A stretch of 64,000 nucleotides of DNA from Tubiluchus corallicola. Taxonomy: Eukaryota > Priapulida > Priapulimorpha > Priapulimorphida > Tubiluchidae. Position 1 is the first letter of the stretch. Each line of letters opens with the position of its first letter. The position numbers and the translations under genes were made by a program. Positions 1 through 64,000 of the stretch are shown piece by piece. Below the pieces are notes generated by a model, which saw only the letters and a list, made by a program, of their open reading frames with translations, ran no database searches and was not told where the DNA came from. The stretch lies in assembly GCA_030141605.1 (NCBI GenBank), contig JAQGDQ010000136.1, positions 310,001 through 374,000 on the forward strand. Reading direction: 5' to 3'.

Positions 1-1249
1 CGCGTCGAGGGTTTCTGGCTTAAAAAATTTCTTAATGTTTGCACATGTTGACCATGAGGTTTTAAAAAAATTACTAGTTTTCGGCAATAATCGCCACAGA
101 ACCGTAATTCAACGTGAACAGGCTGACAGCCGTTAATACACCACAAACAGTTGGTTTGCGCGAACGTCGGGTTTTAGCACACCACAGGTACTTGCTTGCA
201 AGCATCTTACAAATACTGCCAGGGGTTCTGCGAAGCACGATAATAATAATAATAATAATAAATTTTGGCGAGCCCCTTTCGGCCGAAAGGCGGTCTCAAA
301 ATAATGTAAAAAGATAATAGGTGCGTAATTTATTTTACTGACGATTTAGAGATTATCTTTATTGTTGCACGTCTGTGTCTTACGCACTCCACTCCCGACT
401 TTGTAGCTACTGAAACCTACAAGTGAGCAAAGATTTTATATTCACGCTTTGTACGACTTTTTGACACAATCTTCAGTCTAACAAACACATTTGGTCCTTT
501 ACTGTTCTTATCAATTTCATAATATTAAGGTCCAATATGCCCACCTGGTCTAAGATATTCCCAAGGTATGTTTGTCAGCTAGCTGATTAGTGAAATTTTT
601 CAGAAAAAAGCAAAGTTAAACATGACGATGAGAGAAACAGTTATATTTCAATTTTCTTACGATTAAATTCTTTATTGATTAAACTATGTCTTTTAGACGC
701 AGTTTTAAACTACAAACGCAGACCTCCTTGTAGGCTTTGATCGCCTTGTGATCTATTAATCGTCTTCCTAGGTAGCGCCACGCTACTTGTAAAATCTGAA
801 CGCGGGGGCCTGGAGTAGATAGTACGCATATGCGAGTTACTCTATGAAACTACTGTCAAGGCTCATTTTTTCAATAATGAAATATTGTTGACTCTTTGAT
901 TTTTGAACATAAAAGATGACAAGAGTTAGGAAAAGATATTAGAAAAATGTCAAAACATATGTCGAGGCCTATCCACTTCTTTCTGTCTAGCAGGCATATC
1001 ATTTTCTTGACACACAAGAAAAGCTCATTAACATGAGAATACATAAAATGCACCAGCATGAAACCTATATTTCATAAATAGCGTATTTAATAACAGTACA
1101 GACCTACTTATGGCCGCTCAATTATTTAACTTCTTTTGATAGCATTCTTGCCGTGTTATTTATGCTGTGATTGTCTTACTTGTAACACACAAACGCCAGA
1201 AAACGGCAAAAACTGAAACTTGATCGCAACTGTTAAAATTAAGAGTTGC
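1..1249. other. Upstream intergenic stretch, no gene seen
   Basis: Apart from the ATA microsatellite and palindrome near 240-290, I see no coding exon, RNA gene or recognisable element. The short open frames here have no family resemblance and no splice context. Confidence 0.5.
238..262. repeat. (ATA)n microsatellite followed by a 16-bp palindrome
   Basis: A run of ATA/TAA triplets is followed directly by a GC-rich stretch containing a perfect 16-base palindrome at 275-290 (centre CGGCCG). A short triplet tail next to a structured GC-rich piece resembles the 3' end of a SINE or LINE remnant, but only this edge is visible and no family was recognised. Confidence 0.6.
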
Positions 1250-2013
1250 ACAGAGTACTCTTCATTAAAAGCGTGCACATGGGTACGCGCAGGACACACA
1301 CTTCATTGTACACACAACACTTTTCATTAAAAATGTACACGTGTACATGCAGAGAACACTCTTTATTGAAAGTGTTCACACACGCAGAGAGCATACTTCA
1401 TTGAAAGTGTACACATGTGTACACGCAGAGAGCATTCTTCATTGAAAGTGTACATATGGGCACATGCAGAGAGCACTCTTTATTGGAAGTGTACCTATGG
1501 GCACATGCAGAGAGCACAATTCATTGAAAGTGTACATATGGGCACATGCAGAGAGCACTCTTTATTGAAAGTGTACACAAGGGTACACGCAGAGAGCAAA
1601 TTTCATTGAAAGTGTACACGTGTACATGCAGAGAGCACTCTTTATTGAAAGTGTACACACACGCAGACAGCACACTTCATTGAACGTGTACACATGTGTA
1701 CATGCAGAGAGCACTCTTCACTGAAAGTGTACACATGGGTACACGCAGAGAGCACACTTCATTGAAAGTGTACAGTGGGCACCTGCAGAGAGCACTCTTC
1801 ATTGAAGGTGTACACATGGGTACACGCAGTGAGCACACTTATTGAAAGTGTACACATGGGCACATGCAGAGAACACTCTTTATTGAAAGTGTACACATGG
1901 GTACATACAGAGAGTTCACTTCACTGAAAGTGTACACAAGTGTACATGCAGTCAGCGCACTTCATTGAGAGTGTGCAAATGTGTACACACAGAGAGCACA
2001 CCTCATTGAAAGT
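1250..2013. repeat. Minisatellite, about 20 units of roughly 40 bp
   Basis: Degenerate tandem units of about 40 bp share the core TTCATTGAAAGTGTACACAT and a tail like CACGCAGAGAGCAC. Two unit flavours tend to alternate (TTCATTGAA... and TTTATTGAA...). Many units contain a self-complementary GTGTACACATGTGTACAC segment or shortened forms such as GTACACGTGTAC. About ten copies carry CACGC, ACGTG or CACGTG cores. The array ends about 500 bp before the first DDIT4 coding ATG. The 64-codon open frame inside it is a by-product of the repeat. Confidence 0.95.
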
Positions 2014-2299
2014 CAACATTAAATGAAACATGGCTATACTTTACAAAATCAAACTGTTTACATAAAAATTTGCTTGCAGAGAAGAAGACCTAGTAATATG
2101 TGGGAGTCTATTATTAACTACGCATGACTCCTAACCTTTAAAAAATTGCTAAAATCGTATAAGTTGCTCGAGAATTCTAAGAATTACATGTTTACAATAA
2201 CAAGCCGCGAAGCTCACACTGGTTACTAATAACGCATCGATTCCTGCACCAGCTGACAGTCAGAATAAATATTTTCTAAGCAGCCTTCCTTGTGTATCA

Positions 2300-2460
2300 C
2301 CTACCTCAGATGCTATTGGCTGAGCGTGACACTCCCCCGCTTGTGATTGGTTGCTATTCTTATCTCATGTTGCCACGCCGGTGTACTGTATGGCAATCAG
2401 CTGTTACACTGTAGCTGCAGCACACACGAGTTTTGTGTGTGTACGTGTGCACGTTAAGAA
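2300..2460 (+). promoter_or_regulatory. DDIT4: Probable proximal promoter of DDIT4 (upstream)
   Basis: This stretch has two inverted CCAAT boxes (ATTGG at 2315-2319 and 2346-2350), RCGTG-type cores (GCGTG at 2324-2328, CACGC near 2373, ACGTG near 2442) and a CCCCC-rich GC box-like segment near 2333. No TATA box is visible. It lies directly upstream of the first in-frame ATGs at 2481, 2520 and 2535. DDIT4 in mammals is induced by hypoxia (HIF, RCGTG), so the cores make sense, but each is only five bases long and functional use is inferred. The transcription start is not placed. Confidence 0.45.
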
Positions 2461-2519
2461 ATTTGCGATCTATTGTATACATGCTATTTTCTAGCTATTG
2501 TATATTTGTAATTGGCCCG

Positions 2520-2745
2520 ATGAAGTACCCCGATATGAGCAAGACAACTGTAGTGCAATATAAGCGTACGCCAAGTCAGTTAGATTCTGGCACAGCTAGT
2601 AGCGGAGGCAGCGCCAATGTCTCGCAAAATCTTCAGGGAATGTTCCAGAGATTAGAAGAGGTCCTCTTCCATACCGAAGTAAAAGAGGGATTTCATCCTG
2701 AAACTGTGATAGAGACGACAAACACGGGTGGCGGAGGGGAAATTG
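2520..2745 (+). CDS. DDIT4: DDIT4 coding exon 1 (variable N-terminus)
   Basis: The exon ends at a donor GAAATTG|GTGAGT after one base of a split Asp codon. It encodes a low-complexity N-terminus with SSGGSANVSQNLQGMFQRLE and a GGGGE stretch, as in the poorly conserved N-termini of DDIT4 proteins. The start is uncertain: ATG 2535 has G at -3, ATG 2520 has C, and ATG 2481 has T. I list 2520 as the middle choice. Confidence 0.75.
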
Positions 2746-5700
2746 GTGAGTCAAAGCTAAAACACCTAGCAAACTTTTTTTGCTAATCGTATGGCTGCAG
2801 CCTACTGTACATGTTATATACATATACTGGTTTAATACGGTGATACCAAAAGTTGTCCAGTTTTACGAGTATTTTAATTCATGTTTAGAAATAAGTTCAA
2901 ATAACCTTATCTTATTGTCGTATTAAAAAAAGTGAAAACACTTCACAAGACAAGACAAGGGTTTATTTGAATCAATTTTTACTACAAAAAAACAAGCTTT
3001 TAATGAGATGATGTGTAAGCTTAAAAATATAATTCATACGCCATATACATTTGCTGTGGCTTAATCTTGCTATCAACTTCATCCAGTCGTGAATTTTGAC
3101 TTTTTTGTAAAATGCCATAGAAACAAAATTAAGTTAGATGCAATAAAAGGTGCAAAAAGAGCAAAAAACCTCTAGTATTTCAGTACACCGTTTTCGTTTT
3201 TGTTTAATGTGTGTTTGTTATTTACCTTGTGTGTCTATTATGGTTTCTAAGCTGTTCGCAGGCTGGTGAAGCCAGATATTTTTAGCTATAGAACTAAATT
3301 TTCCACCTCCTGGTCTAACTTTTCCACGCCAGGCTGCGGCTAAACAGCGGAAGCCAATTGATACGCTTATTATAAAGCGTTCAGCGCTATAGTGTATGCG
3401 AAATCCGCGCGATACTAAACCGCGAGCAGTGCAGTTATTAAAACTGTGTTATTGCATATGCTCCACAATATCAGATTAATAATGCGTTTTTGTTTTGAAC
3501 TTCGTAAATTAACACTGCCTGTGCAATAACGTTTTATAAATAAATAAAATACTTCCTGTTTTTGGTCCTAATGTTTCTGGCTGGTGGCTTTGCAACTTGA
3601 TCTGCGAAAACGGGAATTTGTTCTCTGTATGTTGTATACTTGGCTGAGAGTTAAGCGAAGCAAGGCTGGGATAATACATGGACCGTTTAGTAATTGGCGA
3701 ATCTTATTAAATACATTTGAACAGAAGTTTCGAACCATTTAACTTGGCTTTCGAAGCTGTCGTCGTTGTTTGAGAAAACATTTAGAAAAATTCGTTTTGT
3801 TTCCGCTAATTCACGTGTGTGGTATGCTTGGGGCCAATGGGGGATAAAGAAATTCATTTAAATTGTCACGATTTTAAACCAGTTTCCTTCTTGAACAAAA
3901 GCCGTTGGTGCAGAATGTGGGTCTTAGTACTAACATTTGACTAAAACCAAATTTTGAACAGTTCTAGTTATGAACTAACTGCTTAAACGTATAAGTGACA
4001 GTGTTAACTGATAACACACTTACCACCTCTCTTATCTCGGCACTCATAAAAAAATCACCTTTCATGTTAAAAGGTTATTTTATCATCATAACACTTATTT
4101 ATTTATTATGAGTCATATATCACTACCGTCTAATTATTGAAATAGTAAAGGTATTAGCGTTAAAATTAACGTCCGTAAATTTAAATTCAAAGGAAAACAA
4201 GATGATTTTGGCATCTTACCCCACCACTTTGGAGTACGGCAAAAATTATACTAATACCTATAATAATGCCAAAGCGTTTCTGATAATTAAATAATATGTT
4301 AACAATTTAATTTAGAGTGGGTAAGTCTTAAGTATAAATATAGATGAGGCAATAGTGTGCTTAATACTAAATTTTAGGATCAAACACATTATTGTTATGA
4401 AAGAAAAATCAACTTTATATTTGCGTGAAATGAAAAGGCATTGTCCATTATTTTGCCTTTATGGTACTGGACAAACTTTCCACTGCCCTCCTCCAACGTA
4501 AAATTATCTGTTTTGCCCAGCAACTGGCATTGTGTTGAACAGTATAAAGCGTTTCTTTGTTAGGGGCACTCAGGGCGCAAACTCGAGCTAAGAATCAATG
4601 CTGAAAGCTGGGTCATACGAAGCGGCATTTGTTTTGCAAATACTAACTGCCAATCGAGTCACGTCGTATAAATAAAAAATGTCTTTCTAGTAATAGCTGT
4701 ATAGACTGCAGTCTACCTATCTACCTGCCCTGGCTGGCGACAAAAACTTGTTCGTCTTGTTTTTAAACAATAAGTCTGTCTGCCCGCTAGCTATGAAAAA
4801 ACTGGGCGACAGCAACGCGACTTCTATTGTTTGAAGTTTTTTAACCGTTTCCGTAACCATTTGCGACGTCTAAAGGAATCGCTGTGGCTAGAATTTTAAC
4901 AGTCTTTTTTCCAGAAAAAAATCGACAACTTTCAGTTCAGGATCATACGAAGGTCTTTTTGTATCTTACATTTAATTATTTCATTAGGCTTATTTATGAG
5001 AGGCTGCATTATGAAGATGATGAAATCAATTGGCAATGGCGATGAAAGCGCTCAGAGCGGTATGAACAGTACAAAATCAGCCATCATCTCGTGAACAGTT
5101 TTCGTAGCCGGAATCGGAAATTGTTTCCGCAGTCATAATAGAAGTAGTTTGCCATATGTGAAATTATGCGAAAGCAATTTATGCACGTTAAAATAGGCTT
5201 TGTCTTGTTGACAGTTGTGAGGAGGAACAAGTTTGGCTCAGCCTATGCTAAGTCAAGTGATGATTGTGGACGAGCTGAAAAACTCGTTTTGTGAATAATA
5301 TAACTGGTCGAAACAAATATAAAAATGCTGTTTTTCATTTCGTTTTAGCTAATGCGTCAAGTGTAGTATATCACTTGATTGTAATCATCCGACTTTCTAT
5401 CCCTATAGTTTTCTTTTTTCTTGATTACTTCTTTGCCAGCTGCCGTTCTCTTTTATCTCGTGTGTTTTTTTTGTGCTGCAGTTTTTGCATTGTTGCAACC
5501 TTTAACCTCTGTCCATCCCTTCTGAAGGTTACGAGCCGCCATCCAACAGTTTTCTCTTTTAACCTATACTCCTTAAAGTTGTTCAGTGTCTTGACTTTAA
5601 TTAAGAACTATTCAGACTAATTCACGCATCTGGTGCTGTAATGCTGTTGCCCAAAATTGAGCAATTTCCGAGTAGGGTAAGTTGGGGGACAGGAAGTACA

Positions 5701-6681
5701 ACAGTGTGTACAAGCAATTTCACATTTAACAGAACATAAAATAACCTCACAATAAGGTGTCTGTACATATCTAAAGATATTTCATGCTTTAGTTTTGTGT
5801 TCACAGGTTCCTTGCGAAAATACGCTAAATTGTTGTATCACCAAGTCCTTTCAATAATTTAACTCTTTCACTGGCGAACATGTTTATTGTAGCCGTGGAT
5901 GCTGTCCAGGCTCAATTTTCAAAGAAATCTTGATATAAAATTTCTGAATTTTTATAAAGATATTAATGAGAAAGTAACGACGCATACGAATTATTCGTTG
6001 TTCTTTGACAAAAATAATATTCACACTTATTATAGTTTATTAATGTTTGTTGACTGTTATTGCTGAGATTGTAGTTTGGATATCCTTTGCTCCATTTATT
6101 CACTTTATTGGAATGTTTAAGATTTATGATAGTATTATGTACGGTCTGGATTTAGTGCCATGATCAATTTTCGGATTTAAAAAATTTTAAAACTCATCGG
6201 AACATATCATCAACTTCATCAAACTTATTCAGTTGAGTGGCAGAAACGGAAAATGCCAATACAAACTGCAATAACATGTTTTCGGCTTAGACTGCTCTCC
6301 TTGACCCAGTGATTTATTTGCTCAAATTACAGCGAGCATTGGGGTTGCACGTTGCTTTCAGACGTGCTTATCTGAGCAGTAAATAACTCGGGATATTCCC
6401 ATGGAATTCTCCCTCCTGTGAGTACCGGAAACTATACCTGGTTGACTTGTATTTGTTCGTTTGCGAAAATGATTAGAGGACGATTGACACATGTCATGTT
6501 TTTGACGAATGATGTATAAGCACATTTGCACATGTCATGTTTTCGACAAATGATGTATAAGCACATTCATGTTTTACCTGGTTATAACCTCTTAAAACGC
6601 TTTTGCTGAGGAAAAGTTTATGGTAATATGATTTGCAGAAAACGAATTTTAGAAGCCTTCTTGGAGTTTTGGGGGCAAGAA

Positions 6682-6730
<49 letters not shown>

Positions 6731-9700
6731 CCTACTAAAGCACTAGTCCTACAGCTTGCTGTAGCTATAGCTATATCTGCTATAATTTCTAGCATTATTT
6801 ATAACCTTTATATAATTGTAATAAATAAAAATAAAATACCTATCTTTATTTAACGGAAGCCTTTGTTTCATATCATAACTGTAGGATCGTAATCTAAACG
6901 GCATTGATTATTTTGGACACTAAACGTTGTAGCATTATTTTCTTCGTGTAAGTTTGCGAAGAGACTGGAAAATGATTTTCTGTTTGCTACTGCGAAGGTA
7001 TAGCGAGCTTTGTGAAGATACGATGAAGACAAATTGTGGGTTGTCTTGTTACTAACCTAAATCACTATTTGCATTGAGATAAAGATAACACGTGTTGTGT
7101 ATAGAGTAACACAACTTTTGTGTGACAACCTGGTGGGTCACGGATGTTCATGCAAAATATTTTGTTGGTTGCCTAATGTGCAAGCACCCTCCTGCCCTCT
7201 CTCTTGTCACTTGGTGAATAAATTATCGATATAATCTTGTTTTTGCTTTATCACCAGTTGTGGTAAAAGGTCTGTGTTTGGCTGCGAAGTAAAATAGCGT
7301 CGGGTCCACTTATCAAATGGCCTGGTGACGGTTGTCATGCTTCTGTAACCTATAGTTTCAGGCTATTTCTTTCATTGAAGGGTGGTCATCGAGAATGTAT
7401 TTGACATCCGAACATGACTTGCTCACTTCTGCCGGGTGCTTCGTTCTAGATTCAGAAGATTATCCTTCCCGGTGAGTTAGATCCCGGTTCTGCTGCAACC
7501 GTCTACCGCAGTCTGCCTTGCACAATATCTAACTGTATAAAAAGCTGTTTATATGATGTCTTGAGCTTTTTTCCTAATTTTCCTTCGAGTAAGTGAACTA
7601 AATACAGCAGTTAGCTACATATCAGCCAGCAGCTAAGTTGAAAATGTCATATACATCTCACCTTGTATGCTTACGCAGTCGCTTTGTATACTAACACACA
7701 TACTGTTACGTAGAATCTATATTAATATCATACCCATTTGTAGCATACATAAAGCTACTTTTTAGCGTGGCTTAAGGGACCAGAAAAGGGGTACCCTAAA
7801 CTAGGTTTCAGAAAAAATCGCCTTAAAAAATTATATTATTTTATAGCAATTTTATGTTTATATCGTACTCGCATTAAAGGGATTTTTCTTTGTTTTCATT
7901 TTAAATTTCCCGCGGCACTGTTCCGACTGCACCATTACATCCCGTCATATACGCACAACATAAATCAGGGGAAGAAAGGCAAATGTTAAACTATGTCCTA
8001 AAAAACTTTCCATGCAAAATTATATTACTCAGCATTTTGCTTACCTGCTTGAAAGACTTATGTAACTGGAAAAGAAAATTATTAATTATTTAAAATGCTT
8101 TCACTAATTGGTAAAATCTCGCTACTCACCTTCCAGGGTGCACCACTCACAAACCGAAAAACGTATTATCTTCTTGACAAGATACAGTAATTTTAAATTT
8201 TCCTTAGTTAGTAACGTGCGCGCTACGAATGCTCTGATTATGTATGCTCTGTGTACACAAAGTAATCTAAACTTGTTTAAAATGACATATCGTCAAAATG
8301 GCTATGTCTAACGCTCATCGCGGGAGTTTAGATTTACATGATTTATACAGCGTTAACGCAACGCAAGTCTAATATGCAAAAAGGCAGCATATAGGTGGTA
8401 TAAAATTCCAAGACGAATTTTTAAGCTTTATGTAAGTGGAGGGTTTTCTTGTGCTTTAAGCCACTTGTGTCATTTAGTTAGCATATCCTGAAATGCTTTT
8501 TTAGAAGACACAATTATTCGCAAAAAGCGCTTTTGGCTGGCGAGGTTTCTTTGTAAAATATATGAGGTCATTTGCGTACAATGAACTGAGCCCTAAATCT
8601 GATCAAGATGAACTGCTAGAGTGCAACATTAATATTTATATAACGTCTTACGATATTGGTAAACTTTGGGCTGCCGAACCATGCCGACCTTCAACTCATG
8701 ATTATTTAGCAATTAACATGACAGTTCGTTACATATTACAATGCTCCCACTAAAAATGTTTTTGTTTTTAATTTCAGGCATTAAAGTAGTTTTGTAATCA
8801 TTCATTTTAATATATGAATTGAAGTAGATTCTAGGAATTAGTTTTGTTTTGGGTGTTTGCTCTGACTAGTGACAACAACAATTATTTACTAATTAGGCTA
8901 ATGTAACACTGAAGTTGTGCCGTTACGGTTATGCAGTCTGTGGAGGCGTGTGCTTATTCTTGGAAATTACACAAGTTCAATAATCACTTTTGTTTGCATA
9001 ATTAACTGCTATGATACTCCCAGGTTTCAGAATCATTTGTGCAATTAGGTACTCATATTTTATTGTTCTCGTTGTTATACCCAAAAATTTATACAAGCAC
9101 TGATTTGGCTTGATTAGCATTAAGATATAGTGTCCATAGTCCTGTACGAAAATGGCTAAAATTTACCCAAACTAGTTAGCTAAGCTAAAAGGGCTTTAGT
9201 GAAATGATAAACTGGTGCAGCTAGTGTTTTAGCTGCTGCGAAAATACATGTAAGTCTAAAACCAAAAAATGCTTAAAACATTCCCCTGGCAACAGCAACG
9301 CAGCCGCGCGCGCAGCGGAAAATTTCTATTCTCTTGATCTATTTTATTACGTAAGGTTATTCACCTCAGTTGAACGACTTCAGCGAGGTGCGAGATGTCT
9401 TGTAGAGGCATGTTAGTATAACATGTTTACAGGCGAAATCTTTCACTTGTTATTAAGGGAGGGCACAATGTTCTTTGGGTATTGGTTCTCCCATTATTCA
9501 TATAAATGGGAAAATTGTTACATTAAATAATTACTGGCTATTCTTCTCCCGTTGAAAGTGTTAGTATTATAGTAAATAGAAAGGGTAGAAATCGCCAGAT
9601 AAACGTAGTCTTGTATTAGTACACCGTATTCCTGTTTTATTATATGTAGGTGTGAAATATAGACAAAACTTTTTTGCATGGAATGTTGGCCTGTTAAATC

Positions 9701-12700
9701 TATATTAGGATCTGCTAATTATAGCTTATTCTTTTCTTGATCATTTTATATTCCGTTTGAAATCGTTTGGTGAGTTCAATTAAACCACAACATTTCGATT
9801 ATAATGGCATAAATAGTGAGCATCTTTATGGTTTTATAACTTTTTGGTTGTCGAGTTCGAATAGTGAATTGGGACTTTTTGAATGTTGCTTTAAAACTGT
9901 TTGTCTGTGCTGAGGTCGACCGTGTTCTACACATTTGCTCTAGAACTAAATTGGACTACTTATTTTAATATACTTTTTGCATAATATCTAGTTCGGCTAT
10001 ATATAGTAGTATTACAGTAATAGTACTGTATGTATCAGCATTTAAAAAAACAAAGCATGAATAAAAATAAAATAACGTAGATTGTCTGTTTTGGAGAGAT
10101 TGGCACCGCTTTCCTTTATAAAAAGATTTTTTAGAACAAAACCGCGCAACTTTTTCGCGAGCTCCTTTTGCAAAACCCTTTGGTAACTTGTTCAGATTGC
10201 AGTTTTGAAGAGGCTTACAGGAGCCTTTTATCTGAACTGTATGTGCAACCTAATGGTGTAAAGACGCATGTACCAACAAGCATCAGGATTGTGCAGCGAC
10301 AGTAGGCTAAGTGCGATTCAGCCAAAGACGGGATTGTCGAGATTCGAGAACCTATGAAACCCCAGACATAGTCCTCAGCTGTACACAATCGCCGAAAGAC
10401 CAGGCGGCCCGTAGGATTACAGTCACTAGTATCATCTGCATGGCCCACATGTTCTGTATCCAACATGTGTAAAACACAATAGCTGCATAATAAGAGCAAA
10501 CTAAAACAAGTCAATGCAATAATGGTACCAGTAAGCTGTTATATGGTGAATAAATTGTAGTTTTGATAACTATGTGTAAACTTATTACAATAGCTGCTCT
10601 AATCACTGTAATGTATACCGACAAACAGTGTAAGTAAGGTAGCATTACACTGGTCGAATCAACTTAAAAAGATGTAAAAAATTAGATTCTTATACACATG
10701 TGCATGACTTACATTCTTTCGTTTGGTTGCATGTCATTAAAAATTTTGAATGGAATATGGTTGAATCTACTGCTAAGTTAAAACCTCCACAACCCATTGT
10801 GCTTGTTTCATGTCATACTAAGTGCTGTGACAAAATGGGAGCCAAGGTCAGAAACACGTTTATGTACTGTTTACTCCCAATCTTTTGTTTTTACAGTCTT
10901 TCCAGACTTACGATATCTCCGTGCTCTGCTATAGACTCTGCCATAGAGCGGAAAATATAGAAATGTTGGTGGAGGTTTGCGAGTTTGAGAAAACGAGATG
11001 TCATGTATATCTTGTGAGTTTGGTTTGTGTGTTTTGATTATATAAGTGATCATTTGCTATTTTTGTTTGGAACCTGGAGATTTGTACCGATTTCCTGCTG
11101 TTTGGGGAAAGTTTCTCTTGTTATTCTAGTTTCTGGTGTCAAAGGCGATTGACTTGATGCTGCACCAAGTTGCACGTAGTCCCATGTTGTTTGCATAACT
11201 GAATCTTACGAGATAAACAAGAATCACCTAGTACATCAATCAGTCACGAAGTATTTAATGATTGAAGTACATGCTAACATAGGCATTACTAGCGTAAGCT
11301 TATTGTGTGTTCTGCGTAGGACGATCTTATTTGTCCTTGTAGTTAGCAGGCTACATAGAACTGAATAAATTAACCAATTACTAAGGTCTTCAAAATACTT
11401 GCACGCGTTTACAGAAAAATTATAATTAGGTTCCTGGTTAACTGCGTCGGGGTCAGAGGGTGAGTTTTACATTTTCTCGAGTGGGAGGGAGATTTTGTCT
11501 AGATGTTGTTACAATCAAGGCAAAAATTGCGTTTTGTTTATTTGGCAAACTAGGGTCATGCAGAGGAGCTGAGACTTCAGAATCAAATCCCGATAGTGAA
11601 AATACTCAAAACACTTTTCTTTGTTTCAGCGCATGCGCGATAATGTGAAGTGCTGACAGATGATAGAAAGTAATTTCTTAATAGGTGGTAGTATTGTAAA
11701 TTGTAATGCAGAACAGGACAGGATAAATTGCAAAAAATGTTAACAAACAGAGTCGTTTTGATCACAGGCATAATCTCCAAGTGCAATTAAATTGTCAAAA
11801 AATATCACAGAACGTGTTATACGCTTTTATATTACATGCGAAGTCATATTGCAGAGTATTTTTGACCAAAATCTAATTTCAGTACATTTTTCTGCCCTGC
11901 GCACACAGCATGGTTCACATTAGTTACGTTTCGTCCTTATTTGTCTTGCGTACCTGTTCACACTAATCAGTCAGTGAACCAATTTTTAGATTTGCGTGCC
12001 TGGATAAAGGTTACCTTCTGTCAAATACCTGTTAAGAAATCTCTTCCATGGATTATCTAAACTGATATGACGTGTTTGGTTCAACAGCCACTGTCGTCAT
12101 AACCAACTTATTGAAAATTCCAATGACAGGTTTATTTGAAAAGATTTTGCTTATTCATAATTTCGAGCAAGGAACATTTCATTCACATTTAAAAGCGGAC
12201 ATTCAGAAACAACACATTTAGGTTCGATTTTGTGTCTATGCATTCATTACTATGGGGCTATAGAGTGTAAGTGTTTTGGGACAATTGAGTAATTAAGGTG
12301 TATTTTTCATGACTTAGTAAAATTTGAATACCCAGCGTAGTACTGTGGTAGTACTTACACATACATTGGCTGAAGCTAAACTAGGGATTCTTGACTCAGT
12401 GTTACTGTACTATAGGACCATAGGATGGGATCGTTTAAACAGATAACAGTAGTTTTTGACACGGAGGTTTATAGACGCTGGCTATTTCGACACATACATT
12501 TTAGACACTTAGGTTATTTGGATACTAGGTATTTTGGACACAGGTCATTTGGATACAAAATGATTTGAACACATAGGACACTAGATAGTTTGGACATGTA
12601 GATTATTTGTATTCATAACGTTATTTGGACACAGTTAAAATCATGGGGACAGCTGACTTTAAACCACTTTTCTGCAAAATTCAAGGGTTTTGTGATGTCT

Positions 12701-15700
12701 AAAAAACGTGGTTTAAACGAATAATCATTATCAATCAGTTTTGAGTAAGATTCTTTTTCTAGCTACCTGGAACCCAAGTCCCTGAACAGTAACTGCAGTA
12801 ACTGACTTGTGTCCAATGACGTATGTGTCCAAATCATCTTGTGTCCAAATTGCCTTTGTGTCCGAATAAACCTACGTGTCCAAATCACCTTGTGCATATG
12901 TGTCCAAAGGAAATTGTGTTGAAATTGTCGTTTTGTGGCGAATCATCCTGAGTCCAAATAGATGTCTACACGCCGTTCGGACAGTAGTTTAGATTAATTT
13001 ATATAGGGCAGCTGTCAGTTGAACCACCGAGGGTATCTGATTCAGTGGCAGATTTGCAAGGCTAAGGAGTTTGATCACGTTTCTATGTGAATTAGGGCCT
13101 TTCCGCAGTAATTATGTTTTTTGTACATTTCTATTCTTTTAAATTATTTACTGGTTGCAAAACTGTGTGCCCCCTGTACTTTACGTTTACATAAACTATT
13201 AATTTCAAATTACTTTTTTGGCCTAAACTGACGTTTTTAGTTACAAAGTGTGGTTACTATGAGAGGACTGATGACAGTAATTTTCTTTTCAAGACACAAT
13301 AGCAGGCCTACCTTTTATTTCTAGATTAATTTATGCTGGTTAGTGAACAAAGCTAAAAGAGGCGATTTAAGTATGTATCTAGCTGACCGTACCTTGACTG
13401 TGTGCTCGAAGGGAAACTGGACACTGCAGTTTCTTTGTTCATGAACTCGGTGTTCTGTGCAGCATTGCTTTTGCTTTTTGGAATTACTTTTGCTTTATTT
13501 CGTAGTTGTACTCATCCAGGGGCGGACAAAAAAATTTATTTTGTTAAAATGTAGCTTCTATCAGAGGAGGTATATTTTGATACAACTACGTGTATGTCGT
13601 TTAGTGTTCTTGTCCTTATTGTCTTGGCCCACTGTCGAGTTGCTCAGGCACACACATTGTGTTCATTTCAGCGTTTAAAGTTTGTAAATTGTGAGAATCT
13701 TAGTCATTGAAGAATGGGGTAGCGGTATTGAAAAGGGAATGCACATAAAAATAGAAACAAATAAACAGCAACTTTGCCAACCAACTAGCACTTCTGTGGT
13801 TTAATTAGAACAGCTGTCTTCATAGCATAGCAGCGTAACGCACAAAAAGGAAGGATAACCGAGAGAAAAACAACAGAAAACAGCTTTTGGAAAATCTGAC
13901 GTAAGACGTCTATAGAAGCAGTTGCCTTGTTTTCTAAACCGTGCATATATGGTCTGTGCACCATTGTAATTATATTATTGTCACCACAAACATTTTTCAG
14001 GATATATTAGTCACCATAATTAAGGCTGATGTTATAATTCTTGAATATTAGGTATGGTTCTGTTATATCGATGATCGAGCTTATAGGTAAAAGGTATCCA
14101 GTGAAATGAAATGACTCCCAAAGGCATAAATGTTAGAGATAATTTGCTTGTTAACATTTATTCAGGCTTACGTCAATGGCAGTTCTGCATTGCATTCGCG
14201 TATTACTGAAACAAATATAACTTTCGTGTAATGTTACATTTCTGATAAATTGTTTGCGTTAACAGCGAGAGTATTCCTTGCAAAGTTCACCTCACGGATC
14301 TTATCTTCATCTTTCTTTTTAATGATACGTAAAAGGTTCCAGGAGTTAAGTTAGTTGAAAGAGATCCTAGGAAGAATCCTAAAATTTTCCACTGCTAATC
14401 CTGACCTGTTTCACAAAACCAAGGGAACTTGTTAATGTGCTGTGAACAAACAACCCATCTGGATGAATAGAGTTGGGTGTATTACAAATACAAAGCTTGT
14501 TAACAGCGCCAGGCTTTCATGCAGTTTGCATATTGCACACGAACAGCTGATGCATATTTCTTCCATTGATTTTCACTGTTCAGCTGGGTAGACAGGCACA
14601 GCGCCTTTCTTGCCGTGTTTCTCATCAGTGACGGCTTGCGTTGCAGTAGTCTATTTTTAAAAGCCTGCTAGTATAAAAGTTCTAGTGGTCAACTACTGGT
14701 CAGTGGACACTGGTCAGCTCTCAGATGGTGGTCAGTGCATTATTTTAAGTTGAGTTGATTGTTTTGATAAAGGTGTAGTGATGATGTTGGGGTCTCCATA
14801 TGCAGTTATTGCTCAAAGTTCGTCAGGTAGTGTTTCGAATAGTTTGAGCACCAAAAGACATGAGAACTCTCCCAGAACTAGGAGGAGACACCAAGCGACA
14901 ACAGTTAGTAAGTCCGTTTAACTTTTTAAGTCTTTTAAAGTAAGTGTCGACAGCGTGTTGTTAAAAAGTTTTTGTATCTTATTAAAAAGTCAAATTTTTG
15001 GATTCCGAGAAAACTGTTATTGTCAACAGGATGAACGTCTTTTCTGTACTTTTCTGAATGTTTTTATGCAGACGTTCAGACCCTATGTCAGTGTATTTTA
15101 GCAGAGAGCACCGTGGTATTTAGTTCTTTAGTTTGCTGATGTGGTCTTTCGTCAACGACTTAATGCGATGCCCTTGCGATAAAAAAATCACCTAAAAACA
15201 ACTGAAAAATATCTGAGGTTAGGAAGCTTGTCGTCTGGTCCTAACAATAACTATAGGCTCACTAGATGTGTATATTCTTATCATTCCATTTGTTTTCATT
15301 TCTGCTTCATTCCATTTCACTTTTCTTTGTTTGAAATTTTCATATTGACATGGCTAAGAAATGGACGTAGATTGTTTTATTATATTGCAGTATTATATCG
15401 ACACACCAGGGCCTATTTATCATGTGTTTTCATTCGCAGTATTGTGCTGGCTATTATAGTTGCTTTGCTCTAGCTGTTTTTGATAGACTTTTTGTAAATC
15501 GAAAAAAAAGAAACAAATGTTCATAACGTATTTCCCAGTGTTAAACTACAAGAATCTGTCAGACACCAGTCCGAAATAAACAATTAAAAAAGATTTTTAA
15601 TGTCCAACGACTTTTGCCTTGGGTTACTAGGAGAAGTGGAGCCTAGTTTTTTCCTTTTCTCAAATGCGTCGCAAAATCCAGTTCTGAACGTGACCAAAAT

Positions 15701-18700
15701 GAAGCGATCTACTTTCTTTCCTGTTTCACTCCCCGGGACACAAGGGAAAGGCGATTTGTTTTCTAGATCACTGACAGTAATATATGGAGGGAGCGATTTC
15801 GTTACACGGGGCGAATGAACGGAGCTCTAGCAACCTTGAAAAGTTTTACGTGACTGGCTAACGTTAACTAGCTGCTCGTGATGTGTTTATTTTGGCAGGA
15901 AGCATCAGCATAAACATGTGACTTGCGTCACAGTTACATGGATTCATGTCTAAAATTGTTTCAGTAGCAACTCAACTCTTCCTACACGCTGTAGTTTGGT
16001 AGAACTAGAAATGAAATATTTTTGCGGTTTTCTGTATTTTGCCTTACGCTTTCCTTTCAAGAACTGAAGATTTTGTCTAAGATATCATATTCTTTTTCAA
16101 TAATATTCACAGTGGACTAGAAGAAGCTCGGACGAGGCGTACTATGAGTGCAAAATGTCAGAACGGCTTCTTGATTTTATGAGCTACTTTTCGCCCAGAT
16201 TTATAAGTTTATATGTTCTTCTGACCTCTTCAACTAAATATATCTTATCATCTACCGTTTGTTTATTAATTGAACTTCTTGATTATAGTGACGATTTAAA
16301 TTTTGATTTTTGTGGTTTTAAAACAACTTTAAAATTTAAGTTAACTAGTGATCAACTACAGGGTGTTGTCGGTTGTTGTGTATCAAGAAAAAACGATCAC
16401 GAAAAACGAAAGCCTAATAATTGCTGGCAGAGCTAGGTCTTATATTTTGTAACCTGTTGTTTCTGAGCTGTGTGACAGTTTTTTGCCCCGGAAGTGTGAA
16501 TAAATTAATGGCTTCTATTGCTATCTGGCGCTTGCAGCACTATAAATAAAGACGACAATAACAAAAAGTAACATGTTATTAAAGTAAAAAATATGTTGAT
16601 TTTTAACTGCTAACATTATTATTTAATATGATAATTATAAAACCTAAGTCTATTACAAACTGCTAACAGCACTACTAAGTTAACTAAACACAATAATAAT
16701 GTTTTATAAATTGGTGACCATTATGGTCTTTCGCCATCCCGTCGCAATGCAATCATAATGAACTTTATGTAATAGTATATATAATTATATAATTAAATAG
16801 TACCTATGCACTGGGAAGGAGGCAAATCTCTACAGAGATCTGCACCTTGAAAAGGAGATTAACCTAAGATCGAAAGATATGCGCGTTTTTTAAATTAACA
16901 GCTCTTTCGATTATGACATTGTGGCTTTTGCAATTAATTTTCTTTTTTCAGCTTGTTAATATGCCCACTGATACCTGATTGATTAAAAACAAAACTTTAA
17001 TTATCTGTCTAAGACGGCCAGTTAATAGTCTATAGTGTATATGTTTAAGATAGACAAGTCGGTACTTATGTAACGATAGCCGTTAGTCAGTACAACTTAT
17101 TATTAGGGTATCCGTTGACCCCATAGACAGTACGTGTAGTCTGTTTATTAACTCCATGCATGTTAACACGTCAAAATGACCATTGGTCAGTCTCCTCCAG
17201 ACAAATAACCGTAATGTATGTTATAAATGATCTGCGCCTTCAGCAGTAATATAACATGCTCAATCTACATAGCAACAGTTAAAAGGGCACGCAGTGGTCT
17301 GCTATTGGTCAGTCTCGTGTCATATGGATGAGGCTGATGGGAATGAATAGACTGACCATCGGCCAGCTGTGTTTGCTGCGACTTGTTGAACCTAAATGAG
17401 TTTAATTTATTCCGGGTCGTTGTTCGGTCTGACAACCATTTGAGAAAAGCATTGGAGATACAATTTATACATATGAACCTTCTGTTAATGTTTAGTGATA
17501 ATTTTCACGAACAAAGGAAATTTTTCTATTTTGCGAAAAATAAGATCGGCTGCGATTTCAAGTACTGGACATATATAAAACATAATACATTTGGTGGCAA
17601 CAAGTGGTCGTTCATTCTTTTCACTTTGGTTACTATTAAGCCCTAAGTAAGCGTTTTTTGTGATAACATACTCTAATTATAGTGTCTTGTGTTTGTCATC
17701 TTGTTGTTTTACTTGCTTGTCATCCTATTGTGAAACTTTGTCAAAGCGTGATGTGAAATATGTGCAGAAAATGTTTTACTAGTGTAAAAAACACATTGCG
17801 TTACCTACGTGTGCTGGTTCTGTTAAATGTAAAATTGAAAATTGTTGGTATAATACTCTGATTGGCATGCGTTGATTAAATTGATTTTAGAGCAACTTTT
17901 AAATTAATGGCATTGGATGATGGTATGTACTGGGTCGGGCCACTAGCGTCTTGAAATCTTTTATTATTTAGCCTGTACAAAAAAACAGAAGCAATCATGG
18001 TAATGTTACTAGTGAGTAAAACATTTTCTTGCCCAGGTAACTGGCATTTTACAATTTCGCCCTAGGCTTAACTGTCGTACATAGGTCATAATTAGTCACA
18101 TAATAGGTCACAATTTACAAGACGCCCAAGCAGTAAAGTTTGTTCCTCGAGGTTTCCCAAGCTGAATGTTTGAATTGAGCGTTCCGCGTCACCTACTTCG
18201 TATTAGCTACTTTAACTCGTCAGCCACCATGAAAAGAGTTCAGCTTATTACTCAGTCAACGAACTTGGGTCGTTGTACTTTACTTTGTTACTAATTAGCC
18301 CATTTTTCAGCTGCGATTTTGTTAATTAGTGTTTGACGTAATTAGTATGATATTGTTTGCGTGTTACAATCAGCATAGGCCTATTATTGTTAATTGCCGT
18401 TAGTTGATGTAGCTGAGCTGATATTAAAGCAGGAAATCAAATTCGCCATGTAGGAAGAAAAAGGAAAGAAAAGGAAAATGAATAAGTTATTTGCCCAACC
18501 TCGGGCTTTTTTGTTTACAAGGTTTTTCGTTTCAGATAACGTCAACGCGTATGGTGAATTTGAGGATATGATTGATTATACCATATGTCATCGGCTGGGA
18601 CGTAGGTTAGAAAAGTCCCTCAAATTTGCAAAAGAGCAGCGTCTGCACTGTGACATTCAGGTGGGTTCTTGAATATTCGTAGATACTGATGCGGGGCGTT

Positions 18701-19409
18701 AGGCATACATGCCAAAACTGTGGTCTATAAAAATATAATGCAAACTAATTTAAACCATTTAACAAAATGGCGTCACCTATTGACAAAAAAAGAAGCATTG
18801 TAGATTCGCATTCTCTGAATGTAATCTGCATGAAAATCTATTTGGGTAATCTGATGATCCAAAGTTTCCGTTAATAGATCGACTTTTGTCAGCAGTCTTA
18901 AAACGGTCTGTTTAGAACATAATTACGCAATTAATTACTTTAAAAGAAGTCTTCTGGCTTCCACATTTCATCCTGTTTTTGCATTATTTCAGACTTTTGC
19001 ATGTTCTTGATTAATTTGAGAGCATCTCTTGCACATGAAAGTATTTTCTGTTTTTTTAAAGGTACCATTGGGATTGACATCCCGAGTAGCACAAGACATC
19101 ATGCGCATGTCTGAAAATGAACCTTGTGGACTTCGTGGTTGTGTCATCAATGTGCAGTTTGATGATGGCAGCAGTACCACAAAAGTCGACACGATAACGT
19201 ACGACCCCAACACTGTAGCCACACACGAACTCTTACTAACCCTGCAGGAAGACGACACACAATTTTCCTTCAGAAAGGTCCTTCCAAAGTGCTTCTGGAG
19301 AAACAGGACTATCTATTTGAGCGCCGGATATCTTCTGGTAAAAAAGAAGCTCTATCGACGGCAAACGTCTTTAGAAAGTTTGTCTTCTTCGCATGGCTCG
19401 GCCACATGA
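2520..19409 (+). CDS. DDIT4: DDIT4/REDD1 (RTP801) family protein, spliced
   Basis: Coding exons are 2520-2745, 18536-18660 and 19062-19409. The junction phases match (exon 1 leaves one base, G|AT = Asp; exon 2 ends in phase 0) and all introns are GT-AG. Starting at 2520 the product is 232 residues, the length of human DDIT4. ATGs at 2481 (245 aa) and 2535 (227 aa) are alternatives. An in-frame TAG at 2412 bounds the frame upstream. The C-terminal half is the RTP801_C domain: CHRLGRRLEKSLKFAKEQR, then VPLGLTSRVAQDIMRMSENE, then PCGLRG, and KKKLY close to the end. The family restrains mTORC1 through TSC1/TSC2 under hypoxia, DNA damage and nutrient stress (family knowledge). The N-terminal 75 residues are Ser/Gly-rich and divergent. 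The 15.8-kb first intron is large and contains a probable second promoter. Confidence 0.9.
6486..6568. repeat. 41-bp tandem duplication
   Basis: Two adjacent copies of a unit beginning CACATGTCATGTTTT and ending GATGTATAAGCACATT start at 6488 and 6529 and differ at only a few bases. It lies in DDIT4 intron 1. Confidence 0.9.
6685..6729. repeat. (AT)n microsatellite
   Basis: About 22 uninterrupted AT dinucleotides inside DDIT4 intron 1. Confidence 0.97.
12455..12980. repeat. Foldback-like inverted repeat of short GGACACA units
   Basis: The left arm (about 12455-12650) repeats variants of ATTTGGACACATAGG every 18-22 bases. The right arm (about 12800-12980) repeats the reverse complement, variants of TGTGTCCAAATCA. 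A spacer of about 150 bp separates them. Arms of short tandem subrepeats in opposite orientation are the hallmark of foldback-type elements. No open frame or recognisable transposase is present, so it would be non-autonomous. Target-site duplications were not resolved. Confidence 0.75.
14672..14704 (+). promoter_or_regulatory. DDIT4: Intronic TATA box plus initiator (alternative DDIT4 promoter)
   Basis: TATAAAAG at 14672-14679 is followed 30 bases downstream by TCAGT at 14700-14704, which matches the metazoan initiator and would place the start at A14702. The first transcribed bases are rich in TGGTCA half-sites (four copies between about 14685 and 14735). The exon that follows has a coding frame and a donor in the phase needed by DDIT4 exon 2. 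Use as a promoter is inferred from spacing and context. Confidence 0.6.
14725..14748 (+). CDS. uORF of seven codons in the alternative 5' leader
   Basis: A start-to-stop frame (MVVSALF) lies between the predicted cap site at about 14702 and the alternative ATG at 14781. It ends 32 bases before that ATG, a spacing compatible with reinitiation. It is an open frame only; translation is not shown. Confidence 0.35.
   Translation: MVVSALF
14781..14907 (+). CDS. DDIT4: Alternative first coding exon of DDIT4
   Basis: The tandem ATGATG start (G at -3) opens a 42-codon frame, Ser/Arg-rich toward its end (SPRTRRRHQATTV), that runs into donor A|GTAAGT at 14908. The exon leaves one base, exactly the phase DDIT4 exon 2 (18536) requires, and the junction codon would be AAT (Asn). 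The resulting isoform would be about 199 residues, with a basic N-terminus replacing the Ser/Gly-rich one. TATA and initiator lie just upstream. Phase, donor strength and promoter spacing agree, but no transcript evidence is available from sequence alone. Confidence 0.6.
14908..18535 (+). other. DDIT4 intron 1, distal part
   Basis: No exon is supported here. A cluster of ATTGGTCAGTCT motifs occurs at 17182-17193 and 17304-17315, with an inverted relative at 17349-17362. ATTGG is an inverted CCAAT core. Open frames at 15.2-16.4 kb and 17.4 kb are unsupported. Confidence 0.5.
18536..18660 (+). CDS. DDIT4: DDIT4 exon 2 (start of RTP801_C domain)
   Basis: The acceptor is TTTCGTTTCAG and the donor CATTCAG|GTGGGT. 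The exon enters in phase 1 and leaves in phase 0. It encodes NVNAYGEFEDMIDYTICHRL and a basic helix, RRLEKSLKFAKEQR, the conserved opening of the DDIT4 C-terminal domain. It is the common exon to which both candidate first exons splice. Confidence 0.9.
19062..19409 (+). CDS. DDIT4: DDIT4 exon 3 (core of RTP801_C domain)
   Basis: The acceptor is TTTTTTTAAAG. The exon encodes VPLGLTSRVAQDIMRMSENE, the family signature PCGLRG, a beta-rich segment (VINVQFDDGSSTTKVDTITY), and LSAGYLLVKKKLYRRQTSLE before TGA. In human DDIT4 the KKKLY region belongs to a surface needed for mTORC1 inhibition (from memory of the family literature). It is followed by a Ser-rich tail that ends HGSAT. Confidence 0.93.
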   Translation, partial: VPLGLTSRVAQDIMRMSENEPCGLRGCVINVQFDDGSSTTKVDTITYDPNTVATHELLLTLQEDDTQFSFRKVLPKCFWRNRTIYLSAGYLLVKKKLYRRQTSLESLSSSHGSAT

Positions 19410-21350
19410 TAGTTAAAACCATGTCGTCATGTGACTTTCTTGTTTATGTGATTGGTATTATCCTATTGTATAGTTGCAAGTTATGAATATTAATCATAGA
19501 ATTTAATGCCTAGTGAACTTGAAAAGCGGCCATGATGCTGCAGTTGTCATAACAATGGCCTTAAGAATTATTTTATGTCGAATTTGCTTTTGGTGTTCAT
19601 TAAGGTAATTCCAGTTTTGATATCATTGCCATGAAACTTTGAGTTGTTTTGAGTTAATGCCTATAGATTTCGTGATGGAAAAGAAGTATGCTGCCATATC
19701 TGATATCAAATCCGCTTTCAAAAACTTTAGACTAAATTGAAGAGTCTATTAAGTTACAATTCTTTAATATCATATCGTTTTAAGTGGGCTTTGAAATTTT
19801 ATTAAAGTTGAGCAGTTAATACTATACACTTTTCAGACCAGTTCTACAAATGCACAAAAAATTTTATGGGTTAACGAAGCATGGCCACTCAATGTTGTAA
19901 ATATCTACTTCAAAATGAGATTCGTAACTTTGCCTTTTCAGTATTGAATCATTTCTTGCGGTGAGAAATTTTTGTGTTAATTATAATTTATGTGTAACAA
20001 GTTGCGACTGTTGATATTTTTGCCTAACTGTGAGTAATTAGTATTGATAGTAGCCTAATTAGCTAATTATCAGTTTTGATTGTGATTTGCTGATTATTGT
20101 GATTAATTAATAGAGATCCAATGTTTCTGGATTTCTGACCTATAACAGTTGGCCTTGATGGTTTGTTTGAGAACTTATTAAAAATTTGCAAAAATTTGTA
20201 ACAATTTTTCTGTAGTTAGCTAACCTTTACATTGTTAGCATATAAATTTAACAAGGTAAGTGATTTATAACGACATCTTTTTATACTGATCTGTTTCGGA
20301 TACCTATATTGATCAGTGGCGCCGTCTATTGACAATTTTATCGAAATATATATTTCAATATGTAGATATTTTCAATTTCTGAACTTAGTACACAGGGATT
20401 TAGTGGCTAATTTATTGAAGTACTATTTTAACAGAAGTAATGATGCAATCTCGTTTATATGAAGGTGCATATTTTTGTAAGGTGCTATAGTAACTGTTGT
20501 TAATACCTCAGTAATAATTTTTTTTGGTTTACTCATGTTTAGTCAATATTAAAATTAAACAATGAGTGTAAATTCAGAAATTTAGAAAAAAGTCAAATGT
20601 TTGTTCTATAGTAGTTTCGGTAAAGGCTGCTGTCTGAGGTTTCATTTTGTTAAGTTAAACTGAAACGTTTGGCTCAAATTTGCTTTGCTCAGAATAAAGT
20701 TTGTAAGAGGAAGTTTACATCTACGGTGCAGTTTTCCGATACATGTAGTTTGCCATGAAAACAACAAAATAATGATTTCAGCATGTTAGGTTATAATAGT
20801 GAAATATATGTAGTGATAAATCGTTTTTAGCATTATTCAGTAGTCATATAGATATGTATTATTATTATTAATGTTGTTTATATGAAAATTCTTTTCTACA
20901 TCTACATACTATGCTGGAAACACGTACTAGTTCTTATGTCGAACTGTTTGTGACAACTAGTATGTGAAGCGCTGCCATGAAATGCAATTTTTTTCTGTAT
21001 GTTGTATTTTCTATTGTTTATATTATTCAAAAAATAAAACTGTAAATATATTTTTACATTATTTGTACTAGCTTTGTTTTCTGTAGTATCTTGGCTATTG
21101 AATGTTGGTGAAACGCAAATCAATTAATTCTGCTAAAAATAGAAGTGGCGTTTTTGTTACACACGCAAGAAGTTCTTGTATTGTGCACAATATGGCGGCG
21201 CCCATTGTTTGCCATAATAACGACCATAGAACATGGGCACCCAATCATTGTTTGCCTCACAATTTGTTCAAGGTCATTTACAGTAGCAACTCATGAAAAA
21301 CCAACTCAGTGATGGCACACAATAAAAATAAAGACTGTATAATGTAAATA
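19410..21350 (+). other. DDIT4: DDIT4 3' untranslated region (extent inferred)
   Basis: AT-rich sequence without coding support follows the DDIT4 stop. AATAAA signals occur at 20693-20698, 21033-21038, and as a tandem pair at 21321-21332. The last pair abuts the opposite-strand signals of the ankyrin gene. The true 3' end could be any of these, and several may be used. Confidence 0.45.
21321..21332 (+). terminator. Tandem AATAAA poly(A) signals, + strand
   Basis: Two directly adjoining AATAAA hexamers form the distal candidate poly(A) signal for DDIT4. Their location directly against the ankyrin 3' end supports them as the boundary between the two genes. Confidence 0.4.
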
Positions 21351-21363
21351 GACACGATAAGCT

Positions 21364-21405
21364 TTTATTCGTTCATATGATCATAAAGATGTGCAAGAGT
21401 TTATT
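21364..21405 (-). terminator. Poly(A) signals for the ankyrin gene, - strand
   Basis: TTTATT on the + strand at 21400-21405 and 21364-21369 reads as AATAAA on the ankyrin strand. If used, they give a 3' UTR of about 1.3 kb below the stop at 22693. Confidence 0.45.
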
Positions 21406-22692
21406 GTTTAAAGTTTGATTTTTGGATTGACTTATAAATCTTAACAAGTCAATCTTTCTAATAATAGGCATCAGTGCGTGTTTTGTGAAACACGGATTCA
21501 CGCGGAAGTTATAATTAATTTACTACTCTGGAAAAACATATAATTATATTCTACAATTATTGTCATACATGTGTATATTAATTATTCATTAAGACAGATG
21601 CACAGAAGCTAAAAAATCCACACCAGCACACAGCATCATTATGCGTATTTAAAAGCTATTACAGCTAAACCCAATAAAACAATATTTACCATTAAACAAT
21701 GGTAAAAAAGTTTTTAATTACAAAGAACTCTGGGACTGATTATCAATCACTACAATCAGCAAGTTATGACGTAGTAAAATTACAACAAAAATCTAACGAA
21801 ATACTGTTCCAAAAGCAAGTAAATGACTCCTATACACGTAACCTTTTGTTTATATAGTATTCCACTCTAAAAACAACCTTTTTCCTTGATACAGCAATAA
21901 ATATAAATTGCGCGGTGCTGCGTCACGAGTATACAACACAACCATTAAATGACTTTATGCTGCTGACTTCATGATTTAGTCAAGAACTTTATCACAACTA
22001 TTCAATATATGTACGTTTCAAGATGCTATGCTAAGAACGGTCAGCCCGCAGCCACCATGCGATGGCGGGACACCATTCCAACTAACTAACAACTCATTTT
22101 AACTACAGTAACAATTTTATACGTAAAATATAATATTATTACAATCATTATAAAAACTTTGGAAGAAAAGAAAATTAAATAACACTGCTTGACTGTCACA
22201 TAATTAACAATTGGGTAAGTGAATGCTTGAGACTGCAGTCTTAGTAGTAATAAAATGCCACACATGTTTAGATATTAGACGAAGCACCACCTTATACAAA
22301 TTACCAATAAATCTATCATTAAGGCAGAGCAGCACAATGGAATAGTACGAATTTATGAAAAATGTAGTATACAAATAGGAGACAATTCTTTGGAACTGCT
22401 AGGTTGTTTACAAATTTGAGAAAAAAAAGTGCACAGTCCTATAGCGTATGTGTCAAATTTTGGAGCAAGCGGCCGATCGGTGTTTGACCAATTTAGGGCT
22501 TGGTCACTTTAACAGCATAAGTCACGCATTGCGGATATTTACAGGTGACAGCTTTGAGCTCCAAAACTCAACACACATTACACAAAGTAAAGAGAGCATT
22601 TAGGCACATCTCATCCTAGGGGCATTGATTTCTAACTGCCACTAGGGATGAACAGGATTACGATGTTTCTAAACGGCTGTGATAAAGGTCAA
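21406..22692 (-). other. ANK: Ankyrin 3' untranslated region (inferred)
   Basis: Non-coding sequence directly after the ankyrin stop, running to the AATAAA signals at 21364-21405. No other gene is supported here. The stretch at 22440-22690 is less AT-rich than the rest. Confidence 0.5.
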
Positions 22693-22825
22693 CTATTCTT
22701 CATCACCATGCCACTCTCGTGTCTCAGTGAACGTTTGAGGTCCATCTGGTCCTTCTATCGTGGTTGTGTGGGTCCTTGTCACATGTACATCATCTAACTG
22801 GGCACCCTCCCCATCTTGCATGTAC
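22693..22825 (-). CDS. ANK: Ankyrin last exon (C-terminus)
   Basis: The acceptor is TTTATAG (non-YAG-rich but usable). The exon supplies the third base of a split Lys codon, then [36 protein letters not shown], and ends HGDEE before TAG. The Thr-rich strand followed by GPDG is like the short beta-type motifs at ankyrin C-termini. Confidence 0.85.
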
Positions 22826-25800
22826 CTATAAATACATGAAACAAAGTATTACATGAAGTTCTAGTTGAAGTATTTTGCAGGGGGAAAGAATCCTAGTGCT
22901 ATTTTTCCTCTGGATAGTGCTTCGATTCTGTTCTAATTAAATTGCAAAAATCTAGAAGTGTAGGTAACATACTCTGCAAAAAGACAGAATTCTGGGTACT
23001 GCACAATGGAAAAACATAAAATTCTCAAACAAACCAGAAAAAAGTGGCAAATCAGGAAAATAACTAAGCTAAACTAAGTAAAGTATTCAGCCAAAGTTAA
23101 GGGCAACATTCAAGGAAAAAGTACAGAATTTGTTGTAACAAGCGAAATTAGGAATCTGGGCAATACAGTGTTCTTATAAATACAATAAAAATAACAAACA
23201 ATGTAGAAGAGAAACAATACAATGGAAAAACTACAGTGGATAAATACTAAGTGGGATAATGTTTGTACATTATCCTAAACAGTACACAAAAAAACTGCAA
23301 TTTTTGGAGCAATTCAGAATGAAACACCTTCACTTTCCTAAACTAGAAGAATCAAAAATAATAACACGATCGGTTTACATTGCTTACTCAATATAGTTTC
23401 TTTTAATAAATATGTTGGCCAGTGTGTGACATTATACTAACTAATTTTACGATCATTGTTATTTAATGTTATAGAGATTTCTTGAGTTTTTCTTGAACTA
23501 TCATCCACTATTACTATTACTACTATTACTGCACTTTTAAATAAATTATATGATAACTCTGGACAACGATTTACTTATTATCTGAGGTCAGAACTCAGTA
23601 GTTGGAGGCATTATTTCAAAGAGCTCGGGCTACATGTGCCTTATTATTATTGCCAATAGTGATGCAAAACAGCAATGATACTATCTACAACAAAAATAAT
23701 TATAACATACTTGTCGATCATTGCTTGCATTTCTGGGTCTAGGCTTCCAGAGTCATGCAGAGCTTCAGGTGGTGCATCGGGATCAATAAGTTTCTTTGAC
23801 TTCTTTATAATCACCCTGCAAGCAAAATAATATGAATTCCTCTTTTCATTCACCTCTTCCTCTGCATTACTATGCAGTATTGGTTTTTATAAGACATTAT
23901 AATAATTTAAAAATGAAAAAGCTTAATGAAGCAATACAGATGCTAAGTAATTTTGGCATTTAGCCTATTATAGGCTGAACAGATTTTTATGCACCAGTAA
24001 CAATTTCTCAACATTTGAAGTGCTTAAATATTTTATTATTACTTCGACTTCCTGATTGTCCCATCTTCCAAAACTTCTTCTTTTTCTATGACTTGAACAT
24101 CATCGTCTTCAGCTATTTGATCTGCAACAAAAATGACTGTAAATTCCTGATCCAACAATACACAATTTGTAGAACTTTCAGTTTTTAAAATAACCATAGC
24201 ACAGACCCTATAAATATGCCAAGTTAGATGTTGAGTTATACTGGACTCAAAGATGGTGACATTAGCGTGCGAAATTTTATGGGCATCTGATGGAAAGATG
24301 CAAACAAAATGACCAAAACCAAAAGTGAATTAGAAATCAAAACGACAAAAAGTCACAGTTCGACAAACATGGAGAACAAGGTAACAAGTAGAAACATTCT
24401 AACTTTTTAAAATGGGTAAAATTTGGTAAGTTTGTGATGAACCAGTGAAAAGACCCATCAAAATATGCAAAGGATAACATACAAGAATTTTAAAAAAAGA
24501 TAATACATCATTCACGATTATAAGCAACTAGGTATAAAGAAATTGGATCTCAAGTAATTACAGCTGAAAAGAAATAACAATGCATCAGCAAACAAATGAA
24601 TGTGAAACCGTCTCAAAGACTGTGTCTTGAATCAAAACCGAAATAGTCTGAGAAAATAAACAACTGCTTTCTGACAAATACAATGACAAATCCAAATAGA
24701 ATGTTCATTCAAACATAATCAATAAAATTAATAGAAGCCAATGAATGAACGAAAAAATCAATACAGAACAGACTACTCTAACCGAGAGTGTGTATGAACT
24801 TATGATCGTTGGAAACAAATGTGGAAATAACTACAAGTCATGCTGCAAGTGTGCGAAAATCATCGTCGTCGAAGCTGTTCATACCTTCATCACCATCGTC
24901 GTTCTCATCAATAACATCACCCTCAAAACCCTCGCCGAATTTCCTTAATTGAAATGATCCGGCTGCAGGCAAAAGAAGATATTTTACAAGACGAAACACA
25001 GGCAAACTACTACTGGCATCTACAGGCTCAAAAATCAACTAATAATGGATATCAATGGAGCATACACACATAAATTAACAAACTTACAAAAACAGGCTAT
25101 GCCCAAAAGCTAAAGCAAAAAGTAAAACCAAATCTTTAAATGGTAAATGCTTCTAAGAGAACTAATAAAATGGTATTCTAAAATGCTTTGAGAAATTAAA
25201 CATTGCTCGTTTTCTAGCATTCCTTGTTTGACATTTAATCTAAATTGTATCACTTTTTGATCTAATATTTGGGTTCCAAATTTGGGTATATTATTCAAGC
25301 ACTTGCTAGTACCTTTGCTTCATTCGTTACTGTGTCTGTACTAAGCACTTGTACACATTCAAAGATACTTTATTTTTTCAAGTACTTTATATAAAAATTG
25401 GTTTTTATACATCATGCACATATTACATAGGTTCCTTAAGTAGATCACATTAACATTATGTTTAACGTTTGACTCCGGTATAAATAACACAAAATGTAAA
25501 AAACTGTGCATAAATTAGACTATAAAATTATTGGTGTCTGTTAGCTTTCCCTTCAATTATTTTTTTACTCCACTAGACTCACTTCTTTTAAAACTTTTAA
25601 GCTTGCATTTTGCTTGCCTTGCAAATCATTTAGTTGGACCTGTCAGCAAGACCGTAACTGCGCTGACATAAAGTCAAAAAAAAATTTGTAACTTCTAAAA
25701 GTTTTTTGGAAATTAAACATTCTGTAACTTGGCATTAAACATACTGTGCTGGTTCAGAAAACATAGATGTTTTAAGAAAACTCGTGAATGAAATATTGTG

Positions 25801-28800
25801 ATGATTTTTTGTTTTTGTTTTTAAGGCTTTCTTATAATGTGAAATGCAAAACTTGACTATTAGAAAAGTACTCGATTATATTTTGCAATCAGGAATGCTT
25901 GTAGCTATTCTTTATTCTAGTACTTGCACTTTTATTTCATAAAAAGTATCTGAAGCGGATCTGGACTACATCGAAGTTAGAAATTCAAAGTCAGTCTCAT
26001 CTTATAATTTAACAATCACAATTGTTGTGCTCACCATTATCAAGCTTGCAAACATAAATTTAAAAGATGGCAATTGCAGAAATGAAGTGTAATTTTTTTA
26101 AAAATCTATGACAAGACAATTATATTAGTACCCCTGTCACGAAATCCTTCTTTGAACTGCCAATCATGCTCGGTAGGGTCGTACACTTTTCCGGAATCGT
26201 CGTCAATCGACACTGCTCTCGGCCTATGCTCGTCGTCTGTGGGAATGAGGTCACGTAAGAGAAAGATAGTGCTAGTTATTTCAGCTTCACAAGCAACTCA
26301 GGATAAATAATAAAATACATATTGGAGCATAGTTAAAGCGAATGATCACTGCTTCGTTCCCATAAAACAAGTGGAAGCAAAATATATAAGAAACAAATCG
26401 CAAAACAAGACACATGATAAAACAAATAGTAAAAAGAAGACATATGCTAACCCTCAGACAAAAAAATGGCTAAGCAAGAATTTGGTAGACAAGCAAATGG
26501 ACAATAATAACAAAGAAAAGTAACCATATGAAGAAAAGTCCTGTGCATATCAGAAGGTGAGCAAAGTAGTAACCCTGACTATTTACTGACAGTCTTTTGC
26601 CATTTTCTTCATTTAGATAACAATTCTGCTTAAGGAGAATGAAAACGAAGTGTGCAACTTGTTAGGGGAGTCCATCCATGCAAATCAAGTAAAATAAATG
26701 TATTTCACGCAAAAACCTGAGAGTCCATGTACACTTATCTACACGAGAAACACAGTACGGAAAAGGGCTGAATACCAGAACACCGATTCAAAGTTTGAGA
26801 ATAACAAAATAAATATAACTGCTATAAATATAAATATAACGCGAATAAAAAATGCGAGTTTTGAACATAAAAGAAAACAGAACTTCTCATAATCTCACAA
26901 TTGCAAACAAATGGAAATAGGGAAAAATGAAAGAATAGTGGACACAAAAAAGTTGTTATACTAAGTAAATTCGCCACTGAAAAAATGAAATTCTTCTTTG
27001 AAATTCACTATTAGAGCACTATGAGTTCGCAGCAATTACAAAAAAAATACTAGCAAAAAAGGACATTGTTTCCCAGCAGTTGCTTACTTTGTACAATGTG
27101 TTTTTTTTTGCAGGTCGATTTTAGGATACACGAATATGCCATTTTTATCCAGCATGCAAACCGTGCATCGATAACAAATTTGTTTGAACTTCTCTAGATT
27201 CCAGTTTTGAGTCCAGATTTCTCTGCTCATGTCCCAAAATTTGGGAGGATTTATGATAACATAATTAATTAGAATCGGATGATTTAAGACAAAATGGTTG
27301 GTACCTGGTTCAGTGACTATGTATTCAGGTGGAACATCTTGAGTGCCATCTGTTATAAAAAAACAGAAACATTATTAATTTTAAGGTGCAAGTAATTGCA
27401 TAAGCATGCATTACTGTTCGTACACATTTTTCTGTACAGAAAATTACGTTTACTATTACTTTTAGATATTTACTAGAAATTTCAATTCCAAGAGAACATT
27501 AAACAAACAGAAACATATTTCTTTTTTAGAAAAATAAATTACATAAAAATGCAGTTCAATAAATTTAATGAAGCTGATTTTTTATTTGAAATCCAAAATT
27601 TGACATGGGAATCTGGTATGCATAACACTAAACAGAACTACAATTCATATAAAAAATCAGCTACATCTGTGGGAGGTAGACAACAAACAATGAGGCACCC
27701 CCTTCTATGCGGAGGCACTCATTCTGCCTAGCCACTTCTGAAATTGCAATAAATATATACTGAACAGAGGGAGATCAACCTATGTTTTGTTTGTGTTCTA
27801 AACGTATTGTTTACTTGTTTGTGTACTTTTCTGCAATTTGTGTTTGTAAATTTCTGTTTTCTGCAGTGGAATCTGAAGGGGGTGCCTCCGACATGCATGT
27901 GCAAAAAGAAGGAAAAGAATAACAAAAAGACAGAACAAAAGACATTAGCAAAAGAACAGCGGAAAAACAGTTTTGGTGTTTGTTAGGGCTCATCTCTATA
28001 TTTGTCACCAAATGCTTTTTCTACTCCTATAGTAATCTTTAGGATAAAACACACATGCTGAAAATCAGATGAAATTAGTAACTAAAATTTATTATAACAT
28101 TGCAAAAAATTAATTAGTTAGCTGCTTTTGAAACACAAGAAAATCAAGCTGGAATCAACACACAAAAATACACAGAAAGGGGTAATAGTGGTGCAATGCG
28201 TTTCATAATCAACAGCGAACATTTTCAAACACGACCATGCACCCTCTGAAATGTCAGAGGCATATCTGATGCCATGTACCTTGACCAATCATCTGCCTTT
28301 CTTCTACCAGCATTTCAGTGGGCAAATCATCAGAGCAATGGGGATTGGAAGAGTCTGTTAGGAGAGTGGAAGACTTGCAAGCTATGTCAACAGAAGAAAA
28401 TCCTTCACTTTGAAGTGTGGCTTCGGGACCTTGCAGGTTAGCACCATTTAAAAAATTCTTATCCAATGAAGAATTCTCAGATGCAGCTATCATGCTTACT
28501 TCTGAAACTTCATCATTAGGCACTTCAACTAAGCTTACTAATGTGAATGACTCAACATTAGTTTCTGCTTCTTTAATAACATCACTCAGATCATCGCTTT
28601 CATTTCCACTAACTCTTTCTTCATCCTTCATTGACAGGGATCTTTCCATGCCTTCTGAGATAGTTGACATTGTTAATGGTTCTTCATCATCGATTTTGCA
28701 CTCCTTTTCAAGTCTCTCGAATTCAGCTAAAGACGACATTGATCCCCCACTAGATTCCCCTGATTCACCTTTTCCCAAATCGAAAGCATTTTGCTTTTTT

Positions 28801-31800
28801 GGCACATAGCCAGCTGAATGCGGAGGACTATGAATTTCAATTAATGCTGCTGAAATAACACTATCATCTTGAAAAATAACAGGTTCAAGTGGCCTAATTG
28901 TTGGATTATCAACAATATTTTGCGAGTTATGATCAAGACGTTCACACTCTTGGTTACCATCAAGTTCACTAGTTAAAGTAAAAGGGTTTTTAATAGCATC
29001 GTCACATTTATATTTACCATCCTTGTAATGTTTTGAACAGCTTTCATTCCCAATATCTACTGTTTGGTCACTACAAGAAGGCTCTTTCAATTTTGGTGTG
29101 GCATGACTTGTCACCCTGATATCAGGGATTTCCTTGTTCAAATGCTCTAATACTGATAAATTTTTTGTTTTATGCTCATCTTCCAAAGTATCTTCATTCG
29201 CTGCATCAGGAGAATGGAGGCGTTCCTCAAAAAAATCACGATATCCAACTTCCTCGGTTAAACCTTCTGTATCTACACAGCTCATGCAAGCCAAAGGACT
29301 GTTTTCCAGTTCTTGTACTCCACTATTACGATTATCATCACCATCATCGACACCATGATAGCTCTCCGACGGAGATGGCTTATGAGGTCTTTCCATTATG
29401 TCCGACAACTTGTCATCTTCTTCCTCAGACAAAGCAACTAACCTTTGAAGTTCAGAATCTGGTCTGTCATCTGATGACTGCGTTTTGTCAGTGAGCTGTG
29501 AAGAAGGCCGACTTCTTGTTGGTGAAGACGAGCCATCAGGAGCATCTAGTCTCAAACTACTGCTGTCAACAATCTGCCCAGATTCTGCCATTGCAGCACA
29601 GTCAGAGATGTACGAGTCCATTCTGGATTCTGAAATACCAGTATGTTTTGCACATGACTCAGCAATTTCCTCGTCATCTGGGCTACTAGATATCTTTGAA
29701 TCCCTGTCTGGCAAACTTGGTGACTGAGAGGTATTACCTTCAAGCTCTATTTGTTCATAATCACGCAAGTCTACTGACTCTTCAAAACTAACAGAACGTT
29801 GCTTTTCTGTGTCATGTCGATTATTTGACTCATACTTTTCAGCAACATCAAGTGCCTCACCTAACAAGTCGGATGCTCCATGGTGAAACCCATTTTTATG
29901 GATTAATAAGTCAGAACTTACTAATCCTTTTGACTGGTTTTGCAGATTAGATGATTGTGGTTGTTCATGCATCTGTGAAGGATACCTACCACTTAAACTC
30001 AAACTTTCATCTGGAGTGTAATCTACTTCAACTGGTCCATTTGAATTGGAATATTCATTGCTGTAAATTGTAGTGGAAATGTTAGGATATACTGAGGCTT
30101 CAGCTTCTTCATTAGGATTGGCAAGCTTGTCTTCAATGTTTGAAAAATTGCTTACTTCTAACTCAAGATATTGCTCAGTATGTTCTAGAACAGGAGAAAC
30201 TTCTGGAGCAATCACTTCACTGTTTAAATCACTCTTAAAAACTTTCTCAAAGCTACAGGAATCAGCCGAGTCCGTCATGTCACCTGCCTCTTGCTCTTTG
30301 TGTGAAAAACTGTAAGAAGATTCTCCACTTTCTTCAGGAATTTCAAACATATCAATGGAATGTTCTTGTATATCAACACGGGGATACTCTTGCGGTGGCA
30401 CAGTATCATCAGGCTCCACTTTCATCCAAGAATCAGCTGAAGAAGACATCACTAAAGATTCTTTCAAATCAGAGACATGGCTCAAACTGCTTGTAGTAAA
30501 AGATGACTGCATTTCAGCACTGTCAGAATGAGAAGTACTACTTCCACCTGGAGAGACTCCTACATCTGGCACTGTAGCTGTACCAACAGGCGATAAGCTG
30601 GTAGAATCTGCAATAACAGTACAACTTCCCGGAGACACTGTTTCTTCGGGATGTGAGCGTGGAGACAATCTCAGCTCGGGTAACTTGCTTCTCTCAGTTT
30701 GTGTAATAGGTGCTTTGCTGTCAGACTGTGTAGAAAAAATATCAGGTAATGAAACCTGTTGAGTTTGCACTGTTGGAGTATCTGGTACATCAGATTCTTC
30801 ATAGATGGAGTGATGAAGTGTTTCACTGTCTTGCTCATCTGATGGTACATAAGAATCAAAGGAAATTGTGCTCTGACGAGAACTATGTGCAGATTCTGAA
30901 GAGCTACCAGACTGGTGAGTTCGAGCAGTGTGGTAAGAAGCTGCAGTTAAGTGAGATGCTGCTGTTTCATAGGATTGTGTTGTGCGTCCAGAATCTGCAG
31001 TTTCGTATGACAATGACCTTGGAGAAGTAAAGCGTGAACAAGGGCCACTATCAGCATCATGATTATCAAATGAAGAAGTGTGATCAGTAAAATGTTTATG
31101 GTCTGAATAAGTGGAATTAGAGTGCTTATGATCAGAGCCAGATGAGTCACTTGATGTAGACCGGCGAAAATCTTGTTTAGTTACCCCAAGAGTATCAGAT
31201 CCAGTGGAATCTACAGATCTACGTGTGACACTATACGAATAGACTCCCATGCAATCCACGCTTAGGTCAGAATCACGGCGTTCAGCAATACCAATATCAA
31301 ATGTTACTTTATCAGGAAAGAAACTTGCTTCTTGAAATTGAACAGGCTGATCGTATGGTTCCACAATGGGTTCTTGTTCTACTTGAACATCTTCAGATAT
31401 TGTATCAGAAATTTCTGCACTATCATCAATAACAGTGCTATCTGTTGTAGAATCTTTCTCTATTTCAGTTTTATCAACAGCAACTTGTTCTTCAATAAAA
31501 TTTTTACATACTGATCTTAGGTTCTTTGTACTAAATTCAGGTTTTGCATAAGGCTGGTCTTTCTCAGCGTGTGTAGGACACTTGGCTTCAGCAGGTCTTT
31601 CTTCAGACACAGAATGTTCTTCTTTCCAAGAATATTCTTCCAATAATAATTCTTTGTCCTTTTCTAAAAATCCACAGGTTAGTTCAACCTCAGTTTCTTC
31701 ACTAACAATCCTTTCAATAGATTCTTGATGCACAGAGCTCAAACCTGATTTCATTTCTTCAACATGATCAAGAAAAGAAGAGCGCAACTCTTCATCCGAA

Positions 31801-34800
31801 ATGGAAGCATCAGAAACGTTTGGTGCTTCATTATTTTTGGAAGTCTTTTCAAGGATAGTATGTTCTCCAACTAGTTTCAAGTCATCACTTTTCTCTATAG
31901 AACCACTGTCATCTGAATCTTTGCTGGTGTTTCTTTTTCTTACAGTTCGAACGAGAGGTAGACTTTTAACATTACTGCTATCTTCTTGTTTTTCAATGAG
32001 GGACAAGTCAACTGAATGCACACTAGACAAATCATCAAATGGAGGGTATACCACAATCTCATCACGGCAAGGATGTGGCACCACCTCTTCCACATCTGGT
32101 GAAGCAGCACTTCTTTGAAAATCTTGAACAAGTTTTGTAGACTGACAAGGTTTTGACTTCAATAAAAAGCTTGTAAAAGCAGTGGCATCATCAAGCATAT
32201 CTGTTTCATTGGCTTCTCTTTCCTCTATAAGAGGACTTTGTGGAACCGCCTCCTCTTTGTAATCTTTGGTTATATTATCTTCCAAGTTTGAATCTATTTC
32301 ACTAGAACTTATAAGTAATAGTTTGTCTTCAGATGACACTGATTTCAGTTGGTCATGTTTGGTTCTTGGAAGAGAATACTTTTCTTGTTTGCCATTATCA
32401 CTGGACAATGATGATGAAGATGGTGGACTTTTTAACCTGCTTCGTCTCAGGTCTAAATCATGTAGGAAACTTTCATCAGCTTCTTTATTAACAACTAGGT
32501 TTTTCTGTAACGACATGTCGAATGTGGTTTCTTCGATGCAAGGGTCTCGTTGTTCCTCAATCCCAACCTCCCAAATCACATGGTCAATCTGTTGTTGTGT
32601 TCTTTCTGGAGGATAAGCACTTCCCATAACAGACAGGCCATGTTCACTATCCGAATCTTCAACATCAGCATCGGCTTCCTCTTCGCAAGTTGAAGCGTAA
32701 CACGATGGTTTACCAAAGATATTGCGATCGTCCATTCCATCATCAAGCGAAATGTCGGTACTGACGGTCCGCCTTCCTTCAGATTCTAAAGAGTCTTCCC
32801 TCTTTGGTTCCTTGAGAAACTCTTGAATATTAAGTTTCTTGCTGGTTGCATCTGATTGCTGTTTAATGTTATCATTATCATCGGTTTTAAGTTTGGTACC
32901 AGAATCTACAACTTTGAGCTTGCTGTCTAATTCACAGGGCTGGCATTCTTCTAATAAAGCACCAAACTTATGTGCAACTGCTTCAGTATGAGTTTCCAAA
33001 TTGGTAGTTCCATTCTGTTGGCTTCCTTCTAAGATGCCGGCAATAGACTTTGATTGACTTGACTCATGTTCTTTGAAGCTTTTATTAATTATTGCTGTGT
33101 TGTATGATCCACTACAAATATCGTTACCCGCCAGAGAATGTGAAAGACTATTATCAGCACCAAAGATGTCGTCTTCTCTACATACAACATCATCTTCAGC
33201 TGTTCTGGGAGTTGGAGGAAAGGACCATTGAAATGATTCATAGCTAGAACGCATAGTATCTGGAGTAGGTATGTAGGGAGCAATTTCTGAAGGTAGGGAG
33301 ACGACAATGGACTGTTTCTGGCTGTCAAGAATTTCTGTGCTTTTTACAACTTCTGTTTCTTTCCCGCCCTCTTTGCCAAGCATAACCATGTCTACAAACC
33401 ATAACTAGTTGTTAGTACTAGCTGTTAGTAACACTGCAAAGACGGCAAACTAGAGAATATTAGCAGAAAAGAGGAGAGAACAAAAATGTGTTTTAGTTTT
33501 TCACATGCAGAAACTTGTTACTTTGCATTTGCAATAAGCCAAGTTTGTATATGTTATCTTAAGAGCAAGTAAAAATTAATATGTAGGGTTTTGTAATTAA
33601 ACAAAATCTGCCTCCATTCGACTGACATGGTCTGTTGAAATGTAAGAATCGTATATTTTTGTAAATGTGTATTATTTTATAAGCATTGAGAAAGTTAAAA
33701 ATCCAAAAATCACAAACTAGAATGTCCCTAAATTTTTTAACAAAGACTCACTTAACATAAAAAAATAATATGAAGGCAACCTTATCCAGTGTATGATTTA
33801 ACTGTGCCTGTACTGAGCATCGTTTGCTGAAAATTCTGGTAGCTTATGCAAGTCAGAATAGAAAAATTATGAAAATAAACGCAACTAAGAAATGAATTTA
33901 TTTTTAGAAGTCGTTATAAAAACTTGGTTACTGTGCATGCTGCACACATCTGTATGTGCAGCATTTGTCATTTTGTCATTTTGCTCGTTATTTTGGCACG
34001 CAAAAGTTAAGCATGTAAATTCAAAATTTAGTTTCTTATGTGAGTGAATGCAGTTTTTGTATTTGCAATGGTTAAAATATCAATGTTAGTTATGAGTAAC
34101 AGTAAAATTAATGTATTTTCAAATCACTTAAATCTGCCTCAAGGTGTAGGTTCTGTGCTTCATGATATAATTTTTGAAACAACATTTATACAACAGCAGA
34201 AATAATCACAAACAACTTGCAATCATAAAAACAAAAAATAGCAAAATACCATGCTCTTATCTAGTAAAATGAAGAAAAAACATACACAAACAAAAATGCT
34301 TTTCAGTATTTTTTTCTGGGAATAATTATTAATTAACTAAACTACCTATTCACTTAAGGAAAAGTGTTATACAATGTTGAAATTTGCAACTGTATTACTC
34401 TAACGCTATTACTGTAGTTACAGTTAACAACAAGGCTCAGCAGACACTGCTAACTTTTGTTTTAAAAATCAGATTGGACTCAAATAAGGGAGGGGGGCGT
34501 GAATGGTTTTTAATTTACCATACAGAGCTAAATATTTTACAGACAAAAAACCATACCAAATTTAATTGTTTTCGATTAGAAAAGGTATAGGAATCTCTAG
34601 GGAGCATCAATTGTAAATTTGTTTTACAAAAGTCATGTGTTAGATGCGGCAGCAAAGTCAATGAATTTCTTCATAAACAATACTAGCTCTCTAAACATTT
34701 TCTCTCAAAATCTTTTTTATTTTTATCTTAAGCTTTCTCTTGTCTAACAAATTTAACTGAAAAAAGACACGATGCAGATTATTAATTTATCATACTAAAA

Positions 34801-37800
34801 TTTTAAAGTGGCTGAGACAGTTCCTACAAATCTGACTGATGCCGAAAGTAAGTTGTTCTACCTTCGCCAGATACACTGACTTTCTTCGTACTACTTTTAC
34901 TAGAGGAAGATGATGAGCTACTCGATGAAGAAGATGACGACGATGATGACGACCGCGATCGCGATTTAGGTGACTCTTGGCTAGAATCTGAATTACAAAA
35001 AACATGCAAAAAATGTTAATCAATGGCATGCACATGCAAGAAAAACACACAAAATGCACACAAGAAGAAATAATATAACTGACATAGCAATAATCATTGT
35101 AAATTATCACAGAAAATAAATATCAAACAAATAAAATGCAATTCACATATTAAGAGCATCATTAAAAAAACTGGTAATCTGCTGCTTGCGCTTAAAATAC
35201 TACTTCTGTAGTTTCAATCAACCACAGTTTGTTTCATTATGTTTTGTGGGCCAACTTCTTTTGCACATCCAAAATTTCAATAACCAAAACACTCGCTATG
35301 AAACAGTGACTTCAAAATTTTCGTGTTTCTGTAATGTTTTGTAAAAAAACTGCAATTCTGCACAGAAATAACTAAGTCTTGTGTACATGTACAACATGTC
35401 AAACAACCTAGCTCCAGGAAGTGTAGGATATTACCCTACCAGAAGTGTCAAAACAAAAAGAAAATGTAAGTCTCCTAATGTCTCTCTTATGGCAAGCAAT
35501 TTTGTGAGTGAACAACTTGAGTTAAGAAAAAACACTGCAAAAGAATAGCTTTTAAAGCCATTTTACGTCATTGCTTGTCATGTTTATTCCTTGAAGCATA
35601 CCTAAAATCATAAATACCAAAATGACTGATCGATAAAAATAAGTAAGTAACGCAATTAATACTTATTAAACAAGCGAAAATGACTGGAACTGTTAGAATG
35701 AGTAGGCGGTTCAACAGTATAAACTCTCCAAAGCATGCATTAAATGTGCAGTGAAGAAACAGAATTTGAATTGGTGCTTTGAGAATCCTGAGATTCCTCC
35801 CCAACAACAAAAGAAGGTGGATTGTCAGTCGGGGAATCGGAATAGTCAGAAGGCTCCCTCACAATTGGTTCACACTCTTCCTCCAGATATACTTCTTCAG
35901 CAGATACGTCGATTATTTTGTTTTTGAGCAAAGTAGGGCTGCCAGCTGTGTCCGAGTCGCTAACATCAGAATCTTCTGCATGGGCTTGCCGTCGCATGCT
36001 TTCCGGTGTCACTACAATACCTTCCACAGCAATCTTCAGCGAAGGATCAAGTTCATCATTGGTAACATCGATCACATTACCCAATTTAATTTCATCACTA
36101 CTTTCACTTTGTGCAGAAACAGCTTCGTAGGCTTCATCCTCCTCCTCTTCTGATATGATTATAATAGAACCTCTCGTTCCACCTTCAGCTCCGACCTCAA
36201 TAGTTGGCAACAGGGTTTCTTCAGCAGGACCTTCAATAAGTTTGTCATCATTTCCTAAACTTCTTGCAACTGTAACGCTGGCTGTTTCCAAAACTGACGA
36301 CTTTGATCCAAGACTGCAAATATCAGCACAAGGCGTGTGCATCACAGTCTCAATAATGACTTGATCAGTGTCACAAAAACTTGTGGAAGTGTTTTCTACA
36401 AATGGTAAAACATCTGGGTTGGTTTCCATTATATTATTTGTAGAGAAGTCGTAATTCTTGTCGGCAGTATAAGATGGTGAAGGTTGTGTATTGCAACCAC
36501 GTGTCATCACATCAGCCCCAAATACTGAAAGAGACCATGTACCCATCTAAGGTCACATCAATAGATGGATTTTTAATCATAAGTATTATTATTGTGAATA
36601 AAATCACTTTATGCTGTGCATTATATAATGATTGCATCGTGTAAAATGTAATAGATTGATTATGCTGACAACAGCAAGCCCTTCCTTGGTATTATAATTA
36701 TTAATACCTGAGGAAACAAAAGCAGTTAGAACAAGTATATCAATCAATTAGCAATTCAAGCCAGCTCAAGCATGCCCATTCATGTTAGGTTGAATCTTAA
36801 AGACTAACATTGCACAAACTGGACATTTTAAAACTTGTTAATAAATCATTCCACAAATTCGCACAACAACTAACTGCGTCATTTTTTTAGTATAACAAGT
36901 ACACACTGCTATCTATCCAGACAAAATGTTAAACTTTATTTAAATTAACTTGGCAATATGTGTCTGGATTGAGACGAATAAACACAAACTAGGAAAAAGG
37001 ATAAACACTGTGGCAAGGGCTGCAGCAGCAAGAAAATACTTTAAAATTGCAGTTCTGGTACACACAGAAATACGTATCTATAATATACCTTTACTAGAAG
37101 TCGAAGATGGCAAATAGCCCGGAACGGCAACCGATGCCTGGTTGTCCAGTTCAACATTTATGTCACTAGAAGTAACTGTAATAACTTGAGAGTGGTCAGG
37201 CTGTGAATGACATAAACTATTATGAGATTGGGATATCACATTGGTAGTTACACAGACTGAAGACTCTTCAAACAGTTGGTCTCTCAGTTTAAAGTCCTCA
37301 TGATGACCAATGACAACTGCTGTGTAAAGGCATTGCTTCTGGCCAGGAAGAGTAAGAACAACGAGTTTTCTGGGATCTGTTGCACTAGACAGTGGAAGTT
37401 GACGCTGCCACTCCAAATCTGTGGGATATGTACTGCTTTTGAAATCTGCCCTGCCTTTTTGACAACTGCTTTGCACACTGGAAGAATGGCATGAGATAGC
37501 CTTTTCTAGTTTAGTTTCACATATAGAATGCTCGTACATACCACGGTTAAAGCACTTTTGATCTGTGCCGGACTCAAATGAGCTTGTGAGAGGCAAGGTA
37601 GATAATTCCTTCAAAGCCCTTTCAACTTCCTCTAACTTCTGCATGCGGGATGATATGTCATGACCTGTTTTGTCTAGACCGGTGTTAGCAGATGATGTTA
37701 CACTCGACTCAATTTCATCTTTTTGTTGAAAACAATCCATAGGGTAGAGGGTTTGGTTAGGTGCCTCTGTTATTGTCTCTTCTGGTGACGTCAAATCAGA

Positions 37801-40800
37801 ATGTGAAAGAGGAGACAGTATTCGTGCACTCATCTCGTGGACTTGAGGCACAAGTTGCGATTCTGCCGCAGGAACAATTCGGGCACTAATATCATGTACT
37901 TGTGGCACTGTAGATTGTTTGTCCAGGGTACTTGTTTCACTAGGGCAATGAGGTAAATATATATTATGGGAATGTGTAATGAGAGGAAAGTCAAAGGAAC
38001 TTCCTTTTACACTTTCTGCATATTTGGTTTGAATGTCTGAGTCTGTATGTTTAATGGGTTCATAACATTTTTGCCACCATTTAGGACTACTTATTTCTCT
38101 ATCAGCATTACCACTACCTTCCAGTTTACGTTCTTCTGAGAATACCTGACGAACATACGGACTTTCCAACACGTTTTTAAGATTGGTTTCAGAGGAACAT
38201 TCCATATCAGTTTGGGAATAAGAGAGAGATTTGTGTCTTTCAACTGTCTTTGCATTCTCGGCAACATCTGACAACAAGTGCAAATTTTCAGTAAAGCTTT
38301 GTAAACTTTGTATTAGTTCTTCTTCAATAATGGAAGCTTTTCCGTCAAGCTTTTTGACAGGTCTATCATTTAATAAGTGGATATCATGTTTTAAATCATC
38401 ACCATTCTCTTGATTTAAGTGCTGAGAATCATTGGAATTTTCACGAAAATCTTCAAAACTTGCAGGTGAAAATGACCTTATCAAAGGATCATCATAACTT
38501 AACCAAGAAGGCGACATGCTCGACAAATGAGAAAGGGGACTAAATGAACTACGGGATAAGGTACTACGAGGACTAAGGCCACTAGGTGGTCTTTCCTCAG
38601 TACAGGGAAGCGTCACGGGAACGTCATTATGCATAACAGTGGAAATGTACTTGGATTCAGTAGCCAGTTGTTTCGATAATTCAAAATCATAGATTTCTTT
38701 TTCAAATGTTTTTGCATCGCTGATCATTTCGTCACACAATGCAGACGCAATCACAGTTTGACGATCTTCGTTCTCTCTTTCTACCCAATCATAATCGGAA
38801 TGTTCATCAATTTCATCATCGTTTAAATGAACTATGTTTGACTTGTCATCAGCTGTAAAAACTTCATCACAGAATTCTTCTAATTCTTCAACTTCTTCTA
38901 GCAGTTCACCAACATCATCTATTGCATCAACAATAACAAGCTCTTCATCAATGATAAGCATATTATCAGTCTCGGATGTTAATGCTGACCTTTTTAGCAA
39001 TTCTAAATCTTCAGTTTCACTTAAGAGTTCTGCTATATCACAAATTGCTTCTAAAGTAATTGCTTCTTGTCCAGCACTAGCTAACTCATTAAAAACATTT
39101 GCTTCTGGCACTACAGTAGATACACTGCTACCAATGGGTTCATCTCCAACAAAGTTTGGCGAAAGTGCTTTACATTTATCACTGTTGTCAAGACATGCTT
39201 TTCCAAAAGTACCACTCTTATCTGTTATCACCCAGTCCTCAGTGCGCACTTCTTCTGGTACACCATCTTCAACAGTTGAATGAATAGTGGCACCCATTTG
39301 TAACAATTTGCTGCCTTCATTACTATCTTTCAGGTTATCATGAGTTTCCAAGTTTATACCATCATGCTGCTGGTGGCATTCACATGCAATCATTTGGTCT
39401 GTACAAAAGTTTTCTACTTTTTTGGATAAAACTACAAACTGTTCTTTGTCTTCCTTAAAAACTTCTTTCTTGATTTCAGCAGCAGGACTTGCAACAAGGC
39501 CCATCACAACACAGTGAACATCTGCTTTTTCATTGAATTTGTCAGAGTCCTCAATAATTTGTAAATCACCCCAAATTTCATCACTAATTTCTGAAGACGA
39601 TGAAAAACTATCTCGTCTTACAGCTGCATCAATATCTCTATCGGAGAAGTCTTCTTTTTCAGACAATTCAACTTCTGCTTTTTCCTTGACACCATTACCA
39701 CATGGACTTTGTTGCACATGTTCATCAGTTAAAACTTCTTCTACTGGAACTTCTGTTATCTTACAATGTTCAACCTCCTTTTCTTTCCCACCTACATCAA
39801 GTCTCGCACACACTTCTAAATACTCATGCTCAACTGTTTGTTCCCGACAGACACTGTCGTCATGTACTGTCTCGTCACCCAAATGATCAGGCTTGAAGGG
39901 AACATCAATTTTTACCGCCCCTTTTGGAGAAGGCAGATCACTTTCTGAACTTCCTGATAATGATTCATGTTGCCTTGATGGTAATGAAACTGTGTGACTG
40001 ACCTCATAAGTGGCCACAGTAGAAGATGTGGCAGTTAAATAAGCACAAGCTAAACTGTCGCCAATTGAAATAAAGTCAGGCAGATGGTCTTGCTTAATTG
40101 AGTCAGCATCTTTAACAGGACAAACTTCTTCTGAAATTGATGTGTCAGAAACATCGGCAATATCCTTTTCTACTTTTAGTGATTCCCTTCTCTCTTTCTC
40201 AGACAATGGGTCAGCATCAAAAACATCATCATTTTCTGTATCTGTGTCAAGAACAGGCATGGATACTGCAATTTTCTCAGATGCACATTTGCTCGAAGGC
40301 TTTGTAATAGTAACAGAAATGTCAAGCTCATCAGGTACATCATAGCTATCAAATTCAATATCTACATCTTCCTGATAGTTGTTACCTTCTATGTTTGTAT
40401 GAATTTCTTCTGAACATGTTCCATTTTCGTTCTCCAAAACTTGCAAAGGACTTAATTTTTCCATTTCTTGAAGTAACATCTGCTCTGCAGCAAGCAGCTC
40501 TAATTCTTCTGGTAGCAAATGGTTTGTAATATTGTCACTATCCATACAACGTGGAAAAAATATTGAATGATCTGATTGAATACAAACATCAAACTCAATC
40601 TCTGTGTGGTATTCCATAACTGAAAGTAAGTTCAATTCTGCTTGAATTTCTTCTGTATCTTTGACAGGAGCAGATGCAACATTAGCATTTATGTCACACA
40701 TGATCTCGATTGGGAAAAGATAGTCGGGTACAAAATTTATACATGTAGAACAAGTGGGATAAGACTGACTGTAAAAATCAAAGTCAAACAGGTCATAATT

Positions 40801-43800
40801 GTTCAATGGAGCTGTGGTAGCTTGAGCAGCATGTAACTTAGTTTCACTCAATTCTCGATGCAGTTCTTGTTTAGCTTCCTGTGCCAAATGTAATTTCTTA
40901 AATTTCTCATTTATATCAATTGTGGAACCATCAGACTCACTGTAAGAACTTTCATTGGAGCTCTCAATAATAGCAAACGGTTCATCTTGCAGTTCTTTGA
41001 AGCTTGGGCTGGGAACGTCAAACTGATGCTGGTTTATCAGACTTTCTAAACACTGTCTTGCAGAAACATCATCAATAACGTTTTTGAAAATTCTTGTTAA
41101 AGTCACGTCAACAAGAGCTGATGTTTCCTCTTGACATGTAATTTCACACTGACTAGAATGAACATTAGTAATGTCAGCAGCAACTTTTTCTTGTTCTTCG
41201 TCAAATAAATTTACAAAATGATCTGAACTGACAATTCTATCTACAGCTGGAGAAGTGGAATCGTTATTATTTATGCCAGCAAATTCATGTTCAATCATTT
41301 CATCTATAGTTTTCTCACACAGGCTGGCTAAAGTAATGTTAACTATTGTGCCACAGGGATCTGTAACTTCAACGTCTCTAACACCTAGAGTTGTACTATT
41401 ATCTTCTACAGTGTCTTCATCCAATAAAGTGAAGTGTTTATTTAACACTGCCTCACAAAGGCCAGATAATGACTCTATTTCGACATTAGTTGGTATTTCA
41501 GACATTGTTGCTGTAACAACTTCTTCTGCACTTTTATCAATTCTGACCATTAGATGTTCTTCAATAGCATCTGTATCAGACATAACTTCTTGTTCAGTAT
41601 TTGTATAAATGTTATAAATGTCATTCATTCTATGTTGTTGAGTAATATTTCTGCTAAAACTGTGTTCCAGCAATTGTTCGCATAAACTGACTAGCGTATT
41701 TGGATTAGATTCTGCCATATCTAGATTTGTATCACTATACTGAGATCCAAATTTCAATTTTTCGACAAAGTCTTCATTAAATGACTCTTCCACATCAATA
41801 TTATTAACAAATGTAAAGGGTTTATTACTATCAATTATAGACATCTTTGTATTAGGTAAACCATCTCCATTGCTTGGAATAGATTCTAAGTGTGTATAAT
41901 CACTTTTAGGCAGATCCATATGCTGGAGAGTTAAAATACATAGATGAGATAATCTAGCAACAGCGAAATTCTCTGAATTTTGCCCTTTTTCGGCACTGGT
42001 TCTGACAGTTTCAAAATGTTGTCTATTAACATCAACCACTTGAACAGTATTAATACCCGAGTTTGACAAATTTTTGTCTTTCCAAGAATGTTTCATAAGA
42101 TCTTCTTCATCTATGTACAGCACTTCACTTACAAATCCATGCAATAAGTCAATAGATGAATCGCTACTATCCGAAGATGATCTTGCTCTAAGTGGGTCAA
42201 AAATGGTTGTCAACTGTATTGATAGCGAGGCGTCACAAGAAGACATTTCTTCAGCTTTAACTTTAGCTTCATCTTCGTATTCTTTGCTGGGAAGATTGAT
42301 ACCAGGAATAGCTGTGTGTTCTACCACATTCTCAGAATAAGCAAACTGTACTTCAGAAAGTTTTGATTTTTGAAACTGCAATTCCAGTGGATGAGTTTCG
42401 GACCATGTTTCATCAAATGAACACGTAGCCCATGCAATTGACTGCTTCCTTTTCTCACTTGTGCAGCTGTGTGTTTCAACGTTTTCTGAAGCATCGCTTA
42501 CAAAGGGCTCTATTTCTAGTGGTACTAGTTTTTCATTAACTGATTCTTCAGAAATAGTTATTTTCTCGTTAATATGTTGTTCTGATGTAGTTTTAGTATC
42601 CACAGGAACATTAAAAGTTTTTTCGTCTTCTAGCAGAGTTTTTACTGGTTTTAAACTTCTTAATGATATTCTGACTATGTCTGTGTGAGTGAATTCATTA
42701 ATAGACTTATCCAGTTTCTCATTTACAACAGCTGACTGCCTTTCACCAGTTAATATAGCATTCTCGTCGATGAAAAGTAAAGGAAGTTCAGGAAATGACA
42801 CGGATTTGGCTAAGGAATCAGAAAAATTTGATGTATCTATTGGTGGCAAAGGTATGGTGGACGATTGTTTATTTTGAAAGTTTTCATCTAGGACTGGGTC
42901 TAGTGAAGCAAGACACCCTGAATATCTTAATAGAAAATTATCACTGGCTTCATTGGGCGGATATGTTGAGGTAATGTCACCATTGACATCCTTTTTTTCA
43001 CTATCAGAAGAAAAATCAACTACTTCTGGAAATTTCATGAGTGGATCAAATCTTACAAAACTATCAGCATCAAAATTTCGAATGCTTAAATCAGAGCAAT
43101 TGTTAAATGCAGGAACTTGATCAACAGTTGATATGGTATCAACACTTTTAGCACACAAGTCATAGCAAAACAAATCTTGTCCAGTTATTATCACAGATGA
43201 TATCACAGGCTTATGGTGTGCAGATTCTGCAGGACTGTAAACACCACTATTAGTCTCCTTCTGGAGATAAATCCCTTGATTTAGATGTTCATTTTTGAGT
43301 TTTGAAGTAACTACAACAGAGTCTTCAAGTAAGCGTGTTTGTCCGCTGTGAATATCTAGTAAGATGGCTTCGGGAAATTCCTCTAGCGTCTCTGATACAC
43401 AGACGTCAGCTGGATATGAAATCATATGAAAGAGAAGAGAAGAATCAAAATTGGCTCAAATGCACGAAATAGGTAGGTGACTGTTAGTAGCAGGCTATGC
43501 TACGATATCGCGCAAACATTTTGGCAAAACACACTCCGCATGCATCACTAATGAAATGTGAATCGACAAACTATTTTACTATTAGTCATTACTGAACAAA
43601 ATAAACAACAGTAACAGTACGTGAACAATGACGATCTCATTTTCGTTCTAAAGAGAATGACAACTGCATAAAACTTGTGACTGGCACTTCGCAAACTTGT
43701 AGCAGAATACAGGATGAATGTCCAAGAAAGAAATAAAACTACCAAGCAATAAAATAAAATCGACAACCATGAGTAACGAACCGATTAGTAAAAGAGAATG

Positions 43801-46800
43801 AGAATTTGACTCAAATTTGGTAAAACTAGAAGAGCTGAAGACTGGACAAACCTATGCAATGAAATTATTTATACTATGAAAAAATGTAACTACAGAGAAC
43901 ACACTAAAGTGAAAAAAGTGAGATGAGTTGAAACTGAACCAGGTACTAAACTATACCGACGTAATAAGCTACCATAACCAGAATTTAAAAAAAGCACAAC
44001 CCCAAGATGAGAGGGTTTTGCATTTTACAACTACTTGGTAAGTTAACGTTTAGAAGCGATCTAGTTATAGTGCTTGGGACAATACTGTTTCTCCAGCTTA
44101 CCTTTTAAAGTGTCGTAGCAATCAATAAATTTTTCTTCGTCACTGGAACTAGAACTGCCACTCGATTTAAAAGATTGTTCGGGCACTGAAATACCTTTCT
44201 CTGCATTTTCACCTTTGTTCTCATTACTGCTACTGACACTTTTACTGGAAGATGCATTAGCGACATCAGGTGGAACACGAGTTGAGTGATAGGTGGGTAT
44301 CTTAGAAGAGCTTCTACAAGGCTGTGAAGATAATGAACGATTTTCTACACTGTAAATTTCTTGCATGGGATACTGAGACTGTAATGCACCTGTCTGTAGT
44401 ACAGGGATTTTAGAAGTAACTTTAGTATGATTAGAAACTGACTCTGGTGTTGTCGGACTGCCACAGGACAAATGCAGAGGTTTATATGTGGGAATTTTAG
44501 ATGGGCTAGTGAACTCAACTGTGTCAGGTGCCTTGTCATGTTCAGGTATTTGGAGAGATGTTGGTCTAGATACTTCACGTCCAGGAGACAAAGTACTAAA
44601 ACTAGCAAAAGTTCTAGGACGTGTTGGAGAATGCATTATAGGACTGGTATACGAAAGATTTCTGTCTGATAGGGTATTCGTTTTGGTATGTGGACTTAGT
44701 TGCTCCGAAGACCTATTTGGTGAAAGTGGCAGACTGGTCTGCACAGAAGTAACCACAGAAAGTTTTTCATGAGGTGGTACATTTGCACTTGCTTGCAATT
44801 GATGACTTGCAGTTGTTTCCTCTGTAACTGTTGTAACCAGCTGTGATATGAACACTTCCTTTGGTTCAGACGTGTTTTCTGACATGCTACTTAGAACACA
44901 GTGGTGATCAAGAACTTCTTTGGTTCTTTTAACTTCCTCCCGAACTAGCCGACCAAAGTGGTCGACATATTCTTTAGAACTGACCTCTACTGGTCCTGCA
45001 ACTAATAGAAGTGGATTTATCACTAAGTGTGAGCCAGATTTAAATGAAGGATGTGTTAATAAGAAACTACCCAGGAGGAAACTGACGGATTTTAACAGCA
45101 ACTATGTTAAGAGCAGTTACTCATACTAGACTTCAAAAAAATGGAAACCAGCTTCAAAATAAGATGTTACATAAACTGAACCAACCAATATTAGATGCGA
45201 AGTTTTTTAATAGCCTTGACGACAGAGCACCGACACCAAGTTCTTGAAATGTGATATGAATTCAAGCACAGTTTAATCCTAAAGCAAGCTTGAAAGAGTA
45301 AGTTAAAGAAGCTAGATAACATAACACTTTATTTTTCCAAAAACTCAACAACAGACTAAGGCAAGTAGTCCATCATGCGATAAGCTAACAGGTCGCATAT
45401 ACGATTCTGTAAGCAAAATCAACATAAATGGACAACCTAATTCCACCTGGGAAATTATTGTAATTCTTTGTCAGTAGTACGAGAAGAACTGTGTCAACAG
45501 CAGTAAAAAGGGAATCGAGAAATAAGTCCAGATTTCAACCACCACCAAGGTTTCATAATCAACAGTTTCATGAAATCAATAGGAAAGTTTTCCTTGTTGA
45601 CTCATGCAGCTAATCCTAGAATTAACAAATCCGTGCAAGACTTATTAATGAGCAAATATAAGCAGAGTTAGACAATAAAATTAGGTTTCTGTTTTTATAG
45701 GCTGCTAAAATTGATCAGCTATCATGCAAGTCATTGAAAAACTCAGCCTGATACTCAAACACTTTATTTTGCCAAACGCACAACAATACTTTTAATGTAT
45801 TGGATGCACATTATACTAAGCATCGAACTATTTGTGCCAAAACCCACCAGTCTGATTACTGTTGTATTAAAATTAGTTGCAAAGTTAGCATCACTATATA
45901 AAGCATAAATTAGAATCATAACCCATGCACAACCAAGGTAGATCTCCATACACATGAATTAATACCAAAACACAACGATCAACAAAATCCATCAAATATA
46001 TGAATGTCTGTTATTTGCAGCCTATGAAAGTCCATGTAAAAACATTGTCATGTAAATACAACTCAAACTAAGATTTCCACTTTATTGTGATGATCTATTG
46101 TTAACCGAAAAACAATGTTTGGTCCAGCTAAAATGGAATCATCTTCGTGGATATCCAATTACCATCTTAGTACCAAGAAGATATTATGTATAACCACCAT
46201 GGCTCTTGGTTAATCAAGTTAATTTGCTAATAACAGATCTGAGATGCATGTTAATTTATTCATTGTCAGAAAGCTAGGTTCAATTAGTGTTTGTTAGTAA
46301 CCAACATTATGCAGTTGGATTTATGCAAAACATGCAGTAGAACATTTAGTCACCTAGCCCATTTCTACAAAGTATCAATGGCAGATGTGGAAAGTATAAT
46401 TCACATTTAGTGAACTACTAATTATGAACTTAGTTTGCACAGACGCTTACTCTGTTAAGATATATATGGACAACAAATATTATAAATTTATCAATTTAAA
46501 CCATTTTGACACAATAATAAAAATTAAAGACACAAGGATTCTTATTACAAATTACAGACAACGGATCCTTATTAAAAATTACAGACATACGGATTCTTAC
46601 AAGAAAAAATGTATTAAGCCAGCAACAATTGCATCTGAATGTGCAATTAAAAATTAGGCAGGGGGTATTAAAGCAAACTGATAGACAAATTGATACACTT
46701 TGCAGAACAAAATAGCGCCAGCTCCTGTTAGTATCAGTTTAGTTAGAGGTCAGTATTTATGCTTAGGCAGTTTATTCAGTAACAGTTGCCATGGTTAACG

Positions 46801-49203
46801 CACTAAACTGCCTGAATGTGCAGAGACTTGTTAGAAATTATTGTGTACGTTGAAAGAGAAGTGCAGAGGGTGCGAAATGCAGAACTAAGTATTCCCAGGT
46901 TTCTCATTAGCTTCTGTGCACTAAGCAGAACAAGTTGTTAGGAAATCATCAAAAAGCTGATGTGAAGGGATGAAAAAATAAAAAAGCAGGACAAATTGCA
47001 AAAAAATATAGAAGCATGCAAGGCACCAGACTATACACTGTATATTGACTGAAAATCTTACATGTTTTTCGATTACTGTGATGGTGGTACATTACTGTTG
47101 ATCTGAATGCACGTATTCGTCTGTATGTGGCCTTTAACACGAGTGTACCCGACAAATGATGATGCTAATTTGCTAAAAATTCATTTACTCACCAACTGGT
47201 TCTGTAGGTGACCACTGGTCAGTTTCAGCCAAACGAGCAGTGACTTCATCCTCTGTCATGTCGTGATCACCTGCAACACCATTTTGAACCAATTACACAT
47301 TGCCACATATAGCAACAGTGATACAGGAATACAGGAGATGATACTGGTAACAAGTGTGTTGCACTTGAATAGGATGTCTCCTTTTTACAACTATATTGTT
47401 AACCCAATGTGAAGGCAAGAAGGTAAAATTGTTTTAGTTATTTTTATTGTTTCATCCTCCACTTTGTACACAAAAATAATTCAGAACCGAAAATTTTGGC
47501 AACAACAGCCCTAACTAGACCATAACCACAATTCACTTTAACAACCAATAAACAAAAAGTAGCGCATTAAAAGTAGTATGTTAAATGTTATCAGAAAATC
47601 AATTGCAATGAATAAAATGGAATTTATTGAGTAGCAAGACATAAACAAACATTTTACTACAAACATGAGCACAGATGATGAGATAGCTATGTAGGTAAAA
47701 AGCAAACTACCACCCACAAAACTGGAATATGCAAATGTTTTTGCAATTCAGTGTTACAGGCTAATCTGCAATTATATGTGACTGCACTCGATAAATGACA
47801 GTTCAATACCAAATACTAGCACTTATGCACTTTGAAATGCAATCACAAGCATTAGAACAATAATGCACATAAGAAATTCTTTAAAATGCAATCGATGAGT
47901 AACTAACTTGAAGTGTACAAATTAAAGCATGAAAAAAAATAATATATGTATATATATAATTGTAATCATTAGATCGATGATGCACATATTCGCAGACGAA
48001 TATTGATAGTGAATTTTAATATGCGCAGAGATGACAGCGAAAGGTACCTTATTCACAGAAACAGGAAATGCAGCTTGCTTTCTTTAACTCTGTACATGCG
48101 TTAGTTAACTTAACAAGAACATAACCGATTAACAAGAAATTGTCTTGCTGGCCTATAACACAGAACTCCCTGGCAGGGCTCTCTAGCAGGGCCTACTTAG
48201 GATAGATAACTGCCACAACTTAAGGCAGAGGTGTTTTAGCTGTATAGCTCCTTCTTCAATGAGAAAAAAAAACTGGATGTGACACACGAAATTGCTTAGA
48301 ACCATTTCTTCAGTGTTTTCTTGATCTCTTTTTTATTACCACAGAATTCTAATGCAGTCATAATGCACCATTTTTAGCAAGACTATATTTAATATACAAT
48401 AATAACAATAATAATAATAATAATCATACAAACATACACACACACACGCACATCTCAGAATTTGATGAGTAATCGTTCTTATAATTAAACATGCATTAAA
48501 CGAAACTGAGTTGTTACCACCAAGAAAATCCAACCAAAATTAAAGAATGGGTCCTGCACAAAATGGTTAAAAATGTAAGGGTCTATAAAAATTAGTAATT
48601 AATTACTAATGGAGGAAATTACTAATGCATGCAAAGTACACATTTAAAAATTACAAAAGAAAGAAAAGGTTATGTTAGAATTATGTACCACGAGAAGTCT
48701 AAAAACCAGAACCCAGAAGATGTAAAAAAATGCAGGTAAAAAAACGAAAGTCCCAGATGCCACCATGCAGCAGTTGCCATGGTTACCTGAGACATTTGTT
48801 TTCGTTGTCTTGGTAATGCGGGTCACGCGTGTCACAGAGCTACCATCTTCATTTGTGAACGTTTCTCGTTTCGTAGTAGTGTTCACATCCTCGAACGATT
48901 GCTGCCCACCTAATAGCGTTTTAGAATTTGGAAGGTTAACGAAAAGACTTAGTATAGCACGCCAGGGACACTAGCACACAAGTCAATATTAAAATCAGTA
49001 GGGATTTACAAATTTGGCATGCCGGAGTAACAAACAGAAAAGAAAACAATGTCACTGTTATACAACTATTGGTATGACAAACAAAAGCACTTCTAATTAG
49101 AAAATTAGGGACATCTTTGAGTAATCTGGACACCAAATGTGACAAAAAAAAAGAGTAGCAACCTAAAGATTTTTTCTAAATAAATGGCAACAATAATGTG
49201 GTG

Positions 49204-49300
<97 letters not shown>

Positions 49301-49337
49301 GTCTCTCTCTCTCTCGCTCGCTCTCTCTCTCTCTCTC

Positions 49338-49389
<52 letters not shown>

Positions 49390-52300
49390 CTCTCTCCCTC
49401 CCCCCTCCCACTCCCCAGCAGTGAACATGGTAGTGCTATCAATGCCTCAAATTTGATTCTGTTGAAGAATTGCATTTTGTAAATGCAGATTTTACATTTT
49501 ATTGGTAGGCCACTTTGAAATCAAATTCAGCGTACTTGTCCCGTTGGACATTTTTTAGCAAACGCATTCTGGAAGTTCCCCTGTCGTTGTTTTGTGCTAC
49601 AAACTCTGGTTGTAAATGTTACTTCTTAAAAAATATTCAACAATTGTCACATTCATTGTCCAACAAAGCCACATATGAAAAGCATAACGAAAACTGCCCT
49701 AATAAAAATAAACAAAAATTGGAAGAGGCCACAAACATATGTTTTCTACAAAAAAATTATGGTGCCCACCTTGATCCTCTTCACTTGGACTAGGGGGAGG
49801 AGTGGGTGGCTTTTCTTGGGATTCTCCAATACCTATAAATAAAAAATATTCCAATAAGAGCTGTGCTGATTCCATAAAAAGCTAACTGGATAACAAACTA
49901 TATGTACATGTATATGCACAATGTGCGGAATTTATTGTGTAAATTGAGTAAAATTTTGGAATAAGTTTGCATTTTCACAAAAATAGATGTTAAATATTAA
50001 CTGGGAATGTTCAACCATATTAACAGGATTTAACTATTGATAACGAGGCCTTATAAATTATAAATTGTGTGCAGTATTATCAACATGCAATTTTAAGTTA
50101 TACATCAGCTAGAATAATGCATGAAAATGCTAACAAATTAATTCAAAAAGGCAGAAGGCAGAGTAAAAGCCATTCTGTAATAGCAACCGTTCCATTGTGA
50201 CCTATATCACTCATATTATACCAAAAATGCCTCGAAGGCTAATCTTTGCCAAATATTATTACAGACAACACACTGCGCAAAGCCCAAAGCTTAGATAAAG
50301 CACAACGTCAATTGCAAAACTGAACATGGCAGAAAGGAAATCCTGCTGCTGTTGCAACACAATCCAATTAAGTAGCATCCAGAAAAAACCGAATAAGCAA
50401 GAAAGCGGTGAATAAAAAAGACAGCAGAACCTGACAAAACTGCCTAGAACTACGCTTCGATATGCAAAACGTTAAATACCAATTAAAAAAGACAGCAACA
50501 ACTGTATATAACCAACTATGTAGTCGGCAAATACCATTTGCAGATTGTGTAGTAGCTACTAGCATTTAAACAGTGATTTAAAGCTATGGCACCAAGTGGC
50601 AAACCTTTTTCTGATTGGTCAACCGGCGATGCTTCCGTTACAATATAACTATCTTCGATGCCCATAGATTCGGGCTGTGCAAGGGCGGGGTCAGTCGAGC
50701 GGGGTATAATCATCTCCTCTGTAGTGGCTTTGCGTTTGTCAGTAACTTTAACAGGAACAATGTCCTCCTCTTGAACCGCATCACCGGTTTCTATGGATAT
50801 GAATGTTAATTAGGTAAGAAAAATGTTAATGAAGCTAAACCGCCATTGCAGCCAACTCTGTTTAATTTGTATTTCTGCAACTGAAAGGATCACCGAGACT
50901 TAAGTGAAGTAGAGGTGATACACACAACTGCTCAATGAGACTTCAAGCAAATAAGACGATAGGCAATCCAAATTAGTTAGACACAAATGAAGCAAAGTTG
51001 ACTGCGCTGAGCATGACTGCTAAAATTAATAATATTAAAAAGCAGTTCTGTAAAGGATCATTAGTTTAGATTAGTTTTATTACTTAGTTCAGCAATCTTG
51101 GCTTTCAACTGAGGATATGATTTTAAACAACTTAAAGAAAGTACATCTACTATTATGCCATATGGACATTAAACAAGTAGCTTATTGATACAGAAAGACA
51201 TTTAAAAAGTTATACATCAAAGTACATCAACTATGAATTGAAAAATTGTTATATACAAAAATATGGAATACATATTAGATTTAGTGACCATTAGCAAGGG
51301 CAAGTGTAAACTATAACCTTACAAAAAGAAATCAATATTTATCTCGCTTGCATGGTCAATAATCAACAGATTGATTGGGAAAATGTCAATGTAAAATGTC
51401 TGCTATCGTTTTCAACATTTTCGAAAACACAATTTGGTTAATTAAAGAAATTAAAGGCAATTATATTGATGTCGTCATATAATGAAACATGTATAGATTA
51501 AGGTAACTAAAACACTCAAAATGGTTAGCACAGACGCCTTATAACATGTTCACTGTCAATACTGCTTAGAATTGCTTTTTGAGAGACAGCTTCTGCAGAC
51601 AGACTTGTGCATAACAGAAACAATGGCTGACAAAATTTAATTTTTGTCATCTGCAAAGGATCAAAAAAGCGGCTAGACCTAGTGGGTAACTTTTCACAGA
51701 ACACAGCATAGAACTTCACAATGTACAGTACAGTGTACAGATTGCTTAACAGTTACGGTAAAGCAAAAAAAGATATACCAGACACAAAAACATGCAATTT
51801 TGTCACTGAAAGCTTAAGATAGCCATATCAGCCTGTATAAAACATAAATCACAAACAAAAACAGATAACTCAAAAATATGGTACTGCAAAGTGCAAAGTT
51901 CATCTCTTCTATTGATACCAAAGGGTGTCTCAGAGAGAAACAATACAAACAAAAGACAGTGCATTGCACAGTAAATTATGTAGATATGCATGTTAAACAA
52001 TAATTTGTCAGAAAGTAGTACAATTTTATGGTGCACCAAAAAATGAAAGTAATAACTAACACACACTATACATGTTTTATCACCCATTTCAAAACATTGC
52101 CCGATTCCATTTTTTCAGACATTTGACAGCTGATAAGGAGATGAATCAGTGGGACTTTCAAACAATATTAAAAATGAAATCTTATGGCATTCAAACTCCA
52201 AAAATTTATATAATGTTAACCTCAATATCTAAAAGTATGTGCAAACATATAACTATTTACAATGCATTATGTAAAGAGAGACCGAGAAGAATTAAACATG

Positions 52301-55300
52301 ATAACTCTATCAGACAACAAAGAAAACGGAAGAAATAAACAAAGTGGTAAACAATAAACAAAGTGATAAACAATCATCTATTGTGCAAAATGTGATCAAA
52401 TTTCTCTTTCTACCTTCTGGCTGCACTAGATAATCGTGGTCTTTAGTGACCATCACACTGTCATCTTCCAGAATTGACCGATAAATTTCTTCTGGTGTTT
52501 TAGGGGATGAGACTTTCTTCTTGGGTCGAGCTACGTGCTCAGGAATAATTTGTTCCTCAGAGATGGGACGACCACCTGAACACAAACATGGCGTTCAGCT
52601 TGTACCGTGAACAACTGAATATCAGTTAACTTTGAAGATAGTACGAATAAATTATAAACATTAATAATATCAATTCTGTTACTGAATACACAAGAAAAGT
52701 ACATGTACATCAGGAAAAGGCATCAGGCGCTCAAATTAAAATTCTAGCTTACACATTATATACATAGCTATGTAATAATATATGCAATAAGTGTTCCTAG
52801 GAAACAACATGCACTATACCGAGGGTTTTCTATGTTTACAAATAAATATAAACAAGCAAAACAATGTGAACTATACACAATATAAACCATGAACTAAACT
52901 GTGCAGCCAAGTGCAACACTGAAAGTACAATGGTATCATTAATGAGCGGCAAAAGAAACATATTGCATTGATATACCATGTGATCATGCACATCCCATAT
53001 ATATCATTGCTATACATTTCTTTGCTTTGATTTCATCATACACATTAATTTACATTTAAGGATACATGTAACTTAAATACTAAAATTTATACAGAAATAA
53101 TATAATCACAACAAACACAGATCCAAACTGTAGTACAGAAATGTCTTGCATAAAAACTGCAATCAGAATAATGCATGGATTAAGTGCTGATTTCATTCTC
53201 TGACCAATAAATGTTTTTGGTAAAAACTGCTATATGCAACAAGAAATCACTAATAATAATATATGCAGTGATTGCAGTCTTGAGCTGGATCTGTGGGTAA
53301 CAATTACAAATTTTAAACAAAGATCATGTAACACACTCAGGTCACATTTACAGTGTAATACCAATGGACACAACAAGACAACATGTTGATTATCAATGAG
53401 TAGTCGGTAGTGGGTTATAAATCAGGTCGCAACATTACTGGTATTATATATTATCATTATTACCATTAACTTTAGCAGTGCAAAAACAAGACTGTACACA
53501 TTCGTAAATATGAAAGAAGTAACCAGGTAGCCAAATGATGACAATTTGTAATTCATTCTTGTGCTTCGTTTTCAAATTTAGTTTCTCATGAATCTATAAA
53601 TTATTGCCGATACTCTACATATAACTGTAATCAACAGGAATGCCGACACCACTGGAGAAATTTCACCAAATGTCTAAGCAACATGTAACACATAATTTGA
53701 TGCAAAATAACACAATAGCTTCCACGAAGTGCTTACCGAAATCAAAACGTTTTACAGGTGCATAATAATAATGGTCAAAAACCAAAAATGTCAAGCAGTA
53801 GTACAAACTTGCAAAATAATGGAAAAGTCATGCCAATGACAACAACGAAGGTGGCAAATAGCATTGGGCTATTACGTATATAATTCCTCCAGAACGTATG
53901 CAATTCCAATATGTGCACACTAATTTGTTGATGGTGTTTCAAGGTAGCATCACTTTCGTGTTGGAAATACACGTAAAAGCCCAAAGCGATGAATCACATG
54001 AGTATTTGTACCTTCGTTACTCGATTGGCTACGATTTCCGGAAGCAGACTCGCTTGAAGGAGTGCTGTTGGGAGCAAAGTGTTCAGTTTGGCGAATTGAA
54101 GCTTCTTTGATAACTTCGGAAAGACTGACATCTGCATCCTTCATGATGATATTAGCTATGAGAACATCTTGAGGTGGTTTAGTTAGTTCTGCATGCTCCT
54201 CAAACAGCTTTATTTTTTCGGAAACAGACAAGTTCATTTCATCTGCGTCATCACCACGAGCACTTCCAGAAGCACTGTGTGACAATTCTGACACATCTTG
54301 GACTGCTTCATCTGTACTTGTCAATAGAAACTCTTCTATCTTTTGCACCACTCTTTGATTTGGTTCTCCATTTGTAACAACTTCAATTCCTTCAATGTCA
54401 CCATACTCATGTTTTGTAGGTAGCCCAGGTGAAACCATAACAGGAACGGTGCTAGACATCACCACACCTAGAGATTGTTCAGGGTCCGACACTAAAGGTA
54501 AATTATGTTCAGGATCTTTACATATCACAATATTTTGCTCTTGTTCATAAGGAATGTCATTGGATGATTTAGGTTCACTTGGACTTGATGTTTCATTTGA
54601 GCTCGAACGAGAAGGTGGCGGCGCTTTCGTGACAGGATATGATTTTGCAGTACCTGGCCCTTGGTTTATAATGTGACTTTCCTTATCTGAATTAGAGTGA
54701 GCCGCCTCTTTCGTTTCCGAGTCTGAATCTTCTTCACCTCCAGAGACAACGCCATATCTTTCAATTTCGCCTTCGCTTGATACAGAATCCAGCTCCATTT
54801 TGTCTTCGGCTTGTTTTAATGATTTGTTGAATTGCAATTCGCTTAATGTTTTACCCGCATCATCCGTGCTAGCTGTTGTAAATTAGTTGTAAAGAAACAA
54901 TTATTATACCTAAAGAATTGCGACAAAAAAGACTTAAATATATTTAAATGCTACAGTCGCATAGTGAAAAGGTTTTACAAGTGTCACGAACACTGGTGTA
55001 GACTTTAACAGTAATAACAAATTATGCCACAAGATCATGCAGGTCTTGAGTTTTCAAACCATCAGGTTACAAGTAACAAACAGATGCCCTAAGACACACA
55101 AGCACATAGGTCAAAACCTTAGACTTAAAATGCCTCATACGTAAAACTTACAAGTTACAACAGAAAAGACAATAATGCTGTTCCAACATCAATGTTAGTA
55201 GAAAGTGATGATCTGGTCTTCTTCTAGTAGACATTAAATATCACACGCTGTTAATAAGGTTCTTCTAAGAACTACAGTTCATCAGTTAATAAGGCAGTCC

Positions 55301-58300
55301 ACACTCAATACCTTGTGCTGGTGCACTCGCAGCATTTGGATCAAAATCATTTCTTTCTATGTCACAGAGTTGTCGCAACAATTCTTCACGCTCAACATCG
55401 GACAAGGGTTTTGAAGAAGGTCGCTGCCGATCTACATGCATAGGTACAATTTCATCTTCCTCGGCATATTCGGGCTGTGCCATTGGGGCAATACGCTCCT
55501 GAGGGACAACCTCTGCTTCCTGTACAGGTACTTGTTGCTGGCCCGAGAGTCTTTCTTCCACGGTTTGCAGAATATTTTCTGTCCAGGGTTGAGTTTCATC
55601 CGCAATAGGAGTTGCTAGTAGCACAACAGCATATGTTATTGACTTTCTACAAGATCAGGCATGTTCATAGATATCCACTTAGTTTGTTAGTAGCATCATG
55701 CAGATTTACATGGCATTGTTTAGTAGGAATCACTGAACGCATCAAACTCATAGCCAACTAGACTGCATCCAAACTTCTTGACTTTACATTGTCATTCTTG
55801 AATGACGTAAAAAGGTGCTTGCTCATGAGAAGAGTCAACAAGCTCAATGTCTGTCTTGAATTAGTCATAGTTTAACTGTTACTCTACGTGACAAGCATTT
55901 GCTGTTTAGCACTGCACAAATGATTCAGTCCAATAAAAGAAAACGATGAATGCTATTACCAGTGCTACAGATAAGACATGTATTTGCCTAATTAGTAATT
56001 ATGTATCAATTTTGAACAAAAAACTGTGGATATAAAAATATATATCCACATAATTATTACTATGGGCGCATAAAATTACTTAAGATGAAAATTAAATGTA
56101 AATTTACAAAAAAGTTAGTCAATAATTTCAATTATATCCCAAATCTGAAACGTAATGACTGAGTAGCCACCACAATAATGACAATTCGTCTTTAAGCAAA
56201 ATCTTAATAACACTGGGTGAACTACAATGATTATATTTCCATGCTATATAATTTATTTTTGTGTTTAGTAGTACATTTATAAGATTGGGCAATGCTTTAT
56301 TTTGGTGCAATCATTGACTCGGGATTTGGCAAATAGTTAAATACTGTTAAAAAAATTAGTAATCATGAAATTTCACCATAAACTAAAAATCTAGAGGGTG
56401 ACAGACGAAAAAACTGAAAATGAAAAGTTTCTCTAGATTTTATTTTGGGCATTGGATTAAAATTTTATCCGGAGCACTGGGTATGACATATACAAAAGTA
56501 TTAGACATGTTAACTGATAACCTACGACAAGTACTTTGCTTTAAAAACAGGGTTTATAAGAAGTGCCCATAAACAAAAATGCTTCTAACATGCATCAATT
56601 AGGTAGACTGTAGAAAATATTACTTGAATTATACAAGAACCCAACATCTACTTTTCAATCAATCATGGAAAATGAGCTTGATTCCAATTAGAGATACCAC
56701 CCCTAAATCCCTTCAGCAAAGATGGGATAATTGATTTTCATGTGTCGAGGAATATGTAATAAAAGAAGTGCACACACAATAATTTTGGAGAAAATTTCAA
56801 CAAGAATTCGAGCCCTAAAGAAAAGACAGCTTCCGAGTTTACACTAGCATATCACTAACATCAAACGATGGCCATGCAGCTGACTGGCAAAAACTGCTTA
56901 CATCTATTATTAATTGGGATATATAGTTTGTGCAGCCCAAGCATCAATATCATGCTATGAAAACTGTAGATTAAAATACTGTATATACAAAGTTAACATG
57001 CATGATGCTGAAAACTAAAATATACCATTATAAACGTCACCATATTAGAACACAAGTAATCAGGTTAATTCAATAATCTATATTTCATGTCACGACTAAA
57101 TGTTAACTTAGCATTGCAATATTAAGTACTGAATCATTAAAGACATCAGAATACTTTAAACTGATTTACAATGTGTGCATTACAAAAGCACTCACATGAA
57201 TATAAATTGCAAAATTAACAATTAGAACTTATAGCTATAAAAACAGTCACTAATATATTGTAATTTGTTTAATGAGTTTTGCTAGTCCTATGCAATTAAG
57301 CAACTGAAAATGCAGCAATTCCTTGTATGCATGACAATAATTTTTCTTCAAAAGTTAGTTGTCATGATTTTCCAGATTAAAAACAAATCATTTTAGGAGG
57401 TTACACACAAGGAAAGGAAAGATAACCACTCACCTGTTCCTGAATCTCTCTCGATGACTGAGCCCTTTTCACTTTCAGATGCTTCACTCTCACCTTCCTG
57501 TAAGTAGTGCAGATGTAAATTTAGCTTTTTTGTTTTTGTCATGATCTTTAAATATGTAATAACTACAATCACAAAAAGTTAAAAGCAATAAAGTTGGATC
57601 AAAATGGGCAATTAAAGAAAAACAGGTGAAAAAGGAATGGTGAATAATTATGCATAGTAAAAATAGTTCCACCACTTTGAAATTGAGATAAATAATGTTT
57701 GCCATTTATAGTGGAAGGCAGGCTATCAAAAAAGCCTTATTGTTTTCAAAAATATAAGATAAAATGTATAATACATCCACAGGGCAGCATAATAATGTGA
57801 TAATCAGTTTTTTCAGTCGTACACAGTTATTGTACACGTACAAGCACACATATACACATCAAGATGTACATTATTAGCCATATCAACTTTTGACAAGCAG
57901 ATGCAGTAAAAAGATACACAGGCAATAATCGGAAAAGAAAATGTTGATCTGAAAACTACAACATACAATGGAATTATCACACATGACAGCAAGAGAAAAG
58001 ACGCGAATTATGTAATGAATTAACAGATAGTGTGTATAATGATAACGAATGTACAACTGTTGATGTATAACAACTGATAATAGTGTCAAAAAAACTTTCT
58101 GGAAATATGCAAAAATGTCCAAAATTGAAAAATGCTTAACCTAAAAAACTACAGGCAGTGCAATAAAACTGCTGCAAAGCAAAAAACCTAAAAAATGATA
58201 ACATTAAAAAAAACAAAATGAAAATGAATCGCTAGTGGCAGAAAAACCGAAATGCAAATTTTTTGTTTAAATTCTAACAGCTACATAATTTAATGAAAAA

Positions 58301-61300
58301 TTGTTAAAAAGCCGAACTGTCAGTTTGGTAAGGGAATTGAAAAATTCACTATTTTTAAACGACGATGTCATGCTTTTGAGTGTAAAACCCAAAAAATCAC
58401 AAATAAAAGAAAAATAAGAAAGAAATAATAACAAACCAATGAAGAACGAACCAATGAAGAAAAGATGACACTAGTAAGAAGTTGGCTTTTCTTTCTTTGT
58501 AGTAAGCAAATTGGATAATTGGATTTATAAATCAAAAACAATGACAAAATTTGCCAAAAAGGTCATAAAAATAGATTGTGTTTGTTTACACATCTAGTAT
58601 CTACTAATATGATAAAATTAGAAAAAAATGCAAAAATCTTCCACCACATCATCATGCGGAAAATCAATAAACATCTTGATATTGTTAAATGAATTCTGAG
58701 CATGTTTGCAAGCATAAATGCATTTTGCGATGCTTGCATTGCTATTAGCAACCACAGTATATAAAACAAGGTTTACTGATAGCTAAAAAGCCAACTCCTG
58801 ATTTGATATTTATTAAAATAATTTTTTTCCTGATAAACAGTTAATAAAGTGAAAGTCAAGCAAACAGGCAAAAAACACAGAAATGTGAGTTAGAATAGGC
58901 TGCTGGGCCCCAAACAACAAGCATCATGCTTGGCAACGGTGACCATGGTGACGATCATTATTCGTACTCCTACCTCTATCAAGTCCATTTGTGCCTAACA
59001 CAGAAAAGTGATGCAAGAAAAGTAAAGATTTTTCAAAAGTTAAAACTCACTGACACAAGAAACAAAAATCTACGAAAAAAATTTCAGCAAACAAAACACG
59101 GCAAGTAAAAAAGCAGCAATGCGTGTTGCACTGTGCATGTCACATAGAAACAGCAAGGTGCTATAGACTTTACATCAAAATGTGAATGCGGTTAATGAAA
59201 CATTAAAATGTGAATGTGGTTAATAAAACATCAAAATGTGAACGCAATTAATAAAACAAGTATTCTCTCCAGGCATTACGTAAATCACATGGACGGGACG
59301 ATTCTTCGAGAAGACTGCTAGTAAGTTTCGATAAAGAGAAAGTTTAATGTTGTTTGCCTTGAGTACATGTTTGTATGTAAATTGGTTATATATTGTTAAA
59401 CCGAACAGCAATATTTTAAAGTTTTAAACAACGAACTAAAACTTGTCTTACTTTCCGTTAAGTTACAACTGCTCAACTGCATAAATTTGTTAGGTTGCTG
59501 ACTACCGCTACAAATGCTAGATAATGTAAAGGAACCACTAGGCTGTGCAAATAAATGTTGCAGTAGTAAAGCAACTTCATTTTGCAATTAAAAATACTAA
59601 ATGCATTTCTTGCTAGAAATCAAAGTTTTTCTTAAAATTTTAAATGTACCAGACAGGAACTAAAGTTGTAAAAGTTTATTTTCCTACAAAGCTACAATCA
59701 GAAAAAAAATGATGGAAATAATACATGGAAATAAAAATCAAATGTTACCTTCACCAAGTCTTTCTCGTCATATGACACATCTAGTGACGCATCACGGCGC
59801 ATCGATGCATCCCTAGATGGTCCCAACTCTTCTTTGAAGTCCTCAAAACCAGACTGGTCCATTTGTGCTTTGGCTGCTGCCTTTTCAAGTTCATCGGTTA
59901 CCAATTCCACATTGTGCATGCATTTCTGCACGATGTCGTCCCTGTTTATTCTGCGCAAAGCCTTTTCAAGATTGTTACCTAAAATATATTTTATAGCATC
60001 AACATCTCTTTGGCAATATTATCACAAAATTAAGAAAGTTTATGGCTCAAGATGTTCAGTAATTCGTGTGTTCAACTGCTAAACAGGTCAATTTGATTAA
60101 TTAATAGACTGATTATTAGACTTATTAATGCACAGTATAAGCCTCTGAATAGTGGCAACAATGCCTAGGAATTACCGCCAATGACTGGATATAAAATCCA
60201 TAATTTCTGAACAAACTTATGCTATCAGCGGCATTTGTGTCAGCAAAGTTGATGCCATCGACAGTACTGACAACTTTAGGAAACAATAATGCAGATGTAA
60301 ATTGACGTATTAAATTTTTTTTCTTAACCAGTCGAAAATTTTATGCCAAAATTCTTTCATTATACATGGAAGTTTAGAAGATTTACGGCCATCACAAAAC
60401 CTAGTTTATGGCAATATCTGTAAAAATGACTCAGATACGATTAAAAATTAATAATTTTTCATGCACTTTGGCACACTGCATGCCCAAATCTAGCATTCAA
60501 AAGTAGGGCCTACTCAACTCGGTGACTATACATGACACTCGAATTAATTTCTAAGATGAGCTGCTGAACTGACAGAGGTGTCTCAGCTATGTGTGGATGT
60601 GTTTACATCTTTCCTCTACAAAGTTATGATCAGTAAGGCACATGAAAGCACCCAGAGTTTCAAACCAAGGTAGTCAAGAGATATTCATGTAAAGTACGCA
60701 AGCCTAATCACACTGTCATAACTCCACTATAATGACATCACTAAGCAATCACATTCACATGCTTACCTGTGGCCATGTCGCGTCTTTGCACAAACCACCG
60801 GTGCAACATCGTCAGCGCTTGTGTGTCAACGTCGTCGGGTTGCTCGTTTCTGATTTGCTGTATTTGCTGCTCGTTGAAATCAAGTTGTAAAGCAAGTGGG
60901 ATCCAGTCGTCTTGAAGCTCGTGTGCTATGTCAGAAAGACGAAGGTCGGCCTTAGTAATTGTCTCACCTCCAGCTGAAAAAACATTAAGACACCAAATGA
61001 AGTCATTACCATAAAATCAAATTTTTTTTATTGAGCCTGATGTATTTATTGCCAGTACCATAAACGCATCAATATTTGCATCATAATCCAAATCATTGTT
61101 TAAGTTAACAGAACTTTTAGATACTCGCAAATCACTTGTAGATCACAAAAATGCATGCATTGTGAAAATACATTTCCATAGAAATGTCATGCTTTTTTCA
61201 AGCAAAAAAAACACGATTTCACGAAAATTTGTTTTTGTACATCTAATTCAATAAAATGCGTGTCAGAAAAAATAAAGCAATTTTTACAAAATAAAATGAA

Positions 61301-63784
61301 ACCATCATAATCGATAAATAAAAAGTCGGCTGAAGAAGCATTTCTGTCTTAATTAAACTAACTAGCTTATGCGCTTATAAATGTTTAATAGCACAATCTC
61401 ACCCATTCCTACTTCTTCCAAGAATTGATACTTCTTTTCTAACGTAATCGTATCTGCAGCAATTCGTTTCTCCAGTGAATCTTCCTCGGGCAATCTAATG
61501 TTGAGATTACATATAGGAGTCTGTGCGGGCTCGCCCTTTACCACACGAGGTTCTTTCATAAATGCAATACGAGCTGAAAACAATCAAAATTACGTATTAT
61601 TGTACACAAGTTTCCTAAAATATACTGCAATTAGTCAAAAGTGTCACAATAGTAGATTCATGACAGGCATCAGGTTTAGTTATGAAATCTGTAGAATATG
61701 CTTCTATATAAGGTAACTACAGTAAGCAAAACGAAATGTCACTGCTATTTACTTATACTTTATGCAGATGTCTACTGTGCTAAGTGACATTTACACAAGT
61801 CTGTGTCTGTGTGGGTTTGATCTTATACACAATTAATGCCTAATTTTTAGGGGCAACATTGCATTTATAACCCATGCCCGTGTCATAAATACATTTCTGA
61901 ACTTAAATTAATATTTATTTGCATACAATCAAACAGCAGTTCAGTAACAAATGTCAACTGCTAGTTATCTACCAAGAAATGGCAGACATAATTCATCGAA
62001 CTGGCTACTGTTTGGAAATTTTCCTAAAAAGAATGTTTGGATTCAGTTCACCAAGAAATTTGCACTTAATTTTATCAGTAGCAGACTTGATTTTGGACAG
62101 CATACAATTACGCAGGAAGAAATACAGTATCAAATTTCACATAGACCCTAACATTAACATGTTACAGACTTTGTTACAGCTTTGTCTTACCACGCAATTA
62201 AATGGTCGAGTTTAATAATTTTTGAACATTTAGGATTCCTTAATCATAAATAATTGTTTAACATTGAAAGCAGTAAACACTTGGCACAGTATTTGGCATC
62301 CCGATGCCTCTACAGTATCCAGCACTTTGTAGCAAAAGTAATAGAACTGAAACGCAGACAATTCTTATCTAGAATGAGATGCCGGGTCTGGAAGAGGTGT
62401 ATGCATTGTACAAGAAAAGCAGTCAGAAATGAAGTGGTAGACGAAACAACCAAGAAATAGCTATTTATTCACTAATTAGCCTAGTGCTGCTTAACTTTGG
62501 TAGCTAAGTTTAGGAACTGCTCAAGGCATGTATTTCCAGCAACTATAACTGCACAGTCCACTAGCTCATACAATAACAAACGTACATTACAAAAAATAGG
62601 AAAAGTCGAATGCCGCAAAAGTGAATATTTCTATTAAAAGCATGGCTGATGCCCATCACATACCAGTTATTTTAAAATGTGTTCACTCACCTATCAATTC
62701 CTCGTGTGGATCCCGCGACCGTACTGTAAATGGTAATCTATTTTCTTGAAAGGAACGGAAATATAAGAAAAGCTGTTCCCCAGACTTCGTCACCGGAACC
62801 AAGTTGCCACCCATTTCTATGTACTGTGGCTTGCCCTCTAGCACCTAGGTGAATAACAGACCATACAAATTAGACAATGCATACAGGACAAAAAACAATT
62901 TATGTAAATGGTTTGCTGTAGATAAAAGAGAGCTGTTCATATCCTTTTTGAAGCAAGCAAGAAGCAGGAAAATAAATTTCTGATTACTAGTTGAAACATA
63001 AATGATTCAAGTTTATAAGGGGCCATCCTGCACCAAGACATGCCCTGTATAAAATTATGTAGCACAGCAGTAAGACAAGTCTGGCAAGTAAACTGCATGA
63101 ATTTTGTAACGTACAAAGATACAGATTTTCGTAAAAGAAACTTAATGTACCAACATATCTACAATTGTCGGGCTGTTGACAAGTTGGGATAGTTAGTATA
63201 CAAGCTATGTGGTTAAGGCTAAGGTACCAAGCCAGATGTGGTTGCAAAAGACTGTCTTGCAAAAGGTTCACCCGTCATTGTGTAAAGATAAAGTACACAA
63301 TCAAGAGTTAGACGGATGTCAAGAAATTAAGCATAAAATTTCGTGCTAGGATGCCTGCCTAGCACGAAAACATAAAAAGTGAAGAAATTGTCAAGATTGC
63401 ACAATACTTCAAAAAAAAGCAAGGATTTTGGGGGCGTGTGTTAAATGGAGGTCGAAACAAAAGCTCCGTTGACCGCTACTTTCAATCAGTAACATAAAAT
63501 TTTTTAAGAGCTTTATTAACAACAACAAATACTGTAATAAAAACTAATGCAATACCTCAACGTCCCGACTTCTAGCGACCTCAGAGAAATGTTCTTGACA
63601 CTCAAGCGTCTTTTCCATCTTGTCGTCTGTCATGCAGAAGACACGAAGGCGCCCTTCCTGCCGCTCCGATCGTTTGGCAAATACTACGAATTTTGCCATA
63701 AATGGGACGTGAATCGCCTCACGGTACAAGTCTGTGGCGAATTTTGCAGCTTCAGTGACTTGCTGGCAGTCCATTAACCAGAAT
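22693..63784 (-). CDS. ANK: Giant ankyrin, 3' part (UPA, death domain, long tail), spliced
   Basis: Exons in gene order are 63784-63556, 62844-62691, 61573-61403, 60973-60767, 59978-59749, (microexon 58994-58974), 57497-57434, 55614-55312, 54872-54012, 52575-52414, 50790-50605, 49832-49770, 48909-48787, 47270-47193, 44995-44102, 43409-37089, (alternative last exon 36524-35740), 34987-34862, 33391-28280, 27349-27305, 26236-26132, 24962-24885, 24121-24043, 23815-23711, 22825-22693. Without the two bracketed exons the coding sum is 15,829 bases and stays in frame to TAG, about 5,275 residues. Ankyrins link membrane proteins to spectrin. The ankyrin repeats and ZU5 start lie past the right edge. 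Giant isoforms organise axons in flies and vertebrates. The domain order UPA, death domain, giant tail, short C-terminus matches those giant ankyrins. Which tail exons are combined in real transcripts is not visible. Confidence 0.9.
23711..23815 (-). CDS. ANK: Ankyrin C-terminal exon ([14 protein letters not shown])
   Basis: The acceptor is TTTTGCTTGCAG and the donor AA|GTATGT. The 105-nt exon enters and leaves in phase 2. It encodes [20 protein letters not shown] and [14 protein letters not shown], a basic strand followed by an acidic helix, as near the end of other ankyrins. Confidence 0.88.
24043..24121 (-). CDS. ANK: Ankyrin C-terminal exon (acidic, EDGTIRKSK)
   Basis: The 79-nt exon enters in phase 1 (G|AT = Asp) and leaves in phase 2, ending the run of symmetric exons. 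It encodes [20 protein letters not shown] then TIRKS. Together with the next exon the segment reads [17 protein letters not shown], comparable to the 'DEQGNIVTKK' type motif of ankyrin C-termini. Confidence 0.87.
24885..24962 (-). CDS. ANK: Ankyrin tail cassette exon (78 nt)
   Basis: The acceptor is CCTGCAG and the donor GATGAAG|GTATGA; the exon is symmetric phase 1. It encodes [20 protein letters not shown] and DDGDE. The downstream open frame after the donor is intron. Confidence 0.8.
26132..26236 (-). CDS. ANK: Ankyrin tail cassette exon (105 nt)
   Basis: The acceptor is CATTCCCACAG and the donor GACAGGG|GTACTA; symmetric phase 1. It encodes [20 protein letters not shown] and [14 protein letters not shown]. 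The donor sits within a run of four Gs, so its exact position could shift by a base, but this choice keeps frame. Confidence 0.8.
27305..27349 (-). CDS. ANK: Ankyrin tail cassette exon (45 nt)
   Basis: The acceptor is TTTTATAACAG and the donor ACCAG|GTACCA; symmetric phase 1. It encodes [14 protein letters not shown]. It is short but in frame with both neighbours. Confidence 0.7.
28280..33391 (-). CDS. ANK: Giant ankyrin exon 2 (1704 codons)
   Basis: A single open exon of 5,112 nt, acceptor TTTGTAG|AC, donor GGTCAAG|GTACAT, symmetric phase 1. The product is acidic, Ser/Thr/Glu-rich and almost certainly disordered, with no recognisable domain. It opens with [10 protein letters not shown] and soon has [17 protein letters not shown] Ser/His/Thr-rich patch with repeated SYETA units is coded at 30909-31012. 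Giant exons of this kind lie between the death domain and C-terminus of vertebrate ANK2/ANK3 and fly Ank2, where they serve in axons. Sequence in such exons diverges fast, so orthology is inferred from position. Antisense open frames over it are shadows. Confidence 0.9.
34862..34987 (-). CDS. ANK: Ankyrin tail cassette exon with 18-Ser run
   Basis: The acceptor is TTTTGTAATTCAG and the donor GGCGAAG|GTAGAA; symmetric phase 1, 126 nt. It encodes [11 protein letters not shown], then 18 consecutive serines (34899-34952), then [12 protein letters not shown]. All six serine codons are used in the run. Basic/serine-rich linker; likely heavily phosphorylated and flexible (inference). Confidence 0.8.
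35583..35588 (-). terminator. AATAAA poly(A) signal after the alternative last exon
   Basis: The hexamer lies about 150 bases downstream of the TAA at 35740 on the ankyrin strand, in the intron before the Ser-run exon. It fits a premature, regulated 3' end. Confidence 0.5.
35740..36524 (-). CDS. ANK: Alternative last exon of the giant ankyrin
   Basis: The acceptor CTCTTTCAG enters in phase 1 (G|TA = Val), matching the exit of giant exon 1. The frame runs 260 codons to TAA with strongly acidic, clearly coding sequence up to the stop. It contains a SUMO-interacting-like segment, [12 protein letters not shown] (about 36133-36168). No strong in-phase donor occurs near its end, and an AATAAA on this strand lies at 35583-35588, about 150 bases after the stop. 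This suggests an isoform that ends here and lacks giant exon 2 and the usual C-terminus. Internal phase-1 donors (after 36081, G|GTAATG; after 36021, G|GTATTG) could also let a shorter version (444 or 504 nt) splice on. Confidence 0.72.
37089..43409 (-). CDS. ANK: Giant ankyrin exon 1 (2107 codons)
   Basis: A single open exon of 6,321 nt, acceptor CATATCCAG|CT, donor AGTAAAG|GTATAT, symmetric phase 1. The product is acidic and mostly disordered. It contains degenerate internal repeats: [22 protein letters not shown] and [15 protein letters not shown] (41281-41688), a paired [10 protein letters not shown] / [10 protein letters not shown] acidic segment (38881-39060), and three HDISARI-like motifs (37642-37908). 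A STIP (SxIP) site occurs in [12 protein letters not shown] near its start. Serine-proline clusters include [19 protein letters not shown] scaffold role in neurons is inferred from giant ankyrins elsewhere; no catalytic domain is present. Confidence 0.92.
44102..44995 (-). CDS. ANK: Ankyrin tail exon with three SKIP (SxIP) motifs
   Basis: The acceptor is TTAGTTGCAG and the donor TTAAAAG|GTAAGC; symmetric phase 1, 298 codons. It opens with a helical stretch, [20 protein letters not shown], then a basic Ser/Pro/Thr-rich region with [10 protein letters not shown] (SKIP at 44490-44501), VTSKIPVLQ (44403-44414) and [10 protein letters not shown] (44295-44306). S-x-I-P in a basic Ser/Pro-rich context is the binding motif for EB microtubule plus-end proteins, and vertebrate giant ankyrin-G binds EBs. 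It ends with [20 protein letters not shown], a likely CK2-target acidic patch. Confidence 0.88.
44996..47192 (-). other. Ankyrin intron (2.2 kb) before the SKIP-motif exon
   Basis: No supported exon. A diverged tandem repeat of about 28 bp (GGATTCTTATTACAAATTAC-like, then CAGACA) lies at about 46535-46605. Confidence 0.55.
47193..47270 (-). CDS. ANK: Ankyrin tail cassette exon (78 nt)
   Basis: The acceptor is GTGTTGCAG and the donor CCAGTTG|GTGAGT (near-perfect); symmetric phase 1. It encodes [18 protein letters not shown] and WSPTEPV. Confidence 0.82.
48396..48450. repeat. (AAT)n and (CA)n microsatellites
   Basis: AAT triplets at about 48398-48424 are followed by CA dinucleotides at about 48431-48449, in the intron between two tail exons. 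Confidence 0.9.
48787..48909 (-). CDS. ANK: Ankyrin tail cassette exon (Thr-rich [10 protein letters not shown])
   Basis: The acceptor is CGCTATTAG and the donor GTCTCAG|GTAACC; symmetric phase 1. It encodes [33 protein letters not shown] and TTKTNVS. This Thr/basic strand motif resembles the FTDEQGNIVTKK-type motif of vertebrate ankyrin C-terminal regions and the EDGTIRKSK motif farther down this gene. Confidence 0.85.
49207..49415. repeat. (CT)n / (GA)n microsatellite in an ankyrin intron
   Basis: About 190 bases of near-pure CT with a few GT, CG and TT interruptions, ending in a C-rich flank. In the ankyrin transcript it reads (GA)n. The RE-rich open frames here are products of the repeat. 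Confidence 0.97.
49770..49832 (-). CDS. ANK: Ankyrin tail cassette exon (proline-rich, 63 nt)
   Basis: The acceptor is TTTATTTATAG and the donor GATCAAG|GTGGGC; symmetric phase 1. It encodes [20 protein letters not shown]. The PPTPPPSP core is a plausible SH3 or WW ligand (inference). Confidence 0.78.
50605..50790 (-). CDS. ANK: Ankyrin tail cassette exon (186 nt)
   Basis: The acceptor is ATATCCATAG and the donor GAAAAAG|GTTTGC; symmetric phase 1. It encodes [20 protein letters not shown], then [20 protein letters not shown] and [12 protein letters not shown]. The frame continues past the donor for about 30 codons, but only the spliced reading links to the neighbours. Confidence 0.78.
52414..52575 (-). 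CDS. ANK: Ankyrin tail cassette exon (162 nt)
   Basis: The acceptor is TTTGTGTTCAG and the donor CCAGAAG|GTAGAA; symmetric phase 1. It encodes [38 protein letters not shown] and [14 protein letters not shown]: a basic patch followed by an acidic helix. No known domain recognised. Confidence 0.83.
54012..54872 (-). CDS. ANK: Ankyrin tail exon (287 codons, Ser/Glu-rich)
   Basis: The acceptor is AATTTACAACAG and the donor AACGAAG|GTACAA; symmetric phase 1. It begins [20 protein letters not shown]. It holds a Ser/Asp/Glu acidic section ([19 protein letters not shown]), a proline-serine section ([19 protein letters not shown]) and a helix, [17 protein letters not shown], of the 'SVxEKIxxFE' type seen in large scaffold tails. 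It is mostly disordered. Confidence 0.87.
55312..55614 (-). CDS. ANK: Ankyrin tail exon (101 codons)
   Basis: The acceptor is GTGCTACTAG and the donor GCACAAG|GTATTG; symmetric phase 1. It encodes [40 protein letters not shown] and a helix, [20 protein letters not shown]. It is the first member of the symmetric cassette series after the death-domain region. Confidence 0.85.
55615..57433 (-). other. Ankyrin intron (1.8 kb)
   Basis: AT-rich, with no supported exon or element. The introns at 52576-54011, 50791-52413, 24963-26131, 26237-27304, 33392-34861 and 61574-62690 look the same: no coding signal or recognised repeat family. Confidence 0.5.
57434..57497 (-). CDS. ANK: Ankyrin linker exon after the death domain
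   Basis: The acceptor is CACTACTTACAG and the donor GGAACAG|GTGAGT. The 64-nt exon enters in phase 0 and leaves in phase 1, setting the phase for all later cassettes. It encodes [21 protein letters not shown]: acidic and Ser-rich. Confidence 0.83.
58974..58994 (-). CDS. ANK: Candidate 21-nt microexon (AQMDLIE)
   Basis: Between exons that both meet in phase 0 lies a 21-nt segment with a good acceptor (CACTTTTCTGTGTTAG) and donor (GAG|GTAGGA). In phase 0 it reads AQMDLIE with no stop and would extend DEKDLVK to DEKDLVKAQMDLIEEGES. Microexons of this size are typical of neuron-regulated splicing. Evidence is splice sites, length and phase only. Confidence 0.45.
59175..59258. repeat. Three tandem units of about 28 bp
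   Basis: The repeated core is AAAATGTGAATGYGGTTAAT followed by RAAACAT, three diverged copies, in the intron after the death domain. Confidence 0.85.
59749..59978 (-). CDS. ANK: Ankyrin: end of death domain and linker
   Basis: The acceptor is ATATATTTTAG and the donor GTGAAG|GTAACA. The exon enters in phase 1 and leaves in phase 0. [20 protein letters not shown] is the last death-domain helix, followed by [20 protein letters not shown] and [20 protein letters not shown]. The RRDASLD piece is a good basophilic kinase site (inference). Confidence 0.9.
60767..60973 (-). CDS. ANK: Ankyrin death domain exon
   Basis: The acceptor is GTTTTTTCAG and the donor GCCACAG|GTAAGC; symmetric phase 1, 69 codons. 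It encodes [36 protein letters not shown] and [13 protein letters not shown], matching the ankyrin death-domain pattern: the core Trp of helix 2, the 'I.QIR.E.P' helix and the 'LL..W' helix are all present. In ankyrins this domain follows UPA and packs with the ZU5-ZU5-UPA unit. Confidence 0.95.
61403..61573 (-). CDS. ANK: Ankyrin UPA domain, last exon
   Basis: The acceptor is ATTGTTTTCAG and the donor GAATGG|GTGAGA; symmetric phase 1. It encodes [18 protein letters not shown] and [11 protein letters not shown], the conserved FMKEP and ICNLNI signatures closing the UPA domain, then a linker ([17 protein letters not shown]) to the death domain. Confidence 0.95.
62691..62844 (-). CDS. ANK: Ankyrin UPA domain, middle exon
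   Basis: The acceptor is TATTCACCTAG and the donor TTGATAG|GTGAGT; it enters in phase 0 and leaves in phase 1. It encodes [20 protein letters not shown] and [16 protein letters not shown], the diagnostic VLEGKP..GNL.P..K and F.ENRLPF patterns of ankyrin UPA. Confidence 0.96.
63556..63784 (-). CDS. ANK: Ankyrin ZU5/UPA boundary exon
   Basis: The acceptor is GCTTATAG and the donor GTTGAG|GTATTG. It enters in phase 2 (last base of a probable Arg codon) and leaves in phase 0. It encodes [52 protein letters not shown] and [13 protein letters not shown], the very conserved ankyrin segment at the end of ZU5 and start of UPA. The exon before it lies beyond the right edge of the window. Confidence 0.95.
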
Positions 63785-64000
63785 CTATAAGCAAAAGCAC
63801 AAACAATATACTGCAGAGATTTTTAAAATAAGTTGATCCCAAATAATTTCTATAAAAATTAAATTTCATTTCCACAAATTACAATGCTGAATGCAAATTG
63901 AAAAGCTTTTTTGAAATGCACTAAAATAGATATCTACAGTTGATTATGGGTGAATCAGCTACAAATTATCAATAGTGTACAAATATTCAGTGCATTTTCA

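Follow-up and report, generated by a model that had tools for sequence, protein, structure and literature searches.

How one ankyrin gene can give rise to both short and giant proteins is a question of splicing. In Drosophila, giant ankyrins are described to function in proximal axon patterning and synapse stabilization (PMC5135030, PMC6703079). The ankyrin locus of Tubiluchus corallicola raises the question in a specific form, i.e., whether any exon in a long run of tail exons of equal phase can be skipped. We analyzed 64,000 nt of this genome (GCA_030141605.1, contig JAQGDQ010000136.1, positions 310,001-374,000), hereafter the window. By its predicted exons, the minus strand of the window carries the 3′ portion of a giant-type ankyrin gene. 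In the protein joined from these exons, Pfam UPA_2 (E=1.3e-53) is followed by Pfam Death (E=9.3e-14), and the protein matches Ankyrin-2 in the PDB (4d8o, E=1.2e-66); this domain order and the PDB match identify the gene as an ankyrin. The 24 ankyrin repeats and the ZU5 domains are expected upstream, past base 64000.

The gene model was obtained by gene-finding DP, which is blind to phase and writes one transcript per run. The main model was trained on four of the 14 exons considered below (861, 894, 6321, and 5112 nt), and its splice weight matrices follow general consensus frequencies and were not trained on this species. The model predicts the following core:

63556..63774, minus strand, UPA-domain exon, donor in phase 0 (DP and Pfam UPA_2); provisional 5′ end, with the start set in the open frame
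62691..62844, minus strand, UPA exon, phase 0 to 1 (DP and Pfam)
61403..61573, minus strand, UPA/linker exon, phase 1 to 1 (DP)
60767..60973, minus strand, death-domain exon 1, phase 1 to 1 (DP and Pfam Death)
59749..59978, minus strand, death-domain exon 2, phase 1 to 0 (DP)

Death-domain exon 2 has a weak acceptor (−3.4). Near its end lie seven in-frame GTs, of which the best two are in phase 0 (6.5 and 3.5) and the next in phase 1 (1.0); with the donor in phase 0, the tail is entered in phase 0.

The original prediction held that the ankyrin tail consists of 14 exons of given lengths, each bounded by phase-1 introns. All 14 were located at these lengths on the minus strand with an AG acceptor, a GT donor, and an open frame in phase 1, and each length is a multiple of three, for a sum of 14,457 nt:

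55614-55312, minus strand, 303-nt exon, phase 1 to 1
54872-54012, minus strand, 861-nt exon, phase 1 to 1; rival donor at 53998 in phase 0, 1.4 bits worse
52575-52414, minus strand, 162-nt exon, phase 1 to 1; linked alternative start at 52555
50790-50605, minus strand, 186-nt exon, phase 1 to 1
49832-49770, minus strand, 63-nt exon, phase 1 to 1
48909-48787, minus strand, 123-nt exon, phase 1 to 1; alternative start at 48901, 3.6 bits worse
47270-47193, minus strand, 78-nt exon, phase 1 to 1
44995-44102, minus strand, 894-nt exon, phase 1 to 1
43409-37089, minus strand, giant exon 1 (6321 nt), phase 1 to 1; 2106 whole residues
34987-34862, minus strand, 126-nt exon, phase 1 to 1; Ser at 27 of 41 residues
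33391-28280, minus strand, giant exon 2 (5112 nt), phase 1 to 1; 1703 whole residues
27349-27305, minus strand, 45-nt exon, phase 1 to 1; 18.1 bits, the lowest total of the 14
26236-26132, minus strand, 105-nt exon, phase 1 to 1
24962-24885, minus strand, second 78-nt exon, phase 1 to 1; final exon of the frame-neutral block

A TC microsatellite is present at 49206-49400, between the 63- and 123-nt exons.

Several lines of evidence bear on the frame of these exons. In the other two frames, 25 of 28 readings contain a stop. The stop-free off-frame readings are frame 0 of the 63-, 126-, and 105-nt exons, and these carry 4.3, 6.5, and 3.3 bits of coding signal vs. 24.6, 31.4, and 24.3 bits for the same exons in phase 1. 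None of the 130 possible joins creates a stop at the junction codon, because G is the last base of every one of the 15 donors, in codon position 1. Thus, the frame neutrality of the 14 exons is real, junction codons included, and the idea that they can be omitted without a frameshift stands. What the frame gives is permission, and combinatorial use of the block is at this stage a prediction. Pfam scans of single frames (the 303-, 861-, 894-, 6321-, 785-, and 5112-nt exons and one death-domain frame) gave nothing above the curated cut-off, and Rfam at gathering thresholds gave no match.

Exact-length enumeration alone was abandoned; chance matches are abundant (at least 44 for 303 nt and at least 82 for 78 nt), and splice scores and coding signal were added. 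DP recovered all 14 exons with unchanged ends at exon costs of −9, −10, −12, and −14, and 13 or 14 of the 14 were retained when the model was trained on three alternative sets and run at three costs for each. An exon cost of −6 was rejected for over-prediction, with many small intronic exons and two of the 14 shifted (861 and 123 nt). Individual boundaries differ in firmness. A phase-0 reading of the intron from 54012 to 52575 is just 1.4 bits worse and alters the 861- and 162-nt exons jointly, a 0-to-1 reading of the 123-nt exon is 3.6 bits worse, the 105-nt exon is tied with a 165-nt version starting at 26296 that is also 1 to 1, and an exon scoring as the 45-nt exon does (18.1 bits) is expected 0.15 times by chance. 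At costs of −9 to −14, DP also inserts 49605-49536 (phase 1 to 2) and 49435-49134 (phase 2 to 1) between the 63- and 123-nt exons; if real, these would interrupt the phase-1 run, and we judged them spurious, the second overlying the microsatellite at 49206-49400.

By contrast with its frame, the claim that the block makes up the whole ankyrin tail does not hold. Besides a tentative microexon, the block is flanked by exons, and a last exon lies within it, that had been overlooked:

58974..58994, minus strand, tentative 21-nt microexon, phase 0 to 0 (DP)
57434..57497, minus strand, 64-nt frame-converting (gate) exon, phase 0 to 1
35740..36524, minus strand, 785-nt alternative last exon, phase-1 acceptor, 260 residues
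24043..24121, minus strand, 79-nt C-terminal exon, phase 1 to 2
23711..23815, minus strand, 105-nt C-terminal exon, phase 2 to 2
22693..22825, minus strand, terminal coding exon with stop

The 64-nt exon scores 40.2 bits in total (acceptor 3.7, donor 13.2, coding 23.3), and no candidate reached 22 bits in 20 shuffles of the introns. At the score of the 21-nt exon, the real introns give one hit and 20 shuffles average 0.4, a difference that is not significant, and 58994-58974 stays a candidate microexon. At the other end, both introns past the block are in phase 2 (DP). The 79-nt exon has a weak donor (2.1) and, if read through to the stop at 24041-24039, could be a last exon itself; an alternative start at 24286 with the same phases is favored by DP by 1.5 bits and was rejected, the extra 165 nt adding only ∼0.6 bits of coding signal. 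The C-terminal 105-nt exon totals 30.9 bits, and blocking it costs 18.9 bits. The end at 22825-22693 beats the next-best DP end by 8.5, 10.5, and 12.5 bits at costs of −10, −12, and −14, respectively. Within 970 nt downstream of the predicted distal stop there is no AATAAA or ATTAAA, and the first lies at 21718; Pfam found no family above the curated cut-off in the joined C-terminus or in the last exon. The bracketing exons change the frame, from 0 to 1 ahead of the block and from 1 to 2 behind it, so neither the first tail exon nor the 79-nt exon can be left out at will, and the 2-to-2 exon at 23815-23711 would be neutral only relative to its own neighbors.

Between the two giants, 36524-35740 is predicted to be an alternative last exon. 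It carries 133 bits of coding signal up to its stop at 35742-35740. Internal forms of this exon (651 or 662 nt), as written by DP, were rejected; the coding signal continues to the stop, and DP writes one transcript only. An AATAAA at 35588, 152 nt past the stop, was dropped as backing for this exon, as chance would place 0.5 such signals in the searched stretch. By analogy with Drosophila Ank2, which provides the precedent, an internal last exon would offer a simpler route to different giant isoforms.

We suggest as the probable explanation that this is a giant ankyrin gene in which a 0-to-1 gate leads into a 14-exon phase-1 block that encloses an internal last exon and is followed by an exit from phase 1; the giants would be skipped outside neurons, and the choice of 3′ end would set the tail. 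The sequence itself supplies gene identity, the predicted exon anatomy, and the neutrality of frame and junctions. After the death domain, the 64-nt gate exon would turn phase 0 into phase 1; the 14 internal exons, bounded throughout by phase-1 introns, would follow, and the C-terminal exons would leave phase 1 again (1 to 2, 2 to 2, terminal). The internal last exon, with its own stop between the giants, would likewise accept in phase 1. With the G of all 15 donors at codon position 1, a block exon could be spliced to whichever block exon comes later, to the internal last exon, or to the 79-nt exon; the codon formed at each join would be GNN, encoding Val, Ala, Asp, Glu, or Gly, and would not be a stop. 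One or both giants would be included in neurons and skipped in other cells, and the use of the internal last exon or the distal C-terminus would decide which giant tail is made, comparable to Ank2-L and Ank2-XL. This gene model, with its entry gate, neutral block, internal last exon, and exit, makes the idea that any exon is skippable testable. A true combinatorial array on this layout, in which neurons pick many subsets of the 14 exons and so adjust the length and docking motifs of the tail in each cell, would allow up to 2^14 = 16,384 in-frame tails that finish at the distal C-terminus; it seems to us improbable.

A first alternative to the proposed gate-and-block explanation is that the uniform phase reflects composition and not a splicing design. 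When an acidic disordered region gains introns at AG proto-splice sites, most of them would fall in phase 1, since a codon ending in AA (GAA, CAA, or AAA) followed by a GNN codon gives AAG or CAG, cut after codon position 1, and the exons may be constitutive. Based on the intron phase ratio of 5:3:2 reported in PMC7259759, 15 consecutive phase-1 introns would have a probability of 0.3^15 = 1.4e-8. In the four long exons (6321, 5112, 861, and 894 nt), the cut falls in phase 1 at 388 of 687 [AC]AG sites (0.565), 254 of 356 [AC]AG[AG] sites (0.713), and 31 of 70 [AC]AGG sites (0.443), and at these phase-1 shares of the gene itself the probability of the run is 1.9e-4, 6.3e-3, and 4.9e-6, respectively. 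Moreover, [AC]AG precedes the intron at 13 of the 15 block junctions. Phase uniformity thus follows in part from sequence composition, and in an acidic disordered tail it should be judged against the tail's own composition and not against general phase frequencies alone. Because phase-1 introns (three of five) and 1-1 exons (two, by DP) also occur in the core of UPA and death-domain exons, the block is less distinct than it appears. Splice-site scores do not differ significantly between block and core (Mann-Whitney p=0.25 for 14 vs. 5 donors, p=0.88 for 14 vs. 4 acceptors); weak splice sites were dropped as a mark of regulation, and the lack of a significant weakness in the block fits composition. 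However, even the most favorable share still leaves 0.713^15 = 6.3e-3, both introns following the block are in phase 2, and giant exons are described as optional in other ankyrins (PMC12713133). We give composition on its own a substantial chance that falls somewhat short of even; probably, tolerance of exon skipping and a composition placing AG splice-like sites mainly in phase 1 both contribute to the uniform phase. We rate about as highly the possibility that the main determinant of the isoform is the choice between the internal last exon (36524-35740) and the distal C-terminus, together with one giant; the small exons would then be constitutive, with an incidental symmetry. The coding signal and own stop of the internal last exon favor this, but its AATAAA is no better than chance, and alternative 3′ ends alone do not explain why the eight exons ahead of the first giant share one phase. 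The proposed explanation overlaps with both of these alternatives, and our estimates are not meant to sum to one.

Two further alternatives concern the run itself. That some boundaries are wrong, and that the uniform phase arises partly from choosing phase-1 sites, we consider unlikely. When each phase-1 intron was penalized by 2 bits, the 861/162 pair was re-read with a phase-0 intron, 5 bits also moved the 123-nt exon, and 8 bits also dropped the 45-nt exon, and the use of general consensus splice matrices adds to this concern; however, a 1-bit penalty changed nothing, 10 of the 14 exons survived 8 bits, and the model is phase-blind. More doubtful still is an origin of the run from a single ancestral 1-1 exon by tandem duplication. 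Of 120 pairs (16 peptides, giants and 126-nt exon excluded), the 303- and 162-nt exons give the best alignment, with z=4.3, and the motif [IV][IV]P, picked post hoc, occurs five times in the 214 residues of the 303-, 162-, and 186-nt exons, three times in the 3809 residues of the giants, and never in the other 14 peptides. Nevertheless, the next-best pairs reach at most z=3.4, and when the giants were compared with each other and with the exons of 861, 894, and 785 nt, there was no match at E<0.05. Exon duplication was set aside as weak.

The kind of gene, a giant ankyrin with two giant exons, is already known. In Drosophila and Tribolium, two long, mutually non-homologous exons are reported after the death domain (Jegla et al. 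2016, PMC5135030); likewise, two exons of >3 kb (6321 and 5112 nt) are predicted here in tandem downstream of the death domain, and they are unrelated to each other (best blastp E=0.39). Ank2-L and Ank2-XL are described to have unique C-terminal tail domains (PMC6703079), while the two ends here are predicted. The Drosophila XL exon contains 93 repeats of 76 residues (PMC5135030), whereas a search of both giants here found no repeat array. Vertebrate ANK2 and ANK3 have an optional giant exon that is included in neurons (PMC12713133); it precedes the death domain (PMC5135030), whereas both giants here follow it. The long exon of the nematode gene unc-44 in C. elegans lies downstream of the death domain (PMC5135030), as here, a likeness in position. 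Outside the ankyrins, the titin I-band has a run of symmetric exons, as does this gene, and nearly all skipped titin exons are reported to be symmetric, with 3 asymmetric among 175 exons with PSI below 0.99 (PMC12580133); titin is an unrelated gene with measured exon usage, whereas usage here is predicted. In the open-licence literature, we found no paper combining "giant ankyrin" with "intron phase", no title among the matches listed deals with phases of ankyrin tail exons, and the word "phase" is absent from the main text of PMC5135030. In composition, the giants contain 46.9% and 52.4% S/E/T/D/K/P, below the >55% given in PMC5135030, while Ser and Glu together account for 22.6% and 26.7%, compared to about 25% in the same source.

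On the sequence, the tail of this ankyrin gene is predicted to consist of an entry exon of 64 nt (the gate), a frame-neutral block of 14 exons (55614 to 24885, minus strand), a C-terminal exit and one internal last exon. This layout rests on exons absent from the original prediction, in which the 14 symmetric phase-1 exons formed the whole ankyrin tail. The 14 exons hold good within their coordinates, but it is wrong to call them the whole tail: the protein continues past 24885, and the gate, the internal last exon and three C-terminal exons all lie outside the 14.

Predicted features outside the block
58994-58974, minus strand: candidate 21-nt microexon, frame-neutral (0-0), placed after the death domain and before the gate
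57497-57434, minus strand: 64-nt gate exon, phase 0 to phase 1, donor 13.2, coding 23.3 bits
36524-35740, minus strand: predicted last exon of 260 residues, phase-1 acceptor, own stop, coding 133 bits
24121-24043, minus strand: 79-nt exon, phase 1 to 2, weak donor (2.1)
23815-23711, minus strand: C-terminal exon, phase 2 to 2
22825-22693, minus strand: terminal exon with stop, from the gene model

The block exons were sought on the minus strand from 55614 to 24885 as AG...GT/GC segments with an open phase-1 reading and exactly the claimed lengths. Because this search alone gave many chance matches, splice-site scores were added, and every claimed length could then be placed in the correct order. 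All 14 exons start and end in phase 1 and all 14 lengths (sum 14,457 nt) are divisible by three, as originally predicted. Of the 28 readings of these exons in the other two frames, 25 contain a stop. For the 303-, 861-, 186-, 45- and first 78-nt exons, the chosen place did not rank first by score in the scanned 42 kb; position in the series, coding content and the gene model decided. Each of the 15 donors, counted from the gate through the final 78-nt exon, has G as its last base, in codon position 1. None of the 130 ordered joins among block exons, gate, internal last exon and 79-nt exon yields a stop, and the junction codon is always Ala, Gly, Glu, Val or Asp; the absence of stops follows generally from phase 1 with G before the intron. 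Frame neutrality extends to the junction codons, and the block as predicted is safe for recombining by splicing.

The semi-Markov gene model scores codon usage and splice sites, charges an exon cost and allows any phase at each intron; its codon usage was trained on the 6321-, 5112-, 894- and 861-nt exons, leaving the ten smaller exons outside training. At exon costs of −9, −10, −12 and −14, it recovers all 14 exons with identical ends, and at −6 it predicts too many exons and moves the ends of two of the 14. Training on the 5112-nt exon alone kept 14 of 14, training on the 6321-nt exon alone kept 13 (the 105-nt exon was altered), and training on the 894-nt, 861-nt and last-exon sequences kept 13 or 14, depending on cost. 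Charging each phase-1 intron 1 bit changed nothing; at 2 and 3 bits the 861/162-nt pair was re-read with a phase-0 intron, at 5 bits the 123-nt exon was shifted as well, and at 8 bits the 45-nt exon was also lost, leaving 10 of 14. This makes the intron from 54012 to 52575 the least secure point, its phase-0 reading being 1.4 bits worse. Between the 63-nt and the 123-nt exon the gene model also inserts a pair of exons (phases 1-2 and 2-1) that, if real, would break the phase-1 run. We judge them spurious; the larger sits on a TC microsatellite. The TC/GA tract at 49206-49400 (97 dinucleotide copies by TRF) lies in a tail intron and misleads the model.

At the entry, death-domain exon 2 ends at 59749 in phase 0. 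Among the seven GTs at its open end, the best two are in phase 0 (6.5 and 3.5) and the sole phase-1 GT scores 1.0; this exon joins no phase-1 exon directly. The candidate microexon shows no excess over chance. At the exit, the terminal end at 22825-22693 scores 8.5 to 12.5 bits over the next-best end in the gene model. Given the weak donor of the 79-nt exon, its read-through stop at 24039 and the adjoining AATAAA at 24037, a shorter protein end here is possible. The exon at 36524-35740 reads as a last exon sited between the two giant exons (6321 nt, 43409-37089; 5112 nt, 33391-28280); an AATAAA at 35588 lends this little weight, as the expected number in the searched stretch is 0.5.

How unusual is the phase-1 run? 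At the 5:3:2 intron phase ratio cited in PMC7259759, 15 consecutive phase-1 introns have a probability of 1.4e-8; this null is too harsh. In the four long exons of the gene, phase-1 cuts make up 388/687 [AC]AG sites (0.565; run probability 1.9e-4), 254/356 [AC]AG[AG] sites (0.713; 6.3e-3) and 31/70 [AC]AGG sites (0.443; 4.9e-6), and three of the five introns in the window within the core (UPA and death-domain exons) are phase 1. From these shares, composition explains a good part of the run, not comfortably all. The phase-1 richness of neuronal genes has a precedent, as enrichment of 1-1 exons is reported for a set of 153 human-mouse brain genes whose phase-1 introns are very long (PMC7259759).

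The joined upstream exons match Pfam UPA_2 (1.3e-53) and Death (9.3e-14), and their top PDB sequence match is Ankyrin-2 (4d8o, 1.2e-66). Ankyrin genes in which long exons lie downstream of the death domain are described from protostomes and echinoderms, with two tandem long exons at 8 of 23 loci (Jegla et al. 2016, PMC5135030). The two giants are not homologous to each other (best E 0.39), like the non-homologous pairs reported there for Drosophila Ank2, Tribolium and Aplysia. Ser and Glu make up 22.6% and 26.7% of their residues; their S/E/T/D/K/P share (46.9% and 52.4%) is below the >55% published for long ankyrin exons (PMC5135030). Self-blastp found no internal repeats in them, and TRF gave only one 1.9-copy row. 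The locus is a further example of giant ankyrin genes of an already described sort. Among the smaller exons, the 126-nt one (34862-34987, minus strand) is rich in Ser, which fills 27 of its 41 residues, for the most part in a single run. [IV][IV]P occurs five times in the 214 residues of exons 55614-55312, 52575-52414 and 50790-50605 (minus strand), mostly behind acidic residues, and might represent either a docking motif or the remnant of an exon duplication.

The tail's predicted anatomy and its frame neutrality are shown from the sequence; its use can be proposed by analogy. Neurons would include the giant exons, other cells would skip them, and the choice between the internal last exon and the distal C-terminus would set which giant tail is produced. 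This proposal is modelled on Ank2-L and Ank2-XL, reported to have unique C-terminal tail domains (PMC6703079), and on the Ank2-S, -M and -L isoforms (PMC10186683). In Titin, symmetric exons and skipping are reported to coincide, a precedent (PMC12580133). In splice-site scores, the block and the core show no significant difference (14 exons versus 4 or 5), which weakens the broad combinatorial reading; the "combinatorial module set" of the original prediction is possible.

Plus-strand AT skew is negative in all 2-kb steps between 2 and 22 kb; beyond that point it is mostly positive, the exceptions (28-34, 38-42 and 54-56 kb) all holding long exons. The change at about 22000 is consistent with the ankyrin gene ending near 22 kb and with a gene on the plus strand below it. 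On the plus strand, 2529-2753 is a coding-like open stretch (37.9 bits, the top score for that strand within 1-22690); it matched no Pfam family at E values up to 1 and is possibly an exon of a neighboring gene. A tandem repeat at 1316-2013 has a 41-bp unit in about 17 copies, with a 279-bp period also seen.
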